Below, piece by piece: positions 1 through 64,000 of a DNA stretch of 64,000 nucleotides; the stretch's first letter is position 1, and every line of letters begins with the position of its first letter. This DNA is from Segatella oris (GTDB lineage Bacteria; Bacteroidota; Bacteroidia; Bacteroidales; Bacteroidaceae), in NCBI RefSeq assembly GCF_900637655.1, contig NZ_LR134384.1, positions 2,790,001-2,854,000 of the forward strand, given 5' to 3'. Made by a program: the position numbers and the translations under genes. The notes under the pieces were generated by a model that was not told where the DNA came from, did not search any database, and was given only the letters and a program-made list of their open reading frames with translations.

Positions 1-981
1 TTCTTTAAACCAATCCGTATGAATGTTTCTCAATGCAGCCAAGCGTTGTTCGCCTTCGGCAATAAGCTGCTCTTTGTTGGGATCAGAAGCGTACTCACGT
101 TCAATATAATCACGACTGTAACGATACCCTGGTGCTGCCGGGTTCTGCAACAGACGCTCTAACTCGAGTTTCTCATCGGTATCCATGAGCCGAACGCCGC
201 GTCTTCCACGCATGGTCAAACCCAAATCCATGCTGTAAGTGAACGTCATCTTGCCTTTATAGCCATGCTGTGAACTGATTTCCAACACGCCGTTGGCAGC
301 CTTGATACCATACAATGCGCATGCTGCAGCATCTTTCAGCACCTTGATATTGGCGATATCCTGTGGATTCAGATTATAGAATGTCTCGGCAGAGATAATC
401 TTTCCGTCCAACACATACAATGGTTCGTTGCTTGTGTTACCACGACGAAACGATGAATTTCCACGTATTCTGATTTTCGGAGCACTTCCCAAGTCGCCTG
501 TATTCATGACATTCAAGCCTGGAACTAAGCCTTGAAGAGCCAGTCCCATGTCAATCATTGGCTTCTCGGTGAGCCGTTTCATGTCCACATTCTCAACGAT
601 GCCTGCCTTCGAACGCAGGTCAATGGCGTTGATATTGCTTTTGGCTTTCACGACCACTTCACCGATACCATTGGCCACTTCCACCATCTTTACATCCATG
701 CGGTCGCGCCCATCATCCTTAAACTGTTGTTTGGCATAGCCGATATAGGTGAAAGAAATGAGTGTACCTTTAGCCCAATGACCACTCAGTTGATAGCGAC
801 CTTTGACATCGGTCACCGTTGCAATCTGCGTTCCTTCCACGCGAATGCTCACACCGACCAGAGGCTCATTGCCGGCATCGGTTACGTAACCATAGAGCTT
901 TCGCTCCTGAGCCACGCTCTCTTGTGGAACAAGAAAGAGGCTCAGCAGTGCGAAAAGACTCAATATTGTAAGGTTTTTCAT
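1..981 (-). CDS. SusC/RagA-type TonB-dependent outer membrane receptor, N-terminal part
   Basis: Partial gene: the first 327 codons are visible and the rest lies beyond the left edge. The start at 979-981 is followed by a signal peptide (MKNLTILSLFALLSLFL...). Next comes a carboxypeptidase-D-like beta-sandwich (about residues 28-110, with GYVTDAGNEPLVGVSIRVEG), then a TonB plug domain (about 115-245; RIRGNSSFRRG and YVLDGKII are typical of SusC plugs). Members of this family import large ligands across the outer membrane using TonB energy, usually with a SusD lipoprotein; any SusD partner would be outside the window. The gene starts 12 bp after the stop of the CbiX-like gene, so the two are probably cotranscribed. 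That suggests a metal, tetrapyrrole or corrinoid ligand rather than a glycan, but this is inference from context. Confidence 0.9.
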   Translation of the reverse strand, partial: MKNLTILSLFALLSLFLVPQESVAQERKLYGYVTDAGNEPLVGVSIRVEGTQIATVTDVKGRYQLSGHWAKGTLISFTYIGYAKQQFKDDGRDRMDVKMVEVANGIGEVVVKAKSNINAIDLRSKAGIVENVDMKRLTEKPMIDMGLALQGLVPGLNVMNTGDLGSAPKIRIRGNSSFRRGNTSNEPLYVLDGKIISAETFYNLNPQDIANIKVLKDAAACALYGIKAANGVLEISSQHGYKGKMTFTYSMDLGLTMRGRRGVRLMDTDEKLELERLLQNPAAPGYRYSRDYIEREYASDPNKEQLIAEGEQRLAALRNIHTDWFKE

Positions 982-993
982 GCCGTGTCTGAT

Positions 994-1890
994 TTATCGT
1001 TTGCTTTCAACCCATTGTTTTGTCTGGGCTACAATCCAATCAACAACGCGAGAAGTAGAGGCAGGCAGGATGCCGTCGGAACTGTAGACAATTTCCACCC
1101 CGGTTTTCTTCACCAAGTCATTCTGTACATCTTGCATCTTATGTCGGTCGGCCATGCGTTTCACATCAGAGGTAAGATAGATGCCTTGCACTATGATTCG
1201 CTTCTTCTTTTGGGCTGCTTTGGTAAGCAAAGGCATGAGTTCCTTACCGAAGTCATGTCCCATTTCAATGAGTGCATGGTCTACATAAGTGATTTTTGCA
1301 TGCTCTTTAGTGTATTTCTCCACACTGTTGAACATCTCTTTCCAGAAACCAATGCGCTCATCATCGCCGTGGGCGAGATAGATTACAGCTTCGTTGGCAG
1401 CATCTTTCGAAAGACTTTGAATGCGATCGAGCATGCACTTCTCCAACACATAGCTGTAATAGAAAGTCGGACCGAGGATGATTGGTGTCTTCGTATGCAC
1501 CATTTCAGTCTTCTCTTCGCCTAATTCTTCACGCACGTATGGGTTGTATTTGTGGCTAAGAATATTGGGAAGGTCTTCTTCTGTATGCCCCGATGGTGCA
1601 ATGAAGACAGGCAGTGCGAAGATTGTATCGGCGCCTTCGGCCTCGCAAGCTTTCACCATTGAAGCTACAGATGGTTCTGTATATTCCATGAGGGCTACCT
1701 TCACAAGGTCTATTCCCATGAGTTTTCCCTCGGCAACTTGCTGCTTTACGAGTGGTTCTAAGTCTAAAACAGGTTTTCTCCACGATTCCATCGGTGAGCC
1801 ATGTGCTACTATCATGAGTGCCGTTTTAGCCTGTAGAGTTGATAAAGTGGTTAGCATCAAGGCTAACAATAACATGATTTTTCTATTCAT
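994..1890 (-). CDS. secreted CbiX-like (sirohydrochlorin cobaltochelatase/ferrochelatase-type) protein
   Basis: 298 residues. The N-terminal 21 residues form a signal peptide ending ...LSTLQA, so the protein is exported. The mature part opens with ALMIVAHGSP, the chelatase-superfamily AHGS strand whose His binds metal in CbiX/CbiK. A second motif, YLAHGDDER, occurs around residue 172, and GIYLTSDVKRMADRH near residue 240. CbiX/CbiK proteins insert Co2+ or Fe2+ into sirohydrochlorin; exported versions are proposed to act on periplasmic tetrapyrrole or metal. It is the first gene of a pair with the downstream TonB receptor (12 bp gap), so it probably takes part in tetrapyrrole, haem or metal acquisition rather than cytosolic B12 synthesis. 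No cobalamin riboswitch is visible in the short leader. Family assignment is fairly secure; substrate is unknown. Confidence 0.8.
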   Translation of the reverse strand: MNRKIMLLLALMLTTLSTLQAKTALMIVAHGSPMESWRKPVLDLEPLVKQQVAEGKLMGIDLVKVALMEYTEPSVASMVKACEAEGADTIFALPVFIAPSGHTEEDLPNILSHKYNPYVREELGEEKTEMVHTKTPIILGPTFYYSYVLEKCMLDRIQSLSKDAANEAVIYLAHGDDERIGFWKEMFNSVEKYTKEHAKITYVDHALIEMGHDFGKELMPLLTKAAQKKKRIIVQGIYLTSDVKRMADRHKMQDVQNDLVKKTGVEIVYSSDGILPASTSRVVDWIVAQTKQWVESKR

Positions 1891-1964
1891 TTTAATTCGT
1901 ATATTTTTGTTTATTTTAATTTGTTATCTTTATTCGAATACTTGATTAAACGCTTGGAATACGG

Positions 1965-1972
1965 CAAAAGTA
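1965..1972 (-). promoter_or_regulatory. -7 promoter element for the chelatase-receptor pair
   Basis: Read on the minus strand this is TACTTTTG, matching the Bacteroidetes TAnnTTTG element, with an ATTG about 20 bp upstream as a weak -33 element. It predicts a leader of roughly 70 nt, too short for a cobalamin riboswitch. Confidence 0.5.
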
Positions 1973-2224
1973 TGATATTTTCCCTGATTGAACAATACCT
2001 AATAATAATGAAAAAGATGTTAAAACAATGGGCTTTTCCCATGCCTCGAACTGCCTGACTTCTTTTCCAAAGCCTTATGAAAGTCTGAAATAAATATATA
2101 TCAATAGGTATAAGATATATCCCCTCTTTTATTTAGCGTTCTCTTGAACTATCAAAAGATGCAGCATGTGAACTGTAATCTCATGAAGCGGAAAATAGGT
2201 TAATTCTTATCAAGGATATTTACA

Positions 2225-2560
2225 ATTGCTCTTGAATGCTTCGCGAATTTGAAATTGTTCTTCTCCTCGCTCCAAATACGCGCTGTTTTTCGGTGGTTTG
2301 CAATGCGTTGATAGTCAAACTATTATGTGTTCTGAAACAAAATATAGGTCAAAATCATGCAAGAAATCACTGCGATTAACGTCAAATTACCGCCTGATTT
2401 GCCTGAGATTACCACGCTTTTTGACACAAATACCCGCGCAATTAGCGTCAAATCACGCTGTATCATAAATGAAATCACAAGTTAAGGTGCTTGAAATGGT
2501 GAAATTATTCCCGTTTTCCCGCTTTCCATTTTCTATTTGGTGTGGTCATGAAGTGTTAAA
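2225..2560 (+). repeat. dispersed intergenic element A with 22-bp-period array (units 2373-2482)
   Basis: Five contiguous units of exactly 22 bp begin at 2373, 2395, 2417, 2439 and 2461. They share a core like GCGTCAAATNAC followed by CG at the unit end (for example CAATTAGCGTCAAATCACG at 2439). The left flank carries AAATACGCG and GCAATGCGTTGATAGTCAA. The right flank ends CTATTTGGTGTGGTCATG at 2532-2550 plus AAGTGTTAAA. The same flanks recur at 16.4 and 25.2 kb. The rest of the gene-free stretch 1891-3092 shows only the chelatase promoter and the two small RNA units; nothing was recognised in 1973-2224 or 2561-2779. Confidence 0.8.
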
Positions 2561-2779
2561 ATCAAGGGGATAATCTTTACAAAAAGATGAGGACTTTAGA
2601 GGCTGTTGTTCTGGTTGAATAAGCTTTTTCAAGGAGCACAACCATTGAAAGTGGAATCTGAGTAATGTTTTTTCTCTTGCTTTTTTATGCTTCCATGACC
2701 TACAACTATTTGCTGATGGACTTCCATAAACGTGCTGATGGTCTTAAAAAATGCCACGAGAAGTTTCACTTCAAGACAC

Positions 2780-2843
2780 AAAAAAAGGAGTACCGCTGTA
2801 CTCCGACCTTGTTAACCTTAAATCTAATACTATGAAAAACACG
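2780..2843 (-). ncRNA. probable small RNA, copy 1 of a tandem pair
   Basis: On the minus strand a consensus promoter (see 2847-2878) is followed by about 62 nt. These end in a perfect 7-bp stem GGAGTAC...GTACTCC with a 4-nt loop (2787-2804) and seven U residues (2780-2786), a complete intrinsic terminator. The body contains ATTTAAGGTTAACAAG and no meaningful ORF. It is about 92% identical to copy 2, 180 bp away, while the surrounding sequence is unrelated. On the opposite strand the same stretch would encode only a 7-codon peptide (MKNTLQS), which seems less likely because the promoter points the other way. Confidence 0.6.
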
Positions 2844-2846
2844 TTG

Positions 2847-2878
2847 CAAAGTTAGACAGAATGAATGGAATTTCCAAA
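2847..2878 (-). promoter_or_regulatory. promoter of small RNA copy 1
   Basis: Minus-strand TTTG at 2878-2875, a 20-bp spacer, then TAACTTTG at 2854-2847: an exact match to the Bacteroidetes housekeeping promoter in both elements and spacing. Start of transcription is predicted near 2842. Confidence 0.7.
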
Positions 2879-2959
2879 CATTCTGCCTTATATGGTGTAG
2901 TATTTACAATTTATTAAACCTCTAATAGGTGTTTTTTAACAATTTAAGAAATAAGACAT

Positions 2960-3023
2960 AAAAAAAGGAGTACCGCCGTACTCCAACCTTTGTTAACCTT
3001 AAATCTAATACCATGAAAAACAC
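2960..3023 (-). ncRNA. probable small RNA, copy 2 of a tandem pair
   Basis: Same architecture as copy 1: promoter at 3028-3059, a 62-nt body with ATTTAAGGTTAACAAAG, stem GGAGTAC/GTACTCC at 2967-2984 and seven U residues at 2960-2966. It lies just downstream of the stop codon of the dikinase-domain gene (3093), so its hairpin may also stop read-through from that gene. Differences from copy 1 are a handful of single bases: one swaps a loop base, one is a 1-nt indel, and the stem is untouched. Confidence 0.6.
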
Positions 3024-3027
3024 ATTG

Positions 3028-3059
3028 CAAAATTAATCACTATCTGTGTGCGGTGCAAA
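3028..3059 (-). promoter_or_regulatory. promoter of small RNA copy 2
   Basis: Minus-strand TTTG at 3059-3056, 20-bp spacer, TAATTTTG at 3035-3028. The promoter elements are conserved relative to copy 1 although the spacer sequences are unrelated, which argues that both promoters are functional. Confidence 0.7.
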
Positions 3060-3092
3060 CAAATCACATTATAAATCAATCTGTTAGCCGTT

Positions 3093-6000
3093 TTATTGAC
3101 TTATGTCAATCAATCCTTCCTGTTTCTGACCGTCAATCATAATCCGTAGCGGTTTTTTGAAATGCACATGCCGCACATATGGTGTTTCTTCTACGGCCGG
3201 CATAGCATCTAAAACCTCCTTGCGGACGAAGCCACCCGATGCAGAACAGCTATCAATCGTGAAGTAACCGACCCCGAAAGAAGTGAGATTTTGAAAGAAA
3301 TGCGTGCCTTGTGAAGGGTCAACGTGGTAGTTGTGGAGTGCCACTTCGACAATAATACGCGCGGCAGAAATATGTGGCCATTTCACCGGCACACCGAGAT
3401 AATGGTCGCTGCTGCCCCATCTGCCGGGGCCAATGAGCACATAATGGCGATTGTCGGCAAGGAACTTACGATTGATTCTCTCGATATCATCGGCCACATA
3501 ATAATTGTTCATGGCCGAGAAACTGTCATCATATTTCACGTAAACTACATCGTAGACATCGTCCATGATGCCATGTCCCAAGGCATTATGTGACCTTAGC
3601 AGGCAGTCCTCATCAGCCACTTTTGCGAGGTCTTCATGGAGTATTTGCTTGGCATCTGCAATCGGACGTATCTGCAACAGATAGAGTTCACCGCTCTTGT
3701 CCTCATTGAGATTGCATGCAAACTCTATCTCCACAGGGCGTTTCATGGCTTCTGCACCATGCTTCATCGCCATTTGCAACAATTCCGGGAGAGGGAAAAC
3801 ATCCTGTTGAAGCACGCCTGCAAATGAGATAATCTTGCGTCCGCCGTCGTAGAGTCCGTCGTAAATCACTTGGTCATAGGGGTCGAATGTCGAACAGATA
3901 TAGCGTATCGCACCGTCTTTCTCGGCTTCTTTCACCTTCATTTTCCTGATGTTGAAGCCGTCATCTACTTTGAATTGCCTGCCCACGGGAGCCATATCAA
4001 GAGCGTAAAACTGTGTCTGCGTCTCGCGAAGTGCCGTTTCCCATTCGCTCATTTGCAGCACTTGGTGAGGATGATAGGGCGAAACGCGCAGTGTTTGGCC
4101 GCCGTCTACGATGTATTTTCCTAAGCCTAAAGCTAACGAAACAATGCCTTCTTCGGCGGTTTCATCGCCAATCGGATAGTAATTCAGCGAGCGAAGAACT
4201 CCGCTGAAGGTAGGATAGAAGTGGTCATCATACTGCTTTCCGACCACTTCCTGCAAGATGACAGCCATCTTTTCCTGGTCTATGACATTGCTTGTAGCAG
4301 TCATATAGGCCTTTGAATCACGGTAATAGACCGAGGCATACACACTCTTGATAGCACTTGCCAACATCTCCAGCATCGCTTTCCGGTTGTCTAAACAGGG
4401 TATCATATAGGTACTGTAGATGCCGGCAAAGGGTTGATAATGACTGTCTTCAAGCAAACTTGACGACCGAATGGCGATAGGTGCCTTCACAGCTTCAAAG
4501 AATGTGAGGAAATCTTCAGTCAAACTGTCGGGCAACTGCGCTTTCAAGAAGTGCTGAAGGATGTCTTCATCGCTTGCATCGCTTAGGGCAATAGGGTAGA
4601 GATTGTTGCTTTCCATGAACTGATCAAACACATCCGTGCACAGCACGAGCGTCTTTGGAATCTGCACTTTGACCCCTTCGAGCTGGTTGAATGCAGGATG
4701 AAGCTTGATGATATTGTCCAAAAAGGCCAATCCTCTGCCTTTTCCTCCGAGCGAACCTTCGCCAATCCGTGCGAAATGGGCATAGCGGTCGAACTTCATT
4801 CTGTCGAAAACGGCCACCACTCCGATGTTCTTCATGTGGCGATATTGCACGATAGCATCAAACGTTATCTGTCGATGTGCATCGACATCCTGCAGTTTAT
4901 GCCACGTAATTCCACGTAAGAATTGCGACACAGGGAATATGGCTCGTGCGCTCAACCAACGGCTCATGTGGTTTCGCGAGATATGATAAAGCATGGAATC
5001 ATTGGGGATTTTGAAGATGTTATCCTGCAAATCCTTGAGCGACTTGATGCGAACAATCTCCTCATGTGTCTTGGGATTGCGGAAGATAAAGTCGCCGAAG
5101 CCCATGTGTTCCTCCATAATCAGGCGCAGATCAAGGCTCATCTGCTTTGAATTCTTATCCACAAAGCGGAACCCTTCGGCTTCAGCTTTCTCACGATTTG
5201 CACTTTCTGAACTCTCCATGATCAAAGGCACGTATTCGTCTTTGGCTCGAATGGCTCGCAAAAGCTTCAGTCCAGCCTCTGGATCTTTATAGACATCAGT
5301 GTCCCGGAGCGGTGAAGGCAACAGTTCATTCTCATCGGGCGACACTTCTTTCATCGGGAAACGGGCATCACAGATAACGCCAAGACAATTGTCAGAAAAC
5401 TGATTATAAATCGTCATTGCCTCTTCATAAGTGCGTGCAAGCACGACCTTTGGCCTGCCACGCATACGCAAAGTAGCCTGATGTTTGTTTAATGCTTCGG
5501 TGGCAAACCGCTTGCTTTGTGCAAGAATATAGCTGTAGAGATTGGGCAATATGGATGAATAGAAACGAATACTGTCCTCAACAAGCAGAATCATTTGCAC
5601 CCCACTCTCCTGGATATCGTGTGCAATGTTCATCCTGTCCTCGATGAGTTTGATAATGGAAAGAATGAGATTAGTGTTTCCCAACCAGCAGAAAACATAG
5701 TCGAAGATACGCAAATCCTCGTTCTGCATACGTTTGGTTATGCCGTGAGAAAAGGGCGTAAGCACCACACATGGAATGTTTTTAAAGGCTTGTTTGATAG
5801 ACCTTGCCACGCTGAAAGCATCATTATCGGCCGTTCCCGGCATACAAATCACGAGGTCGATATTGGTGGTATGCATGACGTGCATCGCCTCTTCAGTCGT
5901 TGAAACGCGTGTAAACATCGGCGGATAACGCAGTCCAAGTTCCATATATTCATTGTAGATCTTCTCCTCTATGCGTCCGTCATCCTCCAACATAAAGGCA

Positions 6001-6140
6001 TCATAGGGGTTGGCAACAATCAAAACGTTGTAGATTCTCCGCATCATCAGGTTGGCAAACGTGACATCATGCAGATAAAACTGATTGAATTCGCGCGGTA
6101 TTTTCTCTTCCATGGTCGGTCGCTTTCGTTTCTTTGACAC
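3093..6140 (-). CDS. PEP synthase/PPDK N-domain protein with receiver-like N-terminus
   Basis: 1015 residues. Two response-regulator-like regions come first: residues about 37-170 (degenerate; LVICMPGTADND where a phospho-Asp would sit) and about 183-335 (ILLVEDS strand, GVICDARFPM with Asp258 as candidate acceptor). The pyruvate phosphate dikinase nucleotide-binding domain follows, with GSLGGKGRGLAF around 463-473 and IAIRSSSLLEDSHYQPFAG around 560. GPGRWGSSDHYLGVPV occurs towards the C-terminus. No phospho-His swivel domain or PEP-binding barrel is evident, so it is probably not a full PEP synthase. Similar proteins in Bacteroides are annotated as phosphoenolpyruvate synthase. Function may be a regulated phosphotransfer to an unknown partner. 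It stands alone, with small RNA genes downstream. Confidence 0.8.
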   Translation of the reverse strand: MSKKRKRPTMEEKIPREFNQFYLHDVTFANLMMRRIYNVLIVANPYDAFMLEDDGRIEEKIYNEYMELGLRYPPMFTRVSTTEEAMHVMHTTNIDLVICMPGTADNDAFSVARSIKQAFKNIPCVVLTPFSHGITKRMQNEDLRIFDYVFCWLGNTNLILSIIKLIEDRMNIAHDIQESGVQMILLVEDSIRFYSSILPNLYSYILAQSKRFATEALNKHQATLRMRGRPKVVLARTYEEAMTIYNQFSDNCLGVICDARFPMKEVSPDENELLPSPLRDTDVYKDPEAGLKLLRAIRAKDEYVPLIMESSESANREKAEAEGFRFVDKNSKQMSLDLRLIMEEHMGFGDFIFRNPKTHEEIVRIKSLKDLQDNIFKIPNDSMLYHISRNHMSRWLSARAIFPVSQFLRGITWHKLQDVDAHRQITFDAIVQYRHMKNIGVVAVFDRMKFDRYAHFARIGEGSLGGKGRGLAFLDNIIKLHPAFNQLEGVKVQIPKTLVLCTDVFDQFMESNNLYPIALSDASDEDILQHFLKAQLPDSLTEDFLTFFEAVKAPIAIRSSSLLEDSHYQPFAGIYSTYMIPCLDNRKAMLEMLASAIKSVYASVYYRDSKAYMTATSNVIDQEKMAVILQEVVGKQYDDHFYPTFSGVLRSLNYYPIGDETAEEGIVSLALGLGKYIVDGGQTLRVSPYHPHQVLQMSEWETALRETQTQFYALDMAPVGRQFKVDDGFNIRKMKVKEAEKDGAIRYICSTFDPYDQVIYDGLYDGGRKIISFAGVLQQDVFPLPELLQMAMKHGAEAMKRPVEIEFACNLNEDKSGELYLLQIRPIADAKQILHEDLAKVADEDCLLRSHNALGHGIMDDVYDVVYVKYDDSFSAMNNYYVADDIERINRKFLADNRHYVLIGPGRWGSSDHYLGVPVKWPHISAARIIVEVALHNYHVDPSQGTHFFQNLTSFGVGYFTIDSCSASGGFVRKEVLDAMPAVEETPYVRHVHFKKPLRIMIDGQKQEGLIDISQ

Positions 6141-6222
6141 AAAAATAACACTTTATTTCTGAAATCAGAGCAATCAGTTCAATTAATCACCGAAACCGAA
6201 TGGTTCATAGAGAGAATATCGC

Positions 6223-6230
6223 TAACTTTG
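6223..6230 (+). promoter_or_regulatory. -7 promoter element for the GSCFA gene
   Basis: TAACTTTG, 23 bp before the start codon; no clear TTTG at -33. Confidence 0.5.
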
Positions 6231-6253
6231 CAATAAGCAACAAATGACAGCGT

Positions 6254-7087
6254 ATGGAATTCAGAACAAAAGTGGAAATTGCCGCGTCTTCATGGCAAAT
6301 CAAACCTGCACAGCACCTTTTATTCATTGGTTCTTGCTTTGCAGAAAGCATTGGAAACAAGTTCAAGGATGAGCAGTTTCCTACCGTAATCAATCCTTTT
6401 GGCGTGATGTATAACCCTGCAAGCATCCTCCATTCTGTTGAACAACACTGCAAAACGCATGATTTCGTACCCGATGTAACCGTTCTCACGCTCGGAACCA
6501 ACCATGTTTATGTGCTGAAAGAGACCAAAGAGATTGTTGATAACTGCCGGAAAAGACCACAATCGCTGTTTGATGAATGCGAATTGAGCGTTGCCCAATG
6601 TGTTGATTACCTGCAAAAGGCCACGCAATGTCTGTTATCCTGCAACCCAAACATGCACATCATCATCACCGTCAGCCCCATTCGGTACCGCAAATACGGC
6701 TTCCATGGGAGTCAACTCGGCAAGGCTACGTTGCTGCTGGCAGCCGAACAACTGTCTCACGAAAGCCAAGTGGATTACTTTCCTGCCTATGAAATCATGA
6801 ATGATGAGCTTCGCGACTACCGCTTCTACAAAGAAGACATGTTGCATCCAAGCCCTCAAGCCGTGGAATATATATGGGAACAATTTGCCGAAACCTACTT
6901 CCATGCCGACGTGTTCACGATGATGCGCGAATGGAAACCTATCAAAGAAGCACTTCATCACAGACCTTTCAATCCAGAAAGTGAAGACTATCAGGCATTC
7001 ATGGCACTCACAAAAGAGCGGTTAACCATATTTATGAAAAAGTACAGCCTCTCCCCCTGGCCCCTCCCCGAAGAGGGAGGGGAGTAG
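6254..7087 (+). CDS. GSCFA domain protein
   Basis: 277 residues. The family-defining motif GSCFAES is at residues 32-38, with NPFGVMYNP and HPSPQAVEYIWEQF (about 195) as further conserved blocks. The GSCFA family resembles SGNH/GDSL hydrolases: Ser/Gly near the N-terminus and a late HPS. The substrate is unknown, possibly a cell-envelope glycan ester. There is no signal peptide. The last dozen residues (...SPWPLPEEGGE) are encoded by a GC-rich dispersed repeat, so the native C-terminus was probably shorter. Own promoter at 6223; monocistronic, convergent with the YfhO gene. Confidence 0.85.
   Translation: MEFRTKVEIAASSWQIKPAQHLLFIGSCFAESIGNKFKDEQFPTVINPFGVMYNPASILHSVEQHCKTHDFVPDVTVLTLGTNHVYVLKETKEIVDNCRKRPQSLFDECELSVAQCVDYLQKATQCLLSCNPNMHIIITVSPIRYRKYGFHGSQLGKATLLLAAEQLSHESQVDYFPAYEIMNDELRDYRFYKEDMLHPSPQAVEYIWEQFAETYFHADVFTMMREWKPIKEALHHRPFNPESEDYQAFMALTKERLTIFMKKYSLSPWPLPEEGGE
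7049..7085 (+). repeat. GC-rich hairpin repeat forming the 3' end of the GSCFA gene
   Basis: Contains CCCCTCCCCGAAGAGGGAGG, a stem of C/T-rich and G/A-rich arms around GAAG. It belongs to the family also seen at 7246, 10293, 11700, 28623, 29067, 49183 and 49370. Here it is translated to PLPEEGGE and supplies the stop codon. It may act as a terminator. Confidence 0.75.
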
Positions 7088-7242
7088 AATGCCTTAGAAC
7101 TTGCATTGCAAAATGCACTATAGAGAAGTATGTTGTTCATCTTTCTCTTTTGGGAAAGGCCGTGAGAGAGGGGATGTTTCCTTGGAGTAGGAAGTAGTAT
7201 ATACTGGAACTCACATTGCAAAATATGCTATAAGAAAGCATA

Positions 7243-9756
7243 TTACTCCCCTCCCTCTTCGGGGAGGGGCTGGGGGTGAGGCTGCTTTCTCTTGAAATAG
7301 ACACCCAGAAGCACTACCAACAGCAGCACACCATAAGAGAGATAAGCCACGGTTTCGGTTTGCTTTACACTCTTTGGATCAAAGGTAAGCACCACCGTAT
7401 GATGCCCCTTGTCAACATTCAGCGCGCGAAGTACATAGTTTACACGGCCTAACTCCACGGCTTTCCCGTCGACTGTAGCCGTCCATTCGGGATAGAATAT
7501 CTCGGAAAAGACCACAATTCCCCCCGTAGCACTACGCACATCATACGTGAGTTGATTGGGTTCGTAGGCTGTTATCTTTACGATTGACGTGCTGTCTTGG
7601 GCTTTTGACTCGCCCAACTGACTCCGGAAGCGTGCGTCGGCAATGGCTTCATGGCGCAAGTCAAGTTTTCCAAGTCCGTCAAGTTCTTCATTTGCATTCT
7701 TCACATAAGTGATTTTATCCACAAACCAAGCATTGCCATAGACGTAAGGGTTCTGTATTGCCACCGTCTGATTGCTCTGGAGAGGCACAATGAAGTATTT
7801 GGCATTGAGCATGTTCAGCACAGGGAAGATGCTGTTTCCATTGACCTTGGTCATGTCTCCGCCTGCCTGTGCGATGGCGGGCATGGTCTTTTGCATCTCA
7901 GGACTGATGTAAGCATCAATCAATTCCTGGTATCTGCGTAGCTTGGCAGCATGATATCCGCCGATACTCTTATGATAGAAACTGGTTTCATTCTCGTTGA
8001 ACGTATTGCTTGCAAAGTTCAGAACACGATAGTCCAAGGCCTTGTCTTGCAGTATCTGACGGTCGGTCTGCGTCATCGGCTGTGCCTGTTCGCGCACGCT
8101 CTTCTCTACAAACATGCCGTCATTGAGGTAGCGTTTGTTCACTTGCCACATGTCGGCAAGACACAAAACAGTAATTGCAATCATCATAAACTCTACCCGC
8201 AGCTTCTTCATCTTGTAGAGGAAGAGACACAATGTGCCGATAACGATAATCCAGAACGACCGCCAACAGTCGGCCGTGAATATGCTTTCGCGGATGCTTC
8301 TCAGGTTGGACAGCAGTGGCGTAAGATATTCGGCAGGGATTGATTTCAGGGCTTGCATCTCTGAACTTGAAATGAAATCAGAGAAGAAAAGCGTCGGCAT
8401 GAGGGCAAAGAGCAGGGCAATGCCGGCCGTCAGACCAAAGCTGATATAGACATATTTGATTTTCTTTGTCAGAATATCCGGCTCGTCTACAATCTTCTTC
8501 AGCGTCATCATAGCCAGCAACGGTATGGTAAACTCGGCAATAACAAGTATAGATGCCACCGTTCGGAACTTGCTGTACATCGGTATGTAGTCAAGGAAGA
8601 AGTTGGTAAACGGCATGAAATTACGCCCCCACGAAAGCAAAACGCTCAACACCGTGGCTGCCAATAACGCCCATTTCGTGGGACCTTTCACGATAAACAG
8701 GCCCAAGACGAAAAGCATCAGCACGAAAGCGCCCACATAGACTGGCCCACTTGTGCCCGGCTGTTCGCCCCAATACTGCCCCAACTGCTGATAAATTTGC
8801 ATGAAATTCGGGTCGGCAATCTTCATGGCCTCAGTGTTGGCAGCCAGCGGAACCGATGCTCCGCCCTTGGTATTAGGCACGAGCAGCGTCCAAGTTTCAT
8901 CCACACCATAGCTCCACTGCGTAATATAATCGCGGTCAAGTCCGCTGTTAGTCTGATTGGCTGCATTCTTTTTGACGAGTTCACTCTTGCCTCTCATGCT
9001 CTCTTGAGCATACTGCCAGGTGTGATAAAGGTTGGAAATATTCATCAACACACCAATCAATGCACCCGCAGCACATACAGCTGTGGCCTTCATAAACTGC
9101 TTCATGGTCTTCTTTCTGACAGCATCGACCAAATAAGCAATAATCATAAAGAGGATGATGAACAGATAATAATAGGTCATCTGCACATGATTGGCATCAA
9201 CTTCAAAGGCTGCAAAGATTGCCGTGACAATGAACCCCCATAGATATTTGCCCCGATAAGAGAGCACGATGCCTGCTATCAGCGGTGGAAGATAGGCCAA
9301 AGCCATCACCTTCCAGATGTGTCCGGCAGCGATGATAATAAAGAAATACGATGAGAAAGCCCATATGATAGAACCTAAAACGGCTAAAGCCCGTCGGAAA
9401 TCATAGGCTCGAAGCAGGATATAGAAGCCCAGAAGATAGGCAAAGACATACCAAACGTTCTCTGGAAGCCACAGATGATAGGCCTTCACTGCTTGATTAA
9501 GCACACTTACACTCTTGTAAGATGGCGCCGTCTGATAAGTCGGCATACCACTGAAAGTGGCGTTAGTCCAACGCGAAACCTTACCGGTACGCTCGTGATA
9601 TTCAGCCGTTTCCTGTCCTGCTCCACGTCCCGCCGATGCGTCATGTCGGTAGAGTATGCGTCCGTCTACATCCGCAGGAAAGAAGTAGGCAAATGATATT
9701 ACCGCGAAAATAATGACTACCAGCAGGTCTGGTAGATATTCCTTCAAAGCTTTCAT
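7243..9756 (-). CDS. YfhO family membrane protein
   Basis: 837 residues, an integral membrane protein with about a dozen predicted segments. The first is residues 10-28, dense clusters lie at 95-210 and 330-430, and a last helix at about 800-820 is followed by KRK. The large luminal loop has RWTNATFSGMPTYQT near residue 62 and YHAAKLRRYQELID in the C-terminal half, typical of YfhO (DUF2723-like glycosyltransferase C fold). In Firmicutes YfhO helps glycosylate lipoteichoic acid. In Bacteroidetes, which lack it, an envelope glycosyltransferase role is inferred. The C-terminal tail PHPQPLPEEGGE is encoded by a dispersed repeat, as in the convergent GSCFA gene. Confidence 0.85.
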   Translation of the reverse strand: MKALKEYLPDLLVVIIFAVISFAYFFPADVDGRILYRHDASAGRGAGQETAEYHERTGKVSRWTNATFSGMPTYQTAPSYKSVSVLNQAVKAYHLWLPENVWYVFAYLLGFYILLRAYDFRRALAVLGSIIWAFSSYFFIIIAAGHIWKVMALAYLPPLIAGIVLSYRGKYLWGFIVTAIFAAFEVDANHVQMTYYYLFIILFMIIAYLVDAVRKKTMKQFMKATAVCAAGALIGVLMNISNLYHTWQYAQESMRGKSELVKKNAANQTNSGLDRDYITQWSYGVDETWTLLVPNTKGGASVPLAANTEAMKIADPNFMQIYQQLGQYWGEQPGTSGPVYVGAFVLMLFVLGLFIVKGPTKWALLAATVLSVLLSWGRNFMPFTNFFLDYIPMYSKFRTVASILVIAEFTIPLLAMMTLKKIVDEPDILTKKIKYVYISFGLTAGIALLFALMPTLFFSDFISSSEMQALKSIPAEYLTPLLSNLRSIRESIFTADCWRSFWIIVIGTLCLFLYKMKKLRVEFMMIAITVLCLADMWQVNKRYLNDGMFVEKSVREQAQPMTQTDRQILQDKALDYRVLNFASNTFNENETSFYHKSIGGYHAAKLRRYQELIDAYISPEMQKTMPAIAQAGGDMTKVNGNSIFPVLNMLNAKYFIVPLQSNQTVAIQNPYVYGNAWFVDKITYVKNANEELDGLGKLDLRHEAIADARFRSQLGESKAQDSTSIVKITAYEPNQLTYDVRSATGGIVVFSEIFYPEWTATVDGKAVELGRVNYVLRALNVDKGHHTVVLTFDPKSVKQTETVAYLSYGVLLLVVLLGVYFKRKQPHPQPLPEEGGE
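7246..7281 (-). repeat. GC-rich hairpin repeat forming the 3' end of the YfhO gene
   Basis: Minus-strand copy of the 7049 repeat. Between the two copies, 7092-7135 and 7205-7245 share a diverged stretch (GAACTYRCATTGCAAAATRY), suggesting that a larger unit was duplicated between these convergent genes. Confidence 0.7.
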
Positions 9757-9944
9757 GATGTTGTTTATAAACGTTTATTTCGTGCAAAGATAGATATTTT
9801 AAATGATAAAACGTGAAAAAAGGAATAATATCATGAGCCGACAGGCAATTTATGAAATATTATTCTGCCCTGTTTTCCATGATGAAAGGCAATGAATATC
9901 GCTGTGAAATGTAAAGTTTTATTGTCTGAAAAGAGGGGGTTGAA

Positions 9945-10255
9945 AATCCACGAAATAGAAAAACGAAAGCAGTTTTCAAGCTGATTTCGAGCCATTTTCT
10001 TTCACCTTATCTTGCAATATACATCATCTTAGCTCGTGTTTTGCGTCAGATGACACTCCTATCTGCATCAAAACACAATGCAAAATGAAGCAGATGAGCA
10101 TGCAATTTGCATCAAACGAGAGGACTTCTCCACCTTATTTTTCTTCATATTTTGCCTTGTTCTTTATAATAACTTGATTGTCAACGCATTGCAAACTCGC
10201 TCAAAACTCGCGTATTTTCGACCGCAATGCTTTTGTTTCTCAGCACGGCCTGTCT
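9945..10255. repeat. dispersed intergenic element B with 22-bp-period array (units 10015-10124)
   Basis: Five units start at 10015, 10037, 10059, 10081 and 10103, each 22 bp, with cores like TTGCGTCAGAT and TTTGCATCAAAC. The flank GATTGTCAACGCATTGCAAA (10170-10195) and CGCGTATTTTCG are the reverse complement of the left flanks of elements A and C, so the whole element is probably inverted here. It lies between divergent yfhO and mtnN. Confidence 0.7.
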
Positions 10256-10292
10256 CGCAAAGGCTTTTGTAAAAGAATTTAATAGATACCCA

Positions 10293-10424
10293 CCCCCGAC
10301 CCCTCCCCAAGGGAGGGGAGTGCTAACTTGCATAACCTCCCCCAACCCCTCCCAAGGAGGGGAGTGCTAACTTGCGGAGCCTCCCCCTGCCCCTCCCAAG
10401 GAGGGGAGTTCAAACTTGCAAGGA
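10293..10424 (+). repeat. three tandem 44-bp copies of the GC-rich hairpin repeat
   Basis: Units start at 10293, 10337 and 10381. Each reads CCCCCnnCCCCTCCCaaGG AGGGGAG and then GTGCTAACTTGC or GTTCAAACTTGC. The strong CCCCTCC/GGAGGGG arms form one hairpin per unit. Confidence 0.8.
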
Positions 10425-10437
10425 AATTACCACTGTT

Positions 10438-10458
10438 CTGTGGCTTGGAAAGCCACAG
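10438..10458. other. perfect short inverted repeat upstream of mtnN
   Basis: 9-bp perfect stem CTGTGGCTT / AAGCCACAG with a 3-nt loop and no U-tract. It lies about 70 bp upstream of the mtnN promoter, so it is not in the leader; it could be an operator or part of the repeat tail. Confidence 0.4.
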
Positions 10459-10526
10459 CTACAATCATCTTATGCTACTATTTATTGAATTATACATAAT
10501 ATAACGCTTTTCTTCTGCTTTTTTAT

Positions 10527-10534
10527 TACCTTTG
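10527..10534 (+). promoter_or_regulatory. -7 promoter element of mtnN-luxS
   Basis: TACCTTTG, 20 bp before the mtnN start codon. Confidence 0.55.
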
Positions 10535-10554
10535 TAAGCAAACAGAAAGCAAGC

Positions 10555-11196
10555 ATGAAGATAGGTATTATCGTTGCGATGGACAAGGAATTCACGCAAC
10601 TTGAAAAGGTATTTCATGGGAACAAGGACATCATTTTGCAGAAGTGTGGCATCGGAAAAGTCAACTCTGCCGTTGGAACTACACAGATGATAGCCGAGCA
10701 TCACCCTGATTTGATTATCTCAACAGGCTGTGCCGGTGGTGCCGACACACGTCTGAATGTGGGCGATGTTGTCGTGGCAAGCGCGTGTGTTTACCATGAT
10801 GCTTACTGCGGAGACAACTGCGAATACGGACAAATTCTCGGCATGCCGGCCCGCTATTTGGCGCCGACAGACCTTGTTGAAAAGGCAAGTCGTCTGCAAG
10901 TGGAGGGCATAACCATTCACAGGGGCCTTACCGTGAGCGGCGAATGGTTTGTAGATACGCGTGAGAAGATGCAGGATATCATGAGCCATTTCCCCGAAGC
11001 TATGGCCGTTGACATGGAGAGTTGCAGCATTGCTCAAGTGTGCCACATCTTCAACACGCCTTTCATCAGCTTTAGAATTATCAGTGATGTGCCGCTGAAA
11101 GACCACAAGGCACAGATGTATTTCGACTTCTGGGACCGGTTAGCCGAGGGGAGTTTCGAAGTGACTCGTCATTTTATAGAGGAAATCAACAAGTAA
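10555..11196 (+). CDS. mtnN: 5'-methylthioadenosine/S-adenosylhomocysteine nucleosidase
   Basis: 213 residues; cytosolic enzyme that removes adenine from SAH and MTA. The N-terminal KIGIIVAMDKEF carries the general acid/base Glu12 of the family. GIGKVNSA (52-59), ISTGCAGG (about 73) and VDMES with SCSIAQV (about 155-160; ribose-binding Met-Glu and Glu) are in place. It lacks part of the loop seen in the E. coli enzyme (232 aa) but all catalytic positions are visible. Followed after 7 bp by luxS, giving the two consecutive steps from SAH to homocysteine and the AI-2 precursor in one operon. Confidence 0.93.
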   Translation: MKIGIIVAMDKEFTQLEKVFHGNKDIILQKCGIGKVNSAVGTTQMIAEHHPDLIISTGCAGGADTRLNVGDVVVASACVYHDAYCGDNCEYGQILGMPARYLAPTDLVEKASRLQVEGITIHRGLTVSGEWFVDTREKMQDIMSHFPEAMAVDMESCSIAQVCHIFNTPFISFRIISDVPLKDHKAQMYFDFWDRLAEGSFEVTRHFIEEINK

Positions 11197-11203
11197 AAAG
11201 CAA

Positions 11204-11695
11204 ATGAAAATGAATAAAATCCCAAGCTTTACAATCAATCATGAGCAACTGCTTCGTGGCATTTACGTGAGCAGGAAGGATGAAGTGGGCGGCGAAATCG
11301 TCACTACTTTTGACATCAGAATGAAAGAACCTAATCGTGAACCGGTGCTCCATAATGGTGCCATTCATACCATTGAGCACCTTGCTGCAACCTTTCTTCG
11401 TAACGATGAAGAATGGAAAGACCGCATTGTTTATTGGGGTCCCATGGGATGCTTGACGGGTAATTATCTCATTCTGCGTGGCGATTTGGAAAGCAAGGAC
11501 ATTGTGGAACTCATGAAACGTACCTTTCGTTTCGTTGCAGAATATCATGGAGAAATTCCCGGAGCAGCCCCAATGGACTGTGGAAACTACCTGCTCCACG
11601 ACCTCCCCATGGCACGTTATGAGTCGGCAAAATACTTGAATGAAGTGCTGGAATGTATCACTGAGAAGAACTTAGTGTATCCTGAGAAGAAGTAG
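11204..11695 (+). CDS. luxS: S-ribosylhomocysteine lyase (AI-2 synthase)
   Basis: 163 residues. It cleaves S-ribosylhomocysteine to homocysteine and DPD, the AI-2 precursor. Metal ligands His55 and His59 (HTIEH) and Cys126 (MDCGNY) plus the catalytic Cys83 (GPMGCLTG) match the family at conserved spacing, so the enzyme should be active. The start is taken at 11204; an ATG two codons later (11210) is an equally possible start. It completes SAH recycling with mtnN. Confidence 0.96.
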   Translation: MKMNKIPSFTINHEQLLRGIYVSRKDEVGGEIVTTFDIRMKEPNREPVLHNGAIHTIEHLAATFLRNDEEWKDRIVYWGPMGCLTGNYLILRGDLESKDIVELMKRTFRFVAEYHGEIPGAAPMDCGNYLLHDLPMARYESAKYLNEVLECITEKNLVYPEKK

Positions 11696-11699
11696 GAAA

Positions 11700-11775
11700 T
11701 ACCCACCCCAGCCCTCCCAAAAGTAAAAAGAATAGCTCATTAGTACCCACCCCGGCCCTCCCGAAGGGAGGGAGA
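11700..11775 (+). repeat. two GC-rich hairpin repeats after luxS
   Basis: CCCACCCCAGCCCTCCC at 11701 (truncated, no right arm) and a full copy CCCTCCCGAAGGGAGGG around 11756-11772. The position right after the luxS stop suggests a terminator role. Confidence 0.7.
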
Positions 11776-11848
11776 AATTGCTTGCAGCTTCTTATTGAGG
11801 ATGAAATAGTGTGGGGTGAAAGCTCATCATGATTATAATTATAAATCA

Positions 11849-11887
11849 AATAAGGTGGAAAGAGATAAGCTCTCTTTCCACCTTATT
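11849..11887. terminator. bidirectional terminator between luxS and the fimbrial-type lipoprotein gene
   Basis: Perfect 17-bp inverted repeat (AATAAGGTGGAAAGAGA and its complement) with a 5-nt loop. A-rich on one side and T-rich on the other, it can serve the convergent genes on both strands. Confidence 0.75.
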
Positions 11888-11914
11888 ATATATAGGACAC
11901 GGTGTAGCCGTTCA

Positions 11915-12790
11915 TTACCAGTCTTCTGTCTCGAAAGAAGTGGCCCAAGAGTCATCTGCTTTGACCTTAATGCCACGTGCTGTTGTCCCTCCATTCGGTT
12001 TGAAACTAAGGTTGGGGATATGGTTAACGCCGTTTCTTACAATCCTCAGAGCCTTGAATGTTTCTTCAGCAAGGGTCTTTTCATTGGCATCCAAGGCCTT
12101 CATGATGACTTTTATCTTACCTTCTTGCGCCTTTGGAAAGGTGTAAATGGCATAAGAAGAAGCCGCATGATGTGCCTCTGCCGGTATGCTTCTCACTTCG
12201 GTTTGCCGTGAATCCACACATCCAAAGCCACTCATTGCGTCTAAAGTACTGCTTCCTCCTGTGTAGGAAAAGCGCAGATGAGTGACATTTTCGGGTATAG
12301 GATCAACGAAATGAAACTCTACCTTGGCCACACAACGCGTCAACGTGATAGATTGTTGCATATCACCCGTGACCTTGATAGTGCCGTTATAAAGGAAAGT
12401 CTCTGTCACCTTGCCGTCAAACTTAACCTTATCAGCATGCGCCATAGACGCATTCTTGCTGCCGTTATGCCCGATGACAACAAGTGAATACTGTCCTTCG
12501 GGCAGCTCAAGACTAAGATTTCCAAAGCTCTTATCGCTCTTGTTCTGATTGATGGAGGCCTTCTTCTCTCCGTCTTGATATACCGCTGCGTTCAGACATG
12601 AGCACACTTCATCTATATCAACCAATGCTCTTGCCTTGGCTCCTGCATAGGATTGTGCAACATCTTCTATGTGGAGACTCACCCGATAGCCTTTTCTCTT
12701 GGGCTGTTCAGTGCCTAAATTAGGCTTTTCGCAGGCTGAAAGTACAGCCATGAGGACAAGAAAACATGTCCAATTCAGTGCTTTTTTCAT
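11915..12790 (-). CDS. FimB/Mfa2-like fimbrial-type lipoprotein
   Basis: 291 residues. Lipoprotein signal peptide with lipobox LSAC (Cys20), so the protein is lipid-anchored and probably surface exposed. The body is beta-rich with GYRVSLHIED, LELPEGQYSLVVIGHN (about 96-111) and TRCVAKVEFHF (about 151), which are hallmarks of Mfa2/FimB anchor subunits of Bacteroidetes type V fimbriae. No FimA/Mfa1 stalk gene is adjacent, so it may be an orphan anchor or adhesin. It follows a beta-barrel gene after 15 bp and probably shares its mRNA. Confidence 0.7.
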   Translation of the reverse strand: MKKALNWTCFLVLMAVLSACEKPNLGTEQPKRKGYRVSLHIEDVAQSYAGAKARALVDIDEVCSCLNAAVYQDGEKKASINQNKSDKSFGNLSLELPEGQYSLVVIGHNGSKNASMAHADKVKFDGKVTETFLYNGTIKVTGDMQQSITLTRCVAKVEFHFVDPIPENVTHLRFSYTGGSSTLDAMSGFGCVDSRQTEVRSIPAEAHHAASSYAIYTFPKAQEGKIKVIMKALDANEKTLAEETFKALRIVRNGVNHIPNLSFKPNGGTTARGIKVKADDSWATSFETEDW

Positions 12791-12805
12791 GGTTATATAA
12801 GGTTT

Positions 12806-13510
12806 TTATTTAAGGAGATTGAGCCTATATCCAACGTTGAATGTAAACCAACGGTTCTTTGAATTTATTTGTTTTTCTACTTTAGAAAGGCTTAAATGAT
12901 AGCGCGCTTCCATGATTACATTGGAATATTCATAGGAGATACCGATGGGAACAGACACGTCTGTCGAGCGGAAATTCCCTTTGATATCACTACTGACATG
13001 GCGAGTTGGTTCGTAAACAGCCCCTCCGTCAGCGGCAACAACAAAGTCGGTGATATCATATTTGGCTCTTGCGCCTAACAGAAATGAGGGCTGAATGCCG
13101 GCTTTCACAGCCAACCCCTTGGACAAATAGACATTGACCAACAACGGAATTTGAAAATAATGGAGGCCAATGGCCATGTTGGAATAGCCCGAATAAGAAC
13201 CTGCCTGCCCACGCACTTCGTTGCTGAAGTCCTTATAACGGCAACCTTGAAGCGCATAAAGTGCACCAAGGGAAAGGCTGCATTGTGACAGAAATTGATA
13301 CTCGAATTCAGCGCCACCGGTGAAACCTGCCCTATATTTTGCATCGACACTTGCTTTATCTGTCGTTAAATCATACGAGATATTACTGTTTGAAATGTTG
13401 GCAAGACAAAGACCCACTTTAGGCATGACAGAGAGTGTTCCAACCTTGCTTTGGGCAGAAACTGCCATGAAAGCAGCCGCGAAAAGATATAAAAAGAAAA
13501 AGCGTTTCAT
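12806..13510 (-). CDS. outer membrane beta-barrel protein (PorT-like)
   Basis: 234 residues. Signal peptide MKRFFFLYLFAAAFMAVSAQ, then alternating amphipathic strands (GFTGGAEFEYQFL, SLSLGALYALQGCRYK, FQIPLLVNVYLSKGLAVKAGIQPSF) typical of the outer-membrane beta-barrel family PF13568, here probably 8-stranded. First gene of a pair with the lipoprotein downstream, perhaps an outer-membrane partner for it. Exact role unknown. Confidence 0.75.
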   Translation of the reverse strand: MKRFFFLYLFAAAFMAVSAQSKVGTLSVMPKVGLCLANISNSNISYDLTTDKASVDAKYRAGFTGGAEFEYQFLSQCSLSLGALYALQGCRYKDFSNEVRGQAGSYSGYSNMAIGLHYFQIPLLVNVYLSKGLAVKAGIQPSFLLGARAKYDITDFVVAADGGAVYEPTRHVSSDIKGNFRSTDVSVPIGISYEYSNVIMEARYHLSLSKVEKQINSKNRWFTFNVGYRLNLLK

Positions 13511-13605
13511 AATTATTGAGTTTAATTATGTAACGCTTTTGAATGGATTTTATTGTATGATATTCTGAAGAATGAAGCCTTTTATTTTGCAAGGCCCTTT
13601 ATTCC

Positions 13606-13824
13606 TTAAATCGCATCGTAGCCTTTGGTACTGTTATGTGCCAGCAAGTCTTTTAGATCTTGCTCTTTGAAATCACGCTCTTTCTGCTCATTATAGAGCA
13701 ATTCTGCCTCTTCACGCTCCTCTTCTGAATGTTCAAAAGTGATGGAACGGCTCTTTAATTCGGCAACAGCCCAACCCAGAAGGGCAATTGCAATCAATGC
13801 AATGAAAATATATAATCCTGTCAT
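13606..13824 (-). CDS. small single-pass membrane protein
   Basis: 72 residues: one N-terminal transmembrane helix (about 4-24, LYIFIALIAIALLGWAVAEL) followed by a very charged Glu/Lys-rich helix (SEEEREEAELLYNEQKERDF) that could form a coiled coil on the cytosolic face. It starts 20 bp after the typA stop and is probably read from the typA transcript. No family recognised. Confidence 0.65.
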   Translation of the reverse strand: MTGLYIFIALIAIALLGWAVAELKSRSITFEHSEEEREEAELLYNEQKERDFKEQDLKDLLAHNSTKGYDAI

Positions 13825-13844
13825 AATGGTTATGATTTAATGGT

Positions 13845-15647
13845 TTATTCCTTGTTTGCACGCTTACGTTCGAGATGATCGAGCAATATCTTGCGCATTC
13901 GCATGCTCTTAGGTGTCACCTCAACATACTCATCTTCCTTGATATATTCAAGGCATTCTTCAAGACTCATGACCGTCTTTGGAATTACACGAGCCTTTTC
14001 ATCAGAGCCACTGGCACGCACATTGGTCAGCTGTTTGGCTTTGGTGACATTGATTACCAAGTCATTATCGTGAACATGTTCGCCCACAACCTGACCTGCA
14101 TAAACTTCTTCTCCCGGATCAATGAAGAACTTTCCGCGGTCTTGAAGCTTGTCGATAGAGTATGCAAAGGCCGTACCTGTCTCCATAACTATCATGGATC
14201 CATTGGTACGTCGCGTGATTTCGCCCTTAAAAGGCTGGTATTCTTTATAGCGATGTGCCATGATAGCCTCACCTTGTGAAGCCGTCAGAACATTCGTTCT
14301 CAAGCCAATGATACCACGAGAAGGGATTTCAAACGTGATGTTCACACGGTCTCCTTCAGTGTCCATGCCTGTCAATTCACCCTTACGACGCGTTACCATG
14401 TCGACCATCTTGCTGGAATAATCCTGTGGAACATTGATAGTCAATTCCTCAATAGGTTCACATTTCACGCCATCTATCTCTTTGTAAATCACCTGGGGCT
14501 GTCCAACTTGAAGCTCATAGCCCTCACGACGCATGGTTTCCACAAGCACGGAGAGGTGTAAAACGCCACGACCACTGACAATCCACTTATCAGTTGAGCC
14601 TTCAAAAGGACGTACACGAAGTGCTAAATTCTTTTCAAGTTCCTTGTTCAGACGGTCGTTGATATGACGTGAAGTGCAGAACTTGCCCTCGCGACCAAAG
14701 AAGGGTGAGTCGTTAATAGTAAACAACATGCTCATCGTCGGCTCATCAACCGCAATGGCAGGAAGGGCTTCCGGGTTCTCAAAGTCAGCGATAGTATCGC
14801 CGATTTCAAATCTTTCGAGGCCGACAACTGCACAGATGTCGCCACTCTCTACCGTCTCGGCAGGTTTGCTTCCCATGCCTTCGAAAGTGCGAAGTTCCTT
14901 GATTTTGGTCTTTTCCTGGCTTCCGTCACGATGACAGATTGTGATATTCTGATCGTTCTTCAGTATGCCACGGTGCACGCGTCCTACTGCAATACGTCCC
15001 GTATAGCTTGAATAATCGAGTGAAGTGATCAGCATCTGTGGCGTACCTTCGCGGTGCTTAGGTGCCGGGATAACTTCAATGATCTTGTCAAGTAAGTAGT
15101 CTATGTTGTCAGTTGGTTTCTGCCAATCAGCTGACATCCAGCCATTCTTGGCCGAACCATACACGACTTGAAAGTCTAACTGCTCTTCAGTTGCGTTTAA
15201 ATCACACATCAAATCGAACACCATCTCATACACTTCCTCCGGTCGGCAATTGGGTTTGTCCACCTTGTTGACAACAACCATTGGCTTCAAACCAAGCTGA
15301 AGCGCCTTCTGAAGCACGAAACGAGTCTGCGGCATAGGCCCTTCAAAAGCATCAACGAGCAGCAGACAGCCGTCAGCCATATTGAGAACACGTTCTACTT
15401 CGCCGCCAAAGTCAGAGTGACCTGGGGTATCCAATATATTAATCTTAGTTCCTTTCCAGTTGATAGAAACGTTCTTCGAGAGAATCGTAATACCGCGTTC
15501 GCGCTCCAAATCATTGGAGTCGAGCACCTCGCCACTGTTATCCTGCCCGTCACGGAACAGCTTCCCGGCCAACATCATCTTGTCAACCAGCGTCGTTTTC
15601 CCGTGGTCTACGTGTGCAATTACTGCAATGTTTCTAATGTCTTGCAT
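13845..15647 (-). CDS. typA: translational GTPase TypA/BipA
   Basis: 600 residues; ribosome-binding GTPase involved in 50S assembly and stress or cold adaptation. G1 motif AHVDHGKTT at 10-18, G2 area RERGITIL, G3 DTPGHSDF (73-80), G4 NKVDK (127-131). Then come EF-G-like domains II, III and V and the TypA-specific C-terminal domain ([22 protein letters not shown]). Length matches the family. A TAATTTTG element at 15686-15693 on the minus strand gives a leader of about 35 nt. Confidence 0.97.
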
Positions 15648-15810
15648 TTGTTTTACCTTAAATATCCTTATTTCTAATTCACTGCAAAATTACAAAAAAT
15701 AACTGAGGTACACTTCTATCTTGATTATGAATAGGTTAGGTTGCGTGTTAAAAAACGTTACCTTACAGAAAAGTTCAAGCCTACATCTTCGTTATCTTGA
15801 CTTTTATTGC

Positions 15811-15818
15811 TACCTTTG
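15811..15818 (+). promoter_or_regulatory. -7 promoter element of rpsO
   Basis: TACCTTTG, about 113 bp before the rpsO start, leaving a long leader. Confidence 0.55.
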
Positions 15819-15824
15819 CACCGC

Positions 15825-15931
15825 ATTTTCAGAAAGTCTGATGCATTCGAAAGTGTAGCTGTTGTGATTAAGGCAGCCCGACATTTGAAGGATGTAATGA
15901 TGCAACTTCATTTAATCAATTATTTCAAGCT
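15825..15931 (+). promoter_or_regulatory. structured leader of rpsO
   Basis: The 5' untranslated region holds a small hairpin TCAGA-AAG-TCTGA. Downstream of it, AGTGTAGCTG can pair imperfectly with CAGCCCGACAT. S15 commonly represses its own mRNA by binding such leaders, and a Bacteroidetes-type S15 leader is plausible; this is inferred from position and pairing only. Confidence 0.35.
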
Positions 15932-16201
15932 ATGTATTTAGACAAAGCAAAGAAGGAAGAAATCTTCGGCCAGTATGGTAAGTCAGCAACTGACACAGGT
16001 TCAGCAGAGAGCCAGATTGCCCTGTTCACTTACCGTATTAAGCACTTGACAGAGCATGTTAAGGCTAATCACAAGGACAATGTCACTACTCGTGCGCTGA
16101 CACAACTCGTTGGTAAGCGTCGTGCATTGCTCAAATACCTTTACGATCGTGACGTCAATCGCTATCGCGCTATCATCAAGGCACTTGGTCTCCGCAAGTA
16201 A
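15932..16201 (+). CDS. rpsO: 30S ribosomal protein S15 (uS15)
   Basis: 89 residues, standard length. DTGSAESQIALFTYRIKHLTEHV and KRRALLKYL are the family signature helices binding the 16S central domain. Monocistronic, followed by a strong hairpin at 16225-16262. Confidence 0.97.
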   Translation: MYLDKAKKEEIFGQYGKSATDTGSAESQIALFTYRIKHLTEHVKANHKDNVTTRALTQLVGKRRALLKYLYDRDVNRYRAIIKALGLRK

Positions 16202-16224
16202 ATTGGCCGATAAGAAGAAAGAAT

Positions 16225-16262
16225 AAGAAGTCCCGTTGTTCGCAAGAACTGCGGGACTTCTT
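16225..16262 (+). terminator. rpsO terminator
   Basis: 11-bp perfect stem AAGAAGTCCCG / CGGGACTTCTT with an inner GTTC/GAAC extension; no long T-run follows. Confidence 0.7.
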
Positions 16263-16347
16263 GTGTTATGATGACGTCACTAAACCTTGTCAAGCAAATG
16301 AAAAGCGTGTCTTTCTTAACTGTTTCCGTTAAATCTCTTATCCTAAA

Positions 16348-16675
16348 TTTAACACTTCATGACCACACCAAATAGAAAATGAAAAGCGGGAAAACGGGAA
16401 TAATTTCACCATTTCAAGCATCTTAGTTTTGTGATTCCATTCATCATGCATTGCAATCTGACTTGAATGACCGTGCCATTTGACTCAAAACACGTGGTCA
16501 TTTGAGGCTGTTTGTGGGTTGATTTGACGCAGATTGCATGGTTTTCCAGCATGATTATACGCTGTGATTTGCTTTATTTTGTGTAATGTTTTGATTGTCA
16601 ATGCTTTATAAATGGCCAAAAACTGGCCGTTTTTCTGGGTTGAGATGCTTTCGTTTTCAAATACGCGAGCTATGA
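16348..16675 (-). repeat. dispersed intergenic element C with 22-bp-period array (units 16427-16536)
   Basis: Inverted copy, closely related to element D at 25 kb. Minus-strand units begin at 16536, 16514, 16492, 16470 and 16448, and the third unit is identical to that of D. The shared left flank includes AAAGCATTGACAATCAAAA and ATCACAGCGTATAATCAT. The right end is CTATTTGGTGTGGTCATG (16357-16376 region). Lies between rpsO and the MscS gene. Confidence 0.85.
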
Positions 16676-16769
16676 GAAAGCAATTGTAATGATAATTCAA
16701 AAGACGAGACTTCGTTTCTCATCCTTTCTTTTTTCTTCTCTTTTTTGATGCTTTAATTGAAAAAACAAC

Positions 16770-16777
16770 TATCTTTG
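16770..16777 (+). promoter_or_regulatory. -7 promoter element of the MscS-type channel gene
   Basis: TATCTTTG with TTTG at 16744-16747, a slightly long 22-bp spacer; leader about 20 nt. Confidence 0.55.
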
Positions 16778-16803
16778 TGAGAAAAAGAAAGGGATAGATA
16801 AGC

Positions 16804-17952
16804 ATGGAAACCATCAGACTTTTTGTTGAAGAACTCATCATTCGCTGTGGCCTTCACGGTTCGGTCGTGCCGGTTGTACGCCATATTTTACTCGTTATCG
16901 TCGTTGTTTTACTGGCGATGTTGAGTTATTCTGTTGGGCGACGTGTCATTCTTCTGCTCACGAAAGTGGTGGCTCGCAAAGGTATGCAGTGGAATAAGGC
17001 GTTGTTGGTGTCGGTATGTCGCATCATTCCTGCTATCGTAGTGTGGGAACTTCTGCCGCTCGTGTTCTATCAATATCATGTGGTGCGGGTGTTGCTGACA
17101 CGCTTCACGGCCATTTATATCATTGTGATGGTGACGCGGGCTGCCATAGCCTTGCTTGATAGTTTTGATGGTTTGAGAGGCAATGAGAGATCGGCCAAGC
17201 AACAATATCTCAAGTCGTTGCGTGGTGTATTGAAAATAGTAGCTGTCTTTTTAGCCTGTATTTTAGTTGTTGCTACAGCCATTGGACGCAGTCCGATGAC
17301 TCTTTTTGCCGGGTTGGGTGCCACTTCTGCTATCTTGATGTTGGTTTTCAAGGATACAATATCGGGGCTTGTGGCCGGCATTCAACTGACGAGTAATGAC
17401 ATGGTTCATAAAGGGGACTGGATTACTGTGCCTTCAGCCAACTTGAATGGTGTTGTGGAAGATATCTCTCTGACGACGGTGAAAGTGAGGAATTTTGATA
17501 ATACAATAGTCACCGTTACGCCCCAGACGCTTGTTGAAGACTCGTTTCAAAACTGGATAGGAATGCAGCAGAGTGAGGGTAGAAGAGTAAAGCGCGTGGT
17601 CTATTATGACTTCAGAAGCGTGTGTATGATAGATGAAACTCTGCGCAAGCAGTTAGTGGAGAAGGGATATTTCAAGCCTGAAGAGGTGGAAGGAAGCATC
17701 GTGAACATGGCACTTTATCGTCGTTTCATCGAACGTTTTCTCAGTCGAAACGCTTATGTGAACCAGCAGCTGACTTTCCTCGTGTGCCAGAAAGAGGGCA
17801 CGAATGCAGGACTTCCACTTGAATTCTATTTCTTTTTGAAAGATAAAGAGTGGATTAATTACGAGCATCAATTGGCCGAAATCATGGAATATATCTATGC
17901 AGTGACGCCTGATTTTGGGCTTAAGATTTACCAACAGACCCCCATGCAGTGA
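16804..17952 (+). CDS. MscS-type mechanosensitive channel (YbdG-like)
   Basis: 382 residues. About five transmembrane segments lie in the first 200 residues. The pore-lining helix is GLGATSAILMLVFKDTISGLVAGIQL (about 168-193), where MscS proteins have their Gly/Ala-rich TM3. A beta-domain follows (KGDWITVPSANLNGVVEDISLTTVKVRNFDN) and an alpha/beta C-terminus. FQNWIGMQQSEGRRVKR matches the YbdG subfamily. Releases solutes on hypo-osmotic shock. Own promoter; monocistronic. Confidence 0.88.
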   Translation: METIRLFVEELIIRCGLHGSVVPVVRHILLVIVVVLLAMLSYSVGRRVILLLTKVVARKGMQWNKALLVSVCRIIPAIVVWELLPLVFYQYHVVRVLLTRFTAIYIIVMVTRAAIALLDSFDGLRGNERSAKQQYLKSLRGVLKIVAVFLACILVVATAIGRSPMTLFAGLGATSAILMLVFKDTISGLVAGIQLTSNDMVHKGDWITVPSANLNGVVEDISLTTVKVRNFDNTIVTVTPQTLVEDSFQNWIGMQQSEGRRVKRVVYYDFRSVCMIDETLRKQLVEKGYFKPEEVEGSIVNMALYRRFIERFLSRNAYVNQQLTFLVCQKEGTNAGLPLEFYFFLKDKEWINYEHQLAEIMEYIYAVTPDFGLKIYQQTPMQ

Positions 17953-18070
17953 TTTAATGACTTTGTTTTCATTCGATATCTAATATTGTATATTTATGTC
18001 ATATTATAAGCAATATATAGTATATTTAAAGTTATTTATATTTAAAAAAGGCCGTTTGCTTGCATCTGCT

Positions 18071-18102
18071 CTTGACAGATATTGGAATTTCTTTTATATT
18101 TG
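18071..18102 (+). promoter_or_regulatory. promoter of the 36-residue small gene
   Basis: CTTG at 18071-18074, 20-bp spacer, TATATTTG at 18095-18102; leader of about 37 nt. The 120 bp between the MscS gene and this promoter hold nothing recognisable. Confidence 0.6.
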
Positions 18103-18145
18103 TAGTTGTAAATCAAATGTTATTCAACTTTAATTAGACGCATGT

Positions 18146-18256
18146 ATGGACACCAAAAAAACAGCTCTTCCGCAGATTCTGCAGGATTTTCGCAGAGAAG
18201 ACGACAATGAAACTACCGAGGTACATATCATAGAATCTGATGTATGGTACACTTAA
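18146..18256 (+). CDS. small protein, 36 residues, unknown
   Basis: Encodes MDTKKTALPQILQDFRREDD followed by 16 residues ending ESDVWYT. It is acidic after position 17, with a potential helix at 8-20, no Cys and no membrane segment. It sits alone between a good promoter (18071-18102) and an intrinsic terminator (18306-18337), so the unit looks like a dedicated small gene, either protein-coding or a small RNA. No family recognised. An overlapping +2 frame ATG at 18142 gives a shorter, less plausible peptide. Confidence 0.5.
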   Translation: MDTKKTALPQILQDFRREDDNETTEVHIIESDVWYT

Positions 18257-18305
18257 AGCTTGTAAAACAGCTCTTATTTGCTGATGTAATAAAATCTAAG
18301 ATAGG

Positions 18306-18337
18306 ATGACTGACCTTGAGGGGGTCGGTCATTTTTT
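18306..18337 (+). terminator. terminator of the 36-residue small gene
   Basis: Stem ATGACTGACC / GGTCGGTCAT (one mismatch) directly followed by a six-T run. Confidence 0.8.
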
Positions 18338-18632
18338 ATGTAACTGCGTTGATGTCAGACGCTGATAGGTTGGTTGTTTTTATGCAGTTTGATATCCGGC
18401 AGATAACAGATTACAACGGCATTTACTCACTTCTTTATCGTAGCGGGCAGTTCGTTGTTGTGTAATCTTTTATCATGCGGAGGATGTTGCGTTTCACTCG
18501 GGAGGACATTATGTTATGGAAAAAGATGCGAAGTCAAAGTGTCTGCACATTCGATGGTCGTCTTTTCATAAACAGAAAGAATGAAAAAACGGTTGAACGC
18601 TATTGCATCCAACCGCCATTATATTTGATTTT

Positions 18633-18657
18633 GAAAAACTTTCTCTTTCAAAGAGAA
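18633..18657 (-). terminator. terminator of the 29-residue membrane peptide gene
   Basis: Minus-strand TTCTCT...AGAGAA hairpin followed by AGTTTTTC, 9-33 bp beyond the stop codon at 18666. Confidence 0.6.
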
Positions 18658-18665
18658 CACCAAGT

Positions 18666-18755
18666 TTAGCGTCCCATAGAGATTTTGTCGTTCACATTCA
18701 CTGCGAGTGAAACTGTTACTACGACCACTGCTAATACAATCATTAATGTTATCAT
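18666..18755 (-). CDS. 29-residue single-helix membrane peptide
   Basis: Sequence begins MITLMIVLAVVVVTVSLAVN and ends VNDKISMGR: a transmembrane helix with a short polar, positively charged tail. It is preceded by AAAGGT 10 bp upstream of the start and by a perfect promoter (18837-18868), and followed by a terminator hairpin. Small hydrophobic proteins of this size often bind and tune a larger membrane protein; no partner is evident. A four-codon reading frame (M-T-G-A) precedes it in the leader at about 18811. Confidence 0.6.
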   Translation of the reverse strand: MITLMIVLAVVVVTVSLAVNVNDKISMGR

Positions 18756-18836
18756 AATCTTTTTACCTTTCTTTTAGTTTTAGGGAACCTCGTCAGGCTC
18801 CTGTCATTATTATCCTTTTATCTTTGAATTGCACTG

Positions 18837-18868
18837 CAAAGTTAGTGCCGCGTTAGGATATGAACAAA
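18837..18868 (-). promoter_or_regulatory. promoter of the membrane peptide gene
   Basis: Minus-strand TTTG at 18868-18865, 20-bp spacer, TAACTTTG at 18844-18837: an exact consensus match. The leader is about 75 nt and contains a GGAGCC/GGTTCC hairpin. Confidence 0.7.
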
Positions 18869-18918
18869 GAAATCGTGGTAAATCATGGCCGTAGTTGGAA
18901 TTAATTATCCTATATCAA

Positions 18919-18960
18919 GAAAGCCCGAGAAAACCGCTAATTCCGTTTTTTCGGGCTTTC
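18919..18960 (-). terminator. terminator of the metalloprotease gene
   Basis: 10-bp stem GAAAGCCCGA / TCGGGCTTTC with an A/T-rich inner extension, 22 bp beyond the stop codon. Confidence 0.75.
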
Positions 18961-18981
18961 ATGTGTTAGAGTTGCATTTGT

Positions 18982-21459
18982 TTAATCGTTATCTGGCTTA
19001 TTGTAAGCATCGCGTATCTTCTTGGTTTTCAGCAACAGATTGTTGTAGTGAAGTGCATTGATGCTGTTGGCATCAGTGGTTTTCAGCTGTTGACGGCAGA
19101 AGTTGTCAATCTTGTCAAGATGCTTCAACGCATAGAGTGTGACATCAGAGCGCGTGAACTTAATGTTTTCTTTGGGTGTCTTGGAGGTATAAATGGCTTG
19201 TCCGATGTGTTCAACGTAGTTCTGTTCCAATCTGCGGCGGAAGTTATTGCCACGTAAGTCGGTTTTACTCATGGGCTTCCATGCAGCCTGAAAGACATCA
19301 TTCAGATAGTCGTTGACAGGATAAGGCTGGCTTGCGGTGAAGCTGTTGTTGATGCAATTGTAGAGAATATAGGCCGAAAGGAGGTAGGAAAGCACAGCAT
19401 TGGCGCGCATGGTAACCTCGTTGTCGGCATCAACTCCAAGCTTGTTGACGATGCTGTCAGGGTAGAGCCATGTGGGAATTGTAAATAGATGACGGCCAAA
19501 CCAAGCGATAGCTTGTTTCTGGAGGACTGCCGGCACGATATCGTTCTTGCGGGCAGAGGGCCAGTTATCACTGTAAACACCGGCAATGTGGCGTTGAGCG
19601 TGGTTGCTGTAGCGTTGGAACTGTCCGCGAACACTACTGTACATGTTGCTTAAATCGTCAGTCTGATCATCGGGTTGTGCCGTCCATTTTACAATATTCT
19701 GCATCACACGCTTGAGGTTCTTGACACCATATTCGGCAGCAGTAATGTCGTTATCGCCGAGATCTTCAGTCTGGGAACGTGGGTCTCTCCCACGACCTTC
19801 ATCGCCTTTATAGCGAAGTCGCTTGTTATTGGTAAGCATTTTGGTGACTTCACTGCGTAGTGTTTTCTTCTCATCGAACTCGTCTTTGAACTCCGGACGA
19901 TACTGATAACCCCACTTGATAGCCCAGTTGTCGTAGTCGTTGATGCGGGGGAAGAGGCCGGCTTCACCGATGTTGTCCTCCGGTTGCGCAACATAATTGA
20001 AGCGTGCATAGTCCATAATGCTCGCTGTGTGGCCATGTTTTTCAACCCAAGCTTTATCACGTAGCTTCTCCACGGGAGTAGCATTGCTGGCTATCATGTT
20101 GTGTCGAAGTCCTAATGTATGACCCACTTCATGGCTTGAAACAAAGCGGATGAGCTTGCCCATAAGGTCTTTATCAAACTTCATTGTCTGTGCACGCTTG
20201 TCCAACGGCCCGCATTGTGTCATGTACCATTTGGTTAATAGGTTCATCACATTATGGTACCAACAGATATGACTCTCGATAATTTCACCGCTTCGTGGGT
20301 CAACAATGCGTGGCCCGTAAGCGTTCTCTTGCTCTGAAGGCAGGTAACGCAGGAAAGAATAACGGGCATCATCGGGACTGATGTCGCTGTCTTCAGGCAC
20401 TTCTTTGCCTACGATGGCATTCTTGAAACCGGCAGCTTCGAAGGCTTTATTCCAGTCGTTGATGCCTTGAATGAGGTAAGGTACCCACTCTTTTGGCGTA
20501 GCTGGGTCGATGTAATAAACGATTTGCTTCTCAGGCTCAACGAGTTTACCCTTTGCATAAGCCTTTTTGTCTTTGGGAACCAAGCGATAACGTGAGATAA
20601 TGGCATCGTGTTTACTGGTTTCCCTGTCGCTGAATGTGACAAGACGGTTGTCGAAATAGCCCACACGTTCATCGGCCAAACGAGGTCGCATCGGTTCTTC
20701 GGGAAGCTGAACAATGCTTGTATTGAGGCTCAATGTCATGAAACCTTGACGTGAGGCCATGGATTTTCCGGGATTTGCAGCATAGGTTCGAAGTGTGGAA
20801 ACCTCAATATTGATAGGATAAGTCTTGATAGTGTCGATGAAAGTACGGTCATCTTGCAGTGTCCCTAATTTCACTTGGGTCCGGTCGTTGGCTGTAAAAC
20901 CGGCGATTTTATTGTCTCCTTTGAACAGTTTTGTTACGTTGACAAGCATCTTCCCAGTCTTCTTGTCCTTGCCGATAATATCAAACTTATAGACAATGGG
21001 GTCTATAGTAGCTTTTCTGACGAGTTCGGAGATGTTGCTTTTCGGGTCGGCAGTCTGTGAATGTGCCCATGAACGCAAGAACATGGTCTTGTCATCATAA
21101 CGCTCGAAATAAACCGTGTTGTAGTTCACTTCCTCACCACTGAGCATGCCGAAGTCCTGTGGAACCGACACAAAACGGGTCACGGCAAGAAACAATCTGC
21201 CTAAAGCTGCCTCCGGAATCTCAAAATACCAGTCTTTCTCTATATGCCTGACATCGAATAACCCCTGTTGAAAAGAACCGCCTTTCTTCATGAGTTTCTC
21301 GTAATCATCTTCTTTCTTTTCAGGCTTTTTCTTATTTGTTTCGTTGTCTTTCTTTACTTCTGTAGAGTCTTTTGCCCATGTGTTCAAGCTGTGTGGAACT
21401 GCCCATGTAGTCGTTGTTGTGAGTATTGACAGGGCAAATGTGGCTATTAAATGTTTCAT
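18982..21459 (-). CDS. secreted zinc-dependent metalloprotease (DUF5117/DUF5118 type)
   Basis: 825 residues from the preferred start at 21457-21459. The frame is open 47 codons further upstream, but the chosen start gives a clean signal peptide, MKHLIATFALSILTTTTTWA. The zinc site is HEVGHTLGLRHN at about residues 443-454, an extended metzincin-like motif with the third ligand His. A low-complexity Lys/Glu stretch (about 32-56) precedes the DUF5117-like region; the C-terminal part is DUF4953-like. Such proteins are abundant exported peptidases of Bacteroidetes with unknown substrates. Monocistronic. Confidence 0.88.
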   Translation of the reverse strand: MKHLIATFALSILTTTTTWAVPHSLNTWAKDSTEVKKDNETNKKKPEKKEDDYEKLMKKGGSFQQGLFDVRHIEKDWYFEIPEAALGRLFLAVTRFVSVPQDFGMLSGEEVNYNTVYFERYDDKTMFLRSWAHSQTADPKSNISELVRKATIDPIVYKFDIIGKDKKTGKMLVNVTKLFKGDNKIAGFTANDRTQVKLGTLQDDRTFIDTIKTYPINIEVSTLRTYAANPGKSMASRQGFMTLSLNTSIVQLPEEPMRPRLADERVGYFDNRLVTFSDRETSKHDAIISRYRLVPKDKKAYAKGKLVEPEKQIVYYIDPATPKEWVPYLIQGINDWNKAFEAAGFKNAIVGKEVPEDSDISPDDARYSFLRYLPSEQENAYGPRIVDPRSGEIIESHICWYHNVMNLLTKWYMTQCGPLDKRAQTMKFDKDLMGKLIRFVSSHEVGHTLGLRHNMIASNATPVEKLRDKAWVEKHGHTASIMDYARFNYVAQPEDNIGEAGLFPRINDYDNWAIKWGYQYRPEFKDEFDEKKTLRSEVTKMLTNNKRLRYKGDEGRGRDPRSQTEDLGDNDITAAEYGVKNLKRVMQNIVKWTAQPDDQTDDLSNMYSSVRGQFQRYSNHAQRHIAGVYSDNWPSARKNDIVPAVLQKQAIAWFGRHLFTIPTWLYPDSIVNKLGVDADNEVTMRANAVLSYLLSAYILYNCINNSFTASQPYPVNDYLNDVFQAAWKPMSKTDLRGNNFRRRLEQNYVEHIGQAIYTSKTPKENIKFTRSDVTLYALKHLDKIDNFCRQQLKTTDANSINALHYNNLLLKTKKIRDAYNKPDND

Positions 21460-21669
21460 TTCGTTTGATAAACTGTATTTATTACTCGTTATTATATTTC
21501 GTTGTTTGTTAATAATCTCGCTCGCAAATCTATGGAGGCAAGGTGCCGAAAGGTTTACAAATATACGCAAAAGAATGCAGAAAAACGTCTTTCTCTCCAA
21601 ATTTTAACATCGTTATCCGCATTAGTCAAGGGCTGATATGGGCCAAGACGGAGAAAAAAGACAATCTTT

Positions 21670-22326
21670 TCAGATATATTTCATCAATATATCCCACACT
21701 GCAATGATATGACAGATACTGCCGGCAAGTACAAAGAAGTGGAAAACAGTATGCATATATTTCCGCTTGTTGATGCTGTAGAACACTGCACCTGTAATGT
21801 AACAGACGCCTTCTGCAATAATCCATATGAAAGCAGATGTGGTGAGTGCGTCGATAAGTGGCTTGAAAGCAACGAGCACACTGAGTCCCATTCCAACGAA
21901 AGCAATGGTTTCCAAGTTACTGTGGTCTTTGAGATTGACAAAGCTAATGACGGTTCCTGCAATCGCACAAGCCCATATAAAGCAGAACAAGGTGAGGCCC
22001 CAGTAGCCTTGATCACGCAGTGCAATGAGCGTTATCGGGGAGTAACTGCCCGCAATGTGCCAGTAAATGGCGGCATGATCCCATTTGCGCAGTCGCTCTT
22101 TCCATTTGCTCCAAGCCGACAGGGAGTGGTAAACCGTAGAGGCTATATACGAGCAAAGCATGCCGAAGAGATAGAGAATAATCCCTGCTGTGGCCCATCC
22201 GTTGTGTTCACGAAAGCACCAAATGAGGAAGATTATGCCCACAACGATGCCCATGATGATGCCTCCGGCATGACTCCAAGCGTTCCAAAGCTCCTCGCGA
22301 TGATTGAAATGAATTTTCAGTTTCAT
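21670..22326 (-). CDS. PAQR-family membrane protein (hemolysin III/TrhA-like)
   Basis: 218 residues from the start at 22324-22326 (MKLKIHFNHREELWNAWSHAGG), preferred over an upstream in-frame ATG because the family begins at EE.WN..SH. Seven membrane segments. Conserved polar residues are SHAGG (about 17), STVYHS (about 67) and HTVFHFFVLAGSICH near the end; these are the metal-binding Ser/His/Asp set of the PAQR family. E. coli TrhA is linked to membrane homeostasis; haemolysin activity is doubtful. Stand-alone gene. Confidence 0.88.
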   Translation of the reverse strand: MKLKIHFNHREELWNAWSHAGGIIMGIVVGIIFLIWCFREHNGWATAGIILYLFGMLCSYIASTVYHSLSAWSKWKERLRKWDHAAIYWHIAGSYSPITLIALRDQGYWGLTLFCFIWACAIAGTVISFVNLKDHSNLETIAFVGMGLSVLVAFKPLIDALTTSAFIWIIAEGVCYITGAVFYSINKRKYMHTVFHFFVLAGSICHIIAVWDILMKYI

Positions 22327-22558
22327 AATAGTCAACTTCTTCAGCAAAGTTAGTTGTTTGTCGGCTATCGTCAAATTTTCGTGCCGTTTATTTTTAGTTT
22401 TCAGCCAATTTTCAAGGAAATGCTCCTCAACGACAAGCGGATAATCATATTCCTACATAGCCTCGACCTCAACACACAGCCCGGATTGTTATGCGAAAAC
22501 GCGCTATCTTCCAGCTTATGCTTAGGATGAAAGCGCGCTTCTTGCTTTTGATTACAGC

Positions 22559-24754
22559 CTATTCTGCTACCGTAAAGTCGAGTTGTTTCTTCTCTAAATC
22601 AGCTCTTGCCACTTGAATTCGGATGGCATCTCCAAGCTGATACTTGTGATGATGACGCCGACCAACGAGACAGAAGTTGCGTTCGTTGAAGTCATAATAG
22701 TCATCTCCGAGGTCACGCATAGGGATCATACCCTCGCAGTGGTTCTCATCTATCTCGGCATATATGCCATAACTCGTGATACCACTAATGTGGGCATCAT
22801 ATGTTTCGCCTACTTTGTCGGCCATAAACTCTACCATCTTGTACTTAATAGAGTCGCGTTCAGCATTCTGGGCCACGAGTTCCATCTCGGAACAATGCTC
22901 ACAAAGTTCCTCATAATGCTTCTCATTGGCACTCCTCCCACCGTTAGCGTAACGCGTCAAAAGGCGATGAACCATCGTGTCGGGATAGCGACGGATAGGG
23001 CTTGTGAAGTGAGTATAGTAGTCGAATGCCAGTCCAAAGTGTCCAATGTTATGCACACTGTATTTCGCTTTCATCATAGCGCGGAGCGCAACCGACTGAA
23101 TCATCTTTGCTTCGGGCTTGTCGTTACAGTCGTCCATGAGTTTGTTGAGGCTGCGAGCCATGGCACTTTTCGTGCCATCGGTCTTCACTTTATAGCCGAA
23201 CTTGACGATAAACTGCCGCAAAGTCTCCATCTTCTGCGGGTCAGGATTGTCATGTATGCGATAGGGGAGCGTCTTCTTCTTTTGTCCTTTCTTTACTTTC
23301 CCGATGCTTTCTGCCACAGTTCGGTTGGCCAAAAGCATGAACTCCTCAATAAGTTTGTTAGCATCGCGCGAGCGTTTGAAGTAACATCGCGTCGGTTTTC
23401 CTTGTGCATCAATGTCGAAATGCAGTTCTTCGCGGTCGAATTTCACAGCTCCACCCTTGAAACGGCGGGCACGTAACTGTTTTGCCAGACGGTCTAAGGT
23501 GATCAACTGGTCGGCATTCTCACCCTGATATCCGCCTTTCGGTGCTTTCGGTGCAGGCTCTCCGGTGCCGTCTTTCACGCCGTTGGCCTCCAATATCTCC
23601 TGCACTTCCTCATAGGCATAGCGTCGATTACTGCGGATAATCGTATGAACGATGCGGTAAGCCTTGACATTTGCCTCATCATCTAAGTTGAAAATAACGC
23701 TGTAGGCCAGTTTATCTTCATCGGGACGAAGCGAACAAATGAAGTTACACAGACGCTCGGGAAGCATTGGTATCGTGCGATCGACGAGATAAACACTCGT
23801 GGCCCGCTTCATGGCTTCCTTGTCAATGATGCTGCCCTCCGTGACATAATGGCTCACATCGGCAATGTGAACGCCCACCTGCCAAAGGCCTTTGTCGAGC
23901 CGTTTGACAGAGAGTGCATCGTCAAAGTCCTTGGCATCATGCGGGTCAATGGTGCAGGTGAAGACATCACGGAAGTCTTCACGCTCCGCCTCGTCCTGCT
24001 TTGTAATCTCTGCCGAGATTTTCTCTGCGGCCTCTTCCACGGCTTTCGGATAGACATAAGGCAAGCCGTATTGGGCTAAGATGGTGTTCATTTCAACATC
24101 GTTGTTGCCTGTCTGCCCAAGCACATCCACGACTTCGCCCAACAGGTTCTTGTGTTCTGCATCGGGCCATTGTGTGATTTTGACGATAGCTTTGTCGTTA
24201 GTCTTGCCCCCTTTAAGCTTCTTTTTCGGGATGATGATATCGTGGACGAAAGTGTTTTCGGGCGTGATGAGATAGGCAAAGTCGCGATCTACGCGCAAGC
24301 GGCCTACGAAACGGTCTTTGTTGCGCTGTATGATTTCAATGACTTGTGCTTCTTTAATGTGCTTCTGTCGGCGTGCCATGAAGCTCACTTTCACGCGATC
24401 GCCATTGGTTGCCCACATGGAATTGCGCTCTGAAACGAAGATAGGCGAACCGCCATCATCGGGAAGAAACGAGTTCTTTCCATTCGCCTTGCGCACAAAA
24501 GTGCCTTCCTGCACCTGGCCTTTCGTGTTGAGTTTGTAGGAACTGTCGGTCACGCGCGTGAGAAAGTCGTCCCAAGCCATCTCCTCCATAATGTCGATAG
24601 CCATCATCTTCAGTGGGTGGGTGTCTAATTTGAGCGCCCGGAATATCTCCTTGAAGCTAAGCTTCTTGCCGGGTTGCGACGTGAAAAAGTTTTGCAACCG
24701 CTCACAGAGTTGCTTCTTACTCATGCGTTTTCCACCTTTTTTCCCTTTTCCCAT
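22559..24754 (-). CDS. rnr: ribonuclease R
   Basis: 731 residues; processive 3'-5' exoribonuclease for structured RNA. N-terminal winged-helix-like region (1-70), cold-shock domains (about 75-230), and the RNB catalytic domain with TIDPHDAKDFDDALSV (Asp cluster, about 268-283) and HFGLAFDYYTHFTSPIRRYPD (about 590). The C-terminal S1 domain starts near 640 (VGETYDAHISGITSYGIYAEI). The Lys/Gly start MGKGKKGGKRMSKK offers a second Met at 11. Stand-alone gene. Confidence 0.95.
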   Translation of the reverse strand: MGKGKKGGKRMSKKQLCERLQNFFTSQPGKKLSFKEIFRALKLDTHPLKMMAIDIMEEMAWDDFLTRVTDSSYKLNTKGQVQEGTFVRKANGKNSFLPDDGGSPIFVSERNSMWATNGDRVKVSFMARRQKHIKEAQVIEIIQRNKDRFVGRLRVDRDFAYLITPENTFVHDIIIPKKKLKGGKTNDKAIVKITQWPDAEHKNLLGEVVDVLGQTGNNDVEMNTILAQYGLPYVYPKAVEEAAEKISAEITKQDEAEREDFRDVFTCTIDPHDAKDFDDALSVKRLDKGLWQVGVHIADVSHYVTEGSIIDKEAMKRATSVYLVDRTIPMLPERLCNFICSLRPDEDKLAYSVIFNLDDEANVKAYRIVHTIIRSNRRYAYEEVQEILEANGVKDGTGEPAPKAPKGGYQGENADQLITLDRLAKQLRARRFKGGAVKFDREELHFDIDAQGKPTRCYFKRSRDANKLIEEFMLLANRTVAESIGKVKKGQKKKTLPYRIHDNPDPQKMETLRQFIVKFGYKVKTDGTKSAMARSLNKLMDDCNDKPEAKMIQSVALRAMMKAKYSVHNIGHFGLAFDYYTHFTSPIRRYPDTMVHRLLTRYANGGRSANEKHYEELCEHCSEMELVAQNAERDSIKYKMVEFMADKVGETYDAHISGITSYGIYAEIDENHCEGMIPMRDLGDDYYDFNERNFCLVGRRHHHKYQLGDAIRIQVARADLEKKQLDFTVAE

Positions 24755-25034
24755 CTTTTTCTTTTTTTGTTTGTTTAGGTTACAAAGTAACGAAAAAGAA
24801 ATGACAATTACAATTTTTATGTTGTCTTTTTATTGGCGGATTGCATGGAATTCCATATGCCTGCGAGAGAATGCGGATAAGTGCATGCAGGCTGAAAACC
24901 GTATAGTATTGCCGTTTGTCGTGATGACAGAGGCGTTGACCTGCATGTTATCAGTTTGCTTTTTGTTTTGTCTTATCTTGTGGAAAGCGTGTGGGTTGCA
25001 CTTATCGGTGTAAAGTTTGGTCTGTTTTTGTCTG

Positions 25035-25291
25035 CTTATAAAGCATTGACAATCAAAATATTACAAAAAACAAAGCAAATCACAGCGTATAATCATTCTG
25101 AAAAACCACACAATCTGCGTCAAATCAGTCCACAAACTGCCTCAAATGACCACGTGTTTTGAGTCAAATGGCACGGTCATTCAAGTCTGATTGCAACGCA
25201 TAATGAATGGAATCACAAACCAAGAAGCTTGAAACTGCAAAACAACTCCCGTTTTCCCGCCTGTTTTTTTCTATTTGGTGTGGTCATGAGA
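25035..25291 (+). repeat. dispersed intergenic element D with 22-bp-period array (units 25111-25220), interrupted by an IS
   Basis: Five units at 25111, 25133, 25155, 25177 and 25199. Very similar to inverted element C, including the left flank AAAGCATTGACAATCAAAA. Its right end GTGGTCATGAGA stops at the IS boundary, and the missing TGTTAAAA continues after the IS at 26463. The stretch 24755-25034 upstream holds nothing recognisable beyond the rnr leader. Confidence 0.88.
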
Positions 25292-26459
25292 TGCAGTTTA
25301 AATTAGTAAATGCGACAGTCTTCGGTGACAAATAGTTTACAAAGAACTATGAAAAACACCGAGGGGGTGCCCAGCGGCGGGGGCTCGCAGCCCCCGAGAG
25401 CGAAACAGAAGATTATGATTAAACATATATTAAACAAAGGGGAGACCACGGTCTCCCCAAGATTAATTAATTTTGTATTATGAAGTTCCATCAATTAACC
25501 TCGGAGCAAAGATACACAATTTCTGTCTTACTCCAAAAAGAAATGTCCAAGAAAGCAATTGCAGAAGCAATAGGCGTTCACAGAAGTACAGTATACCGTG
25601 AGATAGAGCGTAACTCCTCTGAATATACGGGTAAATACACCTATACGGTTGCCGTCAGAAGAGCAAGAAGGCGCAAGCGACGCTATCAGAGACCTCGCAA
25701 GATGACTCCTGAGATGTGGCGGAACATCAGTAAATATCTGAGGATGGGCTGGTCTGCACAGCAGATATGCGGGCGCATGAAGGCACTTGGAAGGAAGTGT
25801 GTGTCTCATACGACCATATACAAGTACATCTGGCGGGACCGTAATGCCGGTGGAGACATCTATAAGTACTGTCGTTTCCTGTTCAAATACAGAAACCACT
25901 GGCTTAAAAGAGACCAAAAGTCACTCTCGGGGAATCGGAAAAGCATAGACGAACGTCCTGCCTGTGCTGACGGAAAGCGGTTCGGAGACTAGGAGATGGA
26001 TCTGATCATCGGCCCAGGAAACTCATCGGCATTAACCATGGTGGAGAGAAGTTCCAATCTTGGAATTATCAGAAAGTTAGCAAAATACAAGACGGCCCGG
26101 GAGGTTTCCAAGGCCGTAACAGAGGCTTTGAAACCCATAAAGGATGCCGTACATACCATAACTACAGACAACGGACCGGAGGTTATGCAGTATGAGGACA
26201 TTGAAAAATCTTTAGGATGCAGCGTATATTATGCACATCCACACTGCCCCTGGCAGAAGGGAGCTGTAGAAAATCGGAACATGTTAATCAGGCAGTATAT
26301 CGATAAAAGATGTAATACAAACAAACTCTCAACGCAGTATATTGCCGCAATGGAAGCCAAATTAAATGACAGACCCAGGAAGAAACTTAACTTTAGAACA
26401 CCGAAATTTGTTTTTTACAAAAAACTTAAGTAAATTCGCATTTGGTAGTTGAAACTACA
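25292..26459 (+). mobile_element. IS30-family insertion sequence, 1168 bp
   Basis: Terminal inverted repeats of 24 bp: left 25292-25315 (starts TGCAGTTTAAATTAG, ends AAATGCGA), right 26436-26459 (inward TGTAGTTTCAACTACC, ends AAATGCGA), with 18 of 24 positions matching. A 3-bp target duplication AGA lies at 25289-25291 and 26460-26462, as in IS4351-type IS30 elements. The leader between the left end and the transposase contains two GC-rich hairpins (CGGGGGCTCGCAGCCCCCG near 25376 and GGGGAGACC/GGTCTCCCC near 25439-25458), probably shielding against incoming transcription. Confidence 0.9.
25480..26433 (+). pseudogene. IS30-family transposase broken by one nonsense codon
   Basis: Continuous in one frame apart from TAG at 25990-25992. 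The first 170 residues hold the helix-turn-helix (KEMSKKAIAEAIGVHRSTVYREIERN, about 18-43). After the stop the catalytic core continues in the same frame: EMDLIIG (first Asp), TDNGPEV (second Asp, about 228) and GAVENRN (Glu, about 262), i.e. an intact DDE set. The stop replaces the Trp of the family motif GDWEMDLI, so a single TGG to TAG change explains it. Both halves keep good codons, which suggests recent inactivation or occasional read-through. Confidence 0.88.
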
Positions 26460-26619
26460 AGATGTTAAAAACAGGGAAAGAAAATCAACAATATTCATGG
26501 AGAGCATATTGCAAACAATCGTATTGGTAAAACTTAAAATCCATACAACATGAGACTCTCCATAATGAAATATAAAGCAATTTTCTACTCATAAAAGGAG
26601 TTTATTTCCAATTTTTCCT

Positions 26620-26627
26620 TATCTTTG
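26620..26627 (+). promoter_or_regulatory. -7 promoter element of the YbjQ-like/SDR pair
   Basis: TATCTTTG, 23 bp before the start at 26650. Confidence 0.5.
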
Positions 26628-26649
26628 TCACAAACAGAACCTAAAGAAT

Positions 26650-26922
26650 ATGGGATTATTCAGCAATAAAAACAAGAAAACCGACTTTACCATTGAGCGC
26701 CAGTTTGTGACAACTTTACCAAGTATTAAAGGCTATGAGATTGTTGAGCAACGTGGTCTTTGCTATCAATACAGCATTACATATGACTTAGATTCATGCC
26801 TTGACAAATTATTGAAAAAGGCATATAAAGCCGGTTGTAATGCCTTTGTAAACCTGAAAATAGAGAAAGGCCCGAATTATACGGTCATATATGGCGATGG
26901 CGTAATCATCAACCGACAATGA
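26650..26922 (+). CDS. small YbjQ-like protein
   Basis: 90 residues. The pattern GYEIVEQRGL at 30-39, then a helix ending KAGCNAFVNLKIE and a final strand YGDGVIIN, resembles the YbjQ/DUF74 fold (GYEI..Y.G ... GANAVVG.R ... GTAV), but it is shorter in the middle. YbjQ proteins form pentamers of unknown function. The stop codon overlaps the next start (ATGA), so translation is coupled to the SDR gene. Confidence 0.5.
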   Translation: MGLFSNKNKKTDFTIERQFVTTLPSIKGYEIVEQRGLCYQYSITYDLDSCLDKLLKKAYKAGCNAFVNLKIEKGPNYTVIYGDGVIINRQ

Positions 26923-27653
26923 AAAAAGCAATTGTTATGGGTGCCAGCAGCGGCATCGGACATGAGGTGGCAAGGCTCATGATTGAGCGAGGGTGGACAG
27001 TTGGCGTGGCTGCACGACGTGTAGACAGGTTGGAAGAACTGCGCGCTTGTGCGCCCGAACGTGTTTTCACGGCACGGATTGACGTAACCGATGCTCATGC
27101 AGAAGAGGCACTCCGTAAGCTCATAGACCGCATGGGAGGGCTCGACCTCTATTTCCATGCAGCGGGAATAGGCTGGAAAAATCCCATGCTGCAGGCCGAC
27201 AAAGAACTGATGACCATGCAGACCAATGCCATGGGATTTACGAGAATGGTGGGTGCTGCCTATCGGTATTTCGCAGGAAATGGCGGAGGACACATTGCTT
27301 GTATCACGTCGATAGCCGGCACTAAGGGGCTTGGGCCTGCGCCAGCTTACAGTGCAACAAAGGCCATGCAGAACACTTATCTACAAGCTTTGGAGCAGTT
27401 GGCAACCAATAAGAAGCTGAATATCAGCTTTACAGACATCCGTCCGGGGTTCGTTGATACGCCCTTGCTGACTGGTTCCAGCCATTTTCCAATGCTGATG
27501 AATGCAGAAAAGGTAGCTAAAAGCATCATGAAAGCCATTGATAAAAGGCGCCACATCTATATTATAGACTGGCGTTGGCACATTTTAACCACGCTTTGGC
27601 AGCATATTCCCAATTGGGTTTGGAGAAAAATGAAGTTGGTTAAAGACGAATAA
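26919..27653 (+). CDS. short-chain dehydrogenase/reductase
   Basis: 244 residues. Classical SDR: nucleotide-binding GASSGIGHE at 8-16, an NAG-like HAAG at 80-83, catalytic Ser131 and Tyr144-x3-Lys148 (YSATK). AARR after the second strand favours NADP. The C-terminus has a hydrophobic and basic stretch (WRWHILTTLWQHIPNWVWRKMK) that may contact membrane. Substrate unknown. Confidence 0.85.
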   Translation: MKKAIVMGASSGIGHEVARLMIERGWTVGVAARRVDRLEELRACAPERVFTARIDVTDAHAEEALRKLIDRMGGLDLYFHAAGIGWKNPMLQADKELMTMQTNAMGFTRMVGAAYRYFAGNGGGHIACITSIAGTKGLGPAPAYSATKAMQNTYLQALEQLATNKKLNISFTDIRPGFVDTPLLTGSSHFPMLMNAEKVAKSIMKAIDKRRHIYIIDWRWHILTTLWQHIPNWVWRKMKLVKDE

Positions 27654-27830
27654 TAGCAAGAATAGCCTTGCAACAAGCTGCATCTTGCACGGCAAAGAGG
27701 CATAAAGGAATATTGAAAAACATCTCTTTAGTTATATTTCCAATATTCGTTTATCTCATATATTCACCGTTTTTCGCGGATATCTGCCTGCCATTAAAGA
27801 GGTGAGATATAGGCTGGCAGGTAGCATAAA

Positions 27831-27862
27831 TTTGGAGGATAAGTTATTTTTTTATATATTTG
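27831..27862 (+). promoter_or_regulatory. promoter of the RlpA-like gene
   Basis: TTTG at 27831-27834, exact 20-bp spacer, TATATTTG at 27855-27862; leader about 100 nt. The remainder of the 318-bp gap 27654-27971 shows nothing else recognisable. Confidence 0.7.
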
Positions 27863-27971
27863 TAGCGCCTACCTGTTTATGGCAATCGATTGATTACGTG
27901 GGTATTGGACTTAAAAAGGCATCTGATTTACCAAGATGACATGACTGATTACTAACCAAAAGAACCGATTT

Positions 27972-28613
27972 GTGGATCACAAAAGAATTTTATTATCAAT
28001 CCTAATAATCCTACTGGCACTGCCTTTAATTGCGCAGCAGCAGAAAGGAAAGGCTTCTTATTACTCGAAAAAGGCCACCGGAGCAAGAACAGCCAGCGGT
28101 GAACGATTACATCATGACAGTATGACTTGTGCACATCGCACCTATCCTTTCGGCACATTATTAAAGGTAACAAATCCTAACAACGGGAATAGTGTGGTCG
28201 TAAAGGTAACTGATCGCGGCCCTTTCGGTCGCGGACGCATCATTGATCTATCGTATGGTGCAGCCAAGGAACTTGGCATATTGGCTTGCGGAGTGGCTAC
28301 AGTTGTTGTGGAGAAAGTAGGAAAAGGAGTTCCTTATCTTGAGGAAGACAGCATCAGGTTGCCCCAGATTGACTTTGAAGTGGTTGCGAACCACTACAAT
28401 ATCATTGATGATTGGAAGAACAGAGACGGCGTTGTTGACAAGAAAATGATGCATAATGCAAAGAATATCGCTACGACACGCAAACGACAACAAGCGAAAA
28501 AGCCTAACAAACAGACTGAAGACATGCAAAAGGACAATAAGACTTCGCCTGCAAAAAAGGAGAAAGAAAACAGGTGGAACAATGTTTTTGAAAGATTGAA
28601 AGGGCTGTTCTGA
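27972..28613 (+). CDS. RlpA-like septal ring lytic transglycosylase domain protein
   Basis: 213 residues, GTG start (no in-frame ATG upstream before a stop). Signal peptide to about residue 22 (ILLALPLIAQQ). Double-psi beta-barrel of RlpA follows: GKASYYSKKATGARTASGE (25-43), TCAHRTYPFGTLLKVTN and KVTDRGPFGRGRIIDLSYGAAKELG, with the catalytic Asp/His region conserved. RlpA cleaves denuded peptidoglycan in E. coli relatives. There is no SPOR domain; the tail after about 160 is Lys/Gln-rich and disordered. Lacks a lipobox, so it is periplasmic or secreted. Confidence 0.88.
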   Translation: MDHKRILLSILIILLALPLIAQQQKGKASYYSKKATGARTASGERLHHDSMTCAHRTYPFGTLLKVTNPNNGNSVVVKVTDRGPFGRGRIIDLSYGAAKELGILACGVATVVVEKVGKGVPYLEEDSIRLPQIDFEVVANHYNIIDDWKNRDGVVDKKMMHNAKNIATTRKRQQAKKPNKQTEDMQKDNKTSPAKKEKENRWNNVFERLKGLF

Positions 28614-28622
28614 AAGATAAAG

Positions 28623-28652
28623 AACCCACCCCAACCCTCCCGAAGGGAGGGA
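28623..28652 (+). repeat. GC-rich hairpin repeat, left border of the 67-bp tandem array
   Basis: CCCACCCCAACCCTCCCGAA then GGGAGGGAG, about 10 bp after the RlpA-like stop; probable terminator. Inverted partner at 29067. Confidence 0.75.
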
Positions 28653-28770
28653 GTTCAAACGTGCGGGCTATCGCAGAGCAGACATTTTATAGACTTATTG
28701 ATAAAGTTCAACAGATATTACAGTTCCTGTCTTTTATGAGGTCATGCATCAAAACAGTTTAGAAAGGCCT

Positions 28771-29062
28771 CTTCATAAAGCTTATTGTTGGGCATAACTA
28801 CATTAGTTTCAATTCCAATAAGAGTGCAATCATTACCCTTCATAAAGCCTATTGCAAGGCAAAACTACATTAAATTCAATTCCAACAAGAGTGCAATCAC
28901 AACCCTTCATAAAGCCTATTGCAAGGCAAAACTACATTAGTTTCAATTCCAACAAGAGTGCAATCATAACCCTTCATAAAGCCTATTGTAGGGCATAACT
29001 ATATTAATTTCAATTCCAACAAGAGTGCAATCATAACTCTTCATAAAGCTTATTGCAGGGCA
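28771..29062. repeat. 67-bp tandem repeat, four full copies and a partial fifth
   Basis: CTTCATAAAGC begins at 28771, 28838, 28905, 28972 and 29039, a constant 67-bp step. Each unit contains GGGCATAACTACATTAG or GGCAAAACTACATTAG and CAACAAGAGTGCAATCA. Copies differ at a few positions. The minus strand of each unit has TAGTTNTG/TAGTTATG, which resembles a -7 promoter element. No ORF runs through the array. Confidence 0.9.
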
Positions 29063-29066
29063 AAGC

Positions 29067-29097
29067 TCCCTCCCTTCGGGAGGGTTGGGGTGGGTAT
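29067..29097 (-). repeat. GC-rich hairpin repeat, right border of the 67-bp tandem array
   Basis: Inverse of the copy at 28623 (CTCCCTCCCTTCGGGAGGG then TTGGGGTGGG). Together they bracket the tandem array. Also lies 6 bp beyond the stop of the frameshifted lipoprotein gene. Confidence 0.75.
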
Positions 29098-29102
29098 TCA
29101 TT

Positions 29103-29941
29103 CTACTTCTTCGTTGGAATATTAAACTCTGTAACCTTTGATATGGCCTTGTTTCCTTGGAGCACAGAAACACAAATCTTAGCATTTCCATCTTTCAGGC
29201 GCCTATCCGCCTTGACAAGTGCTGTGTAGCGAATACCTTTCCCTGGTTCTATTTTCTCAATATGATGCTTGGAGAAACAAAGAGATGACGATTTCCATTT
29301 GCCACAAGCACGACAGGTTGAACATCATAGAGTGGTCGGTCACCACGGTTCATGACTTCAAAAATCACTTTGGAAAGTTCACCTCGCTCTATGATTCCAT
29401 TACCATTTTCATCGAGAAAACGAGCATTACGGATTTCAATATTTGGCGTATACACTAATCCCTCGGCTATATTCTCCACACTACTTGCCGTCGGCATCTT
29501 TGTCGTTGCCGTACTTGTTGACGCATCAGTCTGGTAATCCTTACCATTAAAGTCATAGATGCGGTCATCTCCGGAGTTGGTTTCATCATAGCCACTATCT
29601 GTAGACGGTGCTTCCTGATAGCTGCTGACATCACTATTCTGCTGGCGTTCACGCATCTTACGCTCATAGTTTCGCTTTGCACGGTCATACTGATACTCCT
29701 CCATTTCGGCTGCACGGCGCTGATCAGCAGCCTGCCCTATTGCAGCGCCTATAGCCGCACCGCCTGCCATTCCGATAATTGTTCCAAAATCAGAACCACG
29801 TGGTCCGTCTGCAATTCCCCCGATAGCACTACCCAAAATGGAACCCAAGGAAGAACCCATGTAGGCACCAGAACCTGTATAAGTGTCACAACTACTGAAC
29901 AATAAAGTTGCACATGCTGCATATACCACCAACTTCTTCAT
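29103..29941 (-). pseudogene. glycine-zipper lipoprotein gene with a C-terminal frameshift
   Basis: Start chosen at 29939-29941: MKKLVVYAACATLLFSSCDT has a lipobox SSC, while the longer open frame upstream is AT-rich non-coding. A glycine-zipper region (GSSLGSILGSAIGGIADG, GMAGGAAIGAAIGQAADQ; about 28-70) could insert in a membrane. An acidic Ser/Asp linker follows, then a beta-domain near 150-230 with LDENGNGIIERGEL (calcium-loop-like) and HLFVSPS. The frame stops at 29249, but another frame continues with HIEKIEPGKGIRYTALVKAD and ends ...EFNIPTKK at 29103. One missing base near 29262 explains the break. Either a real mutation or a sequencing error. Confidence 0.75.
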
Positions 29942-30149
29942 ATCCAAATCATTATTTGTTACATTGCAAAGATAAAAATTAAAAACCTTAAACACAAGGA
30001 TATTTTCCCTAAAAGAAGTGGGATTTTCCCTAAAAAACAATACACCACACACTCTTTTACAAAGCATGTTTTACCACATAAAAGAAGAAACCACAAGAAT
30101 ACTCCCTACATTTTCTCACGAAACAATACATTAGCGACAATATAATTGC

Positions 30150-30157
30150 TATCTTTG
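30150..30157 (+). promoter_or_regulatory. -7 promoter element of the 150-residue hypothetical gene
   Basis: TATCTTTG, 20 bp before the start codon; no clear TTTG at -33. Confidence 0.5.
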
Positions 30158-30177
30158 TGATAACTAACAAATAAAAA

Positions 30178-30630
30178 ATGAGGAAAAAGACTAATAATTT
30201 TTGGCCCTTAATCATTGAATGGATAGATGATTTCCAGGCAGCAAACAAAGATTACATCGACAAGCATATCACAGACTTTCTTGGGGAAATAGATAGAAAA
30301 GAATGGGTTGAGATATCACTTGCACTCGGAGCACGCTGTCAAGAATATATTGAGAAAAAAGGATATCAAACGCTCATTTACAATGGTTTCGCCATGAAAG
30401 ACAGAAGGAAACCATTTATTCCCAATAGTCTATCATTAAAGGAACTTGATAAATATACTCCGCCTTTCATCATACTTGCTAAGAACACAATAGAAATACA
30501 GCAAGCATATCTGAGGGCAGATGAACTCGGTAAGAAACTGCAAAAACGGGCTTATTACTGGCAATATAAAGATGACAATGTGTATTCTACAAATGTATAT
30601 ATAGCCCAACAAGAAAAAGAAGGCATATAA
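30178..30630 (+). CDS. hypothetical cytosolic protein, 150 residues
   Basis: No family recognised. Mixed charged sequence without signal peptide or membrane segment. Trp-rich N-terminus (NNFWPLIIEWIDDF), helices with ITDFLGEIDRKEWVEISLALGARCQEYIE (about 41-69), and a C-terminal helix IQQAYLRADELGKKLQKRAYYW. It has its own promoter and shares a terminator with the convergent rplQ operon, so it is a real transcription unit. Confidence 0.65.
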   Translation: MRKKTNNFWPLIIEWIDDFQAANKDYIDKHITDFLGEIDRKEWVEISLALGARCQEYIEKKGYQTLIYNGFAMKDRRKPFIPNSLSLKELDKYTPPFIILAKNTIEIQQAYLRADELGKKLQKRAYYWQYKDDNVYSTNVYIAQQEKEGI

Positions 30631-30664
30631 AAAGCGCAGTGAAATCAATCACTGCGCTTTCTTT
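30631..30664. terminator. bidirectional terminator between the hypothetical gene and rplQ
   Basis: 12-bp perfect stem AAAGCGCAGTGA / TCACTGCGCTTT with a 6-nt loop, A-rich on the left and CTTT on the right; it ends the whole alpha operon on the minus strand. Confidence 0.85.
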
Positions 30665-30689
30665 ATAGATTTGAATTTTAATCGTGAGA

Positions 30690-31175
30690 TTACTCTGCTT
30701 TAGCTTCCTCAGTTGCAGGAGCCTCTGTGGTCGGAGTCTCAGCAGCAGCTTCAGCCTTAGTAGCTTTACGGCTACGACGAGTCTTCTTGGCAGCCTTAGG
30801 AGCTTTTGCCATATTATCATCGAAGTCAACAAGCTCGATGAAAGCAATTTCAGCAGCATCACCCTGACGGGTACCCAATTTGATTACACGAGTGTAACCA
30901 CCTGGACGATCAGCCACCTTAGCAGCAACCGTGCTGAAGAGTTCCTTGATAGCCTCTTTCTTCTGAAGATAACGGAAAACTACACGACGTGAGTTTGTGG
31001 TATCTTCTTTAGACCGAGTGATCAAAGGTTCTACATACTTCTTCAAGGCTTTTGCCTTTGCAAGGGTCGTAGTGATTCTTTTGTGCATGATCAATGACAC
31101 TGCCATGTTAGCAAGCATAGCGTCACGATGAGATGCAGTACGACCCAGATGGTTGAATTTTTTATTATGTCTCAT
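30690..31175 (-). CDS. rplQ: 50S ribosomal protein L17 (bL17)
   Basis: 161 residues. The L17 core is residues 1-120 ([20 protein letters not shown]). A Lys/Ala/Glu-rich extension of about 40 residues follows, longer than in E. coli and common in Bacteroidetes. Last gene of the alpha operon; 39 bp after rpoA. Confidence 0.97.
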
Positions 31176-31214
31176 TTTTTATTCTTTACGTTTAAGCGGA
31201 AAGGAGTAAGTTAT

Positions 31215-32207
31215 TTACTCTCTATCCAATTTATACTTTGAAATGTCGGTTCCAAACGACAGATTCAGACTTTCGAGCAAATCATCAAGCTCAGAAAGCG
31301 ATTTCTTACCGAAGTTGCGGAACTTCAAGAGGTCAGTCTTGTTGTACTGAACGAGATCACCAAGGGTCTCAACATCAGCAGCTTTCAGACAGTTGAGTGC
31401 ACGAACACTGAGATTCATGTCAACCAACTTAGTCTTGAGCAATTGACGCATGTGGAGTACTTCCTCATCAAATTCCTGGTTGCCGTCCTGGTCTGGTGAC
31501 TCAAGAGTAATCTTCTCATCAGAGAAGAGCATGAAATGATAGATGAGTATCTTTGCTGCTTCCTTCAGTGCATCCTTCGGGTGAATGGAACCATCCGTTG
31601 AAACTTCAATAACCAATTTGTCATAGTCGGTTTTCTGCTCGACACGATATGGCTCAACTGAATATTTCACATTACGGATAGGGGTGTAGATAGAATCGAT
31701 TGGAATAACGTTGACATCAGTGCAGAACTCACGGTTTTCATCAGCCGGAACATAGCCACGACCTTTGTTGATAGTGAGATCTATCTGCATTGAAGCTTTG
31801 GCATCTAAATGACAAATCACCAAATCAGGGTTTAACACTTCAAATCCAGTCAGATATTTACCAATATCACCTGCTTTGAATTCTGTTGAATTCTCTACAG
31901 TGATACTAACTTTCTCGTTCTCGAATTCTTCTACTACTTGCTTGAATCTTACTTGTTTCAAATTCAAGATAATATTGGTTACATCTTCCTTTACACCAGG
32001 AACTGAAGAGAATTCATGCTCAACACCTGCAATACGGATGGTGTTGATAGCATATCCCTCCAATGATGAAAGAAGAATGCGTCGCAAAGCATTACCGATG
32101 GTAACACCAAAGCCTGGCTCAAGTGGACGGAATTCGAACTTGCCGAACTTCTCACTGGCCTCCAACATTACAACTTTATCAGGTTTTTGAAATGCTAATA
32201 TCGCCAT
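31215..32207 (-). CDS. rpoA: DNA-directed RNA polymerase subunit alpha
   Basis: 330 residues: N-terminal dimerisation domain (1-235; [20 protein letters not shown] at 34-53) and C-terminal DNA- and activator-binding domain (about 255-318; [20 protein letters not shown]). It scaffolds RNA polymerase assembly. Located between rpsD and rplQ in the standard alpha operon order. Confidence 0.98.
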
Positions 32208-32219
32208 TAATTCAATGAT

Positions 32220-32825
32220 TTATTTAGAGTACAACTCAACGATTAACTGTTCCTTAATATTCTCTGGGATGTCAGCACGCTCTGGCTTGTGCAAGAACTT
32301 ACCGCACTTAGAATTGTCGTCCCATTCAATCCAAGGATACTTGCTGTGGTTGAAACCTGCAAGTGCAGCTTCTATCACCTCGAGAGACTTAGACTTCTCA
32401 CGAACAGCAATCACCATACCAGGCTTAACAGCAAAAGATGGGATGTTTACTACTTTACCGTCAACAGTGATGTGCTTGTGACCTACAAGCTGACGTGCAG
32501 CAGCACGAGTAGGAGCAATACCAAGACGGAATACTACGTTGTCAAGACGACATTCGAGATTCTGAAGGAGAACCTCACCGGTAATACCATCAGCCTTTGC
32601 TGCCTTCTCAAACATATTACGGAACTGACGCTCGAGCACACCATAAGTGTACTTAGCTTTCTGCTTCTCTGCCAACATGACACCGTACTCAGACATCTTT
32701 CTACGACGGTTGTTGCCATGCTGTCCAGGAGGGAAGTTTCTCTTGGACAAAACTTTGTCAGCACCGAAGATGGGTTCTCCAAATCGGCGTGCAATTTTAG
32801 ATTTCGGACCTATATATCTTGCCAT
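32220..32825 (-). CDS. rpsD: 30S ribosomal protein S4 (uS4)
   Basis: 201 residues, with the S4 RNA-binding domain at about 92-155 ([30 protein letters not shown]). No zinc-binding Cys cluster at the N-terminus. S4 often represses the alpha operon; the 44-nt gap to rpsK could hold a site, but none is clear. Confidence 0.97.
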
Positions 32826-32869
32826 AATATAAAATATGTGCTAAATTAAAATATGATTGTATAGTTGGA

Positions 32870-33259
32870 TTAAACCTTACGACGCTTAGGAGGACGGCAA
32901 CCGTTGTGTGGCAACGGAGTAACGTCAATGATTTCAGTAACCTGAATACCTGCAGCATTTACGGCACGGATTGCAGATTCACGACCGTTACCAGGCCCCT
33001 TCACGTAAGCCTTAACCTTACGCAGACCAAGCTCGAAAGCGATCTTAGCACAATCTTCACCAGCCATCTGAGCAGCATACGGTGTGTTCTTCTTAGAACC
33101 ACGGAAGCCCATCTTACCAGCTGAAGACCAAGAGATAACCTGACCCTCGCTGTTAGCCAAAGATACAATGATATTATTGAATGAACTATGAACGTGAAGC
33201 TGACCAATAGCGTCTACTCTTACGTTTCTCTTCTTAGATGTTGCTTTTGTCTTTGCCAT
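32870..33259 (-). CDS. rpsK: 30S ribosomal protein S11 (uS11)
   Basis: 129 residues. [20 protein letters not shown] and the C-terminal [18 protein letters not shown] are the family signature. Platform protein of the small subunit; 18 bp after rpsM. Confidence 0.97.
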
Positions 33260-33277
33260 AATTAATTTCCATTAAAA

Positions 33278-33658
33278 TTACTTAGTAGCCTTCTTCTTAT
33301 TAGCAACAGTCTTCTTCTTACCCTTGCGAGTACGAGCATTGTTCTTAGTGCTCTGACCGCGAACAGGAAGACCATTACGATGTCTAACGCCACGATAGCA
33401 ACCAATATCCATCAGTCGCTTAATGTTCATTTGGATCTCAGAACGAAGATCACCTTCTACCTTGAACTCAGCGCCGATAATTTCACGGATCTTGGCAGCC
33501 TGATCGTCAGTCCATTCGCTGACCTTCAGGTCACGGTTTACACCGGCCTTATCCAATATCTTTGCTGAACTACTTCGACCTATACCATAGATATAAGTCA
33601 ATGCGATTTCGCCACGCTTATTCTGGGGCAAATCTACTCCAACAATTCTTATTGCCAT
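33278..33658 (-). CDS. rpsM: 30S ribosomal protein S13 (uS13)
   Basis: 126 residues. N-terminal [20 protein letters not shown], helix-two-turn-helix middle, and a basic tail ([18 protein letters not shown]) that reaches the P-site tRNA. Subunit bridge protein. Confidence 0.97.
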
Positions 33659-33766
33659 TTTTTAATTTGAATAAAAAATTTAATAAATAAAATCTGTCTC
33701 TCGTCAAAGAACGTGCAAAGTTAAAAATAAATATTGATTTATTTCAACGTTTACGATACTTTAACA

Positions 33767-33883
33767 TTAACCCTGACGCAATTTAAACTTAGGGTTCTTC
33801 TTGTTGATAACGAACAGACGACCTTTACGACGAACAATCTTGCAGTCTGCTGTACGCTTCTTTAATGATGCTCTTGTTTTCAT
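33767..33883 (-). CDS. rpmJ: 50S ribosomal protein L36 (bL36)
   Basis: 38 residues, found by direct translation: [20 protein letters not shown] followed by [18 protein letters not shown]. Only one Cys (Cys14) remains and the C-terminal CxH zinc ligands are missing, so this is the zinc-independent (C-minus) type. Between infA and rpsM. Confidence 0.95.
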
Positions 33884-33904
33884 ATCAATGTGTATATGAG
33901 GTAA

Positions 33905-34123
33905 TTATTTGTATCTGAAAACGATTCTGCCTTTAGTCAGATCATAGGGACTCATCTCTACCTTCACTTTATCACCAGGTAGTATCTTGATGTAATGCAT
34001 ACGCATTTTACCAGAAATGTGAGCAACAATCTGAACTCCATTTTCAAGTTCTACACGGAACATTGCATTTGACAGACTCTCAACAATTGTTCCATCCTGC
34101 TCGATGGCGGATTGCTTTGCCAT
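33905..34123 (-). CDS. infA: translation initiation factor IF-1
   Basis: 72 residues, single OB-fold ([36 protein letters not shown]). Binds the A site during initiation. Located between map and rpmJ. Confidence 0.97.
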
Positions 34124-34138
34124 AAACTATTTTCTTAC

Positions 34139-34924
34139 TTAATGATTTTCTATTTCTTCAAACGTTGATAAAATCTCTGCCTTTCCTTTTCGAATTGCGA
34201 TAGTATGCTCGAAATGAGCAGCAGGCTTACGGTCACGAGTAACGATGCTCCATTTATCGGATAACATCCAAATATTGCGCTCGCCCATCGTAATCATAGG
34301 TTCAATGGCTATACACATACCAGCTTTCAACATAACGCCATTGCCACGAACCCCGTAATTGGGAATCTGAGGTGCTTCATGCATCTCCTTGCCAATGCCA
34401 TGACCGGTTAATTCTCTGACGACACCGTAACCAAAGCTTTCGCAATAGTCTTGAACAGCAGCACCTATATCTCCGACATGTTTCCCTGCAACAGCCTGCT
34501 CTATACCCTTATACAAGGACTCTTTTGTAACATCAAGCAATTGCCTGACCTCGGGTGAGACTTCACCTACTGCAAATGTATAACAGGAGTCTCCGTTATA
34601 ACCATCGAGAAGAGTGCCACAATCAATAGAGATAATATCTCCTTCTTTCAGTACAACCTTGTCACTTGGAATTCCATGAACGACAACGTCATTAACGGAA
34701 GTACAGATTGAAGCCGGGAAAGGCCCTCCAAAAGGATTAGGGAAGTTCTTGAATGTAGGCGTTGCGCCATGATCTCTGATAAACTCCTCTGCAATTTTAT
34801 CCAGTTGAAGGGTCGTCACCCCTGGCTGTATATGTTTGCCTAACTCTGCAAGTGTAGCGCCAACAAGTTGGTTCGCCTTGCGCATCAAGCTTATTTCATC
34901 TTCTGTCTTCAGAAATATCTTCAT
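34139..34924 (-). CDS. map: type I methionine aminopeptidase
   Basis: 261 residues. Metal ligands are visible in order: SIDCGTLLDGYNGDSCYTF (two Asp), LTGHGIGKEMHEAP (His), IEPMITMG (Glu) and a final Glu near FEHTIAIRKG. Removes the initiator Met from nascent chains at the ribosome. 14 bp after secY. Confidence 0.97.
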   Translation of the reverse strand: MKIFLKTEDEISLMRKANQLVGATLAELGKHIQPGVTTLQLDKIAEEFIRDHGATPTFKNFPNPFGGPFPASICTSVNDVVVHGIPSDKVVLKEGDIISIDCGTLLDGYNGDSCYTFAVGEVSPEVRQLLDVTKESLYKGIEQAVAGKHVGDIGAAVQDYCESFGYGVVRELTGHGIGKEMHEAPQIPNYGVRGNGVMLKAGMCIAIEPMITMGERNIWMLSDKWSIVTRDRKPAAHFEHTIAIRKGKAEILSTFEEIENH

Positions 34925-34938
34925 TCGATTGACTCTGA

Positions 34939-36276
34939 TTAATAGGCTGAGACACCACCGTTACGTGTATGACCAGAGTTCAGAAGTCCATCGTAATGAC
35001 GCATCATCAAATGACTCTCTATCTGCTGGAGTGTATCAATGACCACACCAACAAGAATCAACAATGATGTACCACCAAAGAACTGTGAAAAGCCCTGCTG
35101 CACATTCAGAAGTCCAGCGAGAGCAGGCATTATAGCGATAAACGCAATAAACAAAGAACCTGGGAAAGTAATTCGAGACATAATGGTGTCGATATACTCA
35201 GCCGTATCCTTACCGGGTTTTACTCCTGGAATGAAACCGTTATTGCGTTTCATGTCTTCTGCCATCTGAGTTGCATTCAGAGTGATGGCTGTATAGAAGT
35301 ATGTGAATGCTATAATCAAAACGACATAAATCACATTATACAGTACACTGCGGTTGTCCATCAAAGAACGGACTACCCACGATGCATTTTCACTCTGATA
35401 CTGAACGATTACCAATGGAATGAACATCAGTGCCTGGGCAAAGATGATAGGCATCACATTAGCTGCGAACAACTTCAATGGGATATACTGACGAGCACCA
35501 CCGTACTGCTTGTTGCCAACTATACGCTTAGCATACTGAACAGGCACCTTACGTGTTCCCTGCACCAAAAGAATTGATGCACACACTACAGCATACAGGA
35601 TGAGTATCTCAACGATGAACATCACAATACCACCACCGGAGATAGCTGTGAAACGAGAGGTTACCTCCTGAATGAATGCCTGTGGCAGACGTGCAATGAT
35701 ACCAATCATAATAATCAGAGAGATACCATTTCCAACACCTTTGTCCGTAATACGCTCACCGAGCCACAGAATAAACATACTGCCCGCTGCGAGGATAATT
35801 GTTGCAGGAATAATGAAGACTGTCCAAGAGACACCGCTGGCCAAAGCCTGACCAGCCTGTGTCTTCAGATTCATGAGGTAAGCCGGTGCCTGGAAAACCA
35901 AGATAGCAATCGTAAGCAGACGGGTGTACCAGTTTATCTTCTTTCTTCCGCTTTCACCCTCACGCTGCATCTTTTGGAAATAAGGCACAGCAACAGCGAG
36001 GAGTTGCATAACGATAGAAGCTGAGATGTAAGGCATAATTCCAAGTGCAAAGATAGATGCATTGGAAAAAGCTCCACCAGAGAACATGTCCAGAAGCGAC
36101 ATCAAGCCGCCTGCGGTCTGCGACTGAAGCGTTTCCAACTTAGCCGGGTTAATACCAGGAAGTACGACAAACGATCCAAAACGGTAGATTGCCGTAAAGA
36201 GTATCGTTATCAGTAATCGCTGACGCAAGTCCTCGACCTTCCAACAGTTCTTTAGTGTCTCAATAAACTTTTTCAT
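34939..36276 (-). CDS. secY: protein translocase subunit SecY
   Basis: 445 residues with ten membrane helices and typical cytosolic loops (QGTRKVPVQYAKR near 240, NGFIPGVKPGKDTAEYI near 345). Central channel of the Sec translocon; in the spc operon directly after rplO. Confidence 0.98.
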   Translation of the reverse strand: MKKFIETLKNCWKVEDLRQRLLITILFTAIYRFGSFVVLPGINPAKLETLQSQTAGGLMSLLDMFSGGAFSNASIFALGIMPYISASIVMQLLAVAVPYFQKMQREGESGRKKINWYTRLLTIAILVFQAPAYLMNLKTQAGQALASGVSWTVFIIPATIILAAGSMFILWLGERITDKGVGNGISLIIMIGIIARLPQAFIQEVTSRFTAISGGGIVMFIVEILILYAVVCASILLVQGTRKVPVQYAKRIVGNKQYGGARQYIPLKLFAANVMPIIFAQALMFIPLVIVQYQSENASWVVRSLMDNRSVLYNVIYVVLIIAFTYFYTAITLNATQMAEDMKRNNGFIPGVKPGKDTAEYIDTIMSRITFPGSLFIAFIAIMPALAGLLNVQQGFSQFFGGTSLLILVGVVIDTLQQIESHLMMRHYDGLLNSGHTRNGGVSAY

Positions 36277-36280
36277 TTAC

Positions 36281-36727
36281 TTAGATTATAGTTGCGTTAC
36301 CACCTACTGCCTTGATAGCTTCTTCGGCAGACTTAGAGAATGCATTTGCTTCAACATCAAGTTTTGCTTTCAACTTGCCATTGCCGAGAACTTTAACAAG
36401 TTCCTTACCATTGGTAAGACCTGCATCCTTCAACTCTGCAACGCCAATCTTCGTAAGGCTCTTTGCCTCTGCAAGTTTCTGAAGTGTTGAAAGGTTAACA
36501 ACGAAGTATTCCTTATGGTTGATATTCTTGAAACCAGCCTTCGGCACACGACGCTGAAGTGGCATCTGACCACCTTCAAAACCAATCTTTTTCTTATAAC
36601 CAGAACGAGCCTTAGCACCCTTGTGACCACGGGTAGAAGTACCACCGAGTCCAGAACCTGGACCACGACCGATACGACGACGTGAATGGGTAGAGCCTGC
36701 AGCTGGTTTCAAATTATTTAATTTCAT
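36281..36727 (-). CDS. rplO: 50S ribosomal protein L15 (uL15)
   Basis: 148 residues. Basic Gly-rich N-terminus (RRIGRGPGSGLGGTSTRGHKG) that threads into 23S rRNA, then FEGGQMPLQRRVPKAGF. Confidence 0.97.
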   Translation of the reverse strand: MKLNNLKPAAGSTHSRRRIGRGPGSGLGGTSTRGHKGAKARSGYKKKIGFEGGQMPLQRRVPKAGFKNINHKEYFVVNLSTLQKLAEAKSLTKIGVAELKDAGLTNGKELVKVLGNGKLKAKLDVEANAFSKSAEEAIKAVGGNATII

Positions 36728-36752
36728 AATCGATTCGATATTAAAAGATTAA

Positions 36753-36929
36753 TTATTCAACTACGTTTACCAGATGATGAACCTTACGGATCATACCACG
36801 AACGCTAGGAGTATCTTCAACTTCAACAACCTGAGAAATCTTACGAAGTCCCAAGGCAAGAAGCGTACGCTTCTGATCAACCGGATAACCGATTTTACTC
36901 TTTACCTGTTTGATTTTAATTGTTGCCAT
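36753..36929 (-). CDS. rpmD: 50S ribosomal protein L30 (uL30)
   Basis: 58 residues, found by direct translation: [20 protein letters not shown]..., [20 protein letters not shown] and the end HHLVNVVE. Between rpsE and rplO as expected. Confidence 0.96.
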
Positions 36930-36943
36930 TCTTAATTCTCCTA

Positions 36944-37456
36944 TTAACCGTTAAATACTTTGTCCATACTGATACCACGCTCACCTGCAATCGTGTAAGC
37001 ATCACGCATCTGAGTAAGTGCAGAGATTGTAGCCTTCACGAGGTTATGAGGGTTGGAAGAGCCCTTAGACTTTGCAATCACGTCGGTAACACCAACACTC
37101 TCAAGAACTGCACGCATAGCACCACCGGCCTTCAGACCAGTACCGGCTGCAGCAGGCTTCAGGAGCACCTGGGCACCACCGAATGAGACTTCAACTTCAT
37201 GAGGTACTGTACCTTTCAATACAGGCACCTTAACGAGGTTCTTCTTTGCAGACTCAACGCCTTTTGAGATAGCTGTTGTTACCTCACCGGCCTTACCAAG
37301 ACCCCAGCCGATAACACCCTTGCCATCACCTACAACGACGATAGCAGCGAATGTGAATGTACGACCACCTTTTGTAACCTTGGTCACACGGTTGATAGCA
37401 ACCAGACGATCTTTCAGTTCTACGTCACTATTTACTTTTACTTTATTCATTGCCAT
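36944..37456 (-). CDS. rpsE: 30S ribosomal protein S5 (uS5)
   Basis: 170 residues. S5 double-stranded RNA-binding domain ([20 protein letters not shown]) and C-terminal domain ([21 protein letters not shown]). Affects decoding fidelity. Confidence 0.97.
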
Positions 37457-37462
37457 AATCGT

Positions 37463-37807
37463 TTAGAATTTAAGTCCACTTTCTCTGGCTGCATCGGCAA
37501 GCGCCTGCACACGGCCATGATAGAGATATCCGTTACGGTCGAATACGACTGCTTCGATGCCAGCGGCCTTTGCCTTTTCAGCAACAAGTGCACCGACTTT
37601 CTTTGCCTGTTCAATCTTAGCCAGTTTCTCAAGGCCAAGCGAAGAAGCTGAAGCGAGCGTCTTACCTGTCAAATCATTAATTACCTGAGCATAGATCTGC
37701 TTGTTAGAGCGGAAAACACTAAGACGTGGACGCTCAGCCGTTCCATTTACACTCTTGCGAATGCGGAACTTTATCTTAATTCGTCTTTCTACTTTCTTTG
37801 TTGTCAT
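37463..37807 (-). CDS. rplR: 50S ribosomal protein L18 (uL18)
   Basis: 114 residues. Basic N-terminus ([20 protein letters not shown]), [16 protein letters not shown] and [22 protein letters not shown]. Binds 5S rRNA. Confidence 0.97.
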
Positions 37808-37827
37808 AATCGTAAAATCAATTAAAA

Positions 37828-38400
37828 TTACTTAGCTGCAGCGGTCTTACCAGACTTTCTGCGAATAACCTCACCCTGGAACAGGATACCCTTTCCTTTG
37901 TAAGGTTCAGGCATACGGAAAGAACGAATTTTAGCACAGATGAGACCAAGCAACTGCTTGTCGCAAGACTCGAGCGTAAGAATTGGGTTCTGATTTCTTT
38001 CTGACTTCGACTCCACCTTGACTTCTTTTGGAAGTTCCATAAAGATAGGGTGAGTATAGCCGAGTGAGAATTCAATGAGATTACCTTGGTTAGAAACACG
38101 ATAACCTACACCTACGAGTTCGAGCACCTTCTTATAGCCCTCACTTACACCGACAACCATATTGTTTACCAATGAACGATAAAGACCATGGAAAGCCTGC
38201 TTCTGCTTTACATTTACAGGACTGTTTTCATCAACGGTGAAAGTAATCTGACCATCTGCAATCTCCATCTTGATGGATGGATCAACAAACTGAGAGAGTT
38301 CACCCTTAGGGCCTTTGACTGTAACTACATTTGTCTTTTCATCGAAGTTGACATTAACTCCTGATGGAATACTAATTGGCAATTTACCTATTCTTGACAT
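37828..38400 (-). CDS. rplF: 50S ribosomal protein L6 (uL6)
   Basis: 190 residues from [15 protein letters not shown]. The frame is open five codons further (MEDFN), but family members begin at MSRIG and the upstream ATG overlaps the rpsH intergenic space. Two L6 repeats; C-terminal PEPYKGKGI signature. Confidence 0.96.
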
Positions 38401-38415
38401 ATTAAAATCCTCCAA

Positions 38416-38811
38416 TTAATAAATGTAGCAAAGAACCTCACCACCAATCTTCAAAGCGGTGGCTTCCTTGTCTGTCATTACACCTTGGGATGTAGATAAG
38501 ATTGCGATACCTAATCCGTTAATTACTCTCGGCATGTCCTTGTAACCGGTGTACTTTCGGAGACCTGGTGTAGACACACGCTTCAAACTCTTGATAGCAC
38601 TCTGCTTTGTTGAAGGATTGTACTTCAGTGCGACCTTGATTGAACCCTGGGGACCATCTTCAACGAACTTGTAGTTCAGAATGTATCCCTTCTCGAAGAG
38701 GATCTTAGTAATCTCTTTCTTCAAGTTAGACGCAGGAACTTCAACTACACGGTGATGAGCCATGATTGCATTTCTGAGTCTTGTCAGATAATCTGCTATT
38801 GGATCTGTCAT
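38416..38811 (-). CDS. rpsH: 30S ribosomal protein S8 (uS8)
   Basis: 131 residues. TDPIADYLTRLRNA start and GIAILSTSQGVMTDKEA end. S8 is the spc-operon autoregulator in E. coli. The 273 bp between this gene and rpsN hold a repeat, which is unusual for this operon. Confidence 0.97.
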   Translation of the reverse strand: MTDPIADYLTRLRNAIMAHHRVVEVPASNLKKEITKILFEKGYILNYKFVEDGPQGSIKVALKYNPSTKQSAIKSLKRVSTPGLRKYTGYKDMPRVINGLGIAILSTSQGVMTDKEATALKIGGEVLCYIY

Positions 38812-38935
38812 AAAATATAAATGTTTAATTAATCGGGACTACCCCGACAATATTAAAAAAATAATCCGTTTGAAAAACGATTGAAGTAAAGTGAGTGATA
38901 TTCTCTGTCAAGACAACTGCTGTCAGATGAATTTC

Positions 38936-39023
38936 CAATCTGCATCAGGTTACGGTGTGATTTGCATCAGATCAGCGTGTAATATGAGTCATTTCACCAC
39001 GCAAGATGCGTCAGATTGCAAAG
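38936..39023. repeat. 22-bp-period array E inside the ribosomal operon
   Basis: Four clear units at 38936, 38958, 38980 and 39002 (CAATCTGCATCAGGTTACGG, TGATTTGCATCAGATCAGCG, TAATATGAGTCATTTCACCA, CAAGATGCGTCAGATTGCAA, each plus two bases) and a degenerate fifth from 39024. Lies in the 273-bp rpsN-rpsH gap. A small hairpin TCGGG/CCCGA (38842-38857) lies between the array and rpsH. The flanks of the larger element are not recognisable here. Confidence 0.8.
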
Positions 39024-39084
39024 CATTGTGCAACAGTCTGTCTGTCAACACAAAAGACATCAATCACTTTCTTGAATATCGATT

Positions 39085-39387
39085 TTACCAGCTTGCCTTC
39101 TTCACTCCGGGAATCAAACCTGCTGATGCCATCTCACGGAACTGGATACGAGAGAGACCGAACTGGCGGATATACCCTTTAGGACGGCCTGTAATCTTGC
39201 AACGGTTGTGGAGACGGATAGGGTTAGCATTCTTTGGAATGGCCTGGAGTTTACGAGCTGCCTCGTAAGCTTCAGCAGGATCCTCAGAAGTAGCGATGAT
39301 CTTTTTCAGAGCTGCGCGCTTTTCAGCGTAACGAGCAACAAGCTTTGCACGCTTAATTTCGCGGGCTTTCATTGATTCTTTTGCCAT
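39085..39387 (-). CDS. rpsN: 30S ribosomal protein S14 (uS14)
   Basis: 100 residues, long zinc-free form (E. coli type) with [20 protein letters not shown] and no CxxC pairs. Its stop is followed by 273 bp containing array E before rpsH. Confidence 0.97.
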
Positions 39388-39392
39388 ATTCC

Positions 39393-39947
39393 TTAATCGT
39401 TTTTAGCGTTCTTGAATGGAAGACCGAAAGCCTTGAGCAGCGCAAGACCTTCTTCGTCAGTCGCAGCTGAAGTTACGAAGGTGATGTTCATACCCTGGAT
39501 GCGGTCGATCTCATCGATATTAATCTCTGGGAAGATAATCTGCTCGGTAATACCCAAAGTGTAGTTACCGCGGCCATCGAGCTTGGTAGCGATACCCTTG
39601 AAGTCACGGATACGTGGAAGAGAAACGCGGATGAGCTTCTCAAGGAACTCATACATGCGCTCACCACGCAATGTCACCATAACACCGATTGGCATCTTCT
39701 TACGAAGCTTGAAGTTTGCAATATCCTTCTTAGAATAGGTTGCAACAGCCTTCTGACCAGTGATTGCTGTGATTTCATTAACTGCTACGTCAACAATCTT
39801 CTTGTCCTGTGTAGCATCGCCGAGACCCTGATTAATCACAATCTTCTTCAAGACAGGAACCTGCATTGCCGAAGAATAGTTGAACTGCTTCTGAAGTGCA
39901 GGAGCAATGGTCTCCTTATATACTTTCTTTAACTGTGCTGTATCCAT
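39393..39947 (-). CDS. rplE: 50S ribosomal protein L5 (uL5)
   Basis: 184 residues. [16 protein letters not shown] and [12 protein letters not shown] are family motifs. Binds 5S rRNA and P-site tRNA. Its start overlaps the rplX stop by one base, indicating coupling. Confidence 0.97.
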
Positions 39948-40264
39948 TACTTAATTTCCTCCCCTGACTTTTTAGCGATACGAATCACGTTCTTGCCTTC
40001 ATGCTTGATGGCAACACGAGTGGCTTTACCACTCTTGGGATCGATCAGACTCAGATTTGAAATATGAATAGAAGCCTCCTGCTTTACGATGCCTCCCTGG
40101 GGGTTCTTAGCTGAAGGCTTGGTGCTCTTTGAAACGAGGTTTACTCCCTCTACGATAGCACGGTTCTTGCTAACCAACACCTTGAGCACTTTACCAGTCT
40201 TGCCCTTGTCGCTTCCGGCAAGAACAACAACTTTGTCGTCTTTTCTTATATGTAACTTACTCAT
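39947..40264 (-). CDS. rplX: 50S ribosomal protein L24 (uL24)
   Basis: 105 residues with an N-terminal KOW motif ([21 protein letters not shown]). Early assembly protein of the large subunit. Confidence 0.97.
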
Positions 40265-40286
40265 TACTTACTTGTTTTATGATTAA

Positions 40287-40652
40287 TTAAAGAACCTCTG
40301 GTGCCAAAGAAACAACCTTCATATTCACAGTGCGAAGCTCACGTGCAACAGGGCCGAAGATACGGCTTCCACGAAGTTCTCCTGCATTGTTGAGCAACAC
40401 ACAAGCGTTGTCGTCGAAACGGATGTAAGAACCATCGGCACGACGGATTTCTTTCTTTGTGCGAACGATCAAAGCCTTTGATACTGCACCCTTTTTCAAA
40501 TCACTTGATGGGATGACGTTCTGGACAGCTACCACAATAACGTCACCGACACTGGCATAACGACGGCGGGTACCACCAAGAACACGGATACATTTAGCCT
40601 CACGTGCGCCGCTGTTATCACATACTGTAAGTTTTGATTCTGCCTGTATCAT
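40287..40652 (-). CDS. rplN: 50S ribosomal protein L14 (uL14)
   Basis: 121 residues. [20 protein letters not shown] start and [13 protein letters not shown] signature. Near the factor-binding site and inter-subunit bridge. Confidence 0.98.
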
Positions 40653-40654
40653 AA

Positions 40655-40912
40655 TTACTTAGCTTTTTCAACAATTTGTACTAATCTCCATCTCTTTGTC
40701 TTAGACAGAGGACGAGTTTCTATGATCTGCACTGTATCACCTACATTTGCCTCATTCTTCTCGTCATGAGCATGGTATTTCTTTGTCTTCTGAACAAACT
40801 TACCATAAATAGGGTGCTTCTCTTTGAACTTAGATGCAATAACAATGGTTTTATCCATTTTGTTGCTGATGACAACACCCTGTCTTACTTTTCTTAAATT
40901 TCTTGTTTCCAT
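40655..40912 (-). CDS. rpsQ: 30S ribosomal protein S17 (uS17)
   Basis: 85 residues from [20 protein letters not shown]; an in-frame ATG three codons upstream (40919-40921) adds MVQ and cannot be excluded. OB fold with a conserved [15 protein letters not shown] end. Confidence 0.96.
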
Positions 40913-40923
40913 CTGGACCATTA

Positions 40924-41118
40924 TTATTTATTAAGTTCTCTCTGACGAAGTTCTGTTTCGATGCGCGCGATATCACGACGAGCTGCCTTAATCTGTGATG
41001 GATTCTCAAGAGGTGCAATTGAATGGTTCAGCTTCAACTGGTTGAGCTGTGCCTTTGCATTCTCCAACTTCTCTGCCAATGCATTGACATCGAGTTCTTT
41101 CAATTCTTTCATCTTCAT
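40924..41118 (-). CDS. rpmC: 50S ribosomal protein L29 (uL29)
   Basis: 64 residues, two long helices ([38 protein letters not shown]). At the tunnel exit with L23. Confidence 0.96.
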
Positions 41119-41121
41119 AGT

Positions 41122-41550
41122 TTAAGCGTTTTTATCGAAATCACGTCTAACAACAAACTTTGTCTTTACAGGAAGTTTCTGTGCTGCAAGGCGGAGAGCC
41201 TCTTTAGCAATATCAAAAGAAACTCCTTCTACTTCGAAGAGGATACGACCCGGTGTAACCGGTGCCACCCATCCAGCAGGATCACCCTTACCTTTACCCA
41301 TACGTACATCGGCTGGTTTACGAGTGATTGGCTTATCAGGGAATATACGGATCCAGACCTGACCCTGACGGTTCATATAGCGGTTTACGGCTACACGAGC
41401 TGCCTCAATCTGACGGCTGTTAATCCACTTCGGCTCAAGTGTCTTGATACCAAAAGAACCAAAAGCCAGCTGTGTACCTCTGTGCGCGTTGCCTTTATTG
41501 CCGCGTCCATCCTGAGGTCTTCTATATTTTACTCTTTTTGGCTGTAACAT
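41122..41550 (-). CDS. rplP: 50S ribosomal protein L16 (uL16)
   Basis: 142 residues. [20 protein letters not shown] start, [20 protein letters not shown] near 85-104. Close to the A-site tRNA elbow. Confidence 0.97.
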
Positions 41551-41564
41551 GATAGCTTCTACTT

Positions 41565-42290
41565 TTAACGGTTATTGTTTCTCTTACGATTACCGCGGCC
41601 ATTACGACCATTAGAACGGCCACCATTCTGCTTCTCCTGAGTAAAGTTAGGTGTAAGTTCACGCTTACCGTAAACCTCACCACGGCAAATCCATACTTTA
41701 ATACCCAGAAGGCCTACCTTTGTAAGGGCCTCAGTTGCACAGTAATCGATGTCTGCACGGAATGTATGCAAAGGAGTACGCCCCTCTTTGAACATTTCCT
41801 TACGGGCCATTTCAGCACCGTTCAGACGACCTGTAATTTGAACCTTGATACCTTCAGCACCTGCACGCATCGTGTTCTGAACAGCCATCTTGATGGCACG
41901 ACGGTAAGAAATCTTACCCTCCACCTGGCGAGCGATGTTGTTGGCCACGATGTTAGCGTCGAGTTCAGGCTTCTTTACTTCAAATATATTGATTTGGATG
42001 TCTTTCTTATAGAGCTTCTTCAACTCTTCCTTAAGTTTGTCAACATCCTGACCACCTTTACCAATGACGATACCCGGACGGGCAGTGCAAATAGTGATGG
42101 TGACGAGTTTCAACGTACGCTCGATGACGATACGAGAAACACTGGCCTTAGCCAGACGCTCGTTGAGATACTTACGGATTTTGCAATCCTCTACGAGATT
42201 GTCTCCGAAGTTCTTGCCACCAAACCAATTTGAATCCCAACCACGGATAATACCAAGTCGGTTGCTTATTGGATTAACTTTCTGTCCCAT
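41565..42290 (-). CDS. rpsC: 30S ribosomal protein S3 (uS3)
   Basis: 241 residues from [20 protein letters not shown]. The open frame continues 13 codons upstream into rplV territory, but the family start is clear. KH domain ([17 protein letters not shown]) and a C-terminal Arg/Asn/Gly-rich tail ([20 protein letters not shown]). mRNA entry site. Confidence 0.97.
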
Positions 42291-42297
42291 TCTATTC

Positions 42298-42702
42298 TTA
42301 TTTTTCGTCGTTAGTTTTGGCATCAACAAACAAAGTCACGTGATTTGAACGCTTGCGGATTCTGTAACCACGACCCTGTGGTGCAGGTCTCATACGTTTC
42401 ATTGTAACACCTTCATCAACGAAGACTTTGCTGATATACAATTCACCGTCTTCAGCTTTGCGGTCATTCTTTGTCTCCCAGTTAGCAATTGCTGAGCGAA
42501 GTAATTTCTCAACGTCTGCAGCAGCCTGCTTTTTAGAGAACTTAAGTACTCCGAGGGCACGACTAACTTCCATACCACGAATCATGTCTACAACGTAGCG
42601 CATCTTGCGTGGAGAAGAAGGAACTCCCTTGAGCTTTGCGAAGTACAGATTTTTGCGAGCTTCCTTAATTTTCTCAGCTGCGATATGTTTTCTTGCTCCC
42701 AT
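42298..42702 (-). CDS. rplV: 50S ribosomal protein L22 (uL22)
   Basis: 134 residues. The beta-hairpin that lines the exit tunnel carries [20 protein letters not shown]. The macrolide-related loop appears intact. Confidence 0.97.
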
Positions 42703-42736
42703 TATTATTCTTATTTGTTAAATGGATTAACCCCGC

Positions 42737-43006
42737 TTACTTCTTGTTATTACCAGAGTGACCACCGAAACGGCGTGTAGGTGCAAACTCTCCGAGCTTG
42801 TGACCAACCATATTCTCAGTAATGTAGACAGGGATAAATTTGTTTCCGTTATGAACTGCAACAGTGTGTCCCACAAAATCAGGGGAAATCATTGATGCTC
42901 TGGCCCAAGTCTTCACTACACTCGACTTACCACTCTCGTTCATAGCGAGAATCTTCTTCTCGAGCGATACGTTGATATATGGACCTTTTTTTAATGAACG
43001 ACTCAT
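42737..43006 (-). CDS. rpsS: 30S ribosomal protein S19 (uS19)
   Basis: 89 residues. [20 protein letters not shown] start, [16 protein letters not shown] end. Head protein of the small subunit. Confidence 0.97.
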
Positions 43007-43016
43007 AATTTACTCT

Positions 43017-43844
43017 TTATTTTTTGTTAGCTCTTTCGATAATATACTTGTTTGAAAGCTTCTTAGGTGCACGAGTCTTAAGACCCTTAGCGTAAAGACC
43101 CTTACGAGAACGTGGATGTCCACCACTCTGACGACCTTCACCACCACCCATCGGGTGATCAACAGGGTTCATAACAACACCACGGTTGTGTGGGCGACGA
43201 CCCAACCAGCGAGAGCGACCAGCCTTACCAGACTGCTCCAATGCATGATCAGAGTTACCAACACTACCTACTGTAGCTTTACAAGCACTCAAAATCTGGC
43301 GGGTTTCACCAGAAGGGAGCTTAATAACACAATAACTGCCCTCACGAGAAGTCAACTGAGCAAAGTTACCAGCCGAACGAACAAGCAAAGCACCCTGCCC
43401 CGGACGCAATTCAATGTTATGAATTACCGTACCGACAGGAATGTTTGCAAGTGGAAGAGCATTACCGATTTCAGGAGCAGCCTCTGCACCAGACATCAGT
43501 GTAGCACCTACCTGCAGTCCGTTAGGAGCAATAATGTAACGTTTTTCACCATCAGCGTAGAACAAAAGTGCAATGCGAGCAGATCTGTTAGGATCATACT
43601 CGATTGTCTTTACTACAGCTGGAACACCATCTTTCTCTCGCTTGAAGTCTATCAAACGATACTTCTGCTTATGGCCACCGCCAATGTAGCGAACGGTCAT
43701 TTTACCGGTGTTGTTTCGACCACCGGTAGAACGTTTGCCGTAAACGAGAGACTTCTCTGGCACGGATGCAGTAATATCCTCGAACGTGCCAATAACCTTG
43801 TGTCTTTGTCCCGGTGTAACCGGGTTTAATTTACGTACTGCCAT
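43017..43844 (-). CDS. rplB: 50S ribosomal protein L2 (uL2)
   Basis: 275 residues. Conserved C-terminal block [20 protein letters not shown], containing the peptidyl-transferase-linked His. Core assembly protein. Confidence 0.98.
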
Positions 43845-43852
43845 TTTTTATT

Positions 43853-44146
43853 TTAAATATTGCTGTAAAAATCAATTGTGTCGCCATCCTTTACAGTGAC
43901 GATTGCCTTCTTGAACGCATTCTTCTGACCTTTAATGAGACCAGCCTTTGTATAACGGCTTGAACGCTTACCGGCATAGCGAAGTGTATTCACATCAACT
44001 ACTGTAACATTATATAGGGCCTCGACTTCCTTCTTAATTTGGAGTTTATTAGCCTCTGGACGAACGATAAAGCCATACCGACTTGGGTTCTTCTCAGTAA
44101 TCTTGGTTTGCTTCTCAGTAACCAATGGTTTAATGATAAATGCCAT
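43853..44146 (-). CDS. rplW: 50S ribosomal protein L23 (uL23)
   Basis: 97 residues. IIKPLVTEKQTKITEKNPSR at the N-terminus. Docking site for trigger factor and SRP at the tunnel exit. Confidence 0.97.
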   Translation of the reverse strand: MAFIIKPLVTEKQTKITEKNPSRYGFIVRPEANKLQIKKEVEALYNVTVVDVNTLRYAGKRSSRYTKAGLIKGQKNAFKKAIVTVKDGDTIDFYSNI

Positions 44147-44162
44147 AATCTAATTCTCCTTT

Positions 44163-44792
44163 TTACTTGTTTAAGATTCCGTCAATAGCCTTAAGCGCAC
44201 TTTCAGCAATTACAACAACATCTGCATTCAAAACTTTATACGAATTGAGCGATGTTGCTGTCATCACTTCTGCACCCTGAATATTACGAGCGGACAAATA
44301 TACGTTTTTATTTACTTCTGGCAAAAGAACAAGTGTCTTCTTACCTTCGACTTTAATATTTTTTGTAAAATTTACAAATTCTTTAGTCTTAGGAGCCTCG
44401 AAATTAATGTCTTCCACTACAACAACAGCATTATCTTGAGCTTTGTAGGAGAGAGCTGATTTACGAGCAAGAACTTTTACTTTTTTATTCAATTTGAAGT
44501 CATAATTACGTGGTTTAGGACCAAATACACGAGCACCACCTACCAATACAGGGGAGTTGATATCACCTCGACGTGCACCACCGCCACCTTTTTGGCGACC
44601 AAGTTTGCGAGTAGAACCACTCAGTTCGCTTCTTTCCTTTGTTTTTGCAGTACCTTGACGCTGTGCTGCAAGATACTGTTTAACATCAAGATAAAGCACG
44701 TGATCGTTAGGCTCAATTCCGAAGATAGCCTCATTGAGGTTTACCTTTCTTCCGGTCTCCTGACCGTTGATATTTAAAACGCTAACTTCCAT
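44163..44792 (-). CDS. rplD: 50S ribosomal protein L4 (uL4)
   Basis: 209 residues. The tunnel loop has [20 protein letters not shown]. In E. coli L4 is the S10-operon autoregulator. Its start overlaps the rplC stop by one base. Confidence 0.97.
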
Positions 44793-45406
44793 TACTTTTT
44801 GATTAATACGGTTGAACCATTACATCCAGCAACAGATCCCTTTACAAGAAGGAGATTATGCTCTGGAATTACCTTTAACACTTGGAGATTCTGAGTAGTA
44901 ACGCGATCACCACCCATCTGACCAGCCATACGCATGCCTTTGAAGACCTTTGCTGGATAAGAACAAGCACCGATAGAACCCGGCTTACGAGCTCGGTCAT
45001 CCTGACCGTGAGTACTCTGACCTACACCACCGAAACCATGGCGCTTAACAACACCCTGGAAACCTTTACCTTTAGAAGTACCTACAATATCTACAAATTT
45101 AGCGTCAGCGAAAAGTTCAACAGTAATTGTATCACCGAGGTTATGCTCCTCATCGAACTTGAACTCGGCCAAGTGCTTCTTTGGTGTTGTGCCTGCCTTC
45201 TTGAAGGTTCCCATCATTGGCTTGGAAGTACGATTTTCCTTTGCCTCCTCGAAACCCAACTGAAGTGCTTTGTAACCATCTTTTTCTTCTGTCTTTACTT
45301 GGGTTACAACACAAGGACCTGCTTCGATAACAGTGCACGGTACATTCTTACCGTCGGCACTGAAAACGGATGTCATTCCGATTTTTTTTCCAATTAATCC
45401 TGGCAT
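44792..45406 (-). CDS. rplC: 50S ribosomal protein L3 (uL3)
   Basis: 204 residues. [20 protein letters not shown] start; [20 protein letters not shown] is the peptidyl-transferase-reaching extension. Confidence 0.98.
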
Positions 45407-45448
45407 TTCAATAAAAATTTAATCGATTAATAATTTACTCTCTTTGAA

Positions 45449-45754
45449 TTAGACTTTAATCTCAACCTCTACTCCTGATGGCAACTCAAGTTTCATCAGC
45501 GCATCAACAGTCTTTGCTGTAGAACTATAGATGTCAATAAGACGCTTGAAGTCTGACAATTGGAACTGTTCACGTGCTTTCTTGTTAACGAAAGTTGAAC
45601 GGTTCACGGTGTAGATACGCTTGTGCGTTGGCAATGGGATAGGGCCACTGACAATAGCACCCGTAGCTTTTACAGCCTTCACGATTTTCTCAGCTGACTT
45701 GTCAACCAGCATATGGTCGTAAGATTTCAGCTTAATTCTGATTTTCTGACTCAT
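45449..45754 (-). CDS. rpsJ: 30S ribosomal protein S10 (uS10)
   Basis: 101 residues. [20 protein letters not shown] start and [20 protein letters not shown]. First gene of the S10 block; also a transcription antitermination partner (NusE) in E. coli. Confidence 0.98.
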
Positions 45755-45786
45755 TGTTTGTAATTTATAAAATTATTAATAAAATG

Positions 45787-45840
45787 AAGCAAAGAGGTAC
45801 GCAGTTTAAGAGTCATTCGCTAAACAACGCCTCTATGCTT
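45787..45840 (-). promoter_or_regulatory. candidate structured leader between fusA and rpsJ
   Basis: AAGCAAAGAGG (45787-45797) pairs with CCTCTATGCTT (45830-45840), 10 of 11 bp, with an inner GTTTA/TAAAC pairing. Placement about 30 bp upstream of rpsJ fits a ribosomal-protein-binding leader or an internal attenuator of the S10 block. Seen as pairing only. Confidence 0.4.
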
Positions 45841-45855
45841 TGTAGTTTTTCTCAA

Positions 45856-47970
45856 TTAGAGAAGTTCTGCATGACCATGAACCTCTTCAAGCACAGCCTT
45901 AGCAATGCTGGTAGATAGTGCTGCATGGTGATCATACTCCATAGAAGAAGTTGCACGGCCAGAAGTGATAGTACGCAGAGCTGTTACATAACCGAACATT
46001 TCTGCCAATGGAACCATTGCTTTCACGATACGTGCACCGCTACGAGCTTCTTCCATACCCTGAACAAGACCGCGACGCTTATTCAAGTCTCCGATAACAT
46101 CACCCATATTCTCTTCAGGAGTAACGACCTCTACTTTCATGATAGGCTCCATCAGAACAGGACCAGCCTTCGGACAAAGCACCTTGAATGCCTGATGAGC
46201 AACCAATTCAAATGACAACTGGTCAGAGTCTACCGGGTGGAAGCTACCATCCGTCAATGTCACTTTCATGCCTGTCATTGGGAAACCTCCGAGAACACCG
46301 TTGCTCAAGCAATCAGCAAAGCCCTTCTGAACAGAAGGTATGAATTCCTTAGGCACGTTACCACCTTTCACCTCATTGATGAACTGCAAGTCGCCTTCTG
46401 TGTAGTCTTCGTCCTTAGGAGCGATAGTTACATCAATACAAGCAAACTTACCACGACCACCAGACTGCTTCTTATAAGTTTCGCGGCTCTGTGCCGTACG
46501 AGTAATAGCCTCCTTATAATTAACCTGAGGTTTACCTTGATTACATTCTACCTTGAACTCACGCTTCAAACGGTCGATAATAATATCAAGGTGAAGCTCA
46601 CCCATACCAGAAATAATAGTCTGTCCACTCTGCTCATCTGTACGAACAGTAAAGGTTGGATCTTCCTCTGCAAGTTTAGCAAGACCGTTATCCATCTTGG
46701 CAACGTCAGCCTGACTCTTTGGTTCAACAGCAATAGAAATCACCGTATCAGGGAATGTCATGGACTCCAATACAATCGGATGATTCTCATCACAAAGTGT
46801 ATCACCAGTACGGATATCCTTGAAACCAACTCCTGCTCCAATATCACCTGCATCGATAGAATCCATAGGTATCTCCTGCTTAGAGTTCATCTGGAACAGA
46901 CGACTGATGCGCTCACGCTTACCGGAGCGTGGATTGTATACATAAGAACCTGCAGCAATCTTACCCGAATAAACACGGAAGAACACCAAACGGCCCATGA
47001 ATGGATCAGTAGCAATCTTGAAAGCAAGTGCAGAAGTCGGAGCATCCTCTGAAGGTTTACGATCCTCTTCCTCATCAGTATCAGGATTAGTACCTACGAT
47101 ATTCGGTGTATCAAGTGGTGAAGGCAGGAATGCACATACATAATCAAGAAGTGGTTGCACACCTTTATTCTTGTATGAAGAACCGAGCAACATCGGGCAG
47201 CACTCCATTGCTACGGTACCCTTACGGATAGCACGAAGCAACATTTCTTCTGAGATTTCCTTACCATCAAGGTAAAGTTCCATAACTTCATCATCAAAGT
47301 TTGCTGCACCCTCAACAAGTTTCTCACGCCATTCAGCAGCTTCATCAGCAAGGTCAGCAGGTATTTCTTCTACATCATACTCTGCGCCCATGGTCTCGTC
47401 ATGCCACAAGATAGCTTTCATCTTAAGCAGGTCTACGACACCCTTGAAGTTTTCCTCTGCACCGATAGGTATCTGGATAGCAATAGGATTAGCACCCAAG
47501 ATATCCTTCATCTGCTGAACCGTTTCAAAGAAGTTAGCTCCTGAACGGTCCATCTTGTTCACGTAACCGATACGTGGTACATTGTATTTATCAGCCTGGC
47601 GCCATACGGTTTCTGACTGTGGCTGAACACCATCAGCAGCAGAATAAGTAGCGACAGCACCATCAAGCACACGCAGAGAACGTTCAACTTCAGCTGTAAA
47701 GTCAACGTGTCCCGGAGTATCAATCAAGTTGATCTTATATGACTTGCCCTCGTAGTTCCAGTTACAAGTAGTAGCAGCAGAGGTAATTGTAATACCGCGC
47801 TCCTGCTCCTGAGCCATCCAGTCCATTGTAGCTGCACCATCATGAACCTCACCAATCTTGTGAGTCTTACCTGTATAGAACAGGATACGCTCTGATGTAG
47901 TAGTCTTACCAGCATCAATGTGGGCCATGATACCGATGTTACGAGTCAAATGTAAATCGCGATTTGCCAT
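45856..47970 (-). CDS. fusA: elongation factor G
   Basis: 704 residues. GTPase motifs [12 protein letters not shown] (17-28), DTPGHVDF (about 88-95) and NKMDR (about 142-146), then domains II-V with [18 protein letters not shown]. Catalyses translocation. No tuf follows before rpsJ, the usual Bacteroidetes arrangement. Confidence 0.98.
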
Positions 47971-47990
47971 TTTCTTTTTACCTTTATTGA

Positions 47991-48467
47991 TTAGAATCTG
48001 AAATGAGCGAATGCACGGTTAGCCTCTGCCATGCGGTGCATATCTTCCTTACGCTTGAATGCACCACCCTGATTGTTGTATGCATCCATAATCTCAGCAG
48101 CAAGCTTCTCGGCCATTGATTTTCCACCGCGCTTACGAGCGAAAGCAATCAAATTCTTCATTGAGATACTTTCCTTACGATCAGGACGGATTTCCGTAGG
48201 AACCTGGAAAGTAGCACCACCGATACGGCGACTCTTTACCTCAACCTGAGGAGTGATGTTATCCAAAGCCTGCTTCCAGATTTCGAGTGCAGGCTTTTCT
48301 TCCTTAGCCATCTTCTCTTTCACTGTATCAAGAGCCTTGTAGAAAATCTCGTATGAAATGGTCTTCTTACCATCATACATCAAATGGTTCACGAACTTTG
48401 AAACCTTTTGGTCATTGTAAACTGGATCCGGAAGGATCACACGTTTCTTTGGTTTTGCTTTTCTCAT
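47991..48467 (-). CDS. rpsG: 30S ribosomal protein S7 (uS7)
   Basis: 158 residues. [20 protein letters not shown] start, [20 protein letters not shown] middle. Nucleates assembly of the 30S head; str-operon repressor in E. coli. 134 bp after rpsL. Confidence 0.98.
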
Positions 48468-48601
48468 TTTGTTTTGAAAAATAAATTCTGCTTGGGGTTG
48501 TTATTCATGTTCTTCAATATCCGCACCCGGACATTTACTCAACCTGCGTTCAACAATTCTCCAGCAAAACGTTTGAATAAAAAAATCTTTGGCCTTGTAA
48601 T

Positions 48602-48985
48602 TTACTTCTTACCTGCCTTTGGACGCTTAGCACCATACTTTGAACGACGCTGTGTACGGTTTGCAACGCCTGCGGTATCAAGTGTACCACGAACGATATG
48701 ATAGCGTACACCAGGAAGGTCTTTCACACGACCACCACGAACAAGTACAATACTATGCTCCTGAAGGTTGTGACCTTCTCCAGGGATGTAAGAGTTTACT
48801 TCCTTCTGGTTTGTCAAACGAACACGAGCAACCTTACGCATTGCTGAGTTAGGCTTCTTAGGAGTCGTTGTGTAAACACGAACACAAACACCACGACGCT
48901 GTGGACAGTTGTCCAAAGCCGGAGACTTGCTCTTGTCTACGATGTCCTTTCTGCCTTTTCTTACTAACTGTGAAATTGTAGGCAT
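48602..48985 (-). CDS. rpsL: 30S ribosomal protein S12 (uS12)
   Basis: 127 residues. [20 protein letters not shown] contains the Lys at the usual streptomycin-resistance position (TPKKPNS), so the allele appears sensitive. [17 protein letters not shown] is conserved. First gene of the str operon. Confidence 0.98.
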
Positions 48986-49069
48986 AATTTTACTTTTTAA
49001 TTTATATATTTTATTTTGTTTATTATCAACAGATTACGAACAGCGCTCAATAAAGCCTATTTCGGGCTG

Positions 49070-49077
49070 CAAAGGTA
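49070..49077 (-). promoter_or_regulatory. -7 promoter element of the str operon
   Basis: TACCTTTG on the minus strand; leader about 80 nt containing a small AGCCCGAAATAGGCT hairpin. Confidence 0.5.
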
Positions 49078-49182
49078 CAAACAAATCTTCAAACTACCTA
49101 ACTATAAAGACAACATAAAGTCTACATCTTATGCAAATTTGCAAGATATAGGCTTTATTAACATTTATTTTGAATAAATAAA

Positions 49183-49212
49183 AACCTCTCCCCACTCACT
49201 TCCAAGGAGGAG
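49183..49212 (+). repeat. GC-rich hairpin repeat, degenerate copy
   Basis: ACCTCTCCCCACTCACTTCC then AAGGAGGAGAG, upstream of rpsL. Between it and 49370 no gene or other signal is seen. Confidence 0.55.
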
Positions 49213-49369
49213 AGTTCCGAACTGATAAGGTTTTATTTGCCAGTAGTTCTTTATGTCCTTTATATAACAGAACACTCAAAACAAGCAGACTTCGCTTATC
49301 ATTCTCACATAAAACATACAAGATATAGTATTGACATCCCATTCTAAGAAGCCCATCGCAAGTTCATTC

Positions 49370-49403
49370 TCCCCTCCCTTGGGAGGGGCAGGAGTAGGTG
49401 TCA
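49370..49403 (-). repeat. GC-rich hairpin repeat after the DUF3467 gene
   Basis: CTCCCCTCCCTTGGGAGGGG; 10 bp beyond the DUF3467 stop, so probably its terminator. Confidence 0.65.
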
Positions 49404-49412
49404 GCGGCTTCC

Positions 49413-49730
49413 CTACGACTCTGTTTCCGGCATCTTGAATGGCGTGGCTATTCGATCTTGCTGCTCTGGAATTGTGATTTTACCAAACTGCTGCTCGTAG
49501 TTATACAGGTTTTCCTGCAAAGCCTGAAGCAAACGCTTGGCATGTTCGGGAGCCATGACGACACGAGCACTGACCTCCGGCTTTGGCATCCCAGGCAACA
49601 TTGTTGCAAAATCAAGCACAAAATCAGAACTTGAATGCGTTATCAAAGCCAGATTAGCATAGACACCTTTCGCTATTTCCGGTTTCAAATCTATTTGCAG
49701 ACCCTGCTGCTGATTGTTATCATTTTCCAT
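49413..49730 (-). CDS. DUF3467 family protein
   Basis: 105 residues. GVYANLALITHSSSDFVLDFATMLPG is the DUF3467 signature, followed by ARVVMAPEHAKRLLQALQEN. Small cytosolic protein, widespread in Bacteroidetes and of unknown function. Preceded on the minus strand by TATCTTTG (49771-49778) with CTTG about 19 bp upstream. Confidence 0.85.
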   Translation of the reverse strand: MENDNNQQQGLQIDLKPEIAKGVYANLALITHSSSDFVLDFATMLPGMPKPEVSARVVMAPEHAKRLLQALQENLYNYEQQFGKITIPEQQDRIATPFKMPETES

Positions 49731-50046
49731 ATATAATAATGTATATAAAAGATTATTGTTTAACTTATGGCAAAGATAAGAAAAAAACTTGAAACCACAA
49801 GAAACATCTCATTTAAGAATAGATAACAAATATAGTCACATTCCATTTCCATAAAATAATGCTTTAATCATGATTCACGCTGTCAAATGAGATTTATTCT
49901 ATAAACATTTTGTAAATTTGCACACAACAGTGGGATTGTTCTATGTCATGCAAATACATGAATACCATGGAAATTCTTAGGACTATATCCCGTCAACGCA
50001 ATGCAGGCAATTGCAATTTCGAATTAAAATTTGTAATTTTAAGGGT

Positions 50047-51267
50047 ATGGAAATAGCTATCATTGGTGGTGGTGCAGCTGGATTCATGGCTGCTATCACA
50101 GCGCAAAAGACTGATCCGGCAAGCAAAGTAACAATCTTTGAACGGGCACAAAAAGTGCTGGCAAAGGTAGAAATGACAGGTGGCGGACGCTGTAATGTCA
50201 CTAACAGCTTTGCCACTATCACGGATATGAAGCAGGCTTATCCGCGTGGAGACAAGCTCATGAAACGACTGATGAAAACATTCAGCTATGAAGATACTTA
50301 CAAATGGTTTGAGAAACATGGTGTTCCATTAGTTACACAGGAGGATGAATGCGTCTTTCCAAAAGCACAGGATGCTCATGCTGTCATCGACTGCTTAGTG
50401 CGCCAGGCTCGCGAATTAGAAATAACGGTGTGTTGTAAACATCGACTCACAGACATCTGCCAGAAAGAAGATGGAAGTTTTGAACTTATGTTTGAGAAAG
50501 CTTCTCATCGCAATTTCCACCGCGTCATCGTGACAACAGGAGGATCGCCCCATGCCCGTGCTTTGGATTATCTTGCTCGTCTTGGGCACAAAATAGAGCA
50601 ACCCGTACCCTCACTCTTTACATTTAATATCACAGACCGTTCTTTCTGCAATCTGATGGGAACGGTTGCAGACCCTGTTGTGACGGCAATACCGGGCACA
50701 AAGATGCGTGCAGAAGGAGCATTGCTTGTGACCCATTGGGGCATGAGCGGTCCGGCTGTCTTGAAATTGTCGTCATATGCCGCCCGCTGGCTCGCAGAAC
50801 ACGACTACAAGTCTCCGCTTGCTGTCAGCTGGACTGGCAGACGGACACAGCAGGAAGTAGAAGAAGAACTCTTGCAATTGCAGACTATTAATCCGCGCAA
50901 GCAACTCGGTACACTGCATCCCTTTGGACTTCCTTCACGCTTATGGCTCTATATTTTGAACAAACTTGGTTTGAACACAGCAAAACCATGGGGAGAAATC
51001 GGCCGTAAGACACTGAACCGTTTGGTAGAGACGTTAGTCAACGATCAGTACACCATTGCGGGCAAAGGTTCTTTCCGTGAGGAGTTCGTGACTTGTGGCG
51101 GTGTAAGTCTTCAATCGGTCAATGTAAAAACGCTCGAAAGCAAAGTTTGTCCGGGTCTGTTCTTTGCAGGAGAAGTTTTGGATATCGATGCCATTACAGG
51201 AGGGTTCAACCTGCAAGCAGCATGGACAACAGGAGTCGTGGCAGGGCTATCGGCTGCCAGTCATTGA
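50047..51267 (+). CDS. HI0933/BaiN-family flavoprotein
   Basis: 406 residues from MEIAIIGGGAAGFMAAITAQ; an earlier in-frame ATG at 50011 adds 12 residues without family support. FAD dinucleotide motif GGGAAGFMAA at the start, MTGGGRCNVTNS (about 45-56), TTGGSPHARALD (about 163), and the C-terminal FFAGEVLDIDAITGGFNLQAAWTTG. Predicted NAD(P)/FAD-dependent oxidoreductase with unknown substrate; some relatives reduce bile-acid intermediates. The 316-bp gap upstream (49731-50046) shows only the DUF3467 promoter. Confidence 0.9.
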   Translation: MEIAIIGGGAAGFMAAITAQKTDPASKVTIFERAQKVLAKVEMTGGGRCNVTNSFATITDMKQAYPRGDKLMKRLMKTFSYEDTYKWFEKHGVPLVTQEDECVFPKAQDAHAVIDCLVRQARELEITVCCKHRLTDICQKEDGSFELMFEKASHRNFHRVIVTTGGSPHARALDYLARLGHKIEQPVPSLFTFNITDRSFCNLMGTVADPVVTAIPGTKMRAEGALLVTHWGMSGPAVLKLSSYAARWLAEHDYKSPLAVSWTGRRTQQEVEEELLQLQTINPRKQLGTLHPFGLPSRLWLYILNKLGLNTAKPWGEIGRKTLNRLVETLVNDQYTIAGKGSFREEFVTCGGVSLQSVNVKTLESKVCPGLFFAGEVLDIDAITGGFNLQAAWTTGVVAGLSAASH

Positions 51268-51466
51268 TAAAACAGACTCTCTTTGCAGGATATTAATAAA
51301 CCATGAATAAAAGTAATACAAGTCATTTGATTTCCGTAGTTATACGCGCTGGCTTCTATAAAAGCTGAGTGTTTGAGTAACAACAAGAAAGAAACAAAGA
51401 CCAATCAATAAAGAATAAACACCTAATGCAAATCAGCAGCTTAAACACTTCTATTTAATTACCTCG

Positions 51467-51554
51467 CAATTTGCATCAAATCACCACGCATTTTGAGTCA
51501 AATCAGAGTGTGAGTTAAGTCAGATTACAGCGCAATCTGCATCAAATTACACAG
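51467..51554. repeat. 22-bp-period array F
   Basis: Four units at 51467, 51489, 51511 and 51533 (CAATTTGCATCAAATCACCA, CATTTTGAGTCAAATCAGAG, TGAGTTAAGTCAGATTACAG, CAATCTGCATCAAATTACAC, each plus two bases), with a degenerate preceding unit at 51445. Between the convergent flavoprotein and barrel genes. Larger flanks not recognisable. Confidence 0.8.
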
Positions 51555-51669
51555 AGCTTCTTGTGGAATATCAAAACAAGCTGCTATCAGGCTACTTTCA
51601 TTAAGGCTACCAACGAATGATACACAAGACATACAAACTTCAACAAACTACGGTAAATCCTTAAAAGCA

Positions 51670-51711
51670 GAAAGCCCACTCGGACAGTAGAAACTACCAG
51701 AGTGAGCTTTC
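51670..51711 (-). terminator. terminator of the outer-membrane operon
   Basis: 12-bp stem GAAAGCCCACTC / GAGTGAGCTTTC (one G-U pair) with an inner GTAG/CTAC extension, 48 bp beyond the last stop codon. Confidence 0.75.
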
Positions 51712-51758
51712 AATCATCTCAAAAAGATAGATTTCTCCATTGGAGAAAAGTTCCTATT

Positions 51759-54700
51759 TTACTTGAAATTATACATCACACCAATATTGATGTTATTTGT
51801 AAAGGTTCCATTCTTCGTGAATGGCAAGCTATGCGGATAGCGAGCTTTCGGCATACGGTAAACCGTGTGGCTATAGAACAAAGAGAGGTTACGATTGAGA
51901 TTATAGCCAACCTGCCCTCCGGCATTCAACGCTCCATTAAAGCCTCCCGTTCCCATTAACATACTCGGACCGGCATAGAAATAGACATTCCAACGCCGTG
52001 CTGGGTCGAAACCAGAGATTGCATTAATAGCATTCAACTGATAATCAAACGAGACAAGAACATTGTTGAAGTGTTCTCTGTATAAATCAGCATCATTTGG
52101 GAAGAGCATCTTTTCTGCCATGTATTCGCCCTGCACACGGACAGCGTGGAGAGTTGAGAAGTTATAACCCGCAAATACCATCGCATTCTTGAGAAGGTTG
52201 CCCTTCTGATCAGAAAATTTCCATCTCCAGACGGTTGTATTCCAACCCAAGCCACCGCCTGCAAAGAAACCTTGCAACGGTAGATTATGACGCTTTTCTT
52301 CTGGGAGATCATCATCATAATTGCGGAATTTCCTGCTACGCATCAACATAGCTACCCCTACATTGAGGCTGAATTGGTTGTGACGATTATCATCTGCAGT
52401 AGACAGTTTAAGTGCTGTGAAAGTAGGCTCAAGGGTCACACGCAGGTCATTAGTCAACTTTGTCCAGAGCTGACCACCTAATCGGAACGAATGATAATTT
52501 CCTTCAAAAGTATTGACAAAGCCCTTGTTTGTCTTCTTAGCGTGTCCAAGTTCAAAACCACCGAAAAGATTAAATCCAAAACGCGAATCCCAATTATACT
52601 GTGAAGAAAAGCCTAACGGGTTGACAAGCAAGTCAAACAATGCACCACGCGTACCAATCAGATAGGTAACAGGCTTATTATTGTAATGTCCATCATTCCA
52701 GTTCGCATTAGTTACATGAGCACCACTACGCACTCCAATTGCAGAGTTTGCCCACCAACCTACGAGGAACTTAGAGTCGAAACCTGTCGTCTTGAAACCA
52801 CTGATAGGCGTCTTACTCATAAATGTAGGACCGAAACTGTATTCCAAGAAGAGTGGGCGTCGTGTTGGTTCATCATTATTGCCACGTGCAATTAAATCAT
52901 GGAACGCATCAAACGAGTACATCACACCAATATTCAAGTTGTTGGTAAAGATACCATCACGCGTGTAAACCATATGATGTGGATAGCGGTTTTTTGGCAT
53001 ACGATAGACCGTGTGACTGTAGAAGAGTGAGAGATTACGCGACAGATTATAGGTAACCATACCACCAATATTGGCAGCAAAGTCTGCACCACCGTCGCCA
53101 AAAAGGAATGTCGGGCCGGCATACATGTAGACATTCCAACGGCGCAAGGGATCGTAACCAGCCATAGCATTGAACAGGTTAATCTGGTAGTCTGCAGAGA
53201 AAAGACCGTTATTATAGGTAAATTTACCGATATCATTACCTATACCTTTGAAGAACGCCTGTGCTTCCTTCATCCATTCTATCTGTAAACGAACACTATG
53301 CAGAGCACTGAAACGATATCCACCAAAGAGAAGAGCATTTTTGAAAGCATCATGCTGATAGTTTGTAAAACGCCAATCCCATACCGTATTGTTCCAACCG
53401 AAACCTAAACCTACGAAGAAACCTCTACGCGGTGTATTAAGAGCAACATCCGGCTCTACTTCACGATAGTTACGGGCACCCTTATCACGAGCCAACAAAG
53501 AGAGTCCTAATTTAACGGCATACTCATCATAACGTTCGCGGTCAAGATTGCCATTGTAATGCTCGGTCTGCATATAAGTAGGTTCTAAGGTAAGTCGAAG
53601 ATCATTGGTAAGCTTCATCCAAAGTTGAGCACCAAAGCGGAAAGCGGTGTAGTTGCCTTCATAAGAACCATTGAAACTTGCTGCGGTCTTTTTCATACCA
53701 CCGAATTCGTAGCCCGTGAAGACATTCATTCCAAATGGTGCATCCCAATTATAATGACGCGTAAAGCCAAATGGATTGAACAGAAAGTCAATGTTTACAC
53801 CACGCGTACCTATAAGATTTTTTGCAGGATTACCACCTACCGTACCACTCTTCCAGTCGCCATTCGTCACGTGAACACCAGCACGTACTCCTGCAGCCGG
53901 AGCTAACCACCAACCTACAGCAGCTAAAGCATCAAAGCCACGAGTATTACGTAAAGACAGCCCTGCAGACCTACCGACATACATCGGACCGAAACTATAG
54001 TCGAAGAATACAGGAAAACGAAGATGATGCAACTGTCCATTATCGGACAGGTAACGCTTATCCTTGTCGAAACGCTTCCAGAAACTGCCTGTATTTACCA
54101 TATCTGAAAGCTGCTTGGTAAAATTCCACTGATAAGCAAGGTTTATGCCATAACTGAAGTCGGGATCGCTATAGCCAGGATTATCCAACAGGTTGAGTTT
54201 GGTTGTACCTACTTTAAAATATGGTTCTAAGGCTATGGAAGCATACGGACTAGCAAAAAACTTGAATTGAACTCCCACATGACCATCAACAGATACACCT
54301 GAAGTACTGGCTCCAACAGAAGTCATATCTGCATTCTTCCACGAATTTAATTCTGCGGTCTGAACTCCCAAACCTAAAATTCCTGACACACTGAAAGGAC
54401 GTTCTGGTCGATACCCCAAAAGATAATTACTGAAATTATAAAGGAAATCGACATAACCACCATAAGAGTTATATTGATTGGTGTTGAAAACCGTTGCTGA
54501 TGCGTGTGAATAAGCCCAAGTCTTCTCTAACCCTAAACGAAAGGAAACCATTGGGCTGACAACCTTTCCGGCAGCCAGTCTGAGACTGAGTGTTGGTGTA
54601 AAAGAAGCTGCATTTGTATTATGATAGAAACCACCTACACCTCCACCGAAATTAATGAAGGTATTATTCCAGAAGTTACCACACATATAACGGTCACCCC

Positions 54701-54974
54701 TGAAGCGGTGTCTGCTGTCAAGCACATAGTTTAGAGCATTGAAATTCTTCTGCCGAGGAGCACCATAATAAGTAGTATCCTGTTGCTGAGCCAACATAGA
54801 TTCAGACATTGCATTTTCCAAGTCACTCAAGTCGCGTGCCACTGTATCAGGTTCTTGTATGCCAAACTGACGTACAGAGAAAGGCGGCATCACCTCTGTA
54901 GCAGGATTTATTGTAGCCCTACTACTCACAATATACGTTGATACAGATAACAGTAACAAAAATATTCTTTTCAT
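51759..54974 (-). CDS. giant outer membrane protein with duplicated beta-barrel modules
   Basis: 1071 residues with a signal peptide. An N-terminal region (about 85-320) has barrel-like strands. Two homologous modules of about 365 residues follow, 325-700 and 710-1071. Matching blocks in the two modules include EYSFGP/DYSFGP, LIGTRG, LWMKLTNDLRLTLEPT/LWTKLTNDLRVTLEPT, RRWNVYMYAGP/RRWNVYFYAGP and SRNLSLFYSHTVYRMPK/NRNLSLFYSHTVYRMPK. It ends in YNFK, barrel-style. No known family recognised with confidence. Last gene of a five-gene operon; 21 bp after the OmpA-like gene. Confidence 0.8.
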   Translation of the reverse strand: MKRIFLLLLSVSTYIVSSRATINPATEVMPPFSVRQFGIQEPDTVARDLSDLENAMSESMLAQQQDTTYYGAPRQKNFNALNYVLDSRHRFRGDRYMCGNFWNNTFINFGGGVGGFYHNTNAASFTPTLSLRLAAGKVVSPMVSFRLGLEKTWAYSHASATVFNTNQYNSYGGYVDFLYNFSNYLLGYRPERPFSVSGILGLGVQTAELNSWKNADMTSVGASTSGVSVDGHVGVQFKFFASPYASIALEPYFKVGTTKLNLLDNPGYSDPDFSYGINLAYQWNFTKQLSDMVNTGSFWKRFDKDKRYLSDNGQLHHLRFPVFFDYSFGPMYVGRSAGLSLRNTRGFDALAAVGWWLAPAAGVRAGVHVTNGDWKSGTVGGNPAKNLIGTRGVNIDFLFNPFGFTRHYNWDAPFGMNVFTGYEFGGMKKTAASFNGSYEGNYTAFRFGAQLWMKLTNDLRLTLEPTYMQTEHYNGNLDRERYDEYAVKLGLSLLARDKGARNYREVEPDVALNTPRRGFFVGLGFGWNNTVWDWRFTNYQHDAFKNALLFGGYRFSALHSVRLQIEWMKEAQAFFKGIGNDIGKFTYNNGLFSADYQINLFNAMAGYDPLRRWNVYMYAGPTFLFGDGGADFAANIGGMVTYNLSRNLSLFYSHTVYRMPKNRYPHHMVYTRDGIFTNNLNIGVMYSFDAFHDLIARGNNDEPTRRPLFLEYSFGPTFMSKTPISGFKTTGFDSKFLVGWWANSAIGVRSGAHVTNANWNDGHYNNKPVTYLIGTRGALFDLLVNPLGFSSQYNWDSRFGFNLFGGFELGHAKKTNKGFVNTFEGNYHSFRLGGQLWTKLTNDLRVTLEPTFTALKLSTADDNRHNQFSLNVGVAMLMRSRKFRNYDDDLPEEKRHNLPLQGFFAGGGLGWNTTVWRWKFSDQKGNLLKNAMVFAGYNFSTLHAVRVQGEYMAEKMLFPNDADLYREHFNNVLVSFDYQLNAINAISGFDPARRWNVYFYAGPSMLMGTGGFNGALNAGGQVGYNLNRNLSLFYSHTVYRMPKARYPHSLPFTKNGTFTNNINIGVMYNFK

Positions 54975-54995
54975 CTTTCTTTCTGTTTTGTCTAT

Positions 54996-57404
54996 TTATT
55001 CGGCCTCCTCAGCCTGTTTTTCATCATCATTTATAGATTTCGTAATATACTTGAAGCGTTTTCTGTAGACAGGAATATCTGCCTCTTTATATGGATAACG
55101 CTTTCGCAAATCATCATTTACATTTGCCTCCGTTGCATAATATTTCTTGTATGAAGCATTCATGTCAAAGCTATGCTGGAAGTAAGCCAAAAAGTCCGGA
55201 CAATCTATTGCCTGAAGTTTCAAGGCAACATCTGCACCATATTTATTGACAAGGTCTGCCAAAGTAGCATTCTCCATATCAGGATCGTTTGCTGCAATGA
55301 TGCCTTTGAGATACCACTTCTTAGCTAAATTGTCGGGCAAAGAGTCTACCAACGGTTCAACTTGTTTATAGGTATAACCAAGTTCCGGTGCGAGTTCAGT
55401 GCTCAGGACTGCACGATTAACGGGATTCGTCTGCATGACATATTGAAGAGCCTTTTTTGCACGCATTTCCTCATCTGCAGTTTTATTCTGTTTGAAGAAC
55501 AAAGTCTGCAAGTCAATCATCATTTTCAGTTCATGGAACTTACCTGTATCAGGCAGTTTGTTTGCGAGGAAAGCAGCCTCTCCCAACTTACGCTTATACA
55601 GATACATCAATGCTTGATTAGCAACAATTTCTTTGTAATTGACTGTATATGTATAAGAATTATCGAAAGCAATTGGACGTGAGACCTCAACACCAGCTTG
55701 CATATCTATAAACGGAGCCAATATGCTAAGATCTATAGAGTCTTGATCAAGCATATAACAAGCGACACGGTTAGCAATGTAAGCAGCAAACGGACTATAC
55801 TTTGCCGTCTTACGAACCATATTCTGACGATAAGCCCTGAATACGAGTTTCCTTACTTCTGCAGAATCCTTAATTTGTTTCAGCAAATTGTAATAGTCTC
55901 CATTGGAGAATACCTCTGGCCCGTTTTCTGCATAACGCGGGTCATTATAATAAGTCCAAACCGTCTCAACCGGATCAAGGATCTTATTCCTACGAATGGT
56001 ATATGTACTTCTAATCTTACGCTGGTTCTCCATGATACGCACCACAAGTGGATTACTATCCATCATACGCCTCAGAGCTGCTTTATTGCCAGTCTTCCCA
56101 TACCCTCTCAGTTCCTCTGCTTCACTTCTTTGACCATGTGCTATCAATGAATCTGCCACATCATCCCAAGTAAATACACGAGGATCCTTAATAACTAAAT
56201 TCGCACTATTAATCTGGGAGCCAACAATATTCAAAATCTTGCGAGCACGCCTTGCAGCCAGACTTTTATTGAACTGGTAGCCACCTTCTGGAGAAGCACC
56301 ACCCTGAATGGTAAAACTGACAAGCGAACGCCCATAAGAACGAAGCTCACGCACCAGCATATCAAGTGTTTGCTGATTGGTTGTATCAGGAGTAAGCTCG
56401 TCTTTGGCCACAATAAAGTACAATTGCAACTCTCTTGGAACTTCCAAAAGACGTGCCCTTACCTGTTCGAAGAAACGTGGTCCAAGATCCATATCAACCT
56501 TGGCTGTAGAAAGATCGAGCATCTTCCAAGGCTTACGACTATTCGCTGTACCCTCTTTGAAGTCCCGGTAATAAACATGTGTGTAATCTTCAAGGCTCAA
56601 TGTCCCAAACCACTTATATGCCTTGTCAGGATCAGGCTTCGGGTAAGTAACTTCCCAATTCGCCTTCACAGGATGTGAACTCAAAGCTGGGGCAACCTTA
56701 TAATAAGGGTGAAGGGAGTCATTCCTATTGTAATCATAACTCTTACGACGAATTTGATTGGAATGATATTGGAAGCCTTCCAAAACTATTGGTTCCAAAT
56801 GTTGCACGGTATCCTTAGTTTCAACATCCAAGGCAACAGGTTGAAAAATAAGACGTGAATGCTTTGTTGCATAATCTTCAGGTAAGCCTATGGTCACTTT
56901 CCAATGCAAGTTAGGTCCATCATCCAATGGAGGTTGCTCCACAAAATCCACACCTTTGCGTTTGGCATAGACACTTGTACCTTGCAACAGAATAGCATCA
57001 TCGGCGCCAGCAGCAAAAACAATATCGTAATTCAGCTGTGTTCCTTTAATTTCAATCAATTTCACTTGATTTCCATTTATCACCAGTAATGCGCCTGTTG
57101 CAGACACATCCGCTTCAAAATGACCATCATAATCAGGCGTAACAACATCGCTACTCTTGATTTTAACAACACTTCCTAACTCACTTCCTTTCGTACGAAA
57201 AAGATTAGCCTGAGTACGTGCATCCTTTTTATTGTCGAAAACATAAACCGGAACAGACAAAGCTTCCTTACCTTTTCCCTTACCTTCTAAAGTGCGCACC
57301 GTCTTCGAGACATCGCCTGTGATATGTATTACCTGTGCATGCACCTCAGCAGCAAACAGGGAAACAAACAACAGTAGATATATGTATTTGATATACTCTT
57401 TCAT
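54996..57404 (-). CDS. OmpA-like envelope protein, 802 residues
   Basis: Signal peptide MKEYIKYIYLLLFVSLFAAEVHAQ; beta-rich N-terminal half. An OmpA-like fold lies around 325-400: VSFTIQGGASPEGGYQFNKS with LAARRARKIL matches the peptidoglycan-binding pattern (I.G.AS.EG ... N..LS..RA). A long helical C-terminal region follows (about 430-780) ending in KQAEEAE. Likely anchors an outer-membrane assembly to peptidoglycan. Position between a DUF3575 protein and the giant barrel resembles the DUF3575/DUF3868 gene sets seen near fimbrial loci in Bacteroides. Confidence 0.75.
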   Translation of the reverse strand: MKEYIKYIYLLLFVSLFAAEVHAQVIHITGDVSKTVRTLEGKGKGKEALSVPVYVFDNKKDARTQANLFRTKGSELGSVVKIKSSDVVTPDYDGHFEADVSATGALLVINGNQVKLIEIKGTQLNYDIVFAAGADDAILLQGTSVYAKRKGVDFVEQPPLDDGPNLHWKVTIGLPEDYATKHSRLIFQPVALDVETKDTVQHLEPIVLEGFQYHSNQIRRKSYDYNRNDSLHPYYKVAPALSSHPVKANWEVTYPKPDPDKAYKWFGTLSLEDYTHVYYRDFKEGTANSRKPWKMLDLSTAKVDMDLGPRFFEQVRARLLEVPRELQLYFIVAKDELTPDTTNQQTLDMLVRELRSYGRSLVSFTIQGGASPEGGYQFNKSLAARRARKILNIVGSQINSANLVIKDPRVFTWDDVADSLIAHGQRSEAEELRGYGKTGNKAALRRMMDSNPLVVRIMENQRKIRSTYTIRRNKILDPVETVWTYYNDPRYAENGPEVFSNGDYYNLLKQIKDSAEVRKLVFRAYRQNMVRKTAKYSPFAAYIANRVACYMLDQDSIDLSILAPFIDMQAGVEVSRPIAFDNSYTYTVNYKEIVANQALMYLYKRKLGEAAFLANKLPDTGKFHELKMMIDLQTLFFKQNKTADEEMRAKKALQYVMQTNPVNRAVLSTELAPELGYTYKQVEPLVDSLPDNLAKKWYLKGIIAANDPDMENATLADLVNKYGADVALKLQAIDCPDFLAYFQHSFDMNASYKKYYATEANVNDDLRKRYPYKEADIPVYRKRFKYITKSINDDEKQAEEAE

Positions 57405-57426
57405 CTTTTTTCAAATAATTATATTT

Positions 57427-57984
57427 TTACCATATCGTATAAGAAAGGGTAACTCCTATCTTTGTAGGCAAGATATGCAACGACTTAAAACCATCTTTTG
57501 TAAGACCTGAACCATCATTGAGCTCAATTAACTGTCCATCAGTACGCGTCTTGGCATGACTTGTCCCAACAAGTCCCACACCAGCGTGGGCATCAATTGC
57601 CAACTTATCTGACAAAGCAAAGACATAACCGAAAGTAATCCCTGCACCTAAGGCATAACCATCATAGCATACACCCTTATGTGTTACTTTGTAATCAGCA
57701 ATCAAAAGCCCGGCTCCAACAAAGTGATGATAAAGTGGACGGCCCCCAAAATAATATCTATACTCAGGTTGTACACCTACCACTTTCATATTATCGTGGA
57801 TATAAGGATTGTGATTACCAAAGACAGTCAGACCTAATGTAGAGCGGTTGCCAATTGTCATCTCGGCACCAAGATTATAGGTTTGTGTTGCCAACATCAT
57901 TAAGTCTGTGTTGACACTCAGTTTCTGTGCATGGGAAACTACTGTTCCCAAAGCCATGATAAAAATCAAAAATATCTTTTTCAT
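57427..57984 (-). CDS. DUF3575-like small outer membrane barrel, 185 residues
   Basis: Signal peptide MKKIFLIFIMALGTVVSHAQ. KLSVNTDLMMLATQTYNLGAEM is the DUF3575 start (N....D......N.G.E). Strands with EYRYYFGGRPLYHHFVGAGL and a terminal TLSYTIW. Probably an 8-stranded barrel. Confidence 0.8.
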   Translation of the reverse strand: MKKIFLIFIMALGTVVSHAQKLSVNTDLMMLATQTYNLGAEMTIGNRSTLGLTVFGNHNPYIHDNMKVVGVQPEYRYYFGGRPLYHHFVGAGLLIADYKVTHKGVCYDGYALGAGITFGYVFALSDKLAIDAHAGVGLVGTSHAKTRTDGQLIELNDGSGLTKDGFKSLHILPTKIGVTLSYTIW

Positions 57985-58001
57985 TTCTAATATAGCCTTA
58001 G

Positions 58002-59159
58002 TTATGCATATTTAGTTCCTTTTCCATATCGCTGTTGTTTTGGCAATAACAAATCACTAAAAGTTACTAATGTAACTCCTTTATACAGACTGTTTTCCTG
58101 TAATCGTAACATAGCCATCTGTTTTCTCCTGTTTATCATTGGTTCTTTCACCAACTTAAGCATATTTACGCTAACTATAGAATCAGCCGTCTTCACCGTC
58201 TTTTGTTCAGGTTTACTATCCACTTTCAGTGTTTGTCCTCCTTGTTCTCCAGCTGTACGGACAGCTTTCAAAGAGTCTTCCATATAGCGTTTCTCGTTTT
58301 CCATACGCTGCTGCTCAAAACGTTTTTCATAGTTAACCTTCTCCAATGAGTCACGACGCATCTTGTCAGCAACCTTATTGGCCTCATTGATACTGTCACC
58401 TCGAAGTTTAGCTGTAGCCAATGCTATACGATAGTCATTGTCAACCAGAATACGTTTCTTGTATTTGTTAGCCACTTTCGGCCCGAAATGATAAATCAGT
58501 GATGCCCGCAGAACATCTGTCGAAGCTGCATAAACTAACGGAGAGAATGTAAGTTTATAACCATCCTCAGGTTTTGTCGTTGTATATTCATAACGGTTAC
58601 CGTTGCGTACACGTTCATACTCCTTATATTTTGCAAATACGAGTCCGGCATTCACACCCAAATCAAGATCCAGACAACTGCCATTCATATAAGCATAGAG
58701 CTGACGAACATAACCAAAGGAGAGTCCGCCAAAAAACGAACTACCCCTACGCCCCGTCGCTTTCAACTTAATATCGAAAGCATTTGCACCAACATAGACA
58801 CCCCAATAAAATACATCTTTAGGTTTCTTCCCATGCCAGTATTTCCTCAACTGCAACCTGCCATCATACAGGTCATAAACATGATAAGGAGTCTCTTTCG
58901 ACTGCTCCTTCCAATTAAGACGGCCCTGCAAGCCAATTGTCCATTTACTCCAGTTCTTGTTGCCTAACGTAAATTCTGCTCCTACATTAGGAGTCATGGC
59001 AAGCCAATCCACGGTATTGGTTCTAATGTTGAACCTCTGTCCAAGCGTCAGGGTGTCTACCTTGTTGTAGTACAGCTGCTGTGCATCTGTAGGTGCAACA
59101 AAAAACAACTGCACGAACAGCAGACAGAAAGCCCATCTACATACTTTAGAATGATTCAT
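58002..59159 (-). CDS. DUF3575-like barrel with helical C-terminal extension, 385 residues
   Basis: Signal peptide to about 27. Barrel part with RFNIRTNTVDWLAMTPNVGAEF (DUF3575 start) and LQLRKYWHGKKPKDVFYWGV. From about 230 a charged coiled-coil-like segment (KVADKMRRDSLEKVNYEKRF and on to about 310). The extension is absent from the neighbouring 185-residue paralog and may contact peptidoglycan or the partner proteins. Confidence 0.8.
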   Translation of the reverse strand: MNHSKVCRWAFCLLFVQLFFVAPTDAQQLYYNKVDTLTLGQRFNIRTNTVDWLAMTPNVGAEFTLGNKNWSKWTIGLQGRLNWKEQSKETPYHVYDLYDGRLQLRKYWHGKKPKDVFYWGVYVGANAFDIKLKATGRRGSSFFGGLSFGYVRQLYAYMNGSCLDLDLGVNAGLVFAKYKEYERVRNGNRYEYTTTKPEDGYKLTFSPLVYAASTDVLRASLIYHFGPKVANKYKKRILVDNDYRIALATAKLRGDSINEANKVADKMRRDSLEKVNYEKRFEQQRMENEKRYMEDSLKAVRTAGEQGGQTLKVDSKPEQKTVKTADSIVSVNMLKLVKEPMINRRKQMAMLRLQENSLYKGVTLVTFSDLLLPKQQRYGKGTKYA

Positions 59160-59184
59160 AACTATTTATAAAATCGTTTTCACT

Positions 59185-60612
59185 TTACTTTTTCGTACTC
59201 AACATCTCAAGCAACTGCTTCGCATAGCTGTCATCAGGCTCAAGCTTTATAATCTTTTCTGCATAGCTGACAGCCTGTGGCATTACTTTCTTTGTATAAT
59301 AATAATAGGACAGTTGCTTATAGCATTCTATCATATAATCCTTGTCACCACCATCACGTTCAAGAAGTTCAGCTGCCTGCAAATAATAAGGTTTCGCAAG
59401 TCCACGCTCATTCTTCGGATCCATCAATGCATTGGCTTTTGCTCTCCAATAAAAACCCACATAGCTATCTGGGCGTAACATAGAGATTTCAGCAAACACT
59501 TTCTCTGCTTGTTTAAGTGCTTCCATACTCTTTTCACTCATCTGGCCGTTCGTCTGATTACTTGTAGCTTTACGCCAATAGAGCAATCCCAACTGGAATA
59601 AATCACGTGAGCGGTCGTAAGTGGAGTCCGTTATTTTTGCCAAGTTCTCGCGTGTGTATTTAATTGCATTATCATAGTCACCTATTTTTGAATAGGCATT
59701 GGCAATATCCTTATTTATTCCAGGCACATCCTTTGCTAACGCACGAGCTTGCTCAAACTTCTGAATCGCTTCTGACGTACGGTCTAATCCATTGAGCACA
59801 TAGCCATAATAAAGGTAATCGGTATAACGTATCTTGGCCGAATCTTTATTCATATCCACCAATTCCTTGGCATTCTCCAATGCTGCATTGAAATGTTCCA
59901 AATCAGTGTTACAATAGAGCATCACTCTTAATAAATCTGTATTATGAGGATAGATACTATTACCTTTCGTCGCAATACTCAAGGCTTTTTTGTTATTCCC
60001 AGAAAGAAGAATAGACTGTGCATAGTGCACAAGTTCATTCTCGGTCATCTTTGCCAATCCCTGCTTTTCGTATGAAGCAATTGCTGCATCATATTTCTGG
60101 GCACCATAATACAACTCTGCGACCCGCCCATCTATAGAAATATCAGGACGCAACTCCTTTATAAGATTCAACCGGCGCATGGCCTCAGGCATGTCTGTGA
60201 ATTTCACTAAGTCGGCATACTTAAAATATGCTTCTGGGTCATGACGGTCGAAATATATCGCACGATTATAATAATATTTCGCAGAATCCACCCAACCTTT
60301 CGCTCTTGCAATATCGCCTCCCAAATTGATAGCCTTGGGAGTAATCTTGTAACATCGCTGAGCTTTGTTGAAATACATTTCTGCTTCATCAATTTTTCCT
60401 GCCTGCAAATAGGCTGAACCGATAGCTGCAATCATGTCTGTATTTCCCTTATCCAATTTGATTGCACTTTCTGCATACGATTGAGCCAAGTCTGTATTCG
60501 TCTTAATCAGTTTTACCATTTCTTCAATATTTCCTTTTTGCATTGGATTTTGAGCGAAAGAAGACGAAATTGCTACCCAAAGAATAAAACCTAATAATTT
60601 AAATTTACACAT
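59185..60612 (-). CDS. periplasmic TPR protein, 475 residues
   Basis: Signal peptide MCKFKLLGFILWVAISSSFAQ, then at least nine TPR-type helix pairs across 40-470 (for example AYLQAGKIDEAEMYFNKAQR, AYSKIGDYDNAIKYTRENLA). First gene of the operon; the following genes start 17-25 bp after the previous stop. Probably a scaffold for assembling the outer-membrane proteins encoded downstream. Confidence 0.85.
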   Translation of the reverse strand: MCKFKLLGFILWVAISSSFAQNPMQKGNIEEMVKLIKTNTDLAQSYAESAIKLDKGNTDMIAAIGSAYLQAGKIDEAEMYFNKAQRCYKITPKAINLGGDIARAKGWVDSAKYYYNRAIYFDRHDPEAYFKYADLVKFTDMPEAMRRLNLIKELRPDISIDGRVAELYYGAQKYDAAIASYEKQGLAKMTENELVHYAQSILLSGNNKKALSIATKGNSIYPHNTDLLRVMLYCNTDLEHFNAALENAKELVDMNKDSAKIRYTDYLYYGYVLNGLDRTSEAIQKFEQARALAKDVPGINKDIANAYSKIGDYDNAIKYTRENLAKITDSTYDRSRDLFQLGLLYWRKATSNQTNGQMSEKSMEALKQAEKVFAEISMLRPDSYVGFYWRAKANALMDPKNERGLAKPYYLQAAELLERDGGDKDYMIECYKQLSYYYYTKKVMPQAVSYAEKIIKLEPDDSYAKQLLEMLSTKK

Positions 60613-60682
60613 AATATAATATTGACGGTGTTACGCAACACGATAAAATAAGTCCTATATCTCTAATCTTTATAAATCTGCG

Positions 60683-60690
60683 CAAAGTTA
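60683..60690 (-). promoter_or_regulatory. -7 promoter element of the outer-membrane operon
   Basis: TAACTTTG on the minus strand, about 70 bp before the TPR gene. The remaining stretch 60691-61165 is AT-rich and shows nothing else recognisable. Confidence 0.5.
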
Positions 60691-61165
60691 ACATTTTTTC
60701 TTGCAAGAAAATGAATACACATAAAGAAGCTTTATTAATTTATCATTTATTAACATTATATTTAATCACATCTCCTTTTTCAGAATAGAGTGCTTATTCC
60801 ATTTTCACATTTTCTAAAAATGCAAATCCATCCATAATTTACGTCTTATCCTGGTATAAAAGTATACAAATAAGGCGTAATGGTTGTATATTCTTATTGA
60901 TTAATTATAAGCAAAATAAACTACTTAGCTTATTCTAACACCTATCTCTAATTGGGATATTTTAAAAATATAAGAGGTATTTATAGAAAGTAAAAACGTA
61001 TATATTCGTAGTAAGGTCTTTCTGTTAATCACGCCTTTGTGATTGCCTGATTTTAGTTGACCTTTTATAGTTTTATCCCTAATAAGAGTTGACTCATGTT
61101 ATTCTTTATTCCTAATACAAATTTACTATATTTACCTTATGCCTGATATAGATAGACCATAGCAT

Positions 61166-62815
61166 TCAGAAGCAGAAAGAGAATGCAGCGCCAAGAATGG
61201 GTTGGGAGACGCTTTTCTTTTGTGAGGCAACGTAAGGGGCAATATAGTCACTGATGTTATTGATTGTTTGTCCGTTGAGAGTTATAGAGCGGCCGGCATC
61301 TTTAAGGAAAAGAGTGGGAGCATAGGTTGACCTGTAGGTGCGACGCACAAAATTGTAATCAAGAAAGACTTTCCATGCCATTCTCGATTTACAAGCAAAG
61401 GTGGCAGAAAGTCCTGTTCCTATAATCGTTGCATTATCTCCACCCACTTGAAAGAAATTCCACTTGCTGTAGTAGGGCTTCCCGTTATCTTTTCCGTTCC
61501 CTTTTATTTCGAGTGTCGGCACGGTCTTACCATGTTGCGGATCATATTCAAATGCAATGTCTCGCTGATGTCCTTTAACTTCAGCAGTGACAGCAATGCC
61601 GTCTAAATAGCTTCTGCCCACAAGGAGTTTTGAACCTAATGCAAACCTTTTGCTGATAGGGAAATTGAAGTACACTCCACCGCTCCAGTTGAACTCTGCC
61701 ATGTGGTTAGATTCAACGGTCAGTGTGTAGCTGTCAAGAAATCCGGCATTTACAGAAGCGAGCTGGTTCAGAATTCCAATAGGATGCAGTGCATCCTTAT
61801 CATATCCTTTGACATTACGTGATGTAATCATCAGACGTCCACCCAAGCCAATATACCGATTTAGGAAATAGGCACTCTCGACGCCAACGGCAATGCCACG
61901 TGAAAGTTTAATCTTTCGTTTCTTTTGCCCATGATAATATTCGTTCAGTCCGGGAAGATGCTCCATGAAATCAAGATGACGCTCACTTAGGCCGATACCC
62001 ATTTGCACATTGAAGAAACTTGGATACTTATAAAGGTCAAGTTCGTCATCCCTGTCATGGCGTAACAAACCTTTGTTCTTGAAAAGTAAATCCCCCAAAG
62101 TATAGCCCATTTCTGTAGACAGAATACCAATACCCGCACCGGCAAACGTGTCGCTTGCCCAATGTCTGTTGTTAAGTACGCGCATACAGCCTGTTGCCGT
62201 AGCAAGCATATAGCCTGCAATGCTGTACCATGGGCTTCGAGTCATGCCATATTCTTTATGGAGTATTGTGGCAGCACTAAAGGCTGTGGCCGTATGACCG
62301 GAGGGGAAGGAGTTGTTTGTCGAACCATCCGGACGAAGTTCTCTGACAGAATATTTCATGGTTTCTACTAAAGTAGCCATGATAATCAATGAAGCTGCAC
62401 TGCTGACAGCATAGCGTTTGAGACTGCTTCGCCCCTCCACTCCCGCAACTTTCAGTCCTGTGGTCAGCAATAGTGGAGCATATTGTATATAGTTATCTGC
62501 AGATTGGTGGAAATTCAGTTGGAATTTATTGCGTACTTCCCTGATATTTCTTTTCTCACTTCTTAGTGCAATTCCTGCCACAATCCATGGCAGCCCTGCC
62601 AACGACATAGAAGCGTTGACCCTGTATCTGTATTCCTGCGTGTTATGATGAACTGCATTTCCCATGCTGTCAGTAAGGCTTGTTTCCTCAGTGATACGGC
62701 CTAAAGAGTCTGTCAGAGATGTGGTTGCCAAGCAATTTGCAGCTGTGAAAAGAAACATGAAACTTACTAACGCGCGGCAGTTCTTGTGTTTTATGATTGA
62801 ATTAGCGTGATGCAT
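61166..62815 (-). CDS. PAP2-family phosphatase with C-terminal barrel-like domain
   Basis: 549 residues. Signal-like hydrophobic N-terminus (12-31). The acid-phosphatase motif triad is intact: K154-x6-RP (KYSVRELRPDG), PSGH at 171-174, and R212-x5-H218-x3-D222 (RVLNNRHWASD). After about residue 270 the sequence changes to amphipathic strands (VGVESAYFLNRYIGLGGRLM, FNFPISKRFALGSKLLVGRS, WKVFLDYNFVRRTYRS) and ends AAFSFCF with a terminal aromatic, as in outer-membrane barrels. It probably dephosphorylates a lipid or isoprenoid phosphate in the envelope, with an unusual barrel fusion. Stand-alone gene. Confidence 0.82.
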   Translation of the reverse strand: MHHANSIIKHKNCRALVSFMFLFTAANCLATTSLTDSLGRITEETSLTDSMGNAVHHNTQEYRYRVNASMSLAGLPWIVAGIALRSEKRNIREVRNKFQLNFHQSADNYIQYAPLLLTTGLKVAGVEGRSSLKRYAVSSAASLIIMATLVETMKYSVRELRPDGSTNNSFPSGHTATAFSAATILHKEYGMTRSPWYSIAGYMLATATGCMRVLNNRHWASDTFAGAGIGILSTEMGYTLGDLLFKNKGLLRHDRDDELDLYKYPSFFNVQMGIGLSERHLDFMEHLPGLNEYYHGQKKRKIKLSRGIAVGVESAYFLNRYIGLGGRLMITSRNVKGYDKDALHPIGILNQLASVNAGFLDSYTLTVESNHMAEFNWSGGVYFNFPISKRFALGSKLLVGRSYLDGIAVTAEVKGHQRDIAFEYDPQHGKTVPTLEIKGNGKDNGKPYYSKWNFFQVGGDNATIIGTGLSATFACKSRMAWKVFLDYNFVRRTYRSTYAPTLFLKDAGRSITLNGQTINNISDYIAPYVASQKKSVSQPILGAAFSFCF

Positions 62816-62974
62816 TTACAGTTGTCGGACTTTATTTCTGTGGCAAAGATATATAAAACGATTGAAAAGTGAAAGCTATATGGCCGAAAGTTTATCCTAA
62901 TCTATCTTCAAGAAAGGACAGTTGATAAAGATGTTGCTGATATTAACAGAAATATCATGCCCTGCTTTACTTTG

Positions 62975-63084
62975 CAATCTGCGTCATATTGCGTTGTAAA
63001 GTGACTGGAATGACCGTGCAATCTGCGTCATATTGCGTGGTAAAATGATAGAGATTACAGCGTAAAGTGACGCAAGTTGCAGTG
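62975..63084. repeat. 22-bp-period array G
   Basis: Five units at 62975, 62997, 63019, 63041 and 63063. Units 1 and 3 (CAATCTGCGTCATATTGCGT plus two bases) are nearly identical; units 2, 4 and 5 begin TAAA. Between divergent PAP2 and priA genes. The rest of 62816-63279 shows nothing else recognisable. Confidence 0.8.
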
Positions 63085-63279
63085 TGGTTTTCTGTAAACG
63101 GGGAATTCAAGTCTTGTTTGTGGGAAAACAGGATGTTGCGAGCCAACTTTCAATGCGTGTTCTCCTGATAATCTTCAACCTGTTTTTTGCATGAAGCTTG
63201 AAGTGAGTTGACCGCACGTCAGCAATGTTTTGAGCCTCCTTTTCCCCCTGCATTTTGTCGGAATTCCCATTATTTTATT

Positions 63280-63287
63280 TATCTTTG
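63280..63287 (+). promoter_or_regulatory. -7 promoter element of priA
   Basis: TATCTTTG ending 7 bp before the ATG, with TTTG at 63254-63257 (22-bp spacer). The mRNA would be leaderless or nearly so. Confidence 0.5.
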
Positions 63288-63294
63288 CAACTGC

Positions 63295-64000
63295 ATGAAA
63301 TATGTAGAGGTCGTTCTTCCATTGCCTTTAGACGGGCTTTTCACCTACGCAGTTGCCGATAATCAAGCGGCAAAAGCGCAGGTAGGATGTCGCGTGCTCG
63401 TGCCGTTGGGCAAGTCGAAGAAGTATATCGGCATCGTGATGCACGTCGTCGACGAGAAGCCGGAGTTTGAAGTGAAGCCTATCATCGAAGTCATTGACCG
63501 ACAACCGATATTACTTCATCAGCAAATAAGACTCTGGCAATGGATTTCCGACTACTATCTTTCACCGCTTGGCGATATCTATAAGGCAGCTTTGCCTTCC
63601 GGTTTGAAGGCCGAAGAGGGCTACCGACCGAAGAAAGAGACTTATATTACGCTCTCAGAAGCCTTTCGCAGTGAACAAACTCTGCATGTGGCCATGAACA
63701 TGTTGACACGTGCCACCAAACAACTCAAGGCTTTTGTGGGCTTTCTTTCGCTGTCGCATTGGGACACGCTGAATGGAACGACACCGCAGGAAACGCTGAC
63801 CGAAATTACACGTGAAGAGCTGATGAACGCTACCAACACCTCGCTTGCTACCGTCAAAGCCTTGGTTGACCGCAACATTCTTACCCTTTATCAGAAAGAA
63901 GTGGGCCGACTGAACACCTCTGAAACGGCACATCCGGAGTGCATGAAGCCTCTGAGCACGGCCCAGTTCACAGCTTTTGAGGCTGTTAATGAGCTGTTTG
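63295..64000 (+). CDS. priA: primosomal protein N' (PriA helicase), N-terminal part
   Basis: Partial: 235 codons are visible and the frame runs off the right edge. MKYVEVVLPLPLDGLFTYAV and VGCRVLVPLGKSKKYIGIVM are the 3'-DNA-binding domain, then WQWISDYYLSPLGDIYKAALPSGL. The helicase motifs lie beyond the window. PriA restarts stalled replication forks. Confidence 0.93.
   Translation, partial: MKYVEVVLPLPLDGLFTYAVADNQAAKAQVGCRVLVPLGKSKKYIGIVMHVVDEKPEFEVKPIIEVIDRQPILLHQQIRLWQWISDYYLSPLGDIYKAALPSGLKAEEGYRPKKETYITLSEAFRSEQTLHVAMNMLTRATKQLKAFVGFLSLSHWDTLNGTTPQETLTEITREELMNATNTSLATVKALVDRNILTLYQKEVGRLNTSETAHPECMKPLSTAQFTAFEAVNELF

Follow-up and report, generated by a model that had tools for sequence, protein, structure and literature searches.

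We asked what kind of element is formed by seven arrays of contiguous 22-bp units that lie in a 64,000-nt stretch of Segatella oris DNA (assembly GCF_900637655.1, contig NZ_LR134384.1, positions 2,790,001–2,854,000 of the forward strand; hereafter the window). All seven were found where a sequence-only reading had placed them, with their units in phase (Table 1). A weight matrix of 22 columns combined with in-phase chaining (score of at least 15) returned exactly seven arrays in the window and none after one shuffle of its sequence by a second-order Markov model. Scanned without a model over lags 14–45, the non-coding DNA of the window gave lag 22 in seven clusters and lag 44 in three, and no other lag. 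Tandem Repeats Finder, run at its lowest score, called period 22 in the window solely at 51457–51505, so that a standard tool misses six of the seven arrays. The four or five units per array described by that reading were seen in most cases, with arrays 1 and 4 reaching six scored units; the shared core, which it wrote as TGCNTCAAATNAC, fits better the description of a dyad, TGMNKCA, with an arm on either side.

Table 1. Positions of the 22-bp arrays, and of the element surrounding array 1, in the window
Feature	Position	Strand	Description
Array 1	2373..2504	+	5–6 units; family-1 flanks; 6 units scored (chain score 59)
Family-1 element round array 1 (leader, array, tail), approximate	2177..2583	+	Match limits; TGTTAA-N16-TTTACAA at 2554
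Array 2	10015..10124	+	5 units; leader or tail matches family 1
Array 3	16427..16536	-	5 units; family-1 flanks
Array 4	25111..25242	+	5–6 units; family-1 flanks
Array 5	38936..39023	+	4 units; own flanks; between rpsN and rpsH, in a ribosomal-protein operon
Array 6	51467..51554	+	4 units; own flanks
Array 7	62975..63084	+	5 units; own flanks

The unit is built from two half-sites in inverted orientation and comprises the frame TTRC NNN GYAA, which occurs in many Prevotellaceae, and a core that differs between species; its period is exactly 22 bp, and dyads recur every 11 bp. Phase was constant, as had been proposed: 324 of 326 forward unit hits fell in one phase, and 272 of 275 reverse hits lay at the dyad phase. 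Conservation was strongly uneven across the columns of the unit (0.1 to 1.6 bits), and unit likeness was barely higher within an array (0.549) than between arrays at different array places (0.535). Neighboring bases were strongly coupled (4-5, 13-14 and 8-10; AT at 4-5 was observed 0 times versus 25 expected), whereas the arm pairs 4-14 and 5-13 occurred at expected frequencies, with no arm covariation in 335 units. Perfect palindromes were depleted among units (z −5.3). Unit pairs of the S. oris arrays showed no overall complementarity at lags 1–4, the weak complementarity of single pairs (z 2.4 and 2.1) being the top of 10 such tests. That variation couples neighbors and not paired arms, together with the 30 of 88 arrays that have flanks of their own (below), makes DNA bound by protein more likely than RNA hairpins or a single transposon in decay; the earlier suggestion of protein sites read at the DNA level is supported.

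The weight-matrix scan, whose training set was itself part of the S. oris genome, found 88 arrays in 863 kb of its DNA and none in one shuffle each of the three largest blocks. This extrapolates to an estimated ~300 arrays per 3.17-Mb chromosome, in agreement with the hundreds of copies predicted from the window. With genes taken from a crude caller and six block-edge arrays left out, there were 22 arrays versus 46 convergent gaps of at least 150 bp, 22 versus 57 divergent and 38 versus 119 tandem. Because arrays occupy gaps of every kind and one lies within an operon, a role as terminator or operator is not favored. Separately, the GC skew in 20 S. oris stretches flips sign several times.

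The intervals of 6–14 kb remarked upon in the window proved correct and more than a loose range, for arrays are regularly spaced at ~6 kb in S. oris. Gaps of 4–8 kb made up 38 of 67 versus 20.7 expected (0 of 2000 simulations had as many), and 8 of 67 were shorter than 4 kb versus 22.4 expected (0 of 2000 had as few); both limits were picked after the positions were seen, and one genome was tested. Both results persist when block A is left out and with two other nulls. Within single blocks the regularity is weaker, the share of simulations being 0.005, 0.105 and 0.016 for as few gaps below 4 kb and 0.098, 0.197 and 0.014 for the spacing CV.

In GTDB genomes, a pattern that ignores the core and asks for the frame at its exact spacing matched at least 117 stretches, against a naive chance of ~0.1, and 76 of 80 among the matches listed were titled Prevotella, Prevotellaceae or Hallella. 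The cores of these matches were common to several loci within a species and differed between species; the window core had 0 matches in other GTDB genomes, a search that may exclude records of the genome itself or of one very close to it. When periods 19–25 were tested, frame arrays had solely period 22 in genomes G001 (nine) and G004 (three), and periods 22 (four) and 21 (one) in Prevotella bivia (G010). None were found in 59–180 kb sampled from each of five genus genomes (G003, G023, G009, G008 and G018), and in G003 different arrays carried different motifs.

Comparison of orthologous intergenic regions (dnaE, gmk, etfB, parC and rpsN-rpsH) showed that array positions turn over between species. 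Among genomes chosen for having arrays, with some loci cut by contig ends, an array lay upstream of dnaE in 2/15, gmk in 1/15, etfB in 4/14 and parC in 7/15 with the seed genome counted, and in 1/14, 0/14, 3/13 and 6/14, respectively, with seeds excluded. The array of the rpsN-rpsH operon was absent in 8 of 8 relatives. Upstream of etfB, two sister genomes yielded no clean empty site, similarity ending ~115 bp upstream of the gene. Two locus matches were of another motif (P. histicola at parC and G040 at etfB). A viral source of the arrays was tried and rejected: the window core had 0 viral matches, and the frame pattern matched five viral stretches, namely an Acinetobacter-type iteron array, a different phage array present in two copies, a stretch before two integrase genes and a P. 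falsenii-like copy.

The identity of the family in Prevotella, which the sequence-only reading took to be not known, is partly known: PINSR, a 188-bp repeat of the P. intermedia group named in 2015, seems to be the form that the family takes in one clade. As described in the accessible text of PMC4755523, PINSR is intergenic and geneless, is present in 177 and 184 copies in two strains, and has a copy downstream of tnaA in P. intermedia. In P. falsenii and in G114, a two-contig 2.7-Mb genus genome that we infer to be P. intermedia, we found an element of 188 bp that has a 4 × 22-bp array at its center; in G114, 40 of 40 scored candidates, out of 290, measured 181–188 bp. One element lies ~240 bp beyond tnaA in G114, and the tnaA locus of P. 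falsenii (L368) carries no copy. Of 36 PINSR-type copies from these two genomes, 34 were ungapped (29 from G114 and 5 from P. falsenii, picked as best matches), and in these conservation was 0.953 in the array, 0.805 in the leader and 0.855 in the tail. Unit 4 of the PINSR-type copies is similar to unit 2 or 3 when reverse-complemented. The 188-bp element had 0 matches in the window genome among the 5 of 22 candidates scored.

The best reading of the arrays, at a probability of roughly one half and judged from sequence, is that they are putative chromosome-wide binding arrays for an architectural protein. Its observed basis is the 22-bp lattice, the common core in the genome, other cores in the same frame elsewhere, the lack of arm covariation, the intergenic placement and the ~6-kb spacing. 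A dimeric protein would read consecutive pseudo-palindromic sites on double-stranded DNA; because these lie two helical turns apart, four to six dimers would line up on ~90–130 bp and may bend or wrap it. Each species would have one such protein, its specificity co-evolving with the core, and its role would be architectural (chromosome anchoring or partitioning) rather than one in the control of nearby genes, because the arrays are found in gaps of all three kinds (convergent, divergent and tandem) and in one case within an operon. Against binding arrays we count that no binding protein was found, that positions are not conserved between species and that 43 of 88 arrays belong to one element family, as well as the five genus genomes with no frame array in the DNA sampled, the motifs differing between G003 arrays, the weak complementarity of single unit pairs, the inverted likeness of unit 4 to unit 2 or 3 in PINSR-type copies, and a spacing regularity that comes from one genome with limits set post hoc and is weaker per block. 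More tentatively, Prevotellaceae chromosomes might be organized by anchor arrays spaced ~6 kb apart, each bound by a rapidly evolving protein as four to six dimers, with a family-wide frame and a species-rewritten core; if true, this would be a bacterial chromosome-folding code in which hundreds of sites and their reader undergo concerted evolution.

The main rival, possible if rather doubtful, is a non-autonomous mobile element whose 22-bp units would be transposase-binding sites, amplified in each species by its own transposase and held several kb apart by target immunity. Transposases of the Mu and Tn7 type have sites of ~22 bp. The 43 arrays just mentioned form a repeated family (family 1) with a shared leader or tail, up to ~400 bp in all; array 1 has −196 to +210 in common with a copy ~2 Mb away (69%), and arrays 3 and 4 are 88% identical across 267 bp. 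All 10 exact matches to TGTTAA-N15/16-TTTACAA in 463 kb lay within 170 bp of an array (six downstream and four upstream, nine of them in array orientation, one element being flanked on both sides). This end motif is in direct orientation in the window family, and PINSR-type copies run from YGTAAA to TTTACA, which are imperfect inverted ends. The minimum array spacing, the turnover of positions and the gain within the rpsN-rpsH gap also speak for mobility. However, the remaining 45 of the 88 arrays have no family-1 leader or tail match, and 30 match neither family 1 nor the flanks of the other 44 such arrays. By eye, no clear target-site duplication was seen in ten copies with flanks, the copies being diverged, and the array of PINSR-type copies is conserved above their ends. 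About three quarters of PINSR regions are common to two strains, and most strain-specific regions are without PINSR (PMC4755523, accessible text); the spacing, moreover, seems narrower than plain exclusion requires. Of the alternative raised in the sequence-only reading, a MITE with an internal minisatellite like BrickBuilt, the likeness to BrickBuilt failed (below), and a mobile element is kept alive by the roughly half of arrays in one element family and by positions that differ between species.

A structured RNA, in which neighboring units would form tandem hairpins, is quite improbable. In some species (G001, P. bivia and P. falsenii) a unit has its exact or near reverse complement elsewhere in its array, but the 335 units show no arm covariation, unit pairs have no overall complementarity at lags 1–4, and no Rfam match at gathering scores was found at the arrays. 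Across 77 arrays from other species, units were more alike in direct than in inverted comparison for all pairs except 1-4, where inverted similarity was slightly higher. Hairpins and cruciforms are therefore not favored in S. oris, given the covariation result, nor in those 77 arrays.

Still less probable are iteron-like arrays for a plasmid-type Rep_3 initiator scattered in the chromosome. Among the matches listed, 3 of 80 came from Acinetobacter contigs in which a Rep_3 gene has four contiguous 22-bp repeats next to it, and PF01051 had two matches in P. bivia and one in P. falsenii (G016), but none in 11 of 16 genus genomes, some of them incomplete, including the complete window genome (G000) and the array-bearing G001, G004, G014 and G020; a Rep_3 reader is nearly refuted for S. 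oris. Least probable of all is functionless, neutral minisatellite drift. Slippage does generate tandem arrays, and arrays 3 and 4 are among copies of recent origin, but phase is rigid despite 55% unit identity, columns are unevenly conserved, PINSR-type arrays are conserved above their flanks and spacing is even.

Interspersed bacterial repeats are often dismissed as selfish debris. That hundreds of copies have diverged here and still retain a base-exact lattice, a species-specific core and narrow chromosomal spacing makes a trans-acting reader likely, as far as sequence comparison can tell. Little is known, to our knowledge, of chromosome folding in Bacteroidota. If the reader is architectural, as in the binding-array reading, the arrays would be mapped candidate anchors for these chromosomes; if it is a transposase, they would be a natural case of genome-wide target immunity.

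Several known systems share features with the arrays. BrickBuilt, a MITE of Porphyromonas gingivalis, likewise lies between genes and has, flanked by a leader and a tail, a short tandem repeat of contiguous copies; it has a 23-bp unit, AGAYCATARTATCCTCTCRTRTG, IS5-family-like inverted ends and 19 copies in one strain (PMC4596501, accessible text). Identity with it is rejected, the S. oris period being 22 and not 23 and the unit unrelated. Rep_3 plasmid iterons of Acinetobacter are four contiguous 22-bp direct repeats with a TTAC...GYAA frame, which the pattern itself selected, and several contiguous 22-bp direct repeats are present in the S. oris arrays as well; however, the iterons form a single array beside their own Rep_3 gene, whereas S. 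oris has no PF01051 match. The TAACTGA direct repeats of Beggiatoaceae and some Bacteroidetes also form many intergenic sets per genome, but are 7-bp and, in the main genome, lie mostly just upstream of start codons (PMC4679880, accessible text). No prior description of the 22-bp lattice was found in the open-licence literature searched. PINSR differs from the window elements, which are longer or are bare arrays, with another core. The accessible text of PMC4755523 is silent on 22-bp units, on spacing and on forms of PINSR in other clades, and the array structure offers an anatomy for an element whose function its 2015 discoverers left open.

The seven arrays of 22-bp period claimed by the sequence-only reading were all found where it had placed them, and a scan with a 22-column weight matrix and in-phase chaining detected seven arrays in the window and none in the shuffled window. 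In the window's non-coding DNA, the only lags that a model-free lag scan picked up were 22 and 44; Tandem Repeats Finder recovered the 22-bp period in a single array of the seven. The window spans bases 2790001–2854000 of one contig of 3,168,212 bases, and its genome (G000) was placed in the same genus as P. bivia. Two 200-kb blocks of G000 held 29 and 14 arrays (0 in one shuffle of each), and twenty 20-kb stretches spread across the chromosome held 38; shuffle controls were the window and the two blocks. The total of 88 arrays in 863 kb, window included, and the ∼300 per chromosome extrapolated from the twenty stretches, agree with the earlier expectation of hundreds per genome. Predicted intergenic gaps hold 49 of the 50 arrays of the window and blocks, the 50th lying beyond the last predicted gene, and 33 of the 38 in the stretches, where the other 5 lie at stretch edges.

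The unit consensus is close to YAATNTGMNKCARATTRCNNNG and contains a dyad in its core and a second, 11 bp away, in the frame TTRC NNN GYAA. As the earlier claim of constant phase requires, 324 of 326 strong forward unit matches within 110 bp of an array are in phase and 272 of 275 reverse-strand matches lie at phase 17, as expected of a dyad; since arrays were picked for in-phase units, the informative part of these counts is the scarcity of out-of-phase matches. Unit identity is almost saturated, yet phase is intact, and 68 of the 69 arrays in the statistics set have 4–6 units. Base dependencies couple neighbors, arm-to-arm dependencies are at expectation, and perfect palindromes within the unit are rarer than expected (z = −5.3). 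We favor the reading that the arrays are DNA-level sites with a putative trans-acting reader, which might either fold the chromosome or move the element.

Unshared flanks, together with nearly saturated unit identity and intact phase, argue against a single decaying element as the source of all arrays. The leader or tail of one shared family occurs at 43 of the 88 arrays, and both profiles match nearly only next to arrays (one exception each); these shared flanks favor a reader that moves the element. Among the remaining 45, flank similarity groups 9 into a second cluster, 6 sit in a local repeat block, and 30 have flanks that match none of the 45; such bare arrays favor a reader that folds the chromosome. 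A second element family surrounds arrays at G000 616793, 745839, and 761171 (block A); it starts with a Bacteroidetes-type promoter, TTTG...TATCTTTG, followed immediately by a terminator-like hairpin (GGGAAAG...CTTTCCC TTTTTT).

Even spacing likewise favors chromosome folding. Among the 67 neighbor gaps in the 863 kb of G000, the one genome in which spacing was measured, 8 were <4 kb (22.4 expected) and 38 were 4–8 kb (20.7 expected) when the same array numbers were placed at random in intergenic regions ≥250 bp. Neither count was reached in 2000 simulations, a probability that is optimistic because the 4- and 8-kb limits were chosen after the positions had been listed. The result was stable to length weighting, to sites defined as gaps ≥50 bp, to uniform positions, and to omission of block A. 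Taken by themselves, the twenty stretches had 15 of their 20 gaps in the 4–8 kb class (5.4–5.8 expected; ≤3 of 2000 simulations), and the regularity was weaker when each block was taken separately.

Position turnover, like end motifs, favors a reader that moves the element. Array presence at orthologous gaps often differs between genomes: a 22-bp array lies within ∼1.4 kb upstream of dnaE in 2 of 15 genomes, gmk in 1 of 15, parC in 7 of 15, and etfB in 4 of 14, counts that include the seed genome each time and in which G001 and G050 are apparently the same organism. Array 5 sits in the 273-bp rpsN-rpsH gap of the ribosomal-protein operon; in eight relatives this gap is 60–164 bp and the array is absent. 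Most simply, the window genome's lineage gained this array, and a strong terminator function for array 5 there is unlikely. Folding and mobility could both be true if a mobile element was recruited.

Directly before rpsH lies a hairpin-like stretch, TTAATATTGTCGGGGTAGTCCCGATTAATTAA, seen also at relatives' loci L397–L404; it was present in 9 of 9 genus genomes examined, varied in two, and is possibly a ribosomal-protein control site. Two copies of FopS, a Bacteroidetes sRNA family, lie near array 1.

Other features of the window, with positions in window coordinates
Feature	Position	Strand	Detail
FopS copy	2777-2842	-	Rfam RF04319
FopS copy	2957-3023	-	Rfam RF04319
Tandem repeat	10286-10420		44 bp x 3, Tandem Repeats Finder
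Tandem repeat	28771-29064		67 bp x 4.4, Tandem Repeats Finder
Hairpin-like stretch	38812-38856		before rpsH

A search with the window core, scoring at most 110 candidates per genome, gave matches in 4 of 39 relatives (G000 not counted), every one in the genus. Arrays in G001 (TAATCAGGCCCAAATTAC) and G020 (TAATCAGCACCTGATTAC) keep the frame with another core, as do those of G004 and G014 with further cores. In a model-free scan from which low-complexity sequence was excluded, six genomes of the genus had 22 as their commonest period: G000 (47 of 85 clusters, with a further 20 at 44), G001 (6 of 22), G003 (13 of 26), G004 (5 of 5), P. bivia (7 of 11), and G023 (5 of 9). The same scan found no period-22 cluster in G008, G009, and G018 or in 266 kb of other Bacteroidales; the G008 arrays (L103–L105) have period 21 instead. 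The core-blind frame pattern matched at least 117 stretches in GTDB genomes. Among the 80 matches listed, 76 were titled Prevotella, Prevotellaceae, or Hallella, 1 was an uncultured bacterium, and 3 were Acinetobacter iterons adjoining a Rep_3 gene; where a listed species had several loci, the core was mostly common to them. G003 carries several array families with different motifs side by side (L082–L086 and L197–L199, e.g. TTTCACCATGGTGAAA, TTATACACGTTTGTATAA, and GAGAGCCTCTCTT), a coexistence that must be explained under a one-protein model. One of these families resembles a P. histicola array upstream of parC. On a viral contig (L323, 1022–3943), a 22-bp array precedes two tyrosine-recombinase (phage integrase family) genes.

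Naito et al. (2015, PMC4755523) describe PINSR, an intergenic repeat of 188 bp, from two P. intermedia strains that carry 177 and 184 copies, about three quarters of its regions being common to both; according to these authors it is without terminal inverted repeats, P. falsenii is PCR-positive for it, and one copy lies downstream of tnaA. In P. falsenii we found an element aligning over 187–189 columns with a four-unit array at its center, and no copy at the tnaA locus. In G114, a two-contig, 2.7-Mb genome of the genus, all 40 scored candidates (of 290) were 181–188 bp, and one such element lies ∼240 bp past tnaA, matching the published position. Across the 34 best-matching ungapped PINSR-type copies, column conservation was 0.953 in the array versus 0.805 and 0.855 in the flanks. 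Judged by its published description, the P. falsenii element with its central array, the size of the G114 copies, and the tnaA position of one of them indicate that PINSR is very probably that clade's version of the array element.
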